Of a DNA stretch of 64,000 bases, positions 1 through 64,000 are shown piece after piece. The notes beneath the pieces were generated by a model. That model made no database searches. It was not told where the DNA came from and saw nothing but the letters and a program-made list of their open reading frames with translations. Position numbers and translations under genes: made by a program. Position 1 is the first letter of the stretch. Each line of letters begins with the position of its first letter. Source of the DNA: Thysanoteuthis rhombus (taxonomy: Eukaryota > Mollusca > Cephalopoda > Oegopsida > Thysanoteuthidae); assembly GCA_963457665.1 (NCBI GenBank), contig OY735207.1, forward strand, positions 59,659,613-59,723,612, written 5' to 3'.

Positions 1-816
1 TGCTAGTATATATTTTATGTTTGTGATTAATTTACCCATAATTGAAATGATAGGAAGTAATGTAGCATACTTAATGTTTAAATGAATTTCATATTTGCTT
101 AGATAGATCTTTAAAGAAAAAAAAAAAAACTACAATAGCTGGGATTTTTTCAAGTAGTAATATTGATGAAATATTGCAACTTTCCAAGTAAATGTAAGGG
201 AGGTAACTCTGTATTTACTGAGTTTTAGTGTATACCTTAATGGGATGGTATTGGTTTTTCTTCTTTGTTCTAAAAAGATACATTTTTTTTTGTCTTATCC
301 ATTAGTCTCCACCTTACTAAATATTTGAAGCTATTACAGCTTACCACATTTTAGTTTGCTAAATATAATGAATAAAAAGTTAAAAGCTGGCAACACAAAT
401 TAACCTTTGCCCTGACCGACTTATCCGTATCTTGGTTTATTTTCACGATAAGATAATAACAGCCGGAGTGGCTGAAATGTTTGTTTCTTTTATTTACACT
501 TATTATTTACATCAATCAAGGCAGATAACTATTAAATGCTCAATATAGAGTAGTCTCCTTTTTTTCTCTATTGTTCAAATGTATGAAAAATCCCAATTAA
601 TTCTGGTTGAATATTAAACAAGAAAATGTTGAGCAACGTAATACTTTTGATATTTACAAGTACAATGCAGTTGAAAGTTTGAGATACTGCCGTCATTTTT
701 GGTAGCATGTGTAAACGTAATTAATCATGATGACCAAGGAGTAGATTAATTGAATACCAGAAATGAATGAAAATGATATGTGTTATAATAAAATATCCTT
801 ATTATCCCTTCCCCAG

Positions 817-897
817 ATTCTCTCTGCTGCTGCAGCTGCAGGTGTGAGTGTAGCTTTTGGCGCACCAGTTGGTGGTGTCCTCTTCAGCTTAGAAGAG
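817..897 (+). CDS. CLC gene 1 exon a (proton-glutamate helix)
   Basis: A polypyrimidine tract and CCCCAG acceptor precede the exon and GAG|gtaagt follows it. The 27 codons read [17 protein letters not shown] then [10 protein letters not shown], in phase 0 at both ends. The terminal glutamate pair aligns with the internal proton-transfer glutamate region of CLC exchangers (E203 of the E. coli protein, E268 of CLC-5). A glutamate here is the mark of an exchanger rather than a channel. This is the first exon of the gene inside the window. Confidence 0.95.
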
Positions 898-3074
898 GTA
901 AGTTACCGCTTCTAAACCTTTCATAATTTTTCAAGTTAATTACCTTGTGTTAAGATGTTTCAGTCCAGTAATGGAGAAACATCATTCTTTTATTAAAACA
1001 ACTAGCTGAAATAACCCGTTCTTTGGGCTGTTATCTCCATATAGCTGGGGATAACCACCCAGAGGACTGGTACAGTATTATTTGTTACTTCTGATGTCTG
1101 TTGGAAAATGCAATATAATTGATTTAAATTCTATGAATTCAATTCCAAGTGAATTTCTTCTAGTTTCTTTTAAGAAAATTTATGATTGATCTAAAAGTGT
1201 TTTCTGTAAATTTAGTATATTTTCATTTAAAACATGTACAAATTTCAACCACTGGCTTTCAAGGGCTTGTTTGGGGGGGAAAAAAAAATTAAGCATGTTC
1301 CTATTAATGTCTTTGTAAATCTTCATTGAAATTTTCATGTCAGTTTTTAGCATGTACTTAATGCACCTTTTTAATTGAAAATAAACCTATTTCATTTTTT
1401 CTTTTCCTTCTCTTCCAACCAGTTGAGCTATTATTTCCCTTTGAAAACGATGTGGCGTTCCTTCTTCTGTGCTTTGGCAGCTGCATTCGTTTTACGCTCA
1501 ATGAATCCATTTGGAAATGACCATTTGGTCATGTTTTATATCGACTATAATGAGCCATGGTACCTACAAGAATTGGCAGCATTTATTTTGATAGGTGCAA
1601 TGGGAGTAAGTAAAGCCTCTCTTTTTAATTCAAAGATTATACATAAAGCTATTAGACCAGAGATTTTGAAACTTTTTGTATTGGTGACACGCTAAAAAAA
1701 AAAAAAATGAAATCATTTTGTGTCACACAACCTGACTTCTTTTAGCCAAGCCAAATATATAATGTCATCCAAGCAGTTCAACTTACTCAAGAAAAGTATC
1801 CTTTGAAAAATATACAATGTTGTACTTAATTTTGCAACACACCTAGAAATTATATGCGACACACTAAAGTTTGGAAAGCTCTATATTAGGTAATTGTTCA
1901 AGAAGTTTCCCATTTCTTGTATGTATTAGCTTTTCTTCCTTATATCTGACTTGCATATACATTTTTCTCATTCTATAAAACAGTTCATTATCCAAAATAA
2001 TGAAAAATATGGGATGAATGAAAGTATATTTAAATAGTAATGCAAATTTATTTGTAAAATGAACAGAAAGCATTATCTTGTGTGTTCATATGTAATTTGA
2101 TCCACTTTCTTTCATAAATATATCTTCTATGGCAATTTTATAAGGTGCATTGAATAAGGGCATGTATGAGTTAACCAATTATAATCATCTGACAATTTGT
2201 ATTTTATGTGGTATGTTGTTTTATATTTGTCCTAATATAAACACACTTTGAACATATCTTTGTTTCATATTTGTCCTAATATAAACACACTTTGAACATA
2301 TCTTTGTTTCTTTTGTATTCTAAACAGTGTGATTTCTGCTTTATACTGACATCTGTGTATTGCACTTTTTTCAGGGCCTATATGGTACTTTCTTCAAAAA
2401 GATGAATATCATGTGGTGTAGGTACAGAAAAACTTCCAATCTCGGCAAGTACCCTATTGTTGAGGTGAGTAAGACTATTTTTATTTGATGGCAAATGTAT
2501 CTTGCAAACAATTTTATAGATATACTAATATACCTTGAATCATGCGGTCAATTTGTCCTGAAATCTTCCATACTGTTCAAAACTGCAATGTTCAACGTGT
2601 TATCATAATTTAATGCATTCTGCTTTTTTTATCAGCTCATAATTAATTACATTAAAAATATACTACATCATCAAACCTGCATTATAGGAGGTGTTCCTGC
2701 ATGTGACTTAGCATTTATCCATACATTCTTTATGCAAACTTTGGCCTTGATTAAAGTAATTAGTATGCTTAATGGGAAGGGTTGCATTTTAGAATCTGAT
2801 TGCCAAGTTCACTTCGTTCAGCTAGATTTTAGTGCTAGTTGACATAAGATCAAGAGTAGTAGAATCAGAATAGAAGTGACTGTTTTGTTTTAGTATAGTA
2901 ATAGTATGTAATGTGAAAAAAAGGTGGCACTCAGATTAACAAACATGACCATGTATATATATTTTACTAGGATGTTGCAAAAAATTATTGAGTATGGTCA
3001 AAATATCTACTTGATGTTTACATGTAGCATTCAATCGAAACCATCCAATAGTTTCAGAATTTTTAGGGGTACAA

Positions 3075-3116
<42 letters not shown>

Positions 3117-6100
3117 TATAATAACCTTCAAAATAAATAGAAATGTGGATTATTAAAAAAAAAAGACAGTGATTGCAAATTGTATTATGTTGCTTTCTTA
3201 CTCCAAGACAAAGTAACTCTAAATCAAAGCTATATTGACAGTGGAAGGAAAGCTTAATGTATCATTTTTTTCAAGTACAGCTAAAAAAATTCTAGTTTTA
3301 GTTACCCAGGGATTAAGCATTGTGGATCATTCACAATTAATTTCAAAACCAAATTTCAAGTTTTTCTTACTGAGAAGAATACCGGCTTAATTGTAAAATG
3401 TTCCTTGCCACACACTTTTTATCTTGAAATACCCTTTCAAAAATCATCCTGCATCTTGTTTTCTAATGATTGGGTTTGGGTAGGCCTTGGAGGAGAGCTC
3501 ACCAGTACTGGACTAACACCTAAACACTCTAGACAACTCTGGAATAGATGCATATTATTATAAATGATCGAATCATGACAGAAATTTTTTAAAAATATAA
3601 AGAAAAAACAATTTATGAAAAACTATTACCCAGAATCACATCATTGGATAGCCTTCCTTTATTTGTTTCCAGACATATACAGTGAAATACCGTATTTATC
3701 TACCATAGCAATTTTGTTCTTTACTGTTGAATATTGAAATCAAAAACCCATAAGATTATTACAAAACTTTGATGTGGTAGATATGAGACGGTCATTGTTG
3801 CTTGATGTTAACATCTTACATAATCAAAACCTGGTCTCATCAACTACCTCATGAAGGAGTTACAGTGCCTTATTGTGTATATTTTGTATTCATGTTGTAA
3901 ACAATTAAGAGACACATTGCTTCCTGCATTTACCATAAAAAATCAGGTAATAGTGGTAGATTGGAGGAAGAACATACTGGAATTTAATGAAATTGTCAAA
4001 TTTTATGACCTGTTGAGGAATGCTACTGATATATGTGTATATATATATGTGTATGTATACATATATATATGTATGTACACCTAAGCCTACAGTAGCCTAG
4101 ATTGCACCACTAACTTTTAAACCTCACAAGTCGATTGTCATAACATCAAAAAACAGAATATTCAGGTTGTGAGGTTCCTATGAGTGATATATATACATAA
4201 ACCGTTACTGCTTCAACAATGCTGTTGTATGTGAGCTTGCCTGTAAACCCCAAGCAAACTAGCCGTGCAAGTAAATTTGTATTTATAAGGTCGGTTTTTA
4301 TGTTGCCTAGGCCACTCGGCATATCTTCAAAAAGAGTTCCTACTAAAAAAAATGTCTTTATAGCTATCCTGTCAGATTAAATATCCATTTCTTCATGATA
4401 TAAAGAAGTTCAGTTGGAAAATATTCAGTAGGCTACAATCTTCGACCAAAACCCAATTATGGGAAGGACTACAAGTCTCATGGAAATTGTGGTTTTTTTT
4501 TAGTTTTTTTTCCTTTGATATTCCTTGTCAAATTATAGGTTTGTTTTATACCTTAGGAAATACAATAGTTGTATAATGTTGGATGTTAGACAGATTTTTC
4601 TATTCATTTTATAAACTTAGTGGTTATTTTTCCTGACAATTTTTATTTATTTGCAGGTCCTTGTTGTCACGTTTATCACAGCTCTGCTCAGTTTTCCAAA
4701 TCAGTATACCAGGTAATCATATTAAGAATTTTCTGTTTTTAGGTTACATCAGTGAAGAATTTTTTTAAAGTTCAATGAATTACAACACAAATCTTTGCTA
4801 AATTGGTCCCTTAATTTGTGTAGAGCTGCATTCAGGCGTGTTTTTTGAAAATTGAGACTTTTTTAATGATTACTGCCCCATAGAAGGTGAGAGAAGTAAC
4901 TCATTCATTGATTACCCCCTTTCCAACTGTTAATTGATTACTTTTACATGGCATGCTGCCAAAATACATCGGTCATGTGATGGTTTCTATCAAGTGACTA
5001 ACCCAACTTGTTTTGCTTGTTTTTGTTTCTTTGAGTTTTGGGTTTTTTTTCCATTCCTTTTATGCCATTTTTCTTTTTTTTTTCTTTTTTAGAATGAATT
5101 CCAGCGAATTAATCCGTCTTCTTGTTAATCGTTGCGGTCCAGAAGATTATCGAGAATTGTGGTTTGTAGAGTCATTTCAAATTTTTATTTCTTAGACAGG
5201 TTTTTAAAAGCACCTCTAGTGATCATGAGATAAAAGTTTATCATTGTTAAACTCGAGTCCAACTTGGGGCTGACTTTGTCTTCTCCCCCCCCCCCCCCCG
5301 GAACAACATTAACAACAGCCCTCACCAAAATAAACTCTTCACTATTTGTCCGCCCCATCATGTTAAACCTGTATATAAAATCCACCTTTCTTTACCATAA
5401 TTTGAAATCACAACTGTGATTGGAAGGCAGCTCTCTTACCAACTGTGCTAAACTAACAAGCCTTGTATACCTAGAATTGTTTTCATTATATATGCAATAC
5501 AAAACTGGCTGTAATCATCTTCAGTAACAGTGCAGTTTGACTCTACAGCAGCCAGCTTTGTTTTATTTTAGTATCAAGATTTTTTGTTTTTTGTTTTTTC
5601 CTTTTCCTTAAATCAATCTTAGATATTTATTGTCCTCTCCATGTATGAATGCAGTCAGTAATTCAAATCTTCACTTATAAACATAGATAAGTAGTTTCAT
5701 TTCTCCTTCATTATAATTGAGGGTGTAAAACATAGATCCTTTCTTTTTTTACTCACATCAATCATGGAAAGTGAGAATTCCAAGTAAAGAAAATAGGCTA
5801 TTATTATAAGAGCGTATTGACATTTATAAATAATACATTATGGCACTGCACATAACACTGTTGTATTCAAATTGTTTAGATTATTGCTTGAAATTTGAGC
5901 TTGAAAAAAAAAAATCACAGAAAACAACTACACTAGATATTTTGATAACTTAAATCCTATTATTGAACTCTTTTGACCAACTGAAATCATGAAGATAAGT
6001 TATTTGGGAGAATAAAATTTTGACTTCATCTATAGGGTGTGTGGAAAGAAGCTCCCTATTGGAAATTGGTAATAACTTTGTCTATTTGTTGATTGTTATT

Positions 6101-9100
6101 ACTTAATTAGCTTTATTTGGGACCATACAAAGGTAGAATTTGGCTGCATCGATATCTGTAATCATTTTAGTAAGACCATAACATTTTGAATGCTTTCCTC
6201 CTGTTGAGCTATCCTTGTGGTTTGGTGCGGTAGACCTCTTTCACCCACCCCGACAGGAAAAAGTCATAGGATGTAAGGTCAGGACTTAGTGCAGGCCATT
6301 CATTTCTTTTGGGGAGTCAATTCTCACCCACTGTGTATATAGAGAAGCATGATTCAATTTTAAAGGATTTTTTTCTTCCAAGGGGATTCATCTCTTGCTT
6401 CTATTCTCAAGAAAATTTGTTTATTGAAATTTTTGAGAGTGCAAAATGCTTAGAGGCAGGAGGAATTATTTGGGCTTTAGCTACAAAAAAAAAAAAAAAG
6501 ATTTTGCCCACTTTTTAAGAAATTTCTCATATGGACTCGTATCAAATGTTTCAATAATTTTTTTCCCCTAAATCCTAATTGTGTTTATTTAGATAACAAG
6601 ATGACCAATGTATGTATTTTCAAATTTATTCTAAAACTGTATCAATTGAATGAAGTTCTCCATGTTGGCAAAGGAAAAAGCACCCATCTTATAATTTCCA
6701 ATAATTCACCCCAATTTTCTACTCTTTTTTTTTTTTTTTTACAGTGATTACAATCGTAGTATTACCAATGTCAATATTTATGGTGGAAGTGCCGTCGCTG
6801 GGGATGGTGTCATCCGTGCAGTGTGGCAGTTAGTATTAGCTTTTCTATTCAAAGGCATTATCACTGTCTTTACATTCGGTTTGAAGGTAAGAGACAATTA
6901 CTTTTTTCTCTTTTATGCAATTAAATGATTGAAAGATGGTTTTCTATAGCAACATTCTACCTACTTATTTTTTTAGATGAAACATCATCAACTATTATTG
7001 ATTTTCGATCAGTATTTTCTTCTATCTTAATTTCAGTTGCTTTTTCATCTCAATTATTCATACCATCTATCAGTGGCTATGAGTATATAGCACAGAACAA
7101 AGGAAAGGATAAGTTCTTGGTGAGACTCTAATTCACTTTCTTTTTGCCACAAGGAAGCTTGTTTATGTATACCAGCTGAACTTATTGATTGAACTACTAG
7201 CGTAAAAATTTGAAGTCATTAAAAAAAAAATTCCATCAAAGAATAAATATGGTCAAAATAAATTCTATTTATGACATCACTGGGGAAACATCTACGATAA
7301 TTTATTTTAAAAAAAAAAAACCTAGATTCTGGAGAATTTAGGTGTTATTAATCAAAATAAGGCCCCATAAAGGTCAAAAACATTTTTTATCAAAATACTA
7401 TTTGTAGAAGGGGTTAAGTGGTTATTAGAAGGGGTTTACTGAGACCAATTTTCGAGGCTAGAAAAAAGACATCTTAGAAAAAATAAATCAAGATAATTTT
7501 GCTGCTACTGATACTACTGGTATAGAAACAATAACAAAATATGGCACCTAGAGATTGCAGAGAAAATGAAGGGTACATTTTCAGTGGTCTGATTTAATCT
7601 TCAGTCATCTGTGGGGTTCTCAGAGCTCATTCAGTAAGAATAGCTGGTATGGATGGCAAGGTTTCTCTAAGGCAATAGGGATGAGAGTTTGTGTCTCACT
7701 GAGAGCTTATCCTTAATTTTTGATATGCACTATATACTCACTTCTGATGGAAAGCTACCAAAATTGAATATACTAGTTAAAAATGATAGTTTTCAGGTGT
7801 AAATCAGTGTAGGATTGCTATTCATAAGTGACTAAGGGCAGCTTCCTTTGGACCGAGAACATTCACACATTTGCTATTTATATTTCTGGTTGTTCACTAT
7901 ATGTTTGTATGAGGTTATCTCAGAAATGTATGCATTTAATTTATTTGTTCATGTTTTTATTTCAGTGGAAAAAAAAATGTTGAAACCCAAATCTGTTATC
8001 AATTTCCAAGGCAAATATTCAGAAAAGGCAAAGATGTTATAGATTGATAAAGTGTGTTTGTGTGTGTGTGTGTATGTGAGAGAGTGAGAGAGAGAGAGAG
8101 AGATTGATTAAATGAATTTTATATTCAAAGGGAACTACTTATTTTAATCACTTTGAGACCAGATCTTAGATAACAGTAACTGACTTATAACATTGAGTAA
8201 TGGATATAAAATTGGAATAATTTATATTTGTGATAAATTTAAACCTATTCTGTGAAATATTATACTATTAATGGAAGGATGTTGTTTTACAGCTATTGGT
8301 TGAGGGAGGAATTTTTTTTTTTTTTTTTTAATTTAAAAAATGTATATATCCATCTCTATAGTTTGGGGGGGGGGAGTTTGAGATTCTAGAGATATTGTGA
8401 GGGGGGGCAGAGCACTGATGCAAGTTCATTTTTAACAAAACATTTGGAACTAAGCAAGAATTATTCAAGTGGACCTTGGAAAAAAACAAATTTGAAAGCA
8501 ACAAGGAAGAGAAGACTTCATTTTAGCTCACTCTCTGTTTTTATGAATTTACATTCATTGTCATAAATTCGTTATAAATAATTTTGCATTATAAAACGAT
8601 TAATGAAATTTATTTACTTCAATTGATTTTTAATTCATTTTTTAAAAAGTCTCTAAGACCAATTGATTTTGATAACAATAACTGCTTGAAAGCATTATTT
8701 GTGATTATAAGAAATGGCTTCCTCTATATTTTGTTTATAGCAAACAAGCTGGAACATTTTTTTGTAAAATGATTTTTAATAAACTTTTCCTTGTCAAATA
8801 AAGATTATAATTCCATCAAAACTAATTCCCTGTATCTTATCGTACAGGTTCCCTGTGGTCTGTTCATCCCCAGCATGGCTGTTGGTGCTATTATGGGACG
8901 TATCGTTGGTATTGGTGTAGAGCAATTGGTTGTGTTAGTATCACCCAAACATTTGAACCTTTTTTTGTTTCTTTTTCTTCTGCTATTATACATTATATTT
9001 CCTTTGTTTTATTTGTTGTAAGTTTTGTGCCAATAGTCTTTGCAGTGGTGGCGCTAAGTCTAACTGCACACCCTGGCAAATTTATTTTAGTTTTTTTTTT

Positions 9101-12100
9101 CTAAATTGGTTTGTTTTATATAAGGAGAAATGTAATTGAGTAAGTGGAAAAATGGAGTCCTTTTTAAGCAGCCTCAGTTTGATAATAGGTGTTATAAACT
9201 CTGAGATATGGGAAGCAACTTAGCTATGCTTCGTTAATAGGAGTGGTTTACTTTTGCTTAGTGAATGACTCTTCTTTTCCATGGTTCTTTTCCATGGTTC
9301 TTTTTATGTGACTATTGGGTTCAAGTTGGATTAGATATGCTTCCTATTTAATGATTTTTTAACTTTTGAAAGGGTCTCCCTACTAAATTTTTTTGTATCA
9401 TTATTACAACACAATGAGTATACTGAATACAAAGTTTGGTTGCAATACATGAAAATAATGAGAAAAACTTAATCAGTTTTGCAGACAGAAAGATACAATA
9501 TGACTTACTTCTTTTGGTGATTGGCACAATTTGTACTGCTTCAATCTTTTATTGATATAATTATTTTCTATCCAGAGATCGATCATCTTAATCTTTGGCT
9601 AAAACTTCTTATCCCCTGCTACCACAATCAATTCATTTGTATAATTTTATATTAGATATTGATTTATTAAAGTTATACAGAAAAAAATGTTCATTATTTT
9701 TTTATTTAAAAAATTCTAAGTGTAACCTGTATAAACATCTCAAATCGTTCATTTTGGGCTCAATGTTGAATCTTTAAGAGTATTCATAAAAAAATATCCA
9801 ATGTTTATCAAAGAAAATTTGCATGAATAACTTATTCACAAAATGAATATTGTATTTTTGCTATTTGTGTTATTTTCTAACCTAACTTTTTGAATGAATA
9901 AATGTATGGTTAAATTTAATAATCATTTTCAGTAAAATTCCTTCAAATGAGAAATTGCAGCAACTCTTGTATTTTAGGTTCTTTAACTAAATTTTAATTA
10001 CTGTAGCTACAACAGATTTTTCCTTCATAGGCTCTTATTAAAGGAATATTCTTAATTCTTCACACTTTTATTTTTTTTCTACTGCGTATGATGGTATACA
10101 TTACAGACATTTGAATTTTTTTTTTTTTTAAACTATGCAAATATTTCACTGCATCCAATGCAGTGGTATTTTGACTTTGAGGTCACCTACTGGAGCTTGA
10201 TACAGACAGCTATGGGGCTTGGATGAGTTGTCAGGGAGTGGTAGTCCTGCAAATACTTTTGTTAACCATTTGTTTTATATTTTAGCATACGTAGTAATAT
10301 TGCCTCGTCTGTCTAAAAATGAATCACTGTAGCCAAGTTGTTTTATTTTTCTCAAAATCCCCCCCTCCCCCGTAAGTTCTTATCTCTCTCTCGTTCAAGA
10401 CTTTACTAACCCACTTACCTTATCCTGACTATTCGGATAGTGATACAAAGTTACCAGAACGATACATGACATGACTAAATCAAAGGTATTGACCAACTAA
10501 AGTTATCAGTTTGAAGATGATGGGTGTAAGAGAACTAGGATATAATTTTTTTTTTTTTTTTTTTTTTTCCAAACTAAAATTCAATCATATACTCTCCCCT
10601 ATCCCTCTTTCATTCCAACCAAGCTTTTCCAAATATACCTAAACATCATAAATACTATGTCATGGCAGAGGCAAAGTAAGTGTACATTTTACAATGGATT
10701 ATTATTGTTAATTGAGCAACTGCTGAAAACAAGTGGAAAAGACAAATTTTTTAAAAAATGAAAAAGAATGTTTTTAGCAGATGGCTACTGGACTCTACAT
10801 GGAAATTTACAAGATTTTATGCCAAAAATGTGACCAAGAGCACTGAAATAAAGACAGAAAAGTAAAAAGGGAAGAATACCTCTAGCCTATATTTGTTTTT
10901 GTTATTTGGTTAGGTCTGTGATCGTGGCTATGGTGATTCATTAAGAAAAAAATGTTATTTCTAAATTAGACTATTGTAATAATTTTTGTTCTAATTGGCT
11001 TTTTACTTGCATTTATATCCATCAGGGCTTATCGTGATTCCTGGTTTTTCTCCAATATGTGCACAGCTCAAGAAATGTGCACTGTAACCCCTGGCTTATA
11101 TGCCATGGTTGGTGCTGCTGCAGTTTTGGGAGGTGTTACAAGGATGACAGGTGAATAAATTTTATTCCTTATTTCTATAGATTTTTGTATGAGATCTTAT
11201 GTTTCATTAGAAAGGATATAAAGGACAAGAATTTTCTCATTGTAATACACTCTGATTCTTACTGCTGCATGATCTTTGTAGGTCTTAATGAATCAGGAAT
11301 TAGAATTACTAGAATTGAGCCTCCTTTTAAAATTTAATTCTTGGAATTTTTTTTTTTTTTCAATGATGTTCTTGAGCAATGATTTTCTCAGTTCCTAACC
11401 ACTTTATAGATTATAAGAATGACACTCTCTTTTCAAATTATTTTCTCATCAAAAAAAAGTATCAATTTGGTTTACAAGATAAGATTTGTCATAAGCCATA
11501 CCAAAAGTCTGAAAAAGTGAAGACTGCAGTTTAGGAATATTTTCTTCCAAATCTGTTGAATTTTTGCAATATTATCAAAAAAAAAAGAAACTCTTCCATA
11601 TTAGAACAAATCATGTAGAAATGAAATAAATTATTTGACTAAGCAAAAGCTGTTACATCAAATATCGAGAACGTGATTAAAATAGAAAGTTTTGAGCTTT
11701 TACTTTCATCTTGAATTTAGAAAGATTGTTCAAATGCATTTCATTTGTGGGATTATTTTTAAAATTTACCCAAATGAATGTTAATGATTTTTATCTTTTT
11801 TCTCTCTCCCACCTTAGTGTCTTTGGTTGTGGTGATGTTTGAGTTGACAGGTGGACTATTATATATTGTACCTATGATGGCTGCAGTAATGACCAGTAAA
11901 TGGGTTGGCGATGCACTTGGTCGAGAAGGAATGTATCCTTTTTCACTTTGCTATTTTCTTGAGTAACTTATTGAAATTATTACTTGTTATATTCTAACCT
12001 TACGGAAAAATTTTCTTTTGAATTATCCACAAGATACATCTGCCATTGTCAAATATATTTTATGTAGTTTGTTCACAGATAAAAACTCTTCCAAAATTGT

Positions 12101-15100
12101 TTTTTACAATCCCAAGTATGGTCTCAGACACGATTTTATTTAAATGCAGAGTTTCACCTTCATCATTCCTTTTTACTTGATATATTCTTTTTTGGATTAG
12201 GTGACTTCTTAGATTATATTCTTTATATATGCTCGCTATCTTCTTCTTTGAACACGTTTTCTCTTTTAATCTTATAGGTTATAACAGGGTACACTAGATA
12301 ATTGAGAGCAAGTTACTAAAAAACAAAGATATTCAATAGAAAAAAAAACAGTATATTTTCTTGAAAATTGATACACATCTTCAACTAGATATGAAAAGAA
12401 AACATTAATCAATAAAACCAGCCTCAGCTTCAAAGTCAGCCTTGATGTGACCTTGGAAATAACCACCTGCCTGGATCAGGCGGATCTTGTTCATGTTGGC
12501 CATTATATCCACCATGGTGGCTTTCAGCAAGTCCTTTGTATTGTGGGGCTGCTGGTTGGGTTCCTTCTTAACAATGCCCCAAAACATAACAGTCCAGGGA
12601 TTCAAATCAACTGAGCTTGGTGGTTTCAACTGGATCATATGGTTCACCTTGGGCTTGTCAGACATAAACTGCCCCACATAGAACTTGTACCTGGTGTCCT
12701 CTTTGACCACGCTGCCTTGAACAACTTGCTGGGGGTCACCACTGATGATGTCCTGGGTCATTCTGACAGTCTGACTGCTGAAAATGTTTCTTTCTCTTGG
12801 CCACATTCAAGAAGCTGGTCTCTGAGTCAATGATATTGGTGGGTAGAGACCTTAGCATGGTGTGCCATAATGAGTCATAATTTGGCACATGTAGTGTAAT
12901 ATTGTTTTGTCATCTTCCCATTTATGGCCCACTAAGGTTGTTCTTGAATTCTTGCATTCCATTGCTAATGAATTCAGTTCTCACTGGGCACCTTGATAAT
13001 TTAGTCTTATGCCAGACTAGACTAAGCTATTATTATTTTACTCTTTGCTTTACTGTATTTGGTTATTGTTGCTTTCTAATGCAACACTTGTCCAACGTCT
13101 GTTCATGTTGACAATTATGTTTATTGTTATTTGATTATTTCAAAAACATTTCAAGTTATCAGCTGCCTTATGTGTCAGCATTGTGTGATTTTCCTTAAGT
13201 CTCCTTTTAGCTATGATGCTCATATACGATTGAATGGGTATCCGTATTTAGACAGCAAAGAAGAGTTCACACACACAACTATGGCAGCAGACGTCATGCG
13301 GCCACGGTAAGTGTTTTCACTCGAGTCTCAATGTGTAAAATTGATTACATGTTATATTATTTACTTGATACTATATATTGGAAGAGTTATGGTGGGTTTT
13401 TTCAGCTTGCTAACAATATTAACTTTCTTTTGTTTCAGAATTTTTCTCTGCTTTTTTTTTTTTTTACCTAAAAGGAAGAAAAATGAGACAAAAATTAATT
13501 AATATCATTAGGATTCTTACCTTTTCTTCATTTTTCTTCTCCTGAACATGTTTAATTTTGAATTATAAAATTAGTTTTTGAAATTGTTTCCACAAAAATT
13601 TCTTTGATTGCATTACCTTTCCTACACATGAAGGAAGATCTCTCCAAAAAGTATCTATTGCAAAAGAACCTTTATTTTCATGATTCTTTTAATGTTTTTT
13701 TTTCATCAAGAAGTGTACTTTGTCCAAGCTAACAGCAGATCCAAAATAAAGTCAAGTTTTGAAATCGACCCAAAACTTTGTATATAATACATTGGTCCTT
13801 GGCTGCCTAAACAATATCTATATAAGAAACAACCATAAGGTTTTCTATTAAGAACAAATAATCAACAGTGAAGAATGTCTGACACAATTCTATGAAATGT
13901 TCAATAACCTGAACAAGTTAATGGATGATTTATCTCTTATAACTTACGCCTTTAGATCCTTTTTGAAATTATAGAATTTTTGTTCATCTGTAAGTAAATC
14001 TCTTTTGGATTCAGCCTTTTTTTTTTTTCTCTTTTCCCATATTCGTAATACAATTATAGAAAGGTGTTTTTGAAATAGTATTCACCAATTTTTTAAGCGT
14101 TAGGAAAATTTTACAATACAAATGTTTTATTGACAAATGGTGGAGAAGTTTAAACTCCTAATTTAGAGTGTGCAAAAATTTAAAATGAAATTCTGGTTTT
14201 CATCTGTGTTCAGTCTCCTGTTTTAGAAGGAAGATTTCTGGGATCTTTTGCTCACCTTGTACTTCCCTATCAACTAAATACCAAATTTTTGATCCAAGGA
14301 AAGCAGAGAATCCATCTGTGATTGGAATGATATTTTAAATCAAAATATTTACTGAGATTTTGTAATTTTTTTTCTAATCTCTCCTCTTTCAAGGGACCAT
14401 ATGTATTGTTTTCCCTGAAAAAAAAATGAATCAATTTCATTCACTGATTACTTAGAATGATATTTTCCTGAAAATTCTATAAGAAAATGAATGTATATAA
14501 ATGGGAGAGCATGATGATGTTAATAATACAGCATGATGATAATAATAGTAATACAGAAGTCCCCCTTCATAACATGAGTGTTGGGATCCAAGAAAGACAA
14601 CTGCGTTATAACTTGACTGCAAATATCATAAGTCAATTACAAATGCTAAATCAAGTTCATTGGTGAACAAATATGTTGCTTTCATCTCAAAATCAAAGAA
14701 ATTATGTGTAAAACACTGAAATTTGTTGATTGATTTCAAATAGAAAACATTTAATATTTTAATCTAATCAAACCTTTTGATGGAATTCTTTTTTTATTTG
14801 TGGTTTTCTGGACAAGCAGTTGATAATATCGTGTCCACCACCCACCCACCTTGTATAGTGGACCGCACTATATTGAGGGGTGCCTGTAATTAAAAACTTT
14901 TCATAATTGTGGGTGGGGATCCAAAGTAGATCTATAGACTATGAACATTTAGAAAAAAGTACAGGGAGAGGAAAATGTGAAATTGGAGAGAAAAGAAAAC
15001 ATTTCATCAATTATTTTTTTCTTCCATGCAAAGGTACTGGAGATATGGACTAGGCGTGTAAGTCTTGTATTTTCTGCTACATCTACCCCTCTCGTTCTGC

Positions 15101-15471
15101 CTATGTAGAATGCTTCACCGTTTTGATTGGCTGCTTGACATATCTGGTTGCCCTAGACAATTTTTTTTTCTTTCGATGTGGTCGTTGTATGTACTGTAAA
15201 ATTCTATGAATTTTCTGTCTTTTGCACAAATTCCACAGTTTTTGTTCACTTCTCTGATTATACCCATTGCCCTTCAAATTCTTGACATGGACCTAACTCA
15301 CTCAGTTTCTAGAATCTTTTGTTATTTTTCAAATTTCAAATGTTGCAACAATGGGACAATTTTACAAGTGTTTAACATGAATAAAACCTGCACTTCAATG
15401 GAATGTTTCATGGGTAATTTCATGCTTGGTGGAGGTTTAAAGTATTTAGTGCTTTCTTATAGTCTCATCCT

Positions 15472-15513
<42 letters not shown>

Positions 15514-16594
15514 TATATATATATATATATGAATATATATATATATATATGAATATATATATATATATATATATAAAAGCCAGTGTCTGTTGCCTCATAA
15601 TGCACAAAACATGTCATGCTATATTTTTGTTCATATCTAAGAGAGTAGACCAGATATACTTTTTATATTTAATGCATATAACCCCAAAATATGTCTGCAG
15701 AAAATGGTATATTTTATATGTTGCTCATCTCAACTAGGTAGGTACCAAAAACATTGCAAATTGTAACAGTGATCACAGATTTCAAATGTATTGCAATGAT
15801 TTAAATATTTTTGAAGTTTTTATTTTGGATTTAAATACAAGAAAATAGCATAAGGTTTATCGTAAAAATAGAAAATTACTTTTGCCTACTTAAAACCAGT
15901 TGTAGACTGTTTTAAATGTATATTTTTGTCTTCAAAATTAACTTTGACTACAGCATGACTGATGTCTGCCAAGAGAAAAATTCAAACTCTGAAATTATCA
16001 ATCTTCTGAAAATGAAGTAGTAGTTGGGAAATGTAGGAGCCAGTGAAAATTATTTCATTTAATGATTATTGAACTGGATTTTGCATTTTACTCTCTATTT
16101 ACTCAACACAGTGAAAGATACATTTTTCACAGCAATTAAAATTAAAGAAAAAAATTCCAAAATTTTTCTGTTTTGTCCATTTAATAGCTGATAGAAAATG
16201 TTGTTGAATTTTTTGCCGTCTTCTAATTCGGACCAATACCCAGAGCTGACTGATAAAGTTGCTCCAGAAATCTCTTTTTTTTTTTTTTTAGTTTTGTTTC
16301 TTCTAGATATAGTGGGTGTTTCATGTCAGGAATTCGGACAAAAGTTATTGTTAAATGGTTTTTGTTTCTTGGAAATATGTCTATTCCAACATAAATGTTA
16401 ACATAATTTTTGAGTCATGTGAAATTTGTTTTGTTTTTTTAATGCCAATCTTACATTATTTTTTCAATAAAAATGACTTGAAAACAATTAAGAAATCTGG
16501 TCTCAATTCATGAATCAATCTCCAGTTGTCTTAATTTTTTTTCAATTCTTCCCTTTACTATGACCACAAATATGGCTTATAAATCTTTGACAGC

Positions 16595-16649
<55 letters not shown>

Positions 16650-17560
16650 GTTAAAGACAAATTTGGCCTAAAGTGAGATTTGTTGAAAAGCCTGTGAGGA
16701 ACTAACTCATTGGTAATTGGTGAAACTGACATGCATACCATTCTTTGAATATAAACACACACTGTATTAAAAATGCAAATTTATTTCTGAACAAACCCTT
16801 TTTGCAATATCTATATCATCTGGCTGCACTTCATTCATTAAAAAAAGGATCAATCTATAGACGTTTCATAATTTCAAATGCTAGAGACAAAATACAACTG
16901 AGCACTTTTTTTTTTTTTTTTTCCCCCTTCTTCAAATTTGTTTTCCATCAGGCGGCCATCTTTCATATGGGATTATCTTCTATCATTTGGTGAGAAAAAT
17001 ATTTGGACTGTATATCAATCCCGAAAATGATATTCACATTCAGTATGTTAATTTCCAGATATTCTTATCATGTAATTTCTAATAATGTGAAAATTCTAAT
17101 GATCATCTTTTCTACAAGGATTGTTTCAAAACAAATTCAACAATGTTTCATATTTATCCGTTCGTTTCACTTATCTTTTGTATTCTGAGTTCTCTTCTAT
17201 GTATCTTTCCATCAAGACAAATTGCAAAATTTTCAGAACTAATGAATATATCTTTATTGTGGTTTCCACGTTTCCCTAAGTATATAAAGTATATTGGTTG
17301 TTCAAAAAGTCAAATATTTTCATATTATTCAAACCTGAATAAGAGATCCTCATTTATGTACAGAATTATATTTGAATCATTGAATTATCTTAATCATTAT
17401 TGGTTTTGTATTACATTGTTTCAACTGGCATGTTCTTTGATCATTTTGAGGTGATAAATTTGAACAATCATCAGAAATTTCTGGTCACAAAATTATTTTC
17501 ATTAAAAGTAAAATGTCCCCATTTTAATTGGCTGTCATAATTTAACCCTTTCAGATTCCT

Positions 17561-17615
<55 letters not shown>

Positions 17616-20600
17616 TAAGGTTTCTGAGACTGGTGGGATATGTATGTCTATTACATCTCTTTTAGAAGTCTACTGGTACATTCTAAATCAGGTATTTAGC
17701 ACCTTGATAGATTAGTCTTGAAAGGGTTGAAACATTTTTTTTTATACCTATTTAATTTGGAAATTGTTTGCATTTATTTCAAATCCTGATACGTCTTTGA
17801 ACTTTTAGCTACTATGTTCTACGTATTGTACATGTTTTTAAAACACATCATCTGGACACAAATATTTCTCCAACTTTCTTACCAACAGATTCTTATTGTA
17901 TTCATGTCTTAATTTCTTCAGTGTTGTCATTATCTTCATCAACAGTTTTCCTTCTTGTCTTATGTCAATGGTAACTTTGTTAAGGGAAGAAAATGGGTGT
18001 ATGTTACTATATTTATTGTATTTAGTTATTGTCCTGTTTTTTATTGTTTTTTATGGTTGATTGTCATGCCTCTTTTTTTTTTCTCCTTCTTTATGCAAAC
18101 TTTCTGTGGTAATTTTTTGTTTCTTCATTCTTGTATGAAGAGAAATTAAATTCTCTGCATTATTGCTTTTCTAATGATTCATTTGAAATGGACAGTTCAG
18201 GAATCCTAATCTCATATGTATAAAGAAGAAAGTCCCAGACAAAGACTCTTCTCTGGGTTTTGTCAGAAGAGAACACCAGTCTCTAAAATCCAAAAGATAC
18301 ACAATCAGGTAGAGAATCCAATTGTAAAATATATTCTCCAAAAGGCTTGTACAACTTTAGTTTGCAACTAATTTTGTTAAGTATACAGACATATTTTACC
18401 TCAGACTGCATTGTTATATAACTGATAATTCATCAAAACTAAACATTTGCTACACACTATAATTATAGAAACATGTCTATCAAAGCATTGGGCTAAAAGA
18501 TAAGTAAACATTGTGATCTATTATTTTCAATTTTTGAATTTTCTCTCATCCTGAATTTTTTTCTGTTGCTCTTATTTGCAACTATACTCAGGCTGTTGAT
18601 CTGCTGAAAAATAAAACAAATAGTTAATAAAACGAAGATGCTATTGAAATGATGAACTAATCCCACAAGCAGTCTTTTTAGGTTTATGAAAGATGCATTT
18701 TTTTTTGTTTTTTTTCAAAAATGAATACTTTTTATTCCATATCCTTCATATAAAAAGCTGAACATGAAACTGCTTAATTTTTTTCCTGTAATCTTCAAAA
18801 TGCATCCTCCTCCTTCATACATCTAAATATTCCTATGTTTGTTAATTTGTTTTCTTTCAATAATCATTGAATGATTTCTCTGTCTGCTACTGTTACATCA
18901 CTTTCTATATTCTTTCTGAGAGAATCAAGTTGCTTCTCTTTTTTTTCCTCCGGGCTTAGATTCTGTGAAAAATGCTCATTATAATTTGTCAATCTGTTTT
19001 AAACTGTTATCTTGTCTGTACGTGCTTTTAGAATCCATTCCCCATAGACGACATAATGAGTGATTCAATGAATGATTTGCATGATGCAGTCCAATTAAAT
19101 GCAATAGAACAATGAAATTTTGTTGTAAAGAAAAAAGACAATTGTCATTGCAATCGTTTGAGGTCTTTGTTTTGAATTTTTCTCTTTTCACTTAGTTACT
19201 CCCCCTCCCTTGTAACTCTTATATCTTTTTGTTTTTCTCACTATCTCTTTTTTTTCCCTTATTAGAACTGCCTGCTCTCTCTCTCTCTCTGTAGCATGGT
19301 CTTGTGTCCTGTTTTAAACTACTTTCCTTCTTGATCTGATAATGTTTTTATTGGCATGCCTACCTATACCGAGAACATTCTACATTCAGAAGATTGCATT
19401 TTTGAGACTCTGACTTACAGACAAAAAGATAGAAATTTGCAATTTTATTTTCTCTCCCCCACCACCTTTTCTTTTTCGTTGGATTATCATTAATCTCCTC
19501 TGTTCATTGCTTATTCAGTAATGATTTGCTTATTAATGTTTTCCTTTTAGAACACAATCCCTTGTAGTATTGGCCGTGTGTATATTCATTTTAATCCCAG
19601 TCATTTACTCCCTTGTAGGATTGTTAATATCTATTTTTCCTCAGGATTCTTTACTAAGAATGGTATAAACATGATGAAAATTTATTACTTGAAATCTCAT
19701 CAACTGTTAGTGTGAGAAAGTTTCTTCTCTCTATTTATGATAATCTCTGCTCATTTTTATATATTCCTGCAATGATATGTCAAACTACTGCTATTATTCT
19801 GGACCAAAGATTGAAACAAGAAATTTTGATAAAGTTACTCAATTTATTTTTGTAATAAAGTCATATGTTACCATTCATGGGTGTCTACTGCAGTTTTTCT
19901 AGTGAGGAGCAAAAAGATATATTGTAAGAAAGGGGGGGTTAGATGCGGATGTTGGTTGTCAGGTAAAGGACTAGAGAGTGCCTAAACTGTGACACTTCCT
20001 CAGCTGTCATTATTTATAGTGACCCATTGATCCCCAGCCTCTATAAGGTTCCAAATTTCAAACCACCTTGCCCTTGGGAAAAAGGCCAGATCCAAGGAGA
20101 GCAACTGCCTCATTTGCACCAGACCATTATCCCTTCTTCGCATTTAAGATTTTAGAACTTTTTCCATAAATTGTTATCTTTAAATCTAAATGTGATATCA
20201 AATCAATATGGTCTGCTCTTGGAATCGGTTCCTCTATTGAGGAAAAAGGTTAATTCCTGACTGAGAAATGATTTGCACAGTATACTATGATTTATCTGAA
20301 AATCACTAGCGTCTGTGGTTAGATAAAATTTTATGTAAGATGTTTTTAAAAATGCTTATATACTTAAATGTTTTGGGTATGCACTGGGTGAGTTGAGTTG
20401 GTATTTCTCAAAAGCCAGCTATTTGCAATGTAATGTCAAATTAGAATTCAGATTATTTACACAGAAAAGAATGGAACGTTTTAAATGTTTCATGTTCAAG
20501 TTACAGGGAATGTTTTCTTAGTTCTGGCATTCTCAACGGGGAGGTGATATCATCCCCATAGAGGGTGAGAGTCAAGCTGGGAGGGAGCAATAGATTGTCA

Positions 20601-23076
20601 CATACAAATGGATTTTTCTTTCTTTTTAAAAAAGAAAAAAGAGATCAGTCTTCTTTCTTATCAAGAAATGAGGAGAGCTACTCCCACTTGGGGGTAATGG
20701 GGGGGGTCAGATACCCTGATACAGAGGAAACAAGATTGAATGCATTCTGAACAGTTTTCATTTATTTCTTGATTACACATCCAGAAAATTTCAAAACCAA
20801 TGCCCTGTAAAAATTGATTTCTTTTATATTAGTATTTTTATACTTTTAACTAAATCTAGATGGGCAAAAGAAAAATTTAATATTTTTTTCTCTTAACACT
20901 TTCACATGGTAAAATATTATTATCATTAGGCTTATTTACATTCCTGTGATTTTATGAATGGGATATGGAGAAAATCTGTCATTGCAAAGAAATAATCAAA
21001 TAAAAGTTTTTACTTTGTATAAACATTGAAGCTTTTCAATTACAGATGTTACGAATGAAGTAGATATCTTTTATTACATTATAGATTATTACTCCTACAC
21101 ACAAAATTATTTAAGATAAGTAACATTAAGATAGCAAATTAAAGTAAGTCAAATTTAGGGAGTTTAAACCCGAAGATTACCAGTTTGATTGAAGCAAATA
21201 GAAATTCTCTCTGGGTAAAACATCTGATGGAACCTGGTAGTCTGGGAGTGACCATTTCATTGCTCACTTTTGCATTGATTAAACTCAAAAACTGGATTTG
21301 ACTTTATTTTTCTACCATACAAACTACAAGAACAATCCTCACAAGAATTGTGCGTAAACCAATATTTGAAATTCACATTCTCTCACCATGACTTGAACTC
21401 ACAACCAACCAATTACCAGCTAACTGTCTTACTGAGCTGAATTGAGAAGTCTTAGATATTAATGAAACTTAATCATACAGATATGCCCAGGCTTATTTCA
21501 TTCTAATAAATAAATACATTTGTACAAAAAATATGACTTGATAATTTTTTATTTATATTATATTATATTATATATATATATACAATACAAAAGATGCAGT
21601 AATCATGTTCAGTCAGTGAAGAGTTCAACCCTGCAACAGCCAGGCTTGTTTATATTCCAAGTGTATGTAGATATATAATGTCAAAATCCTTGTGCTCAGT
21701 AGAATAATTTCGGTTTTATTCACTGAAAGTAGAGAAATCAATTTTTGGTTGCTAAAAATCAGAAATGATTATCTTGAATCAATTAACCTAGGATATAAGC
21801 CATTATATCAATCATTTAATATATAAAGTTGATGTAAATATTCATTGCTGTATTCATCTCCATATTACAAATTCTCTTAACATGTCCAGAAGTAACATGA
21901 GCTTGTTAATTAATAGAAATGGCATGTATATTAGGGGTGGACTAACAGTGATTTGGGCCTCTGGGCAAACACGGTTATTATTAGCCCCTCTGCCCATTCC
22001 AACTAACCATCAGTGGCGGCACTAGGTCTGACTTTATTAAAGATTATTTCTTGGATTTTTTTTTTCTTTAAGATTTTATTCATAATGTTGAAACATTATA
22101 GCTATGACGCATTGATTCAAGACCTCTTCAAAAATTTAACTTTTGCCACTTAGGGCCCTCAGGCACTGCCTGACTGCTCAGTCTGCCCCTGATATGTATG
22201 CATGTTTGTGTGAGAGGGAGATTTGTAAGATAATGGTTAATCGTTTTTTGCTTTGTTTTTTTTGGGGGGGGTCATTGTCCATAAACTCTTTCTGAATAAA
22301 AATAAATATTTGGAAATCTGAACTTCACACACAATATTACTATGAAAGTGCTATAAAGAAATTTTCAGATAACTTGTAGATACTATTCACATCAGTTAAG
22401 GATTCAGTTTTATTCATTAGAATTTAGTCTAACATGTTATTGCAGAATTGATGATATTGTGGGATTATCTTAAATCCCAATATTGGCTTATTTAGAGTTT
22501 TTTTAATGTTTCATGTACATTGTGATAAGTTTCATTTTTCAAAGCAACTTTATTTCAAATTCACAGAAATTGTTTCAATTCACTAATAGAATACTAGATA
22601 TTATTTCATGTACGGTGATATATACACGCACACACACGCTCATGCACACACATCCTGTTTTGAACCTCAACCTAGATCTTGTGACTAGGAACTTCGAGCA
22701 TATCAAAACCTTTTCACACCTTTTGATTATATCTTTACTATTACTACAACTTGCATCACAAAAACAATAGTGGAGACTTGAATGAATTTTTTACTATGAA
22801 TTTTTACCTGTGAACCTGCTTTGTCACCATTTTCTTCTATTTTGAAACACTGGTGTCATATGTAAGTTCATTAAAAAGATAGAACTTGCTGTCATCTTTG
22901 GTTTGAACTAAAACAAAACATAGTTGGATTGTTTTGTTTGTTTTGTTTGTTTTGTTTTTGTTTGTTTTTTGTTTTGTTCATTTGTGTTTTTGTTGTTTTA
23001 TAGTTTTAATGTGTGCATCTCTCTACAGTCTGCATGTGAAGCCATTTTTATTTGATTTGTTTATCAATATATATAT

Positions 23077-23141
<65 letters not shown>

Positions 23142-26100
23142 GCCCCCCACCCCGTTTTTTGTTTCTATGTAACACTCTGTGTGGTTGGAGTTTCATTTTG
23201 TTTGAAACAATTTTTTCATGTGTTTTGTCTGGCTAGTGATGGTAAGTATAACAACAAAAGATAAAAACAACCACAGTATACATAATGACCTGTTGATGCA
23301 GCTTTTACTCAGTATGAATTATCTTCTAGATGGAATTTCTCATTGGTTTAATCTTAGGATGCATTTTGTATCCTATGATAACTGTTATTAAGTTCAATAG
23401 TCTGGGAGACATTTCCTAGCATTTTGTTTTTGTTTTATTTTTTTTTTAATTTAAATCAAAACTGACAATAATTTGGAGAGCTGTGATTGACTAGCATGGT
23501 TAAAAAAAATGACAGAATTAGTTATGTTTGAATAAATTCTGGATCGGTGCAACACACTTTATTGGCCCTCATCTCCTTCCATTTGACTTTGTGCCATACT
23601 ATGTAGTGGATGTAAATGTGTCAGGCAAGTGAGTAAAATAGGCAGCAGTTGTTAGAGCTGCACCTGCTTCTTTTTGGTTATTTGCAAACTTTTAACTTGA
23701 TTTTATTCAATATTCAAAGGTTGGCTCTTCAGATTCGCAACTTACCTCCAGGTCAGACATTTGAATCCTGCTTTGGTTTCATTAATTTTGTATATCCGTT
23801 TGCTCAAGCATGACAGAAACCAAAAAAGAGACTAAAATGTGATTTCTTTTATATCGTAAGATAGATGAGCTTGAGTTAATTAATTTATTAAATCAGAAAA
23901 CCGCAGGATAATCGTGAAATTCAGAGTTGAATCTCAATTGGTCAAATAATCACCAACCAAACTGTCATTCAATTTTAATTTTTTAATTTTTTTTTTTTGC
24001 TACTTGCAATTTTAAAATAGATATTTCAAATTCAGATACATCTCCCATCAAAGCATTTTCATAAGATTTTGATTGATAATTATTGCAAAATAATCTAATG
24101 TATAAGATATGTTATCAATCTTTCATAAATTTTCCATACTTGAATTATTGGTATTAAATTTTTCATTTTTAATGTTTTTATTCCCTCTGATTGAAAAGAT
24201 CAAGAACGTAAAAGAAAACAAAAATGTTTTGTTTTTTTTAACACGCCTTAGAATCATTCAGGGAATTTTATAATCATTTTTTTTTCCCTTGATGAATTCA
24301 AGAGACTTAATGAGGTTTCTTTTAATTTGCATCCATCTGGTCATCTGTCTACTTGGTCCATTGAAACAAATATCTTTTATGAGTCATACATTCGAAATGT
24401 GTTTGATCTTTTTAAAAATTGAAATTTCATTTTAATTCATCTGAAAATTTTCATTTTAGCAATTGATTTGAGTATTGTTGAACTCTGAATGTTATGTGAA
24501 CATTTCTGCTTTATGTACATATTTTCAATTGATTTCTTCATGATTGCCTCCGATTCAAAAAAAGATGAAAGTCAATTGTTAATTGTAAGAAATCTGTGAA
24601 TATCTGGATATATGACGCCATCATACAAGGTTTTCTTCTCAGTCTGTTTATACTTATTTTCTCATACCATTGTATCACTAAAAGAACAATTCAAATGATT
24701 CTCTAATCTCTCTGCTACAGTGATGTATGGTGGTTATTGTGGCAGGGTGTTGAACCTCCTTCTCCAAATGTGTAGTTGGAGGGGGGTCTATTTCAAAATA
24801 CTCCCTGGGTTCTCAATGAAGAGGTTGGAGGCAAAAGCTTTATAAATAATAGTTCACCTATTGCATTTCTATTGGCCAAATCTCACAGTCAGAGGGGGCC
24901 TTTCAAGAAGCAAACCCTCCCCAGAATTTCTATAAGAAAAAAAAAAGAGGAACTTGAAACTATTCATACTTTGGACATATTACTAATTGCAGCTGATATG
25001 AATTGTCATGTATGAATATATGAACTGAATCTCTCTCAAATTGAATAATAAAATAAATAAATTTTATCTTCTGCATAAATTTTAGAATAAAAGCACGAAA
25101 TTATTTTATCTTTTTTTTTTAGTTTTTTTTTTTTTTTCAAATGGGAGGGTGAAGTCAGTCACATTATTCTGTCTGTCTGTCCAGATAATTTTACTTATTT
25201 AATTTAGTTGTACATCAATTTCACAATCAGCAATATTTCTTAATAGAAATTTGTTCTTTTTGAAACAGCTCAGAAGGAAAGATATCTTATTATTCAATGT
25301 GATTTGTCCGAAAATGTTATGCAAAATATCATGTTCCATTGTTTACAAGTTCACAAGACAAAATTCACCAGTTTTGTACATTAGACACAATTTTGATGAT
25401 AGTTTCACCAATCACTAGTCTTATGAATTGCACAAGATTATCCTAATAAAATCAACATGTTTACAAATTCCAGGCATTTCTATCAACATATGTAACCTTA
25501 TCAAGAGTTACAAAAAAAACATAGTGAGGATCTTTGACAATGAGTTGTCCAAGGACAAAAGTGAATTTTCAGTAGGAGGCTCCCCATTCAGCCTTGCTTT
25601 CATTTGTCCAATATTTGTATGTTTCTAAGCTTTGACAGTTTAGAGAAAAGAAGAAGAAAAAAAGTTCCTATGGAAAGCATACAAAACTTTTCATTCTTAA
25701 ATGGAGTCATTAGCAATATAACTGGATAATAACGAGTGTGTTTATCACATTAAAACTACAAAGCATAAAGATTCATATTCAGAGACAGAAATGTATATTT
25801 CTTCTCTATAAATGCTGATAAATTCATCAATTTTTGTTTAATCTATTTCATAACATTTTTGTTCTCCAAATCTAAATATCACTCACCCTTCTCCATTCTG
25901 ACCAACAGTATATTGTTTTTTTTTCTTTTAGGCGCAATGATCCACCTCTCTGTGTTATAACGCAGGACTCTATGACTGTGGAAGAAATAGGTAAGACATC
26001 ATCGTATTTTCATTCTAGGAACATGAAAGATGCTTAGTTTTATGCATTTAAACAGAGGCACAGTAACATCCAACCACCCACACCCATTTTTGAAGATTAT

Positions 26101-29100
26101 TTTTTTTACGTTATTTTACTGGATTTTTTTCTTTTTAGATATTCTTTTTTTGATTTTTCTGTATTCCTCAGATATATCCCCCAAGCTCATGTCCCCCATG
26201 GTTGTGTGGTCCATGGGTCCCAGACAGTGCCTCTTGATTAAAATGAATATCTTATTAAATATCACTTAATAAAATGTGTATGTTGATATGATTTTAAAAG
26301 CATTTAATATATATTCTTTTGGGGGGTTCCAAAAAAGAAAACCTTGCTTCAGTTTATTTGCAGAACAAGAGAAGGATAAACTTATCTAATTTTTTTACTT
26401 CTTTTTAACTATAATACTTTTATTTTAATCTTTATCCTCAAGAAACTATTTAGATGATCTATGATGGTAACTGTCAAATGATATGAATCAGTAGATATTC
26501 TCTCTCCTTATTTGAAACCATAATCTGGCATTCATGAAATAGAGCAAAATTTTTTTTTTAGACTCAACTTCTATATTATTATACTGCTGTTAACAAATTG
26601 TAACTAGTTAAACAATAAATCCCTTTGTGATTATTTGAAAACATTTTGCTGAAGCTTGTTCTATTTTCATATTTTCTTTGTATGTTCAAAATCCCTTTGT
26701 ATAAATATTTTTGTCAGAATGTTGTTTAGTTCTATCTCAATTTTTTTTTTTTCTGATAGAATGCATCCTACGAGAAACAGAGCACAATGGCTTCCCTGTA
26801 GTTGTGTCAAGGGAGTCACAATATTTGGTTGGATTTGTGCTGCGTCGAGATCTGAATATTGCTATAAGTGAGTAATATTTGCTCTTTTTTAACTTACTTT
26901 CTATTCATATCAAGCCAAAAAAAATCAATAACTTGCATTTTAAAGATATTGTGAGAAAGACAAATCTAGAATATTGAAAATATTTTTCCTTGATTCATCA
27001 TAACTAGTATGTTTATCTTTTACATGAAAATAAATTGAACCAATTTAGCGGTCAGTTTTTCTATATTCACACTTGAGATATATATATATATATAAAATAG
27101 GTACTGGAGGTAATCTGTTGAGGCTATTCATAATTTGGCATAAAAATTAGGCACTCTGTCCGTAAGAGATGATATTCTCCTTGCATTATTGTGTTGAAAT
27201 AAATTATCAAATTTATTGTTATTAATTTGTTTTGTATTGAAATAAATTGTTTTCTGTTGACTTTTATTAAGATTGTTTCAAAGGGATTTCTTCCTGTTTG
27301 TCCCGAAACCTGAGAAAGAAAAAAAAAATCTTGAAGGGGGAATAACTCTTAGTCTTTTATGCAAATTATGTCCCCACTATTACAAAAGAACCCAAAATTG
27401 CTTGATATTGTTTGTTGTTTGTGTTATAGTTGGACTATTCAAATTTTTTCCACAACATTTTGGACATATAAAGAAAGACCACAAAAGACACCTAAAGAAG
27501 GTTGAAAGGTACATGGCCAGAGCATTTTGAAAGAAATAATAGTATAGATGAGGAAAATAGTCCAACTATACATACACAATGATTACTTTCTCTTTTTGTC
27601 TAAATTTTTCAAAGGAATTATCATTATTATTCACTGGTTTATTTGGACTAGTGTTGTCATCAACTAGTTTCCACCACCAGGTTATCCTACAGGACAACAA
27701 CCCAGTGGATGAACACGTCAGTTTAAGCTTTTCTCATAGCCTGGCAGTTGTGAGTTCAATCCTGGGTTGGAGTATTGCAAAAAAAGCCATAGGCAGACAA
27801 GGAGGATGAATAAACCAGGAAGAATTGAAGGCACAGGGGCAATTAATGAAATTCTCTGTAAACTAATTCCAAGAAGCAAATAATAAGTAAAAATTATTTT
27901 CAAGAAAATAGTAAACTGATGATAAAAAGGTAGATCAGTTATATTTTTGTATTGGAAACCAGTCAATTCAGTTGGTTCAGCAAAATCCGGCAAGGCTTTA
28001 GGAAATACACAAGGAGGGTTTTTGAAAATCTTTGTATGTATTTTTTCTTTCTTACTCAATGTTACAAAGGATATGAGAAAAGTATACCTTAGAGAACAAC
28101 TGTATAAGCCTAATGGCCTACATTCTGTTTTTAAAGATAATGAAATGTCCCCATCTTGGGTACACACCTGAGCAAAGCATATATAGATTCTGGGATGTCC
28201 AGTCATCAGAATCCCCCTCTCGCTTGCTGATTAAGACCAGAAGAAAGCAGAGCAATACATTTGGCATCAGCTTAGCTGCAGGAGCTGCTAGAAAGAGGTC
28301 AATTCGATATTAAACCACCTTGAGGGGCCTACTCTCCCTGGTTTGGAATCAGAATTGTCTTTCTTGACTGATTAGGCTCTCTCACTTTGAGAAGGCAATC
28401 TGCCCTGTTATTTTACTCATAGCTTTGAGGAGAAGAGAAATTGTGCCCTTCTCAAGGGCATTAGTGCAATGTGAACATAAACAGCCCCAACTAAAGCTTG
28501 AACTTTGGTTGCAATCCCATTTATCAAGACGTTACCGATTACCCAAGTCAAACCTAAAGTATCAGGATATGTCCTTTCTTTAAGGGACAGTATTGTTTGA
28601 GACAATCAAAATCTGAGAAGTGTTTTGAACTTTATCAGACATAGTTCTTTTGCTGAGCATTTGAACAAAATTTACATCTAAAACGAACTTGGTTAATCAA
28701 TTCTTAAACTAATTATAAACAATGACTAAAGGGTAGTATATCATACTGAAAGTGAGAAATTTTGGGAATGTACAGTGTTCTCCTTTAAGGAAGATGGTAA
28801 ATAAAGTTATAGAAACATTTTTTAATGACAATCTTTACAGATTATAACTTAGAAGAATTATTTCTCAAATGTATTCTGTTTGAGTGTTGCAAACTATACT
28901 AGAACATGGATATATTGATTGTAAAATGAGGGGTAAATAATGTAATATTGACTGTGAGGCTCTCCTTGGATTCAAACCACTAATAATAATGGAACAATAT
29001 ATCATGTTATGAGCTCTTTGATGGAAACTCATTATATTTGGGTCTTGGTGTTTGAAGGATTTTAAAGATACTTTTTTTTTTTTCTTTCCAGCAAATGCTC

Positions 29101-29961
29101 GTAAAATTCAAGATGGAATTGTGAGCAATTCTCTCGTCTACTTCACATCCCATACTCCCCCTAGCCAGGGAGTTATGGCACCAGCCCCTCTGAAATTAAG
29201 AAGAATCTTAGACATGGTATGTATTACTTCACTGTAAAATTCATTTACTGATGTACTCAACTGTACTTTATACAGGCAGCACAACCTTTGGTGAAAATCT
29301 GAACTTGTTCTATGTATTGTTTTCAATAGATTCCAAGCTATTTAGATCTTGAGCAAGCCTTTGGAGATGAGATATCTGAATTTTTTTTTAAAGAATCATG
29401 TAAAATGATCAATCTTTGTCAAACCTAGAGAAGGCGGATTTGTCTTTACAGTAGACATAAAAAGTTCAGTTCTCCTATTAGTAAAATGGTCATCGAGTCT
29501 TGCTGAAGATATTTTGAAAGCTTTTGGGGATTTTTTTATTCACCTAAAACTCATCACATTGCATTGATAAAGTTGCACCAATATTTACAGAATATCCCTT
29601 TTCAAAAAGGAGGTAAAGTTGAAGTTCAAACAAGAGTAAATCTTTTGTCTTTATGAAAGATTATCACAAAATTAATCATATTCTATACACTATTTTTAAA
29701 GTGTGAACTGCATAGAAATTATTTTAATATATTGTGAGGTAAGTTTTTTTTTGTTTTTTTTAACATTAGACTTGAAATTATTTAGACCTTAATATACATT
29801 AATATAATCAATTTTAAGATGCAATTTATAATTGCTTTTTCAACATTGAATTGCTGCTTTTTACCCTTTTTTTTTTTTTTCCATGGCTCAGACATCGCTT
29901 TAATCTTGCTTTCATTACCCCCTCCACCCCAATTTGTTACATTTAAACTTAATAGCTTTTC

Positions 29962-30003
<42 letters not shown>

Positions 30004-31863
30004 CCAATTTTTGTTGATTCTTATCAGAACTCTGGCTTAGACTGTCAAATTAATTGGTGTATTGAAAAACTACTTGGTCAAAATTAATAAAGTTACAAAT
30101 ACTTTGTCCAATAATTAGAATAAATTCCAATTAAGGCTAAATTAGAGATTGCATTAACAATTACTAGGTTTCAAATGTAAACATAAGCAAGCTTCAAATA
30201 TCAACTGAAAGGAGTCAGGTGTGTAAGTGTAAATCAGCTTCTGTTTGAATCATGGAGCTCCGTGGCCAAATGGTTAAAAGCAGCCAGGCGTATGCTAGAT
30301 TCCTTCTGGTTAGGGGGTGAGTTTAATTCTCACCATGGGCTTACTCTTTATTTTCAATTATGCTGTTTAATCATTGTTGTTGGATTACAGTCGGAATCAA
30401 AATTGTGATAAAAAGCAACTTGAAGTTGCAAGTAAAAACTAGTCAAAATTGATTATGATTGAATGATTTGTAATCTGTATCCCAGAATAAGACTAAATTA
30501 AAGCTCTAATCCATCATGTGTAGGATCATACCTTATTGTCCCTGAGGGTCATTTTTTTTTTTCTTTTTTCTGTTTTTGTAGTTTTTGTTCAAGAGTGTTT
30601 TATATAACCATTAATTTCTTCATCTCAATCCATTGTTATATTGTTCATCTTTTCAAAACATTTCTGCTTTTTCTTCTCCCAACACACGCAGGCCCCAATC
30701 ACTATCACTGATCAAACTCCCATGGAGACAGTGGTGGAGATGTTCCGTAAGTTAGGACTCAGACAGACACTTGTTACTCATAATGGGTAAGTAAGATGAA
30801 AAAAATCAGGATAATTTGCTGAATATTTCTTGGTTATTTTTATTACACTTTTTTTACTACCATTAAATTGATCTATTTGACTCCTGTATAAACACCATTC
30901 TCCATTGATATTAACTAAGCTTAGCATAGTACTGCTCAATACCAAATAATGTGGAAATGAAGATAAGATCATGCCGCACCAAACTTGCCTTACCTGAAAA
31001 TCATCATTTGAAATCTTAGCTCATACACTGACCACTGGTGCAAGAAGAAAATTCAAAATTAACCCACCAAGAAGGCCCTATCTTTACATACATTTAATAT
31101 GCTTGTATCTTTTGTATAAATAAAATGTATATATGATGATATAAAGTCTGCAAGCATGAGTTAATTAATTCGTTTTTTTTTTTTTTTTTAAAAGAATAAA
31201 AACAATTTTGTTGATGACAATTTTGCAAAACTTTTCCCCTTATAAATCTTATAATGAAAAAGAATAATCATCTCTCTCTCTCTTTCTCTTCCTGTCTCAT
31301 AACTTTTGAAAAATATGATAAAAGTCAAATGTTTCAATAAAACTGTAACTCTTCAATTAAAAAATTTGTGAAAGCAAAAGAAATTGATGTTTTATATGAC
31401 CTACGTGTCTGCTCAAATAGTGTAATGATTACAATATCTGCCTCACACAAAAGGTCCCAGGTTTGTTTGATTCCTGGTATGAGCAAAGAGTACGGAAAAC
31501 TCTTCATTAGGACAGATTTTCCTGTGCAACTCATTGAGTTCACTACAAGCTGAAGTGAAGGTACCCCACAGCACAATGGGAGTTGTCTCTTAGGAGACAA
31601 ATCCTTTATCTTATACAGATGTTGATATGCTACTCAATGTTTTTTATCCATGACATCGAAGAATCTATATTTTTAATGTGCACCTTCAAATTGCAAATGT
31701 TGTATAACAATTTTTCTTTTCTCTATGCATTCAATTTCTCGCTGATTATGATTTGTGTTTCTGATTAATTAGGAGACTCCTGGGCATCATCACAAAGAAG
31801 GATGTCCTCAGGCATATTGCACAGTTGGAGAATCAAGATCCAGAATCAATTTTGTTCAATTAA
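817..31863 (+). CDS. CLC-3/4/5-type Cl-/H+ exchanger, 3' portion (15 exons, 5' end off window)
   Basis: Fifteen exons join in frame to 506 residues plus TAA: 817-897, 1423-1605, 2375-2464, 4657-4712, 5093-5161, 6745-6886, 8848-8933, 11026-11150, 11818-11932, 13211-13306, 25932-25990, 26760-26867, 29092-29216, 30692-30786, 31773-31863. All junctions keep phase. The order of motifs matches the intracellular CLC exchangers (animal CLC-3/4/5): LFSLEE with the internal proton glutamate, GLFIPSM anion-pathway motif, [17 protein letters not shown], the central tyrosine in GREGIYDAHI, then two CBS domains ending in an [11 protein letters not shown]-type nucleotide-binding edge. Family members are homodimers of endosomal or lysosomal membranes exchanging two chlorides for one proton. 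The GSGIP and GKEGP motifs, including the gating glutamate, must lie upstream of base 1. No PPxY motif is seen between the CBS domains, unlike CLC-5. Assignment to one vertebrate paralogue is not justified because the invertebrate gene is probably co-orthologous to CLCN3, 4 and 5. Confidence 0.96.
1423..1605 (+). CDS. CLC gene 1 exon b
   Basis: The acceptor is ttccaaccag and the donor GGA|gtaagt; the exon is 61 codons in phase 0. It starts [15 protein letters not shown] and continues with a membrane segment ([15 protein letters not shown]), a loop with [10 protein letters not shown], and the start of the next membrane helix ([11 protein letters not shown]). It corresponds to the animal CLC-3/4/5 segment with YYFPLKT and NPFG. 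An in-frame ATG 48 nt upstream of the exon is intronic and is not a start. Confidence 0.95.
2223..2310 (+). repeat. perfect 44-bp tandem duplication
   Basis: Two identical 44-nt units (2223-2266 and 2267-2310) lie in the intron 64 nt before exon c. They look like a recent slippage or repair duplication. They do not disturb the acceptor. Confidence 0.9.
2375..2464 (+). CDS. CLC gene 1 exon c
   Basis: A tttttcag acceptor and GAG|gtgagt donor bound 30 codons in phase 0. The peptide [19 protein letters not shown] then [11 protein letters not shown] is the end of a membrane helix followed by a basic cytoplasmic loop, as in the G-L-W/Y-G-x-F-F element of CLC-3/4/5. The intron before it carries a perfect 44-bp tandem duplication at 2223-2310. 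Confidence 0.95.
3080..3117. repeat. (CT)n microsatellite
   Basis: An almost pure CT dinucleotide run in the intron between exons c and d. Confidence 0.9.
4657..4712 (+). CDS. CLC gene 1 exon d
   Basis: A tttgcag acceptor and a CCAG|gtaatc donor bound 56 nt encoding [18 protein letters not shown] plus two bases of an arginine codon. It is a membrane helix ending in the conserved F-P-N-x-Y-T-R element of the family. The exon ends in phase 2 and joins exactly with the A that opens the next exon. Confidence 0.94.
4797..5003 (+). mobile_element. family B element, 3' half only
   Basis: This stretch shares GCTAAATNGGTCCCTT, the GCCCN-AAGGTGAGAGAAGTAACT block, GGCATGCTGCCAAAA and the terminal GGTTTCTATCAAGTGACTAA with copies at 47066-47505, 49351-49786 and 61770-62146. 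No protein is encoded. It ends 90 nt before exon e. Confidence 0.6.
5093..5161 (+). CDS. CLC gene 1 exon e (luminal loop)
   Basis: A long T-rich tract and TTTTAG acceptor precede [19 protein letters not shown] then RELC. The donor is TGTG|gtttgt, a weaker site than its neighbours. The exon starts in phase 2 and ends in phase 2. The segment matches the N-T-S-E-L-I and C-G-P elements of the CLC-3/4/5 luminal loop. The methionine is internal (leucine in the human homologue), not a start. Confidence 0.92.
5240..5460 (-). mobile_element. possible tRNA-derived SINE, degenerate
   Basis: On the minus strand a tRNA-like head is seen (TTAGCACAGTTGGTAAGAG near 5455-5437, then a degenerate B box around 5400-5418). 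A C16-type homopolymer at about 5286-5299 interrupts the body. The call rests on A- and B-box spacing only. Confidence 0.35.
6030..6320 (-). mobile_element. decayed mariner/Tc1-superfamily (DDE) transposase 3' end
   Basis: The minus strand near 6320-6180 translates to [20 protein letters not shown] followed by K-E-V-Y-R-T-K-P, the region around the second catalytic aspartate of IS630/Tc1/mariner-type transposases (W-P-x-x-S-P-D-L-x-x-x-D-F-F-L-W). Stops and frameshifts follow. The end towards 6030 (CTATAGGGTGTGTGGAAAGA) looks like the terminal inverted repeat. It is an inactive relic within the exon e-f intron. Confidence 0.7.
6745..6886 (+). CDS. CLC gene 1 exon f
   Basis: A run of T and ACAG acceptor precede a 142-nt exon, ending AAG|gtaaga. 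With the TG from the previous exon it reads [20 protein letters not shown] and then a helix with [20 protein letters not shown] and LK. The C-D-Y-N element and the F-K-x-I-x-T-x-F-T-F-G helix are conserved in the family. N-R-S in the luminal loop is a potential N-glycosylation sequon. Confidence 0.95.
6985..7090 (+). repeat. family C hairpin element, half copy
   Basis: It shares ATTATTGATTTTNGATCAGTATTTTCT then ATCTTAATTTCAGTTGC with the palindromic units at 35063-35750. Only the left arm is clear. Confidence 0.45.
8055..8102. repeat. compound (GT)n / (GA)n microsatellite
   Basis: A GT run (about 8055-8073) passes into a GA run (about 8079-8102) in the exon f-g intron. Confidence 0.85.
8848..8933 (+). 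CDS. CLC gene 1 exon g (GLFIP anion motif)
   Basis: The acceptor is tcgtacag. The exon reads [20 protein letters not shown] then [14 protein letters not shown] is the GxFxP signature lining the chloride pathway. Choosing the end matters: the obvious GT after EQL gives phase 0 and a frameshift into the next exon, whereas the donor gttagt at 8934 leaves two bases in phase 2 and restores the frame. With it the distance to the WFF motif equals that in the human protein. Confidence 0.9.
10103..10320 (+). mobile_element. family D repeat, copy 1
   Basis: About 215 bp align by eye with 42283-42500: ACAGACATTTGAATTTTTT, then an ACTATGNAGCAAATATT block, GGGCTTGATTNAGTTG, CAGTAGTCCNACAAATA and ACCATTNGTTTTA near the end. 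The two copies are in the same orientation. No coding potential is seen; the class is unknown. Confidence 0.6.
11026..11150 (+). CDS. CLC gene 1 exon h
   Basis: After a tatatccatcag acceptor the exon completes a valine codon and reads [20 protein letters not shown] then [20 protein letters not shown] and T, ending ACAG|gtgaat in phase 1. [11 protein letters not shown] and G-G-V-T-R-M-T are near-invariant in CLC-3/4/5. The luminal loop before them has two cysteines and diverges from vertebrates, as this loop normally does. Confidence 0.94.
11818..11932 (+). CDS. CLC gene 1 exon i, ends at a U12-type donor
   Basis: The acceptor is ccaccttag. The exon reads [20 protein letters not shown] then [18 protein letters not shown] and the first two bases of an isoleucine codon. 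F-E-L-T-G-G and S-K-W-V-x-D-A are conserved. The exon is followed by GTATCCTTTT, the minor-spliceosome donor consensus, instead of a U2 donor. Confidence 0.94.
11933..13210 (+). other. U12-type (minor spliceosome) GT-AG intron
   Basis: The intron opens with GTATCCTTT, an exact match to the U12 donor core. It closes with TTCCTTAAGT at 13191-13200, close to the U12 branch consensus TTCCTTAAC, placed so that the branch adenosine is about 12 nt from the terminal AG at 13210. Short branch-to-acceptor spacing and no strong separate polypyrimidine tract are typical of U12 introns. It splits the isoleucine codon just before the central tyrosine of GREGIYDAHI. Inside it lies a mariner-like relic on the opposite strand. 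Confidence 0.9.
12405..12806 (-). pseudogene. mariner-like transposase C-terminal fragment
   Basis: A 133-codon ORF on the minus strand ends with [20 protein letters not shown] then [36 protein letters not shown] and AEAGFID. This matches the mariner transposase end (P-P-S-S-P-D-L-N-P-L-D-Y-x-V-W-G-V-V-E-K-E-x-N-x-x-P-H-N-T, then A-I-x-x-V-M-x-N-M-N-K-x-x-L-I-R-A, then the final A-x-G-x-F-I-E). The aspartate after NPL, the third DDD residue region, is altered, and the first 55 codons do not match a transposase. It is a truncated relic inside the U12 intron. Confidence 0.7.
13211..13306 (+). CDS. CLC gene 1 exon j (central tyrosine, start of C-terminal domain)
   Basis: With AT from exon i the exon reads [20 protein letters not shown] then [12 protein letters not shown] and two bases of arginine, ending CACG|gtaagt. 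The tyrosine after isoleucine aligns with the chloride-coordinating central tyrosine (Y445 of the E. coli protein, Y558 of CLC-5). F-T-H-T-T-x-A-A-D-V-M-R-P-R leads into the first CBS domain. It is followed by the longest intron of the gene, 12.6 kb. Confidence 0.95.
15034..15057 (+). CDS. candidate 24-nt cassette microexon of CLC gene 1
   Basis: A T-rich tract ending cttccatgcaaag precedes 24 nt that end at gtaagt, a full match to the intronic donor consensus. Inserted between exons j and k the segment keeps phase and adds eight residues (YWRYGLGV) between MRPR and RNDPPL, at the entry to CBS1. Without it exons j and k also join in frame, so it would be optional. A TGC lies just before the acceptor, as in neuronal SRRM4-type microexons. 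No homologous insert is known to me; transcript support is needed to accept it. Confidence 0.4.
15475..15574. repeat. (AT)n array with GAATAT interruptions
   Basis: Dinucleotide AT run broken three times by GA at regular intervals of about 20-30 nt. Confidence 0.9.
16596..16647. repeat. (AT)n microsatellite
   Basis: Uninterrupted AT dinucleotide run. Confidence 0.95.
17544..17728 (-). mobile_element. family A MITE-like element with internal (AT)n expansion
   Basis: Ends are inverted repeats AACCCTTTCAGA and TCTTGAAAGGGTT. Read on the minus strand it matches 33298-33443: AAGACTAAYCTAYNAAGGTGC, an AATGTNCCAGTAGACTT block, AAAGAGATNTAA and GGACATNNATATCC. The GGATATATATGTCC-type core is here expanded to about 50 bp of AT (17564-17613). 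No coding capacity. Confidence 0.7.
21340..21460 (-). mobile_element. possible tRNA-derived SINE
   Basis: On the minus strand, GCTCAGTAAGACAGTTAGCT (A-box region, near 21436-21417) is followed by GGTTGTGAGTTCAAGTCATG (B-box region, near 21407-21388). The spacing is tRNA-like. The body and tail were not delimited. Confidence 0.45.
23069..23139. repeat. (AT)n microsatellite
   Basis: A 70-bp AT dinucleotide run. Confidence 0.95.
25932..25990 (+). CDS. CLC gene 1 exon k (CBS1)
   Basis: After a long T-rich tract and TTTTAG acceptor the exon reads [20 protein letters not shown], ending ATAG|gtaaga in phase 1. It matches the R-R-N-D-P-P-L-x-V-x-T-Q-D-x-M-T-V element of the CLC-3/4/5 first CBS domain. 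Confidence 0.95.
26760..26867 (+). CDS. CLC gene 1 exon l (CBS1)
   Basis: The acceptor is ttctgatag. The exon reads [20 protein letters not shown] then [16 protein letters not shown], ending ATAA|gtgagt in phase 1. N-G-F-P-V and L-V-G-F-x-L-R-R-D-L are the core CBS1 strands that help to form the nucleotide pocket in CLC-5. Confidence 0.96.
27690..27880 (+). mobile_element. possible tRNA-derived SINE
   Basis: A B-box-like GTGAGTTCAATCCTGG at about 27750-27765 is preceded by a plausible tRNA-like head. The tail was not delimited. The GC-richer, non-coding DNA that follows, to about 28620, was not identified. Confidence 0.35.
29092..29216 (+). CDS. CLC gene 1 exon m (inter-CBS linker)
   Basis: A T-rich tract and TTCCAG acceptor precede [20 protein letters not shown] then [20 protein letters not shown] and DM, ending ATG|gtatgt in phase 0. 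This is the linker between the two CBS domains. It has the conserved A-R-K-x-Q-x-G-I-V-x-x-S and P-L-K-L-R-x-I-L-D-M elements. The PPxY ubiquitin-ligase motif of CLC-5 is not present. Confidence 0.95.
30245..30420 (+). mobile_element. tRNA-derived SINE family 2
   Basis: The head GGAGCTCCGTGGCCAAATGG with TTAAAAGCAG resembles a class II tRNA (Leu or Ser type), and GTGAGTTTAATTCTCACC at about 30316-30333 is a B box. The body GCTTACTCTTTATTTTCAAT then TATGCTGTTTAATCATTG recurs on the minus strand at 63909-63951, which defines a family. Confidence 0.6.
30692..30786 (+). CDS. CLC gene 1 exon n (CBS2)
   Basis: The acceptor is acacacgcag. The exon reads [20 protein letters not shown] then [12 protein letters not shown], ending ATGG|gtaagt in phase 2. 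It is the first half of CBS2 with the family motif L-G-L-R-Q-x-L-V-T-H-N-G-R. Confidence 0.96.
31405..31605 (+). mobile_element. tRNA-Val-derived SINE family 1
   Basis: TAGTGTAATGATTACAATAT, then CTGCCTCACACAAAAGGTCC, then GTTTGATTCCTGG follow the layout of a tRNA-Val with a CAC anticodon (A box, anticodon stem-loop, B box), with small insertions. The body AGAGTACGGAAAACTCTTCA then GGACAGATTTTCCTG matches the minus-strand copy at 63475-63660. It lies in the last intron of gene 1, 167 nt before the terminal exon. Confidence 0.7.
31773..31863 (+). CDS. CLC gene 1 terminal coding exon o (CBS2, stop)
   Basis: After a ttaattag acceptor the exon reads [20 protein letters not shown] then QDPESILFN and TAA. 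The aspartate in ITKKD aligns with the ribose-binding aspartate of the CLC-5 CBS2 nucleotide site. The C-terminus ends in ILFN, like the human CLC-3 isoform ending SIMFN; the PDZ-binding alternative C-terminus of the other human CLC-3 isoform is not seen here. Confidence 0.96.
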
Positions 31864-32985
31864 AACTGTTCAACATTGTGGAAACTTGAAGAATCTAACG
31901 GGCAACAGTCTGCTAAATGGAGTGTGGCAAGTCTCAGAGTCTATGTTCTACCACCGTTCCAATTACAAAACTGCCAGACACATAGTAAAGAAGTGACATC
32001 TGGCAATCACCAACGCTACCTCCACCACCACCACCACCACTACCACCACCAGCCCATCTGTCCATCTTGTCTGTCTGTCTGTGTTGACTCTGGTTTGTGG
32101 TTGGCTAGAAGTTTGATTTCTGCCAATTACTTGACCAGATTAATGAGTAGTCTTGCCCCAGTTTGTTATCTTCTCCCCTGAGAGAATTGCCTATAAGTCT
32201 GTTTTGCTAAATTTTGTCATTATGTTGTAGAAATTTGTTTTGGGGCCTTGTACAATGTAGTATGTTTGCTTATAAGAATCTAAGGGAGTAAACTTTATCG
32301 CAATGAACAGGAAATATTGGATAGATTCTAGGGTGAAGTGCAGATAACGATTATCATTGAAAAAGGTTTGTTTCACATCTTTTATTCTTGACTCCTTTTT
32401 GCTCTTTCTTCCGATTCTAACCATTGTCTCTTGAATTTCTGTGAAATATTTTGTTCTTTTCCATTTAGATATAGAAGGAAAAAAAGAAATAGTTATTTAT
32501 ATTCCATCCAGAAAAGCAACACAGGACCTTTTTTTTTTTTTTTTTTTTTTTTTTACTAATTTATTAAAAAGAAATATTTACATTATTTTAAAATGGTCGG
32601 GGGGGGAGGGGCTGAATCCAAATGCGTTTATTATAAAACTCAAAAACAATTTTGTTAGGATGTACTAGTTAGACTTTCATTGATAAACAAGCAAAAAGGG
32701 AAACACAGATGGACACACAAATATTTAGACAGACACAAACTCAGACAGGGAAGGACATGTGTCCAGAGAGAAAAGCAAATCCATGTACCAAATGGAATTT
32801 TTGAAGTCACTTTAATCACAGATTGACTTGTAGACATACAGAACCGCTTAGAGAGATGTACAAGTTCTTGAGCAGAAAGACATATGCAGAGACACACAAA
32901 TTTATATTAAGTTTTAATTGTAAATTATTCATAATTTATTGGCCATCAACTCAGTGAGTTTATACTTTTATTCTACTTAAATAAA
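31864..32985 (+). other. probable 3' UTR of CLC gene 1
   Basis: The sequence directly after the stop has no coding continuity. It includes a short (CCA)n tract at about 32020-32050 and a T32-type homopolymer near 32530. An ATTAAA lies at 32563-32568 and the first AATAAA at 32980-32985. Which signal is used cannot be told from sequence, and the UTR could run further. Confidence 0.45.
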
Positions 32986-33297
32986 CATTCGTTTGCTTGA
33001 AAAGGAAAATATCTGGCAAATGGATATAAAAACCAAATTTTAAAATCGCAATTACTTAATGTTATTCATTTATGGATACTGATTTTTATCATTCAGAATT
33101 GATTTCTGAGAAATGATAATGTCCCTCTGATATCGGTTGAATATTCATGTATTTTAAAACAAAAAAAATCTTTCCTAAAAGTTTCATTGATAATTAGTTT
33201 CCATTTTTGGACATTTTGTCAAAGAAACCAAACTGGTGGCAATTGAAAAATGGAAATAGCTTCTCTAAATTACAATGTAGAGGTGGAGAAGTTTAAT

Positions 33298-33443
33298 AAC
33301 CCTTTCAAGACTAACCTACTAAGGTGCTTAATGTCAGAATTAAAATGTTCCAGTAGACTTGTTAAAGAGATCTAAAGGACATGTATATCCGAGCAGTCAT
33401 GGAAACTTCGGGATATATATGTCCTGGATGTCTCAAAAGGGTT
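33298..33443 (+). mobile_element. family A MITE-like element
   Basis: About 146 bp flanked by AACCCTTTCAAGA and TCTCAAAAGGGTT inverted ends, flanked by TAA-like bases on the left. The core GGATATATATGTCC is a short palindrome here, unexpanded. Confidence 0.7.
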
Positions 33444-34244
33444 GACCATATTTTTTTTATTTTCTTTTGTCTGAAATTCTGATTATTGTCATTATCTGAT
33501 GAATTATCCAGACACTCTTCCTTATCTTTATTGCTTCAATCACTGTTTCAGGTGGTGGGATCTTCAGCCTTCCTCAGGCAGATGCTATGTCTAGTATTCT
33601 CTCTCTCTCCTTCTCTCTCTCCCTCTCTCTTGTCAGTTTTTTTTTTTTTCTTTCTCCGGCTACTTTGAAAATGTTCCGTATTTATCAAAATCCTCTATTC
33701 AATTTGATGTTGATTTTCATGTAAGCATTACAATTAGAAGATGTGCTAAATTCCATACTGACATCTATCTTTCTCTGGAGTTGTCTACATGAAATACATA
33801 CACATCTATGCATATACACATGCTCAATATGTACAAATAACCAGATTTATCATGGTGGCATTGTGATGACTATTGTCTTGGCTCTGTGATGGCCTGTTTC
33901 TTTTTTCTTTTTTTTTTATTTTTTTAAGTAAGGTTACTTATGGGTGTTACATAGGCAAAGAGGACTCTTTGTCCTCCTTCACCCAAATATTTCACCTGAC
34001 CCCCATCAAGATTTTCCATCTTGTCTCTGCTGCAATAGTGTCCAGGTATATCTGCATCTACAATATGTGGCTTTGTATCACTTTTGTTGTTTCCACTGCT
34101 GAGATTCATTCAGCTTGGCCTTTGGAGATTTAACAACTATCAGCAGCAGTTCGTTGGACAGAGAATTGGACGTCTGAATTTTTGAGGTGAGGAATTATCA
34201 TTAAACATAGATTCATTCAAACTGTTGTTCTCATCTTGGTTGTT

Positions 34245-34570
34245 TGTGTGTTAACGTTTTGGCCGTTGTACATTCTGCAACGTTCTTGGAATCCCAAGTT
34301 GAGACACCCATCCAATCTGCAAGGATTGATTGTTTTCATTCCACCTTGTATGCCCGAGGGCATCCTGTATCAGACCATCTTGTTTGATGGTTTCTCTCTG
34401 GAGACTCTGGAATGATTTTTTTTTTTTTTTTTTTTTTTTTTAGTAAAAAAAAATTTCACCCCCACCCCAGTGGATTGAATAGAGGGCTTGACTCGAAATT
34501 CCAAGAGTGTTACCATACATGACAAGCACCTAAAGAAGGCTGTAGGGTACAACTGCCAAAATGTAGTTAA
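34245..34570. mobile_element. inverted pair of Penelope-type terminal motifs
   Basis: On the plus strand CACCTAAAGAAGGCTGTAGG then GTACAACTGCCAAAATGTAG (34526-34565) resembles the ACCTGAAGAAGG...GCCGAAACGTTGTGTTAAC motif found near the ends of many Penelope-like elements. On the minus strand the same motif occurs at about 34285-34247 (GTACAACGGCCAAAACGTTA). The two face each other across about 240 bp that includes a T31 run. Assignment to Penelope rests on resemblance only. Confidence 0.4.
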
Positions 34571-35062
34571 CAACTAAGATCAGAACAATAGTTTGAATAA
34601 ATCTATGTATGATGGACTGAGATTCTTAGAATGAATCAGTTTTTGGTTACTCAAGTTCTTATTCTGGTTCATTTCGGTTGACTGGTTGTATGTTCTTTTC
34701 ATTTTGGTATTCATTCAACACAAAACTTCCTGATACACCAAAGAAACTTTTACTGCTGTAGCTTTTGAAGTTTTCTTTGTTTGCTTATTTTTTGTTATTT
34801 ATTTTTTCCATTCTTATTCTGTTGTTCTTTTCACTCTGTTCTTATCTTTCTTTCCCTGTTTTCTGTCACTCATCCTAAATTATCTTGCTTCTCTCTTTCT
34901 TTCTCCTTCCTTATTATCGCTCTTGCTGGTAGGAATCATCCCCCATCCCATTCAAACATAAGCCACCATCCCATTCATTAATACTGAAATCTCATGTACA
35001 CTCTTACACACACATGCATACAAGTTTCATTCTAATTTTATTTCCATTAAATGAAGTGTTTT

Positions 35063-35750
35063 CAACCAGTGTTATTATCAATTTTTGACTAGTATTTTCT
35101 TTCATCTTAATTTTATAGTTGCATTTTATTGCAATTCTACTGGAGCCATCAACCTATGGCAGTGAATTAAGATGAAAGAAATTACTTGTCAAAAATTAAC
35201 AATAATAATGGTTGACAATTCTTTGTGTGTGTATATATGTATATATATATGTATGTGTACACACATATATATGCACACATACAAATTCATACAAACAAGT
35301 TTCATTTTTGTATAATTTTCATTGAATGAAGCATTTTCAACCAGTGTTATTATCAATTTTTGACTAGTATTTTCTTTCGTTTTAATTTTTGGTTGCTTTT
35401 TATCAAAATTTACTCAGGCCATCAACCTACGATAGTGAGTAAATTAAGATGAAAGAAATTACTTGTCAAAAATTAACAATAATAATGGTTGATAATTCTT
35501 CATATATATATATAAATATATATAACACACATACAAGTTCATACAGACAAGTTTCATTCTTATTTTATTTCTTTTAAATGAAGCATTTTCAACCAGTATC
35601 ATTATCAATTTTTGACTTGTATTTTCTGTCATCTCAATTTCATGGTTGTTTTATTGCAATTTACTCAGGCCATCAATTTACTGTAATGAGTGTATTAAGA
35701 TGAAAGAAATTATAAGTCAAAAGTTAATAATAATAATGGTTGACAATTCT
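35063..35750 (+). repeat. three tandem family C palindromic units
   Basis: Units begin at 35063, 35339 and 35590 (spacings 276 and 251 bp). Each has a left arm (CAACCAGTGTTATTATCAAT then TTTTGACTAGTATTTTCTTT and CATCTTAATT) and a right arm that is its near-perfect reverse complement (AATTAAGATGAAAGAAATTA then CTTGTCAAAAATTAAC and AATAATAATGGTTG). Arms of about 45 nt surround a loop of about 60-70 nt containing ACTCAGGCCATCAA. Each unit could form a long hairpin. Units are separated by short TA/CA-rich spacers. Confidence 0.8.
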
Positions 35751-35858
35751 TCATCTAATAAAAATATTGCAATGAGGATCATTTATCTTTTTAGGCAACT
35801 CTCTCCTGAACCCTACCAACCCACTTATTTCTTGAACTCTTTTGGCAGAATTCAAATT

Positions 35859-36003
35859 AACTCTTCCAAGACTAACCTATTAAGATGCTTAATATCTGAA
35901 TCAAAATGTCCTAGTAGACATTTATGAGAATTAAAGGACATATATATCCCCCCCACAGACATGGAAATTTCAAGATATGTGTCCCAGAAATACAGAATGG
36001 GTT
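35859..36003 (+). mobile_element. family A MITE-like element, degenerate
   Basis: AACTCTTCCAAGACTAACCT then a match to the 33298 copy through AAAGGACATATATATCC, with a C8 interruption, ends at AGAATGGGTT. The right terminal repeat has drifted. It sits about 100 bp after the third family C unit. Confidence 0.6.
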
Positions 36004-37544
36004 AATATGTAATTTATATATCCATTCCTTGATTCTGTCAAGAAATGGATTTTCTTTCATTCATTTTTCTCTCTTCATTTGATGTAGGGGGTTAGGATAT
36101 GTATTGTTAATAATTACTTTATGCAACAGCCAGAATGGGGTTTTTGTACCGTACTAAAGAGTGCCTATGAGATACCCCTGAGAATTGGCAAACTCCTGGC
36201 AAAAGTTGAGAATTCATAAATATCGACTTTACTACAATGTGATAACTAATGCTACTAATAATAATTATACAGATTCACTATATTTGTTTAATGAGTGAAA
36301 AAAAAAGAAACAAAAAAAAACAAATGAGGTTGGATCTGTTCTTGATGATTATTGTAAGATTGAATTTGGTTGTTCTTGATGAAAATAAAACAACTGATTG
36401 GATCTTAAAGACAAAAATATAACAAAGATTGGATTTGTCTGTCCTTGGTATTCATACAACAAATTGGATTTGCTTGTTATCAATAGTATTACTGATATAC
36501 AACTTGAACGACAAACCTTTCTGCTCAGTTATCGAATAATGATAACGACTTAATGAAATTGGTGAGGGTGAAGGCAATGAATTTTTTTTTTTAATTTCTT
36601 CACCACTCCACTATGTTTTTCTTTTTCTTTTTTTTACTTTTTCTTTTTTTTTTTTTTCTTTTTCTAAATTATTTTATTGGCTTCATTTCTGGCTTTGTAT
36701 AGCTCTATCATTTTGATTCTCCTATTGTGTGCGTGTACATATGTGCCTCTGGTTGCAAGTCAGTGTGAGTGGGCGTACAGGTAATTTACCACTTACAAAC
36801 TTCACCGAGTGAGGCCTGGATTCTGAAAAAAATTATCTGCATAATATACATGCCAGGAACTTATTTAAAAATGGACGGCATCTTGTATTAAAAGAGAAAA
36901 ATATCTTTGAAACTTATTTTTTTTTTGTGTTCATATAAACAAAATGTGTAAGTACTTGCACCTGCCTTCTTCAGGAGTGAGTTGGCTTGTTATCACAACA
37001 TCTTTCTCTTAACGTCTTCTTTTGTACATATCTATAACTGCCTATCTATCTATATGTACTAGTGTGTGTGGAGGTGGTGTTGGTCATCCGGGGATTCTCA
37101 CATTCATGGCAGTGTAGACATTCCTTCCATGTCCTGCTTTAAAAAAAAAAAATATAAAAAAATCTGTTCTAAATGATGCTATAGTTCTTGTGGGCTGAAG
37201 AAGGCAGTGATCCAGTCCTGTCTAAAAAAAAAAGGAAAAAAAAAAAAAAAATTGTCAAGTTTATCTGGACTCGATGAAGGAAATAGCTTGAAATAAAGGA
37301 AAATGATACCAGATGTTTATGTCAAAGATTTTTCTACATAAAAACAAAAATGAAGTGTGTGCATGTGCTGAAGATTTTTTAGAATTGAGCCAGCAATTTA
37401 ATGATTAATTCACAATATTTGACGAATCCGCAAAAATCGTTTGGTTACATTGATCCTTTGAGTTAGAAATATTTCAATCCATGTTCTCTGACCATCTATT
37501 GGATCATTTTTATCAGATACTTCAACTAAAAATGTCATCCTAAG

Positions 37545-38290
37545 GTTCTTCAGTTTTCAAGTTAGGCTGGCTATGTATTTCACATACAGGCTGTGCAAAT
37601 GGAGCTATCGGGCTGAAAAATTTAAACATACTCTCTAAATGTTTTGGGGGGAGTGCTATTAAATTTCCCCTCCAAATAATCTACTAGTGGAGGGGGGATT
37701 TATTATGTAAGCTTATGCTAAATCGATCCCTTAGTTTATGAAGGTGCAACAGTGCATCAATATTCATCACAACACTTCTCACTATACAGATACATTGATA
37801 TATGACATTTCCTTAACGACACTAACAATTTTTTTAGATTATTTAAAATGTTCTTCTGAAGTTTCTTTGGGGGTTCTGCTAGAAAGGAAAAAGACCAAAT
37901 TTTTCATGAATTACAACATTAGCATTGATTGTTTCAAAATCTTATTTACTATTTGACAATAAGGCAACTTGGCAAGCCTGTTCCTCTCTGACCCTCCAAA
38001 GAGGATATTAGTTGGCAGAGGTAATGCTAGTGTCGATATTTTAAAAATTATATGGTAGAAGTAATCATCTATCTCCAGAGAAGGAGCAGCGAGTGGTTAA
38101 AGTAATTGGTAAATGAAAAAATACAGCTAGTTTTCAGTGTTTATTAAATCACTTATTTTTTGAAAATTCAGACTTCTTTCTTTAGTGAACACTGCCCATC
38201 CAAAGGGTAGAGGAGTGACTTGGTTAGTGATTAGCCCTTTTTGCAATTTCTTAATTTGATCACCCCCAAAACTGAATGCTTCCAGAAGAC
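37545..38290 (+). mobile_element. family B element split by an insertion
   Basis: The left part (about 37545-37740) has GGCTGGCTATGTATTTCACA, GGAGCTATCGGGCTGAAAA and GCTTATGCTAAATCGATCCC. The right part (about 38140-38290) has CAGACTT...TTTAGTGAACACTGCCCA and GGGTAGAGGAGTGACTTGGT. About 400 bp between them are absent from copies at 47066 and 49351, so another element or random sequence has inserted. Confidence 0.55.
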
Positions 38291-38359
38291 GTTAGTCTTA
38301 GATGTGGCATCTGCTCTGAAATTTTAACTTCAGTTGCCCATCAACTTTTTAGTAGGGAT

Positions 38360-38405
<46 letters not shown>
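38360..38405. repeat. (AT)n microsatellite
   Basis: Uninterrupted AT dinucleotide run. Confidence 0.95.
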
Positions 38406-38410
<5 letters not shown>

Positions 38411-38756
38411 TGATCCATTTTCTGTATGCTTTTTTGTGGGTTTGTTACCATAACACGGCAAAAACAGCAGATGATAGTGCAATACTAACAAAAATTGCAC
38501 CAACTTGGAGTGCAGTATCATTAAAATGTTCAAACATTGAGAATAAATCAATTCCCAGTCCTATATGGCCACCAGTTTCCAAATAATTTGATCAAGTACA
38601 TATAGACGAAAAAGTCTGAAGGGAGATAACTCCAGGTCTATTTACTGCTAATTGGTTTTTCATAACAAAATGAGAGAAATAAGCAAATAATTATAATAGT
38701 CAGAAATTACTTTTCATTGAGCTTAAAAGCAACCAAATTGTAGGAATGCTGATCTC

Positions 38757-38787
<31 letters not shown>

Positions 38788-39009
38788 TTGTTGATAGACT
38801 TCATTCATCTACACAACATTAAATTGTCATTAGATGGTCAGAGAACATCACCAAGGGAAGTAATTGCAAACTGGTGATAAAATAATTGCAGTCAGAAATT
38901 TATTTACTATTATATAATAAATTTAATATTTCTGTTTTTATTTATATTTGTTACACCAAGGAAATGTGATAACTAAAAAAGAAAGAATCTTGGTCTGCAA
39001 AATGCTTTG

Positions 39010-39120
39010 CTGAATTTTCAATTATTAATAATTTTTTGCTACTATTTACTTTCATCTTAATTGTTGTTGCTTTTTATCACAAATAGTAGCAAAAAAAACT
39101 AATAATGACAATTTACGATA
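39010..39120 (+). repeat. family C hairpin element, short copy
   Basis: TTTTTTGCTACTATTTACTT then TCATCTTAATTG and, after a 20-nt loop, AAATAGTAGCAAAAAAA form inverted arms. The sequence is a variant also seen at 48020-48160. Confidence 0.5.
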
Positions 39121-41653
39121 TAAATTGAATAAATTTAATGAAAATTGTAATTTTCAAATTGGAAAGATTTTGACAAATTCTGAAAGTTTGACTGAAATAA
39201 AACTAAAAGAAATATTTCTTCATATGAGGATTTTCTTTTTCATTTGTAAACTTTCAGATATCAGAGGTGGGCTTTTTTTCTAATCCCTAAAGAATTTCAA
39301 ATCATACTACAATGTTTAGTATTATCTATTTTCATCAATATTGGAAGTTTATTTATCTGTTTGTCAGGTTAAAGGATTCGGATAACATACAGCTTGATTA
39401 TCAAGCCTAAATTTTTGAAATCCATGAAACTTACTAGAGATTTTCCACTCATCTTTATTGTATTTTTACGACTCTTAAATTCATGAAGTGCTTGAAACTG
39501 CTCTAAAACACAAATCTTCAATGAATAGAATTTTTTTAAATGGGAATACTCTCCGGGGGGGGGGGGGATTTCAATCCACTACATAGCCGAAGGGAGATAA
39601 TTTCCATGAGTTATTTCCCTTGGTACTAGCATTTTTTTTTTTTTTATGAATTTAAAGATTAAGAAATGTACTTCATTCACTCATAAACACATGAGACTTC
39701 ATTTAAAGCTTTTGAGAGCAGCTTCAATTTGAAAAAGGGTACTTTTGTGATAGTGAGGTCCAAGGTGTAAAGTGTAAAAGTTTTTTTCCTTATTGGACTT
39801 TTTTTCAGTTAAGGACTCTGGACGTGCACAAAAAAATAATCCCTTACAAAACACAATCAATTTTTTTTTTTATAAAACATTCATTTATTTTATTATAAGA
39901 TAATTTTAGTAACAATTTGAACGCAACTCCGAACAAAGTTATTTAATGATATATCATAATAGTTAATTTTAATACAATAATGCAAGGGGAATAACTTTTA
40001 GTCTTTAATACATATCGCCCCCTGGACCCCATCATTACAAGAGTACAAAAAAAAAAAAAAAAAGAATCACAAAAAATGTCCAAGTGTCACAGCCTGGATA
40101 AATAAACTTCTTACATTAGTTAAAATAGTTAAAGTTTCTTAAACTTTATTTTCTTGGTGTTTTTATCTCTTTGAATATTTTTTGTTGAAAATAAAACATT
40201 TTCCTTTTGCAAATAAAATTCAATTGTGCATCTTTGAAATCAATCATTTGCTCACTTCATTCTAAAAACTCTAAGCATTGAGTGTATGAAATGTTATTGT
40301 TTCTTGGTGCCATGTCTATATTACTGTTAATCCCCCAACTGTGGATACAGCCCTTCATACCTCAACCTTCTTGAAGATAACTATAAGCCTCTCCTAAAAT
40401 TTGCATTAACAGACAACTGCTTGACAATTTATGGACTTTACATTTCTTTGGTAACATCAGTGAGTTAATAATGCATGGTACCACAAAGAGATTTCAAAAC
40501 ATTTTATGGTGTCAGTGTTGAATAAAGGTAACCCAAGTGTTTGTTAATGCAATTGTATTTAAGTTGGTTAATCTGGTCGATTCTTCAAGACTTCCAATGC
40601 CAAAAAATTCTAAGAACATCTGATGACGCTTTGCAGAATGGGTTGAAAATGAGTATTCTTGTTCCAGAATTTGTCCTTGAGGAATTTCAAGTTATTCTTA
40701 TCATTGACTTTGTTTTAGAAATCAAATGTTCTTTATTCTTTCTCAGTTAAAATAAATTTCTTGGTTGGTAGCTGTTCACAAATGATTATTTCTATAGAAA
40801 CAAATGCAAAGACTTAAGTATTGAAAACTGAGGTCAGCAAGGAAGTTTTGTTGGTATCAAGGCTGGTGATTCATGATATCCATAAGCAAGGATGTTTGTA
40901 TACAATGGCATCCACAAGAAACATTGCTTTTGTTTTTGTTTTTCAAAAGAAAATGTTTTTTATTAATTGGCTTCTTTCTGTTACCATTAATTTTTCTTCT
41001 ATCTAAAAAAACTAATAAATAAGGCTTCGTTTGGAGAATCCTGCAGACATCTATCAAAATAAGTATAATCAGGCTCAAAGCCACAGTTGTAGGATCTTGT
41101 GAGGATTAAACATCCAAGCATTTTTTTCTTCTTTTTACACCCCCCCCCCAATAGTTTTCTTATTGGAAAAAAATGGTTCTTCAATTTAGATCACTGTGTG
41201 TGCACACATGTATAAGTGTATATAATGTTATAGTGAATCAGTACAATTGCTTAATTGGTGAAATTATAATTTCTCTCACAAGAGATAAAAATGTTGTTTT
41301 AATTTGATCAAATGTTTATATAATCAAAACAAAGATATAAAGTAACTATTTGGTAAATTCATGTAATCAAAGTGAAATCACTTAATTAAAAAAAAAAATT
41401 GAATTTCATCAATTGAGTAATTCAGCCAATTCTGCATAACATATTTTATATACAATGCAAATGTATGTAAAATTTTTAAAAAGCACTCCTTTTGCTGTAA
41501 TCTCAATTATTTGGGATCTTGTTGCTGGCTATTAGATATTTTAATCTATCAAAGATAAATCTTCATTTCATACTCATAAACAAAAATTTCCTATTTGATA
41601 GTTGAATTTTTCCTTCAAAGTATTCTTTTTACTTATTACTTATTCCTAATGAA

Positions 41654-41803
41654 ATGATCCAAAAAGGAAGATTCTCTCTCGTGTTCTATTGTGTACTGAA
41701 CAAATCTTACAATTCCCTACAAACCATGGAAGCATCAAGAGAAATCCCCAAGTTCCATCCTGTCTTTGTGAATGAGGGTCTTTTGAGTTTTGAGCAGAAA
41801 AAG
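41654..41803 (+). CDS. orphan exon-like ORF with start codon and splice donor, unknown product
   Basis: An ATG at 41726 in a strong context (ACCATGG) opens MEASREIPKFHPVFVNEGLL then SFEQKK, ending AAG|gtaagt, an ideal donor. The frame is open upstream to another ATG at 41654. Composition is more protein-like and less AT-rich than the surroundings. I do not recognise the family. Joined directly to the CLC exon at 55689 it would hit a stop within four codons, so it is not a simple alternative first exon of gene 2. It could be the first exon of an unrecognised gene or a chance ORF. Confidence 0.3.
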
Positions 41804-42282
41804 GTAAGTGATGTGATATAGTGATTCATTCCAGCCTCTTTGTTTTTAAAAGTCAGAAATGGAACTAATTCTTACTATTCTTTGGGCATTTAACATGTTT
41901 TTTTCACACTAACTACAAGAGTCCCTTACTAGTGCAGTTTGTGATATAAGGTAGGTGATGAACATTCTTACTGATCACTCACTTGTCCAGAAAACCATAA
42001 AAGATAGAATTTCATCAAAAGCCCTACTTAATATGACTAAATTGACCAAATTTAATCAATTAACATATAATTAAATGGTGTTTTAAACAATATCTTTGTT
42101 TACCAGTGAATTTGTTCGGCAACTGGCTGTTGATTATCTGCAGGTCATTTATAACACGGTTGTGTTTCTTTGACCCCAGCATTATAAAGGGATCAACTGT
42201 ATTACTGATGAGTTAGTTCCTCACTGGTTTCTCCTCAAATCTCCCTTTGAACCAATTATTCTTCAACACACACACACATATA

Positions 42283-42500
42283 TATGAGACAGACATTTGA
42301 ATTTTTTTTCCCCCCATGTTGTTATGTATGAACTATGTAGCAAATATTACACTCTATTCAATATACTCGGGAGCAGTCTACTGATGCTCAATATAGACAA
42401 TTATTGGGCTTGATTAAGTTGCAGTGAGCAGTAGTCCCACAAATATCTTTATAAACCATTCGTCTTTTAGTCTGGCATATACTGTATTAGCCATATTTGT
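42283..42500 (+). mobile_element. family D repeat, copy 2
   Basis: Aligns by eye with 10103-10320 over its whole length, from ACAGACATTTGAATTTTTTT to the GGCATA block near the end. Neither copy has visible terminal repeats or an ORF. Confidence 0.6.
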
Positions 42501-42539
42501 GCTCATTGTAAAGGAGAGAATTTTGAATGATCTTTCTTT

Positions 42540-43165
42540 GATATTTAAAACAATTGAAGTTCACTACTCTAGAACACAAAACCGAAGAAAGTAGAACACA
42601 GCATCTACATAAGACAATGACTCTCCTTGAAATCTTCAAAAGACATCAAGCAAAGAATTACTCTAGAGTGGCAAATCTTCAGCAGAGCAAGCTTAACCTT
42701 GAGGAACAAGATCCTATTAGTCCTAAAAAGAAGAGAATACAACCAATGCATCCTCCAGATAGTTACTTATGGAGCTGAAACATAGAATATAACCAAGAGA
42801 TTGACCCTGAGACTGAGAACCATACAATGTGTACATGAAATGAATCTTACTCAACTTCACATTGAGAGATTACAAAACAGCACAATATATCAGGGGTAAA
42901 AAGCAGGAGTCCAAGATATCAGAAAATCCATTAGAAAACTAAAATGTTAATGGGCTGATCATGATGCAACCGATACACCTCACAACTCACAACATGGATC
43001 CCAATAGATGACATGCGCAACGGAGGACAGCAGAACACAAGATGGAATGATGAACTAGACAATTTCAGAAAGTATTTGCTCTGCAACACTCATGATTGAG
43101 AGGTCTAGAGAAGGTCTATGTCGAACGATGCGTAACAAGATTGATGATATATACACACGTAAAAC
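42540..43165 (+). mobile_element. RTE-type LINE, 3' end of the reverse-transcriptase ORF
   Basis: In shifting frames the plus strand reads RREYNQCILQIVTYGAET, then NITKRLTLRLRTIQCVHEMN, then a W-A-D-H-D-A-T block and SRTQDGMMN. This is the order of the C-terminal region of RTE ORF2 (K-R-x-x-x-N-Q-C-I-L-P-x-x-T-Y-G-C-E-T-W, R-T-x-x-x-M-x-R, W-x-G-H-V-A-R, R-x-x-x-R-W). Stops are frequent; the copy is dead and 5' truncated. Confidence 0.8.
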
Positions 43166-44439
43166 AAATCAGGAATATAATATAATACAATATCTGATGT
43201 GATGAGTTTATTTCATTAATTGCTTGAACATTCAAGATTAAACATTAAATTGATTTAGAGTAGAAATTATAATTTATGAAGTAAGGATTCACTATACAAA
43301 CATGTTTATGTTTCTGCCCTGTTTGAGCTTTTTCAGTTAAATAATTCAGTTTATTTCAGATTCCTATGCAAGACATTTTCTTGGAGTGGGGGTCTATTTT
43401 TCTAGGTTATAGGAGCTTCCTTTTATTCTATTTATATATCTTATGTTTTCTGTTTAGTGTGTGGTCATTGGTTGTTACGTTTTTCTGTTTTATTTGGTGG
43501 GAATGTCTTGCTTGTTGGTAGTTATAATTTAGGAAGTTGAGGTGTAAGCATTTTCGGTATCAGTATGTTAAACCATCAGTTCTTAGTGGTATGTTTCCTC
43601 TCTGAGAGCATTTTATTCTCACCTAAATCTGTTACCCAGTGTTAGGGTTCCCTTTCATATGACCTTAGTTGCTAGTTAAATTATTCTGGGTTTGGTCTAT
43701 GTCTACATTTCTAAGATAACTATGGTGATACCTTGATTATCTAAAAAGCATAGCCCCCCCCAAAAAAAAATGTCCTAAAAAGTAATCTAAAATAAACTGA
43801 AACATTTGCCTCAAGAAGCCCAAACAGGGTAGAAACAAACATGTTTGTGCAGCAAATTCTTACTTCATATATATACATATATATATATCATTAAGTTGCA
43901 TAAAATTGATTTATTCTCCAAGTTACAGCATTTTGATGGTATTGAGCCCAAAAAAATCTCACTATGTGCTATTTTTGCTGTTTTATAGTTACTAACATAC
44001 AGAAATTTTTCTATTTTTCAACTTAGCTGTTTTCAATTAAAGATAAATTATCAATAATTGTTCAACAATAGAACATTTATAGAAAATAGACTTTTTGCTG
44101 TTGGGTTTTTTTTTGGTGGGGGGGTTAAAGAAAAATAGAATAAACTAGCATTCCAAGGGAAACTATGAACCCTCACCACTCATGTATGCTTCTTTTAACT
44201 TCATAAATTAAGTAGCGGCGATAAGATTGTTACCTTGATGAAAATATGACCATTATAGTTTGAACCATAAATTCATTGCTGGGTGTAAACTTAGCTTAAA
44301 CTTACATTGTAAGAAAATTTTTTAGATTTCTTTACTCAGTGTGAGGAGTGTATGTTTGCGGGCATGTGCAAAATCTCAAATTTCTACTGTAAATGGTTGT
44401 GGCTGGGCAAAATAGCAAACAGGATGTGCAAGAGACAAG

Positions 44440-45570
44440 CAATCAATTAAAGGGCTTCCTAGAAATTAAGCCATGAGAACTGAAACAAGCCATCAAACGA
44501 ACAAAAAAAGGAAATGCACCTGGACCTGATGACATAACCATTAATTTACTCAAAAGAGCTGGTAAAATCATCAATAGGAAACTAGGCATTTTATTCATGT
44601 TATGCTTAAAACAAAGTAAAGTCCCAGAAGATTGAAGCACTGCAATCATTATGCTGTCACATGAAAAGGAAACCCGAAAGATCTCAACAACTACAGACTA
44701 ATACTTCTATTGAACTACAACCTTTTCACCTAAGTTATCACAAAAACGTTAGACAAAAACCAACCACAAGAACCAGCTTGCTTTAGAAGAAGCTACTCAA
44801 CCATTGACTATCTCCATTCAGTAAACCAACTGGAAGAGGAAGCAGTGGAATATAAAATGCCCCTAGCAGTAGCATTCATAGAATTCAAGAAGGCTTTCAA
44901 CTCAGCATCAATGACATTTGTAATTTCTGCTATCACGTGACAAGGTGTAGACCCAGTACACCTCAGTGTTACATCACAAATACTATCCCAGTAGCTCCTT
45001 TATCAGGCTAAATAAAGACTCAGATCTGTTTCAGCTCCAAAAAAGGGAAAGACAAAGTGATACCAGCTCACCCAAACTCTTTTCAGCCTGCCTCAAGATG
45101 ATTTTCAGAAATCTACAATGGGAATACAAAGGAATCAGAAAAGACAGCGAATACCTGAGTAACCTCAGATTTGTGGACATCATCATCCTTTTTACAGGGA
45201 GCCTCCATAACCTCCAACTAATGCTAGATGAACTATATGAAGAAAACAAGAAAGCTGGCCTCCACATGAACTTCAGTAAAACAAAGATCATGCACAACCA
45301 ATATGTCACAAACAAACACTCTGCAATCAAAATCAAAAACGCAAAGTTGGACAAAGTAGTCCAATACATCTAGTGAGGACAACAAGTCTCCATGACATCC
45401 TTAAAAGAAGAAAAAAAAAAGCAAAGAATCACTGGGGGGGATGGCAAGTCTTCGATAGAGCAAACTCAACCTTAAAGAATAAGAAAATCCCATTAGGGCA
45501 AAGTCAGGATATATATATGTCAGAATACATTAATAACCTATACCTGGCAACGGTTTAAATCGGTCGGTTA
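44440..45570 (+). mobile_element. RTE-type LINE, reverse-transcriptase domain fragment
   Basis: The plus strand encodes KKGNAPGPDDITINLLKRAG and KVPED, a stop-ridden finger region, a degenerate F-x-E-F-K-K-A-F motif, then an open 135-codon stretch (44966-45373) with TSSPKLFSACLKMIFRNLQW, LRFVDIIILFTGS and KKAGLHMNFSKTKIMHN. These are RT motifs of the RTE clade. The catalytic F-A-D-D has become F-V-D-I, so the protein would be inactive. Distinct from the 3' fragment at 42540-43165. Confidence 0.85.
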
Positions 45571-46444
45571 ATTACCGTTACCCTCAACAGAGAGGAATCT
45601 CCTGCCTTAAAGCATTTTCAACTGTATTGTGCAAACAAAACTCTCACTATAATATGCCTTTTTACTGTGTTACTGTAACATTCGATAGCATTCATAGACT
45701 TCAAGTAGGCTACAACTAAAATACATCAGAGTCTACTAATTCTAGACCACACATAATCTTATACGTTTCGATTAAGTCTCCCATATCCCTCCCATTTTCT
45801 AATGATGGTAACCCTAACGCTTTTACCCAGTCTTCATAACTCATAATTTCTAATCATGAGGATAGGTTATTGAACTAGATAATTTCTCAACTTCCTGTCT
45901 GACTCAATCATTGGGAGAATTCTTTTGTATTGTAATTTAGATATTATTTTTCCTCGAACAAAGCTGCATATAAACTTGACACCTTGAAGTTAATTGAGAC
46001 AAACACTCATTGAATCTAATGCCAATTAATTCAACACAGCTGTTGGCATTCAATAGAAAAATGTTTTTTGTTTTTTCCCCTCTTTAAAGCTGTGACATAT
46101 TGTCATCACCAGTTGATAGGATAGAGCATACAATATTCATTGGGCAACCATGAAGAATTTCAGGAGCTGGGTCAAATAAGCTTGGCTACTGCAGGGTCAA
46201 TTTTCCCAACGTACTTTTATTATGACTCAAGATGATGATTGCAATTTTTGTATTGTATGTATTCACCAAATCTTCAGAATTGCCTAATTGGCAGTTTGAA
46301 CTTATTCATTTTTTGAAGAAAAAAAAAAGTTTTTTTTTAAATAAATAAATATGTAATGATAATAAACCTTTAACCAAACGAGAACATAAAACAACTATTT
46401 TTTTACAATTACAAGTTAATGTAATCCAATTAGAATCAATTTCT

Positions 46445-46476
<32 letters not shown>

Positions 46477-47060
46477 CTTCTTCTTCTTAAAGAAAAAGAG
46501 TTAATCCAACCAATTCGGCAATTTTGTTGATTTGGTGTAACATATATATCTATCTCAGAAATTATAAAAATATACATTCTTTTTTTTTTTCATATGGAGA
46601 TTGGATAAAAATCCATTCAAATGTAAGAAAAGGTTAATTTTATTTATCCAGAAAATAACCATCATTATTAGAAACTGAAATGATGCCCATTCCAAAGATG
46701 CATGTTTCGGTAGGATTTTGTATAACTTTATGGTGTACAGAGCAGACTGCCATAATTGCAGTGTAAAATAATTTTCCATCTATTGTACAAAACTACAACT
46801 TCAAAGTAATTTGGTTATTTCCTTTCATGCCAATTCAAATATTTCAAATCTAAATTTAGATAATTCTAAAAAGTGAAAGTCAAGGGAGATAATTTATAAA
46901 AACTATGAAGAAAGATCTATAATTTATTTTTATTAGATTTCTCAAGAACTGCTTATCCAAATAACTTCAAAATCAATGCTGCACTGCATTCTGTGCTCAA
47001 TGTCAACTTTGCACAATGACCAGTTGTTGAGTAAATACAATTCATGCACACACACACAAA
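45571..47060. other. intergenic DNA, no gene recognised
   Basis: AT-rich DNA with a T30 run near 46447 and a few short direct repeats. The first 150 bp may be further decayed LINE 3' sequence. Nothing else is supported. Confidence 0.6.
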
Positions 47061-47065
47061 TTCAG

Positions 47066-47505
47066 TTAGATGACAACTGTCAACATAGGTTTCTTCTGTT
47101 TTTAAACTGGTGTGTCTGGCTGACTAAGTATGTATGATGTATGCAGGCTGGACTAATGGAGCTATAGGGCTGAAAATTTAAACACTTACTCTTTATTGTT
47201 TAGAAAAAAACATTTTCTTCAAAAATACCCCTAAAAATAGGTTTTTAGTGGGTGCTCCAATTTATAATGTTAGTTTATGCTAAATAGGTCTCTTTATCTG
47301 TATTTGGCAGCATTCATGTTTGTTGTTTTAAAAACTCAGACTTTTTTAGTGACCACTGCCCAACAAAAGGTAAGAGGAGTAACTTATCTATTGATCATTC
47401 CTCTTTCCAATTTTTTCATTGATTATCTTAAACATGGTATGATGCCAAAAGATGTCAGCATTTTCTATCGGTCATGTGACACTTTCTATTGAGTAACTAA
47501 TCGGA
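47066..47505 (+). mobile_element. family B element, near full length
   Basis: From CAACTGTCAACATAGGTTTC, through GGAGCTATAGGGCTGAAAA, TTATGCTAAATAGGTCTCTT, GACCACTGCCCAACAAAAGG and GGTATGATGCCAAAAGATGT, to the end TTTCTATTGAGTAACTAATC. It aligns along its length with the reverse complement of 49351-49786. No conserved ORF; the ends carry a GTTTCTA-type imperfect inverted repeat in better copies. Confidence 0.7.
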
Positions 47506-47659
47506 CATTTTTATATATTCTCATAAGTTTCCATTCGTTATTCTTTCTTGACTTTCCTGATTCTAAGAGCTTATGAATGAACGAAACCTAATATATCCCA
47601 CCGACTACTCACACAGACCTTACATGGAGGAAGAATTTTAGTTCAGGTAATGACATAGG

Positions 47660-48160
47660 TTTTATTCTTATTTTAGTAGATGAGGTATTACAAATCATTA
47701 TTACTTATTTTTACTTATATTTACTTTCCTCTTAAATTTTGCTAAACTCAGGCTATGTACTCTTTTGCAGTGAGTAAATAGATTAGCAGCGCGGATCAAA
47801 ATAAAGAAATAAGTTCCAGGTGAGGATCAAACTCACAACCCAATATAGTGGAGGTTGGCTGGCTTAACACACAATCATTCTTACCGCTTGATTACTAGAA
47901 TTTAATGGCAAGCATCATTCCAAATCATACCCTTTAATTCACTCTATATTCATGATCTCCTCTCTACCTTTTTTATTAACCGGTAGTTCAGTTCCATCCA
48001 ATTTCAACTTTATTTATTTATTTTAGTAGATGAAGTATTATATATCATCATTTATTTTTGCTACTATTAACCCTCATCTTAATTGTTTGTCACTATAAAA
48101 AGCAACAACGATTAAGATGAAGGCGAATGGTAGCAAAAAATAATGATAATGAGTTGACAT
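47660..48160. repeat. two family C copies flanking a SINE-like piece
   Basis: Copies at about 47660-47790 (left arm clear, with a GCTAAACTCAGGCTATGTAC loop like that at 35140) and 48020-48160 (both arms: TTTTTGCTACTATTAACCCT then CATCTTAATTG, and ATTAAGATGAAGGCGAATGG then TAGCAAAAAATAATGATAAT). Between them, 47812-47890 on the minus strand has GGGTTGTGAGTTTGATCCT, a B-box-like sequence. Confidence 0.55.
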
Positions 48161-48589
48161 AGGTTGTTCAAGCAGAATAACAGGAAATAAGACTTGGGTT
48201 TTGTACTTGGGAATAAAGATAATTGTTTTTGACAACATTCATTACATTTGAAAAGAATTTTTATTCCACCCCTAATAATGCAACATTACTTTCCAAACCA
48301 CCTATTTCTCAAAGTTATCATACTCTAATTTATATAATCAGAAGAAAAAAAAACCTTAGAAATGTGGAGTTGGAAGATCAGTCTTAAAGATACTTGCTAA
48401 GCCTAGCCTGGCTTAGTCAAGCATGGAGAAAGTAAAATTGTATAGCTCCAATCTTCCAAATGGAGGGAGCGTGCCTGTGATTGCCTTGTAAATCAGCATC
48501 TAAAATCCTGGCTCTTATCTGGATTGATTCTTGTGGAAATATGCAACTAAGTTATCTAAACTACCAACCAGACCTAGTAAACGGCAATA

Positions 48590-49250
48590 TCATCATCAGT
48601 CTTTTAATGTCCATTGTTGGACATAGACCTTTCCCAGGATTTGATACATTTCTCTATCGCAGGAGTTGTGGAGCCAATACTTTCTGAATTTGTCTAGTTT
48701 GTCTCTCCATTCATATTCTGCTGACCCCAGTTGCATATGTGATCTCTAGGGATTCGTGTTGTTCATCGGTTATCTACCATTCTTGCAACGTGACCAGCTC
48801 ATTGCTATTTAAGTTTTCTAATGGATTCTCTGGTGTCTCGTGCTCCTGTTTTCTAGCTGTCTTATGATCTTTCCATGTGAGGTTGAGCATGATCCATTTA
48901 CGCATGGTTCACAGTTTGCAGGCCTGTCTCTTAGCTAGGTTCCATGTTTCAGCTCCATAGGTGACTATCAGGAGGATTCATTGATTGTATACCCTTCTTT
49001 TTAGGATTAAGGGGATTTTTTGTTTTTGGAGGTTAAGCTTGCTCTACTGAAGGCTTGCCATCCTAGTGTGATTCTTCATTTGGTTTCTTTTTTCGGGGAT
49101 TTCATGGAGATCTGTTGCCCTAAGTATATGGAGTGGTTCACTTTCTCCAGTTCTGCGTCTTCTTATTTCCGATATGATTGTTGCAAATGATCTTTGTTTT
49201 GCCGAAGTTCATGTGTAGGCTGACTATCTTGCTTTCAGCAATATTAAATT
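48590..49250 (-). mobile_element. RTE-type LINE 3' end, minus strand
   Basis: The minus strand shows HMNFGKTKIICNNHIGNKK near 49240, then a block equal to A-W-x-x-F-x-K-A-x-x-x-L-K-N-K-x-I-P, then M-E-x-x-T-G-L-Q-T-V-N-H and WAGHVARMVDNR-type codons near 48800, ending with a repeated GAT-rich stretch at about 48590. Frames shift many times. It is the same family as 42540-43165 and 62715-63115. Confidence 0.8.
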
Positions 49251-49274
49251 TGATCAGATAATTATTTAAACTTT

Positions 49275-49277
<3 letters not shown>

Positions 49278-49328
<51 letters not shown>
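49278..49328. repeat. (AT)n microsatellite
   Basis: AT dinucleotide run between the LINE fragment and a family B copy. Confidence 0.95.
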
Positions 49329-49333
<5 letters not shown>

Positions 49334-49350
49334 AACATACAAGTCTACTT

Positions 49351-49786
49351 AGTTACTTAATTGAAACCATTGTGCCACCCTAATGTCTTTTGGCAGCATG
49401 CCATATTGAGGGTGTTCAATGAATAAGCTAATTCTTTTACCTTTTGTCTGACAATGGACTGTAGAAAAAAGTCCAAATCTTAAAAAAAAAATAAGCATGA
49501 ATGTAGCCAGACTCGAACTGAGTGACCAATTTAGAAAAAAATTACATTGCAAAGTGAACCCTCCACTAAAAACCAATTGGGAGCGGGGGACATTTTCTCT
49601 AGATATGATAAGGAGTAAATATTTTGTCTGCATAGAATGGATATAGAATAGTCTACCTAAAAATGTGAATTTTTTCATTAACAGGCCACTGTAAATGATA
49701 CACACACATATTCATAGCCAACCAAACCAACTTAAAAACTGAAAAAACCCATGTTGACAGTTTTGGTTGATGGTTTCTAATATACA
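49351..49786 (-). mobile_element. family B element, near full length, minus strand
   Basis: The minus strand begins TTAGAAACCATCAACCAAAA then CTGTCAACATGGGTTTTTTC and runs to GGCATGCTGCCAAAAGACAT and AATGGTTTCAATTAAGTAAC. TTAGAAACCAT at one end and GGTTTCAATTAA at the other are imperfect inverted repeats. It is the best copy of the family in this window. Confidence 0.7.
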
Positions 49787-49789
49787 TGT

Positions 49790-52080
49790 GTTTGTCAGAG
49801 AGTGAGAGAAAGGGAGAGTGCAGTCCAACAAAAGTATCAAAAAAGTTCCAATTGTTAAATAGAAACAAAGAGAGACACATCTGGTTTGTTCCACAACAGA
49901 GTATGACAACTCCAAGGTAAACAGGATTGTACATAGAGGCTACAATGACTGGAAAGGGAGAGACTTTATCTTCATATCATTCTTTTACTGATCTGGATCC
50001 TTCAAGAAAGCGTTATGGTTGGTACATTTTTATTCAGAAAGAAATTGTATTGATGCTTTTGGTGTTTTTTGTTAGAATTTTGTGTCAATCATGTGAATCA
50101 TGTCTAGCTTTCTCAGCTTTTAGCTTAGCTTGGCTCGACTCAGCTAAGGGATATTTTCTTGAACAGGTTTTATGGGAAGTCCTCTCCGCCAGACTCCAGT
50201 AATCCTTTTAGATTTCCACATTATTTCCAAATGTTTATTATGGACTTGTAGTTATTTAGAATCTCTTGTTCATCCCAATATCATTATCAAGTTTGTTCTT
50301 GGACAAATTCATGTTTTTGGTCGTCTATTCCATAACCACCCTATGCAGACGTTGAAATTATATTTTCGCAGATCTTTCCTGGTTCTTTGTTGATACATTC
50401 TTTTCTGGTTAGTTATTGGTTGCTTCATTTCTCAGAGTTATTGTCTTAATACATGTTTATACAGGGAGCAGATCCAGGATTTTCAGCTGGACGGGTTACA
50501 AATAGAAACATTTATTTTTACAAAAAAATATATGAAAAAGAAAACAAAGTTCAAACATTAAAAACGAAAGAATAATAATGGATCTGCCATTTTTCACTTA
50601 AGTTTGAGCTGTAGCTTTTTAGCACCAGGATTATTTAATAGAGCAGGATTTTAAAATTTTCAAAAATGAATCATAGAAATTTACCAAGGAACCAGTGAAT
50701 AAAAATTTTTTATAAAGAATAAGACAGATGACTTCTTACTTGGATGGAAAACAAAGTGATAAATGTTTGTTCTTGTCGTTAATTTATGATTACTTCGGAT
50801 TATTTTGAATTATCATTTTATTACACTTATATAAAATTTCTCTCACTCTGCTCAAGCAGCAGGAAAGAGTCCTGACCCCCTCAACAGATTCACACAAAAT
50901 TATATAAGAACGAAAACAATTTATAGAACCATATTTTGTTCTTTTATCATCATGCCTCTTTAATATCACTGGAAGAACTATAGTTATCCTTTGCCATTCA
51001 TGGTCTCAATAGTTTAATATTTTATAATTTCATGAAAATATTAGTTGTTAAAAAAGAAAAAATACTTTTGGATACTCACAGAGGATTTCTGAGCAGATTC
51101 AGGCCGTGTTTACATTTTTGACTAAAAGTTAAAAAAATTTCTGCCATTATTGATGGATCACTCATCAGAAAAAAATGAAATCAAGTTTTAAAATTTGAAT
51201 TTTTTACTGTGTACTTTACTGTATTCATTAATCTATTTGTACTTTTATAATTTTGGATAGATAAAGTGTTTGTTCATCAAAAGGTTCATTATGAGATTTA
51301 TGGTTTTTGGAGAACAGTGAGGGATAACTAGACGTATGCTTTTTCTTCATTTCCATTCTTTTCTAAGAGAGTATATATTAAGCTTAGCTTAGTCTGGCAC
51401 AAAGATAAAGGAAATCAAGAGTGGAAAGATTGTGTTGCTCCAATATTTTTTGTGTGGATTACCTGCCTATCTCTTACAGAGGCTCACAAACAGACATGCT
51501 ATAGGAGGTTTCAGCCATGTTTTGTTTTTAATGATAGTAATGACTATATATATAATTTAAGTATTTACTTTTTCTTTGTATTGTCTTATTTCTCTTTATC
51601 TATGCGCCATTGTAACATCAAGTATGCATGGGTGTGAAATTTTCACTTTCGCATGAAATTACTTTAGAAAAAGATTTTGATAAAAAACAAATCTCGAACC
51701 ATTTTATTTGCCATCTATGAAAATAAAAATGAATAAACCAGAATTAGCTATAAAGAGTTTTTAAAAAGATTAATGAAGCCCTAAGCAACAAACACATTGC
51801 ATTAGATTTACATATTATGATTCTATTTCATTTGAAAACAAAATAAGGCCAAATGTTCATTAGCTTCATGGTCAAAATATCTGTGGCCAAAAACATCTGA
51901 GCCAATACTCCTATGGCTGAAACATCCATTTATCTCTCAGACAACCGGTACTGTTGAGAAATGTACAAGTATCTCACTACGTCCAAAGTCAGTTAAACAA
52001 AATACTCATAAAGCTTAGCTTAGTCTTGTAAAAGGACAAATGCAAGGGAGGGTTAAATTTTTTTTTTTTACTTTTATATA
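49790..52080. other. intergenic DNA, no gene recognised
   Basis: AT-rich. The segment 51375-51480 (AGCTTAGCTTAGTCTGGCAC through GTGTTGCTCCAAT) resembles 48395-48470, so both probably belong to a dispersed repeat. No coding segment is supported. Confidence 0.55.
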
Positions 52081-52084
52081 TAGA

Positions 52085-52450
52085 GGAAAGTGTGAACACT
52101 ACTGGGCAAAAAAAAAGAATAAGCCCAGCACTTTTGGTCATATAAAAGGTCTTAACACCATTTAGAACGTGTAGATACATATCAAGGCCAAACTCATCGG
52201 AAGAAAATTTGGGAACACTATCAAGCTGTGGGCAGTAGTCAGAGATGTATGGAACAACATTGAAGTGGCACACTTTAAACAACTATTGGACAGCTTGACC
52301 AATAGGCTCAGTTTTCTGAAGGAAAACCAAGGAAAAGCTATCCCATAATAGAACATGCTCTGTGTACAAAAACTGCATACATTGTATAACACTGTCAAAT
52401 ATTTTGCTTATAGTTTTAAAAATGAAACTGTAATTGCAAAGAAGATTGAT
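52085..52450 (+). mobile_element. Tc1-like transposase C-terminal relic
   Basis: In shifting frames the plus strand reads KLWAVVRDVWNNIEVAHFKQ then LLDSLTNRL, matching the Tc1 transposase end (L-W-x-x-V-x-x-x-W-N-x-I-x-x-x-x-x-x-x-L-x-x-S-M-x-x-R). Upstream blocks are decayed. No terminal repeat was found. Confidence 0.65.
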
Positions 52451-54289
52451 AGAAAAGCTTGGCTTATTTTTTTCTACCTGGTAGTGTATATAAATGGATT
52501 TTGATAAAAATGGACGTTTTTCTTGAATATTTTTGTTCATTTTTGTATTTTGGTCATTAATAGATTATTGCAAATAACTTTTCCTTTTTCTCTTATAATA
52601 ATGGTATTTACAATAATGCCTAAAATAACTCTTACTTACGGGAACATGTGTCACCATGATAACTTTGAAATTTGGAAAAAAAAATGAGCATTGGACGCAT
52701 AAATCCTAACAACACTCTTCTGTTACATACATATGCATTAACATAATCGCTTATTCCCCTCAAGTCATTTCAATAGGATTTTGAATAAACTAATTGGTAC
52801 AATATGAAGTAAGATTGACATCTTGTTATAATTCACCAAAGGTCAGTCTATCTGTCTGTCTGTGCTTGCCTACTGGAGAAACCACACAACATAACCCCAT
52901 GAAATATAGAAATCAGGTTAATCTAGAAACAGAATTCAAAATTTGATCCTATTCTAATGCCTATGTTTGGTAAGTGTCTGAGATAAAGCTAGGATTGTCT
53001 CCCTGATAGTCACCACTGATTTATTTCCCTTAGAACTGGGAAACTCAGTCAATAAGGGACACATCTATGGGGGAAACTAATGTATATATATATATAATCT
53101 TATTCTTTATGAATAATTTACAATATACATCCGTACATTATAGCATGATTATTATAGAGATTAGATTATTATTATTGTTATCAGAAACTGTCCACCAAAA
53201 TTCTCAACATAGGATAGCTGGTTGTGTATATATGCACAATAACGGTTTTGACTTTTGCTGGGTTATATTTACAACTTAAGGATGGTCATTATCATGTAGC
53301 AAATTCACTGGTTGACTTCCTTGCCCAGAAAAATGTCATTCAAACGACCCAATTGCTCACAGCAACATTGTACAGTAACAGTTTGCCTTGGTTCTAGCAA
53401 TTCATAATTTGGAATTTTCTTTGAATCCTACCAAACACGGAAAAGAACTTTCTCCCCGATAATCTATTCAGATTGAGATGTTGAATGCTGTCTTGGATCT
53501 AACTAAGAGTTTCTTTGTTTGGTATTCTCACAATAAATCCAATGACTATCTTAGTCCTGGCAGTGTAATAGAGCCTAGTAGGAGAATGGACTAATGAAAC
53601 CAATTTGATATGTTCGAGGGATCTCTTGGATCCAATCCATCAATAATTATCTCCCCTATTTTTATAGTTATCGATCCACAGGTGTTTCATTTTAAAACAA
53701 TGGTTCATGACATTTGATTGTATATAACTCGAAATGACTTGCTGTGGAGCATATGGTTCTTTTGAAAATTTTACTCAGTATAAAATTTCCTTTCCAACCT
53801 TATATAATATACCCATATTTGATTAATCTTTTTTTTTTAACCAATGTACCACAGCAAAAATCCACCATTATGAAACATGCCACTAAAATATTTTTGCAAC
53901 TGATATTCTTATTTGCTGAAGGTCCCTTTAGCATGCACACTTTGTTTCATTAGTCAACTCAAAATTTCCCCTTGGGCTATCTTGTCTAAAATGGGTTTTT
54001 TCTGTGTCAAACAATAGGAAGAAAAATATTTAGTTGCTGACAAATGTTCCCACCTGTAAATTTATATGGAACCCATTCTCCTGGCTTCAAGATTCTCCGT
54101 AATGCTTGTATTATACTTGCAATGTGTGTGTGTGTAAGAGATAGGAAATAAGGAAAAACCACACAGGTTGGAGATTGTTTTATATTCAATAACTTGGATA
54201 TCTAGGAAAAAGGTTTTGTGTTCATAGTTGTATTTTTCAGCAGACTGAAAAGATTTCACTGACTGGTTTCAATGAAATTTTCAAAAGAG

Positions 54290-54565
54290 ATCTTTTGAAA
54301 AACCAATCAGAGGAGACATTAGTCGACATGCATGAACAAATGCTCTTGCGTGGGGTTCCCCAGTTGGCAGTGAGACACCATTGGATAAGATAACCATGTG
54401 ACCATCGCATTCACTATGACCAAACCTGTTAATTCTCCACATTTTATTCCAGGGTTTATTGGTAAAACATTCCATCGGCTAGATCTCTTTGTTTCCCACA
54501 TTCCAGACTTGGATCTCTGTTATTTCTGGTTTTTCCTTAAGAGATTTCATGAAGACTTTATTCCC
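54290..54565 (+). mobile_element. mariner-like relic, same family as 60826-61670
   Basis: The stretch from AACCAATCAGAGGAGACATT through GACCATCGCATTCACTATGA to TTCCTTAAGAGATTTCATGA aligns with 61295-61520. DCHIHYDQTC and, further on, a PDL...FWFFLK-like reading recall the H-H-D-N-A and S-P-D-L-A-P-x-D-F-W-L-F-P-K motifs around the two catalytic aspartates of mariner-type transposases. Confidence 0.6.
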
Positions 54566-55688
54566 AACAATTGAATTATCAATACTTTACTTCTATATAC
54601 AAGTACATAATATATGTGATAGAAATATTGTATACTACATAAACATAATTTATTGGTAGATACCACTTTATCTCATATTTGATTGTGCACAAATGTAAGT
54701 ACAATAGCTGGTACTTAAAAAAACTAGGTCAGTAGTTGGTCAAATTTTGGTATGGAGAAAAAAAAGTAGGTCAGTAATCAGTCAAAATCTTGGTCAAAAC
54801 TAAGTCAAACTATATAGCTTGATGTTAAGGCTAAAAACCTCATTGGGAGCAAAAATTGGAGTCTTACATATAATCTGGTTGTATAAATCACAAAACATGA
54901 GATTTGATAAAAAAAAAAAGTTTCAAGACAAGACATATCCAAGAATGAGAACTAAGTTCTTGATTTTTATATTTCTTGATTCCCAACCATAACCCAGTTT
55001 TGACCTAGTTTATCCTTTTTTTTTTTTTCTTTTACACCAAGTCAGTAGTTGGTCAAGGTGTATCAAAAGTAGGTCAGTCAATCACTATGGTATGTATTTT
55101 TGCTATAACATTGGTCAACAACAAAGTTTCATCAGGTATGTGTTCTGGTGCACTTGAAGTTCTGAATGCTGATTCCAGAAAGGTAATCCATTTTCTTGTA
55201 TCACAGGTAGTTTTCATGATGAGTTGAAAGCTTTTTATAACATATAACCCATATAGAGCATCATAGAGACTCAAAAGCTGAAGTCTTATCGAGCACCATA
55301 GAGAGTACAGAGCTCAAGCCTTATCTTTTTATCTCTTATACATCATTATTTTCATTTCTAAAATTAAAAAGTTCTGACATATAAATCTTGCTTTCATTTA
55401 ATTTTCACCTATATTGTCTCATATACAGTGGAAGTAAAAACAGAACATGTCTGTTGCAAAAAAGTGAGACATACTAAAGTGAAACGGACTTAGAATTTGT
55501 AATCTGCTTCAAAAATTGATTTCACAAATTTGTATAGTGACCTTGATGAAAAAAATTTCAATCTTGTTGACTAGAATTTAAGGCATTAAAATTTTGTAAT
55601 AACCTTCGATGACCCTAATTTCTTCTACTTCACACAGGGCATATTTCTTTAAGCTTTTTGTTCCTCCTCTTTTGTTTCTCCCTTTCAG

Positions 55689-55901
55689 GAGCCACCATAA
55701 TGGATACGGAAGATATTCCTTCGGGAATAGGACAATATGATGATTTCCACACAATCGACTGGTTGCGAGATATCGCTCGGGATCGCATGCGATATCGTAA
55801 TATGGTTGAAAGAACACAGGAAGGTTTTTTGCAGAGAATGAAAAAAGCCCATGATGCCTGGTCTGGATGGGTGTGTGCCTTATTAGTTGGTATGGGGGCT
55901 G
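55689..55901 (+). CDS. CLC gene 2 first visible coding exon
   Basis: The acceptor is tccctttcag. An ATG at 55700-55702 sits in a good context (A at -3, G at +4) and could be the start: MDTEDIPSGIGQYDDFHTID and so on. The frame is open upstream to the acceptor, so an earlier start in another exon is possible, as vertebrate CLCN3 has longer N-termini. The cytoplasmic tail is highly charged (RDIARDRMRYRNMVER) and leads to DAWSGW and the helix VCALLVGMGAG. The donor is CTG|gtaggt in phase 1. No acidic dileucine signal is in this exon. Confidence 0.93.
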
Positions 55902-55932
55902 GTAGGTTTTAATTATTGCTTTCTTGTTTTCT

Positions 55933-55967
<35 letters not shown>

Positions 55968-58900
55968 TCCACTATCAATACCTTCACTCTCTCTCTCTTT
56001 CTCTCCTTTTGAATATTTTGACTCTCTCTTTTATTTCTTATAACTCACTTTTATTCTCTCTCCCCTCACTCAATTTTCTTTACTTTATCTCTCTCTTTTC
56101 TCCAAGATTTTTAGAAACCATTAACCAAAACTGCTGACATAGCTTTCTTTCAGTTTTCTGGCTGGCTGGCTATGTATGTGTCACATGTACAGACCGCATC
56201 GATGAATCTAGAGTGCTGAGAATTTCAACACTTAATCCTTATGTCTAGAAAAAAACAGATTTTTTTTTCTCTTAAATTCCACCACTAAATAAGTTTCTAG
56301 AGTGGGGTTCAACTTGCACTCTAAGTTTATGCTAAATTGTTCGCTTATCACTTTTTTCCATGTGAGCCCCATAGAAATCACTATTTTTCCATGTGAGTCC
56401 TATAAAAATTGCCTTGAATCACTACCTAATTCACTTCCAGAATAAGACCCAGAATTTATGAAAAATATTGTGAAGTTTTTTGCCTTGTATCATTGCTTAT
56501 GAAAAATAGGGATTTTTATGACAACTCTAGAAGACCTACACAATTGCTGGATGTGAATGGAAAACTGATGCACCAAGAGAGAACATATCATCATCATCTC
56601 ACAAAGGTTATGACAAGCATTTGGTGAAACAGAAATGTTTCAACAGACCTTCCAAGTCTCAGACATTCTGATACATTCTCACATGTATGAAAGGGAAATT
56701 CTTACATATTTTAGAAAAAGTGTTTGATTCATTTAGATCTGTCAAATTGGAATTGATTTCTGATGAAGATTTCATCCTAGATGAAACATGTTTTGAATAG
56801 ACTTCTACACAACATTTTATTTCGGTAGCTGATATGCCCTGAAACATAATTTTAGCCAATCTTGGATACATAATTTTCAAATTTTTCTGGAGGAACATGC
56901 CTCTATACTTCCCTAGAGAAGTCCCACCCATTTTTCCTCGGCTTGGGGGGGGGGGGGCACAATTCTCATTAATTTTTAACATTGAAACTTGACAGATCTG
57001 TTTTGATACTTCATAGCTCACTTCAAAGTGGCACAAAAAATCAGTGCATTCAAATCTGTGACAAACCCCCAGTTTTCTGAGAAGAAATGATATTATTTTG
57101 CAGCACAATATTGTCAATTCACCTGTTGCCATGACAATGATCAAGAGGAATCAGATGGAGATCGACACTTTATTGCACCCTGCCTCACCTGACTTCTCTC
57201 TGATGTTATCTAAACTTAGATTAAGCATAGTCATCAGTTCGGCATAATGCTGGTCATTGCTGTCAGCCATCAGCCAAATAGATGGAATGTTTTTCTCAGA
57301 TGGGGGGGGGGATAAACACATTGATATTATGTTGCAACAGTATCTGTACGAAGCTCAATTTTTGTTTCTTGAGGAGTACAGTGCATACATCCAGTACTCC
57401 AAAATGGAAGGTTTTGCCAGCTCTGAGAATATGGTTGGTATTTTGGCCTTGTAGTTCACTTATCACAAAGTCCTTAGTATTATTCACATGAATGTCTTGG
57501 TTGGGTATAGCTTGTATTACTCGAGTGCAAAACCAACTTTACTACCTCTATTACCAGAAGATAGTATCCAAGAGAATTTTTCTGCTTGGAGTCTCTGTCT
57601 CCTAACCCATGGTTCAAAAATCTTAACTGTGATTAAAACTTCCAATCTAATTTAGCGTTGTCAAAAACTTTGCAGGGTTTAGTTTTTGATAAGATGAAAA
57701 GAAAATCTAGTTATCAAAAAATCAATTATTCTCTCGTATGGATTACCATTTCTTCAAGCATTTAGACCATTTCCTTACATATAAGAACTATATCAATTAG
57801 GATAAAATTGAAGAGGTCTATAATGAATACTGTATAAGCTGGACTATAAGATGAATGGTTTATATGGGTATTTGGAAATCTACTGCTCGCTGTTATTCAT
57901 CCTAGCCCCATGATTGTCCATATTGAGCTTTGGAAGAGGCCCCCAAGTCATAATACCAGCACATTGGACACAGCGTAATATTTGCAAAGATTTTTTTTAA
58001 TTAAATGTCCGTCTTATTGTATATTGGTTCTTTGTAGAATTATTCGGGTAGCAAATTTATGAATTGTTGGTAAGAGAAAAACATTTTTTCTACAAACTAT
58101 TTTGAATTTGTTGTGCTCAAGAAAACTAGAAATTTCAGGTTAAACAAAATGATTGTCCATAACAATGGTTCCTGACCACAGGGGGTAGGGGGGATTAAGT
58201 AGTTCAAGGTGGAAATAAAACTATTTGGTAAAATGAAAGTTGTGGTGGATGTTTTTGGCTTAAGAGTAGTGGGGACATGTGATGCAAGATGGAGCATAAC
58301 GAAAGGTCTGAATTTTCCTTACTAATGATGCTCATCGAAATTATTTCAAATTATAGTATTAGCTTTTTGTTGTTGTGTTTAAGTGGTTTTATCATTTTCA
58401 ATAAAATACACATTGGTGTGTATATCAGTTACAATAGCAGAATTGTTATTTTTTTGTAATAAATTAAGATTTCAAATGATGCTTTCCTGATTATTTTCGC
58501 TTGCTCTCTTTGAGTAACAAATACACAACAGCAGCTGAACAAATATCAAATTAGAATAATTCTTATTATAAAGCCAATTACATGCAAAATAGAACTATTG
58601 TTTGAAATTTTTGTTACCACTTGAATAGAACTAGTATACTTATTGACAAAAGTGGGGAATGACCTTGAAAAGGTTGGGAACCACTGATCTAAAATGATTG
58701 TATATTAATGACCACTTTTTTCTTTCCCATAGTTGAGGAGAGAGAAAAAAAAGTTTGCGTCTTTTCTCATATTGTAAACCTTATAAGGACTGGAAGATGG
58801 ATTGACCGAAATGTTGTGTTAACAAAATTAAATATTCAAAGAAAAGATTCAATTGTCCAAACAAATTTTGGAATGAACCACCTCATATTCTACTCTTTAA

Positions 58901-61900
58901 TTTTATACCTTAAAAATTTCAATTTGACAGACAAAACAGAAATCTTAATCTCTGGTTTAACATTTTATCTTTAATCTGCATTTAATGTTTTACTGCTTTC
59001 ATATTAATAATGCAAAGACAGTAATGTCAAGTGTGGTCTGTGAATTGAATTAATTAACTTTAATTGAGCTCTTTGGCTGAAAAGATCCATGAATAGTTTA
59101 ATCATTTAAATAATTTTACAAAAAAATTCTAGATTGATCTGCTTAGCCTATCAAGATCTAAACTTTAATCTATTATCAAATAAGATTCAATTCAATCCTA
59201 TATTTGAATTTAAATTCAACTGTACGTCTGTATATAATTACTTTTATTTTCTTCTTATACATTGTACAGTGACATACTTTCCATTACTCTTTCATAATCA
59301 ATTTCTCTTTTCCACAATGTGACTTTGAAAAAAGTTCTGACAAATGCTTTTTAATTAAATGCAAAAATGCAAAACTATATGTAACACTCCAAGATTAGAA
59401 TATAAGATGAGCATTACGACTCCCAAACTGAAAGAAAAAATTACAACATTCAAGAAAAAAGGGAGAAAAAAAAATATATTGTGGAACATAAGGCTGTCAT
59501 ACTTGTATGTGACATGTAGATTTGATTGGGGAGGACACATGAAGGTGTTCATATACCTGCTATTACGCTCCACTTATTCATCTAACTTGGTCATCACTAA
59601 TACAATCGTCCTCCATTATATAACTCAGTGCAACATTTGTTATTGCATGGCTCGCAATATAAGGTGGGTGGGAGGTTGATGGACCCTAACATTTTTACGT
59701 ATATTACCAACAACTTGTCCCCCAAAAATACAGAGAAAAACATGATTTCCCTTTGAATGAATAAACCTGATATTTAGAGCTGAATGCTATTTTTTTTCTA
59801 CCAATTTAATGATGGAGGTGACACAACTCCCATCCTACACTCACTAAGAGATATATTTGTCTTACGAGAGCAAACCAACTGTAAATATGAAATTAATTTG
59901 ACAAAAACATTTCAGGAGTCAATAAACCAATTTATTTTTTTTAAAATCAATTTGAGCTTTTCCACCGGTACAGGGTCTCTGAAGTCGCAGGGGCTAACTG
60001 TTCAGAGTCATTGATGTGTATGAATATGCAATTTTTATTTTTTTCATATACCAAAGTTTGGTATGCTTTGTTATATATTGTAGCTATTTGGATGGTATTG
60101 TTTAATGAAAATCAAACATCAAAGAATGCTGTGTATAGTTTTGAAAAGGATCATTAACATTCAGGTAGTTGTTTGGACATATTTGGAGAGAAAAAGGCAA
60201 ACACTTCCCTCTCTGTGAAGAAGTTTATATCATAGAGAGGGAACGCTGTTCGAAACTTGGGAAAATCAAGGAGGCAGCCCATATCAACATGTCGACTGAA
60301 TTTGTAAGCCAGACAAGAGCAGAGTTCAACAGAGTTGGAAATCCAGGACCATCAAGGAAAAAAAGAGAAATCATTACCCAAATCTTACTTTGTATCATGG
60401 TTACCATTGGAATATTCTATTTACCACCATCACATTCAGATATTACACCTGAAGAAGGCCATAGAATGAATCGACCGAAAAATGATTATTACACAAACAA
60501 CAAGGAGTTCAATCATCCAAAACTCTTTGAATTTCAAAGAATGCCTTTGTTCCTTTGTTCAAATCCCACTAAGTTCTCATACAATAGATGATGTTGCTGT
60601 TTTTCAGCTATCACCTGCCCTTAAATACTGCCAATACCTACCCGTAATTATCATAGCTTGGCTATTGGCTTTCTTGGATCCCAACACCCTTGTTATAACA
60701 GGGAATACTTGAATAGTGAGTTTAATACTCATGTGTGCCCTAAATTTGTGGCCCCCATGTCTGATTATGCTAAGCTTTTATGTTGGCAGTTTTGGTACCA
60801 GTTCTAGATGACTGGTTTCTAATATGACGCCTGTCCGTAAAGTATCCAGCCATTTTGGATATACCAAGAACCTGTTGCACGGCTTTGATGTAACTCGGCA
60901 ACCAAGCAGAGTGGACCTTACTGCCCATGCCTGAACAGATACTTTCATATGGAGTTACTGAGTGAGCTTGTAACCGTCACATTCATATTAACCAAATGAG
61001 TCATTCTTTTCTCTCATGCAGAGTTTTTTTGCAAAATATTACATCACCTAAGTCTCTCACTACCCTTATTTTTCAAATTTGGTTCCTGTGAGTTCTGATA
61101 TTTCCAATAGAGATTTCAGATCATAGACAAAGGGAATGTGATGATGCAGGTGATGGCGATCCTGAAAGAGGGCTTTGCAGTCTATTTTGACAAGTGGAGG
61201 GGCACTTGAGTATGTGAGGTTCTAAGGGAAGAACTTCAAAAAATCATTTTTATTTCAAGGGTCAGTTGTATAGCCTTGATGCAACTCGACAACCAATTAG
61301 AAGCAACCTTATAGCAGATGCATGAATATTCTCCCATGGGGTTACTTAGTCGGCAATGAAACACGATTGAGTGAGTTTGTGCACTGTGTGACTGTCACAT
61401 TCATAATGACCAAACTTGCTCATTCATCAAATCTTCTGCAGAGCTTTTTGGCAAAACATCAGTTACCCACAGTCCAGATTTAGCTTCTCATGACGTCTGG
61501 CTTTTCCCAAAGAGATTTCAGACCATGGATGAGATTAAGGAGAATGTGACAAAGCAGCTGATGGCAAACCTGAAAGAGGACTGTGTAGACAAGTGGAATG
61601 GTTGCTGGATTAACTGTATGAAAACCTGAGAGGAATACTTGGATGGGGACTAAGGCAGCATTTCTTTTAGCAGGTTATTTTTTCTTTCTATTGATATCAA
61701 ATGGCTTGATACTTCCCAAACAGACCTCATATATAAGCTTTTAGATAGTTATAGAGACAAATTTTGTTACTCACTCAATAGAAACCATCAAGCAACCAAT
61801 GTCTTATGGCAGCATACCATGTAAGAGGTGATCAGCTAAAAAATTGGACAAAAGGGATGATCAAAGAATAAGTTACTTCTCTTGCCTTGGGCAGTGTTCA

Positions 61901-63463
61901 CTAAAAAAAGTCTGAATTTTCTAAAAGTGGACACAAACTAAGGAATGAATTTAGCATAAACTCACGTTTCAAACTGGACCGCCTTTCTAAAAAAAAAGTT
62001 TTTTGTAGGCATGATAAAAAGTAAATGTTGAAATTTTCATCCCTCTAGTTCTATTGGTGTGGTCTGTATGTGGGATACATGCATATGTAGGCAACCGAGC
62101 TTGAAAACTGAAGAAACTTAAGTTAATTTTCGGTTGACGGTTTCTAAGAGTAGTTTGTGATCATTTTTATAATGTGCTACCAAATATTCTGTTCATTTTT
62201 TGTGTCTCTTATTTTATTGTTTATGCACATGTATTAACAATTGTTTTATAATTACTAATTGTCTGTCAGGCAACATATGTTTCATTCTTTCCTTCATTCA
62301 TTCTATCTGTGTAGGTCTGTTGGCTGGATGGATTTTCATTACTACCACATGGATGTCAGACTTGAAGGAAGGTATTTGTGTCAATGCCTTCTGGTTAAGC
62401 CGCGATCAATGCTGCTGGGGAGCTAATGACACAAATTATCAAGAGTTTGGTGATTGTGCACAGGTAATACACCTAATTATGATGTCATACATAATGTAGT
62501 TATGATTTTTCCTTCATACCTATGTTTCATTGTCCTGAAACAAATGTTTTTGAACAATAAAGTGATTAAACTATTGATTGATTGGAATTGTATATATAGC
62601 CTTACTTCATTGATCATTCCACAAATGTTTTCACTTTAAAGTTATCAAAGAATCAAAAAAAATTAAGATTGTTTAGAAATTGCAATAAAGCACAAGAGTA
62701 AATGGAGAATTTAATAATTTCATCATCATCATCATCATCATGTCTGTTAACATACATTGTTGGATATAGACCTTCCCCAAGATTCACCATTTGTCTCTAT
62801 TATGCATTTTGCAGAGCCAAAATTTCCTGAATTTATCTAGCTTGTCACGCCATCTTACTTTGTGTCATCCATAGCTATGCACCTGATCTCTGGAGATCTA
62901 TGCTGTGAGACGTGATATCCAGCGGTTGTTTGACATTCTTACAACACGTCCAGCCCATTGCCATTTGAGTTTTCTGACAGTTTCTATGATGTCTCGGACT
63001 CCTGTCTTTTCTCCAATATACTATGCTGTCTTATGATCTCTCCATGTGAAGTTGAGCATAATTCTTTCAGTACTAAGATGCAGAATGATTCTTTAGGACA
63101 TTTTTCAGACACAGAGGAAAGACATAGTAGCAAGTGGATACTGTGGTGGGTGCAGTGGTTGTCTGGAGGAATCACAGCAACTCAGAAGATTTTCTCTGTT
63201 GGTCAGTTCCAGATTTTTAATATCAGGGACTTGGTCTGTTTTTGCTGAGATCCAAGCACTGCCCAGTTGGATCACTGAGATTTGAATACCCCCCAATTGA
63301 GTTTCTGAACACTGTCCAGAACAGCCAGAATCATGCGGGAACTTTTCCATCTGTGTCACTTATCAATATGCTGTAAAAAGTAGATGGCCAGTATTTATAA
63401 CAAATCCAGAGTCAACAACTAGGTAATCAGGGATAATGGTTCGGGAAGACAAATGGGTCCAGA
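55689..63463 (+). CDS. second CLC-3/4/5-type exchanger, N-terminal part (2 exons, continues past window)
   Basis: Exons 55689-55901 and 62315-62463 join in phase to an N-terminal segment with the family motif Y-D-D-F-H-T-I-D-W, then D-A-W-S-G-W opening the first membrane helix, a D-L-K-E-G-I-C loop and Q-C-C-W-G-x-N. These match the start of animal CLC-3/4/5. GSGIP and GKEGP motifs should follow beyond the right edge. The orientation is the same as gene 1, whose stop lies 23.8 kb upstream. It may be a tandem paralogue of gene 1, or the true 5' half of the same gene placed after its 3' half by assembly error. Sequence outside the window is needed to decide. Confidence 0.93.
56111..56345 (+). 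mobile_element. family B element, 5' half
   Basis: TTAGAAACCATTAACCAAAA then CTGCTGACATAGCTTTCTTT, GGCTGGCTATGTATGTGTCA and TAAGTTTATGCTAAATTG match the left half of other copies. It lies 200 bp into the first visible intron of CLC gene 2. Confidence 0.65.
56659..57144 (-). other. unassigned 161-codon ORF, probably not a gene
   Basis: This is the longest open frame in the window but its residue pattern has no recognised domain, no strong start context and no splice partners. A G13 run at about 56945 accounts for a proline run. On the other strand 56740-56790 has a CTGATGAAGAT...GATGAAACATG motif of the kind found in dispersed repeats. It is listed so that it is not mistaken for a gene. Confidence 0.5.
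58163..58686. mobile_element. hAT-like non-autonomous element
   Basis: The left end CAATGGTTCCTGACCACAGG and right end AGGTTGGGAACCACTG are inverted repeats of the CAGTGGTTCCCAACC type common in hAT elements. Flanks GTCCATAA and ATCTAAAA share five of eight bases, weakly consistent with an 8-bp target duplication. The 524-bp interior has no transposase. Confidence 0.6.
58760..58880 (+). mobile_element. short remnant with a Penelope-type terminal motif
   Basis: AAGGACTGGAAGATGGATTG then ACCGAAATGTTGTGTTAACA resembles the motif at 60448-60490 and 34526-34565. Only the motif is recognisable. Confidence 0.35.
60165..60600 (+). mobile_element. Penelope-like element, C-terminal GIY-YIG fragment and 3' end
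   Basis: The 140-codon ORF from 60169 reads GKHFPLCEEVYIIERERCSK then LGKIKEAAHINMSTEF and FNRVGNPG. This resembles the end of the GIY-YIG endonuclease domain of Penelope-like polyproteins (I-x-E-R-E-x-x-W-x-x-R-K-I-K-E-A-x-x-I, then N-x-x-x-N-P). About 80 nt later ACACCTGAAGAAGGCCATAG then CGACCGAAAAATGATTATTA is the type of motif seen near Penelope ends. The reverse transcriptase is absent: 5' truncated. Confidence 0.6.
60826..61255 (+). mobile_element. mariner-like relic, copy 1 of an adjacent pair
   Basis: CGCCTGTCCGTAAAGTATCC near the start looks like a terminal repeat. The rest, from TGATGTAACTCGGCAACCAA to GACAAGTGGAGGGGCACTTG, aligns block by block with 61256-61670. Many stops. Confidence 0.6.
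61256..61670 (+). mobile_element. mariner-like relic, copy 2 of an adjacent pair
   Basis: In shifting frames: FLAKHQ, then SPDLASHDVWLFPK near 61468-61510, then TMDEIKENVTKQLMANLKED and DKWNGC. These match the mariner-type end (F-L-A-K-H, S-P-D-L-A-P-x-D-F-W-L-F-P-K, a T-I-x-x-I-K-E-N block and a W-x-x-R-W-x-x-C block). Better preserved than copy 1. The adjacent family B copy starts 100 bp later. Confidence 0.7.
61770..62146 (-). mobile_element. family B element, minus strand
   Basis: Plus-strand ends TAGAAACCATCAAGCAACC (61781) and CGGTTGACGGTTTCTAA (to 62147) are imperfect inverted repeats. GGCAGCATACCATGTAAGAG and GGGCAGTGTTCACTAAAAAA match other copies in reverse. The element lies 170 bp before exon 62315. 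Confidence 0.7.
62315..62463 (+). CDS. CLC gene 2 second visible coding exon
   Basis: The acceptor is tctgtgtag. The exon completes a glycine codon and reads LLAGWIFITTTWMSDLKEGI then CVNAFWLSRDQCCWGANDTN and YQEFGDCAQ, ending CAG|gtaata in phase 0. W-M-x-D-L-K-E-G-I-C and Q-C-C-W-G-x-N-x-T are CLC-3/4/5 hallmarks of the helix B-C region. The N-D-T sequon matches the luminal glycosylation region of the family. Confidence 0.95.
62715..63115 (-). mobile_element. RTE-type LINE 3' end with (CAT)n tail, minus strand
   Basis: The body matches 48590-48900 (ACATTGTTGGATATAGACCT, CTCTGGAGATCTATG, CAGCCCATTGCCATTTGAGT and TGATCTCTCCATGTGAAGTT). The left end is a (CAT)7-type run at 62721-62741, which on the element strand is a 3' (ATG)n tail, as expected for RTE retroposons. 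Confidence 0.75.
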
Positions 63464-63474
63464 GCAGTTGTTTG

Positions 63475-63660
63475 TTAAAATTTCCACGTCCTAATCACAT
63501 GGCTTAGAATGTACTCAATTAACTGCTGAGTGCTCAGGAAAATTTATCCTCATAAAGAATTTTCCATTCTCTTCACTCATACCCAGAATCAAACCCAGGA
63601 CTTTCTGCATGTGAGGCAGATATGCTAACCATTTCACAATCAAAGAGGACCTTTAGGGTA
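63475..63660 (-). mobile_element. tRNA-Val-derived SINE family 1, minus strand
   Basis: On the minus strand TTGTGAAATGGTTAGCATAT then CTGCCTCACATGCAGAAAGT and GGGTTTGATTCTGGG form the tRNA-like head. The body GAAGAGAATGGAAAATTCTT then GGATAAATTTTCCTGAG matches 31487-31540. Confidence 0.7.
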
Positions 63661-63804
63661 TGTGTGTTGTTGTAAAAAGAATTAGTCTCTAAATTTATGG
63701 GATTTAAAATTTCCCTTGGTTTGATTAGAGCCGATCAGAAAGAAGTGATATCTTGATTTTTTTTTTTTTTTTTTAATTTTTTTATTATCAAATTCACTCT
63801 TATT

Positions 63805-64000
63805 ATTGGATGAGGTATTGTAATATTATTATTGATTTTGACTAATTTAATGTCATCCTAAATTTCAGTTGCATTTAGCATAACTTTGACTTGGACCGTA
63901 ATTTTTACAGCAATGATTAAACAGCATAATTGTAAATAAAGAGTAAGCTCGTGATAATTAAACGCACACCCTCTAGCCACAGTGAGTTCAGTATTGCCTT
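63805..64000. repeat. family C arm next to a minus-strand SINE family 2 copy
   Basis: TATTATTATTGATTTTGACT then AATTTCAGTTGCATTTAGC (63815-63885) is a family C left arm. From 63900 to the window edge the minus strand reads like the SINE at 30245-30420 (GCTTACTCTTTATTTACAAT then TATGCTGTTTAATCATTG). Confidence 0.5.

Follow-up and report, generated by a model that had tools for sequence, protein, structure and literature searches.

The window, a stretch of 64,000 nt, cuts two complete CLC genes at its edges, and the gene halves visible in it are their truncated ends. Exons recovered from the fetched flanks lay in the correct order on the + strand of the same contig, and no N was present in the 264,000 joined bases of window and flanks. 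Each gene comprised 19 coding exons without an internal stop, encoding proteins of 748 aa (gene 1) and 745 aa (gene 2). The gene models were built by maximizing similarity between the copies, using a script that required AG/GT borders and equal intron phase; because the script demanded both, these properties are built into the models, and independent support comes from the exon lengths, which were equal between the copies in 16 of 19 cases, and from an end-to-end match to human CLC-3.

Gene 1 was represented in the window by exons 5 to 19, all on the + strand. Exon 5 (817..897), bounded by AG and GT and in phase, contains the proton-glutamate region, and exon 6 (1423..1605) showed 82.7 % DNA identity to the corresponding gene 2 exon region. 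These were followed by exons 7 (2375..2464), 8 (4657..4712), 9 (5093..5161) and 10 (6745..6886), by exon 11 (8848..8933), which carries what we take to be the third anion-site motif, and by exons 12 (11026..11150), 13 (11818..11932), 14 (13211..13306), 15 (25932..25990), 16 (26760..26867) and 17 (29092..29216). Exon 18 (30692..30786) lies within the last CBS stretch and exon 19 (31773..31863) includes the stop codon. Downstream, the noncoding stretch at 31864..32209 (+ strand) is a probable 3' UTR, in which gene 2 matches at 278 of 319 aligned bases.

Only exon 1 of gene 2, from the ATG (55700..55901), and exon 2 (62315..62463), both on the + strand, fell within the window, where no later exon of this gene was found. 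At 55687-55688 there is an acceptor-like AG, which points to an additional 5' UTR exon before exon 1. The initial annotation had placed the end of the feature at 63463, where no exon ends; within the window the exons of gene 2 stop at 62463. Of the 644 listed ORFs, 10 were scanned against Pfam, and the sole match was a reverse-transcriptase fragment just below the cut-off; the ORF listing for the joined sequence was confined to ORFs with four or fewer matches.

Tandem CLC-3/4/5-type genes

The initial annotation had described the last 506 residues of one CLC protein followed, in the same orientation and without overlap, by about 120 N-terminal residues of the same family, and had left a choice between tandem CLC-3/4/5 paralogues and a permuted assembly. 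Its description of the window was borne out: 506 of the 748 gene 1 residues are encoded there, exons 1 to 4 (726 nt, 242 codons) being outside, exons 1 and 2 of gene 2 amount to 351 nt (117 codons), both genes are on the + strand, and inside the window the two halves do not overlap in protein. Inspection of the sequence upstream of base 1 and downstream of 64000, as it had proposed, located gene 1 exons 1 to 4 at -20013 to -411 and gene 2 exons 3 to 19 at 65326-95500 (window numbering). The presence of both missing exon sets in the flanks supports tandem paralogues and refutes the permuted assembly.

Membership of one family was equally clear from the full-length proteins, both of which contained a full-length Pfam Voltage_CLC domain (287.9 and 276.8 bits, cut-off 24.8) and two C-terminal CBS stretches, the CBS matches also being well above cut-off. 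The closest solved relative was CLC-3, well above CLC-1/2/6/7/K. Full-length gene 1 scored 1168.6 bits against CLC-3, compared with 236.8 for CLC-2, the top-scoring long chain from any other subfamily, and 266.9 for a CLC-5 CBS fragment; for 137 residues of gene 2 the score was 245.3 against CLC-3 and 114.9 for the next match. Residues 2-748 of gene 1 aligned end to end with residues 73-818 of human CLC-3 (PDB 9dnw).

Over the 740 ungapped columns shared by the three proteins, gene 1 was identical to human CLC-3 at 505 and gene 2 at 458, whereas the squid copies, which are tandem neighbours, were identical to each other at 569. Both copies share the gating glutamate, the proton glutamate and two CBS stretches with vertebrate CLC-3, CLC-4 and CLC-5, which are products of vertebrate genome duplications. 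Since the squid copies are more alike mutually than either is to human CLC-3, the pair probably arose by its own duplication, separate from the vertebrate ones.

No third CLC-3/4/5 gene was found when the genome was searched with the gene 1 protein: 33 of the 43 exon matches fell within the pair and the other 10, at 31-47 % identity, lay on C1, C2, C9 and C32. The same genome holds genes of the CLC-6/CLC-7 class (two on C32, one each on C9 and C1), which likewise belong to the CLC family and carry Pfam Voltage_CLC exons but are, exon by exon, 31-47 % identical to gene 1. One exon each of a C32 gene and of the C9 and C1 genes matched human CLC-6/CLC-7 better than CLC-3; for a second C32 exon the same comparison gave no clear preference. 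Among the literature matches listed, none dealt with CLC-3 duplication in cephalopods or molluscs.

The two proteins were identical at 572 of 744 aligned residues (76.9 %), with dN of 0.13 and dS of 0.85-0.88 by two methods, and the copies are complete, collinear, adjacent and on the same strand. We therefore put at about 95 % the probability that the locus carries two complete, intact, side-by-side CLC-3/4/5-type genes derived from an old head-to-tail tandem duplication. A single gene whose 5' half had been placed behind its 3' half would account for the two non-overlapping parts seen within the window alone, but is next to impossible given that each of exons 1 to 19 is present twice as distinct sequences, the proteins sharing 77 % of residues at a dS of about 0.85, in a region free of N. 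Allelic copies assembled in tandem from uncollapsed haplotypes would produce two adjoining copies with near-identical exon structure; the observed dS, however, is far above any allelic level, and intron lengths differ (intron 14, for example, is 12,625 bases in one copy and 4,711 in the other). Repeats aside, moreover, the introns aligned only at a block in intron 14 and in short stretches near the 3' end. That comparison used the 36 blastn rows on the + strand with E <=1e-4 between -25000..35000 and 50000..100000, of which multi-place or out-of-order rows were taken as repeats. The haplotype explanation is accordingly extremely improbable. Gene 2 was also considered as a pseudogene, which was rejected on the lack of stops and a pairwise dN/dS of about 0.15. 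With tandem duplication as the preferred reading, the assembly question is settled in favour of two real genes, and any gene model fusing or permuting the halves would therefore be wrong.

Divergence and predicted function of gene 2

In a relative-rate test with human CLC-3 as the single, distant outgroup, gene 1 had 23 unique changes and gene 2 had 70 over 740 sites (p = 1.1e-6). Two of the pore motifs are altered in gene 2, which has GSGIAE (P-to-A in GSGIPE) and GNEGP (K-to-N in GKEGP), whereas gene 1 keeps GSGIPE and GKEGP. The K position of GxEGP varies across the wider family, as exons of both C32 genes read GPEGP. These two substitutions may somewhat alter the anion pathway of copy 2.

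The exchanger glutamates are kept in both copies, in GKEGP (gene 1) or GNEGP (gene 2) and in the FSLEE of each. We take the gating glutamate in GxEGP and the proton glutamate in the FSLEE region to be marks of a CLC Cl-/H+ exchanger as opposed to a channel. Both copies would encode endolysosomal 2Cl-/H+ exchangers. Because both copies retain the gating and proton glutamates and the two CBS stretches, they are predicted still to be working voltage-dependent exchangers, as homodimers or mixed dimers, a conclusion less certain than the duplication itself. Copy 2, if it is a pore-modified exchanger, provides a natural experiment on the roles of the conserved P and K in an exchanger.

The intron-14 block

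A noncoding block in intron 14 of gene 1 (18838..19249, no strand assigned), detected by blastn, has its gene 2 counterpart at 84978-85388, outside the window. The block spans 412 bp and is 96.6 % identical between the copies, with 14 differences in 412 columns, in contrast to exons that are 69-90 % identical and fourfold sites that are 62 % identical. The differences leave identical runs of 146 and 75 bases, the longer having a chance of 0.029 given 14 differences. Homology begins abruptly at the left edge and fades across about 25 bases at the right. Next to the gene 2 block lies a decayed fragment of a second copy (47 bp, 83 % identical). Only two full copies, one in each intron 14 and in the same orientation, were found in the 2.73 Gb genome, plus a weak 65-bp match; since the genome DNA search passes over very common words, a high-copy element may be undercounted, although the block itself was found.

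Neither the block nor the rest of the window matched an Rfam family at the gathering threshold. As a structured RNA the block was rejected, since it folded no better than shuffled sequences (z-scores +0.89 and +1.32). A hairpin pairing it with nearby exons for editing was rejected as well: across both genes, inverted matches were never better than E 0.014 and never longer than 29 bases. Stops occur in all six frames of both copies. The longest uninterrupted frame, with 70 codons and on the - strand, is shared by the two copies with four residue differences, and an equally long one occurred in 469 of 2000 base-shuffled blocks; the block was not counted as coding, although it may still be so.

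Judged by the contrast with the exons, the block would be a noncoding element under strong constraint, with an intronic enhancer or a splicing-control sequence as the likeliest role. It would predate the duplication and be retained in both genes. The main rival is that recent gene conversion, not constraint, explains the likeness. We regard this as rather unlikely: it agrees with the form of the two edges and with the above-average identity of exon 19 (90 %) and the 3' UTR (87 %), but coding-exon identity peaks at 90.1 % and lies at 69-84 % in 17 of the 19, so that conversion would have had to spare almost everything except a 412-bp stretch of intron kilobases from the exons. The length of the identical runs also argues against it, as does the decay of the 47-bp partial copy beside the gene 2 block, as expected of sequence without constraint. 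The greater likeness of the 3' end than of the rest counts against constraint on the block, in that it would fit some local gene conversion.

A further, unlikely reading of the block is an alternative (poison) exon or splicing regulator that, when included, would cut the protein short ahead of the CBS domains. In both copies a pyrimidine-rich stretch leads into an AG (TTTTTCCTCCGGGCTTAG in gene 1), a possible donor (CTGTACGT) follows 58 bases past it, and reading in phase from exon 14, by eye, a stop would be met within the insert; the candidate donor, however, fits 5 of 8 consensus positions, and the near-identical block reaches well beyond the putative exon. Two independent insertions of a mobile element would be compatible with the abrupt left edge but are very improbable with just two full copies genome-wide, in the same intron and orientation.

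A constrained noncoding element would thus remain the preferred reading of the block. Like ultraconserved and conserved noncoding elements, of which 1187 coleoid candidates are mentioned in an excerpt of PMC9023564, it is intronic sequence whose likeness far exceeds that of the neighbouring coding exons; it differs in that two paralogues in one genome, not species, are compared, and in that it is a predicted element. If under selection, the block would be an unusual case of a noncoding element more constrained than its host transporter gene, and the two copies in one genome make each separately testable. More tentatively, copy 2 might be a pore-modified exchanger subunit that pairs with the conserved copy, the two genes sharing one programme because the ultraconserved element was held nearly unchanged while the coding sequence drifted to 79 % identity.

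Elsewhere in the genome data, COX1 was located on C198 at 10313, 17488, 30857 and 38032 (partial), with spacings of 7175, 13369 and 7175 and a period of 20,544. Mitochondrial COX1 thus occurs twice per 20.5 kb, matching the oegopsid squid pattern, which other lineages may share; an excerpt of PMC7800340 describes an oegopsid mitogenome of 20,851 bp in which cox1 is duplicated.

Two complete CLC genes in tandem

The window (C10:59659613–59723612; genome of 2.73 Gb in 514 contigs) was joined to 200 kb of retrieved flanks and the two halves were compared; the joined 264,000 bases contained zero N. Exon models confirmed that the C-terminal part of one CLC gene (gene 1) is followed on the same (+) strand by the N-terminal part of another (gene 2), both of the CLC-3/4/5 type. 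Within the window, gene 1 extends from exon 5 (817–897) to its stop codon at 31863 and gene 2 is represented by exon 1 (55700–55901) and exon 2 (62315–62463). The 506 and about 120 residues counted in the initial annotation were correct, whilst its end coordinate, 63463, is not the end of any exon. The exons that it proposed to seek in the flanks were located for both genes: exons 1–4 of gene 1 at −20013 to −411 and exons 3–19 of gene 2 at 65326–95500 (window numbering).

Each gene comprised 19 coding exons without in-frame stops, encoding 748 (gene 1) and 745 (gene 2) residues. Because the model-building script required AG/GT borders and matching intron phase, these features are not independent evidence for the models; such evidence is provided by the equal length of 16 of the 19 exons and by the end-to-end alignment of gene 1 residues 2–748 with residues 73–818 of human CLC-3. 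An acceptor-like pyrimidine stretch and AG were present within 15 bases 5′ of both start codons (AG at 55687–55688 in gene 2 and −20029 to −20028 in gene 1), making an untranslated upstream exon likely in both genes.

The two proteins were identical at 572 of 744 aligned residues and the coding DNA was 79 % identical (dS 0.85–0.88, dN 0.13), with 157 of 255 fourfold sites unchanged. Between the introns (+ strand, E ≤ 1e-4), only one block and short stretches near the 3′ end could be aligned, once matches that were out of order or to several places had been set aside as presumed repeats. The coding divergence excludes allelic copies and likewise one gene that the assembler had broken in two. 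Tandem duplication and permuted assembly had both been proposed; with both exon sets completed in the flanks and the divergence so high, the former stands and the latter does not. The locus is an old tandem duplication, real, correctly assembled and ordinary in kind.

The sequence between the genes contained a reverse-transcriptase (RVT_1) fragment (44951–45373; 29.3 bits against a cut-off of 29.6) and a tandem repeat (35013–35752; 2.8 copies of a 252 bp unit).

Unequal change and other CLC genes

When compared with human CLC-3 at 740 sites, gene 2 carried 70 unique changes and gene 1 carried 23 (p = 1.1e-6, with one distant outgroup). Two signature motifs of the anion pathway were altered in gene 2, GSGIPE to GSGIAE and GKEGP to GNEGP. 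Both genes retained the gating glutamate of GxEGP, both glutamates of FSLEE, the region of the proton glutamate, and two CBS stretches. We infer from these motifs that the product of gene 2 would be a working but altered exchanger, and possibly a partner in mixed dimers. In bovine CLC-K, the residue at the K position of GKEGP is described as helping to coordinate external-site anions via its backbone amide (PMC9726985). This position is not invariant, GPEGP being found in exons of two CLC genes on contig C32.

A genome search with the gene 1 protein gave 43 exon matches, 33 of them in the tandem pair; the other 10 (C1, C2, C9 and C32) were 31–47 % identical to the query. A Pfam search gave at least 18 exon matches (four in the tandem pair, seven on C32, three on C9 and four on C1), counts for large families being lower bounds according to the search tool's own warning. 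As far as found, the genome holds one tandem pair of the CLC-3/4/5 type. One exon each of the C32 gene at 33.57 Mb, the C9 gene and the C1 gene scored higher against human CLC-6 or CLC-7 than against CLC-3; another exon of the same C32 gene had a plant CLC-a as its best match and did not discriminate between the classes, and the exons of the second C32 gene read like those of the first. CLC-6/7-class genes are thus apparently present twice on C32, about 7 Mb apart (33.565–33.580 and 40.646–40.721 Mb), and once each on C9 (48.94 Mb) and C1 (63.96–64.01 Mb). These genes look duplicated too.

A near-identical block in intron 14

Both the unequal evolution of gene 2 and a 412 bp, probably noncoding block in intron 14 merit follow-up. 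The block lies between exons 14 and 15 (18838–19249 in gene 1; 84978–85388, outside the window, in gene 2). The alignment of its two copies spans 412 columns, of which 14 differ, one of them by a gap (96.6 % identity). This exceeds every coding exon (maximum 90.1 %, with 17 of the 19 at 69–84 %); at the fourfold-site identity of 157/255, the probability of at least 398 identical columns is 9e-65. A genome search returned these two copies and one weak 65 bp match, a result that does not prove rarity because the search skips very common words. Immediately 5′ of the gene 2 block lies a 47 bp partial copy that has drifted to 83 % identity.

Constraint, as an enhancer or in splicing control, is judged the likeliest explanation. 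In both copies each of the six reading frames contained stops, and the longest open frame was of a length that chance readily gives; the block had no Rfam match and its folding was nothing unusual. An octamer-like word (ATTTGCAT) and ACAAT, which occurs twice, lie in parts identical in both copies, such short words being weak evidence. Gene conversion ranks second to constraint. It would fit the abrupt left edge of the block (on the right, similarity tapers off across about 25 bases), the identity raised to 90 % in exon 19, and that raised in the probable 3′ UTR (31864–32209 in gene 1; 95501–95826 in gene 2), where 278 of 319 positions (87 %) were identical, more than in 18 of the 19 coding exons.

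Mitochondrial contigs

Mitochondrial sequence was found on contigs C198 and C514, apparently with more than one round on a single contig. The spacings of COX1 on C198 were 7175 and 13369 bases, giving two copies per period of 20,544 bases. An oegopsid squid is the most likely source of the window, since a duplicated cox1 in a mitogenome of roughly 20 kb has been described for one such squid (PMC7800340).
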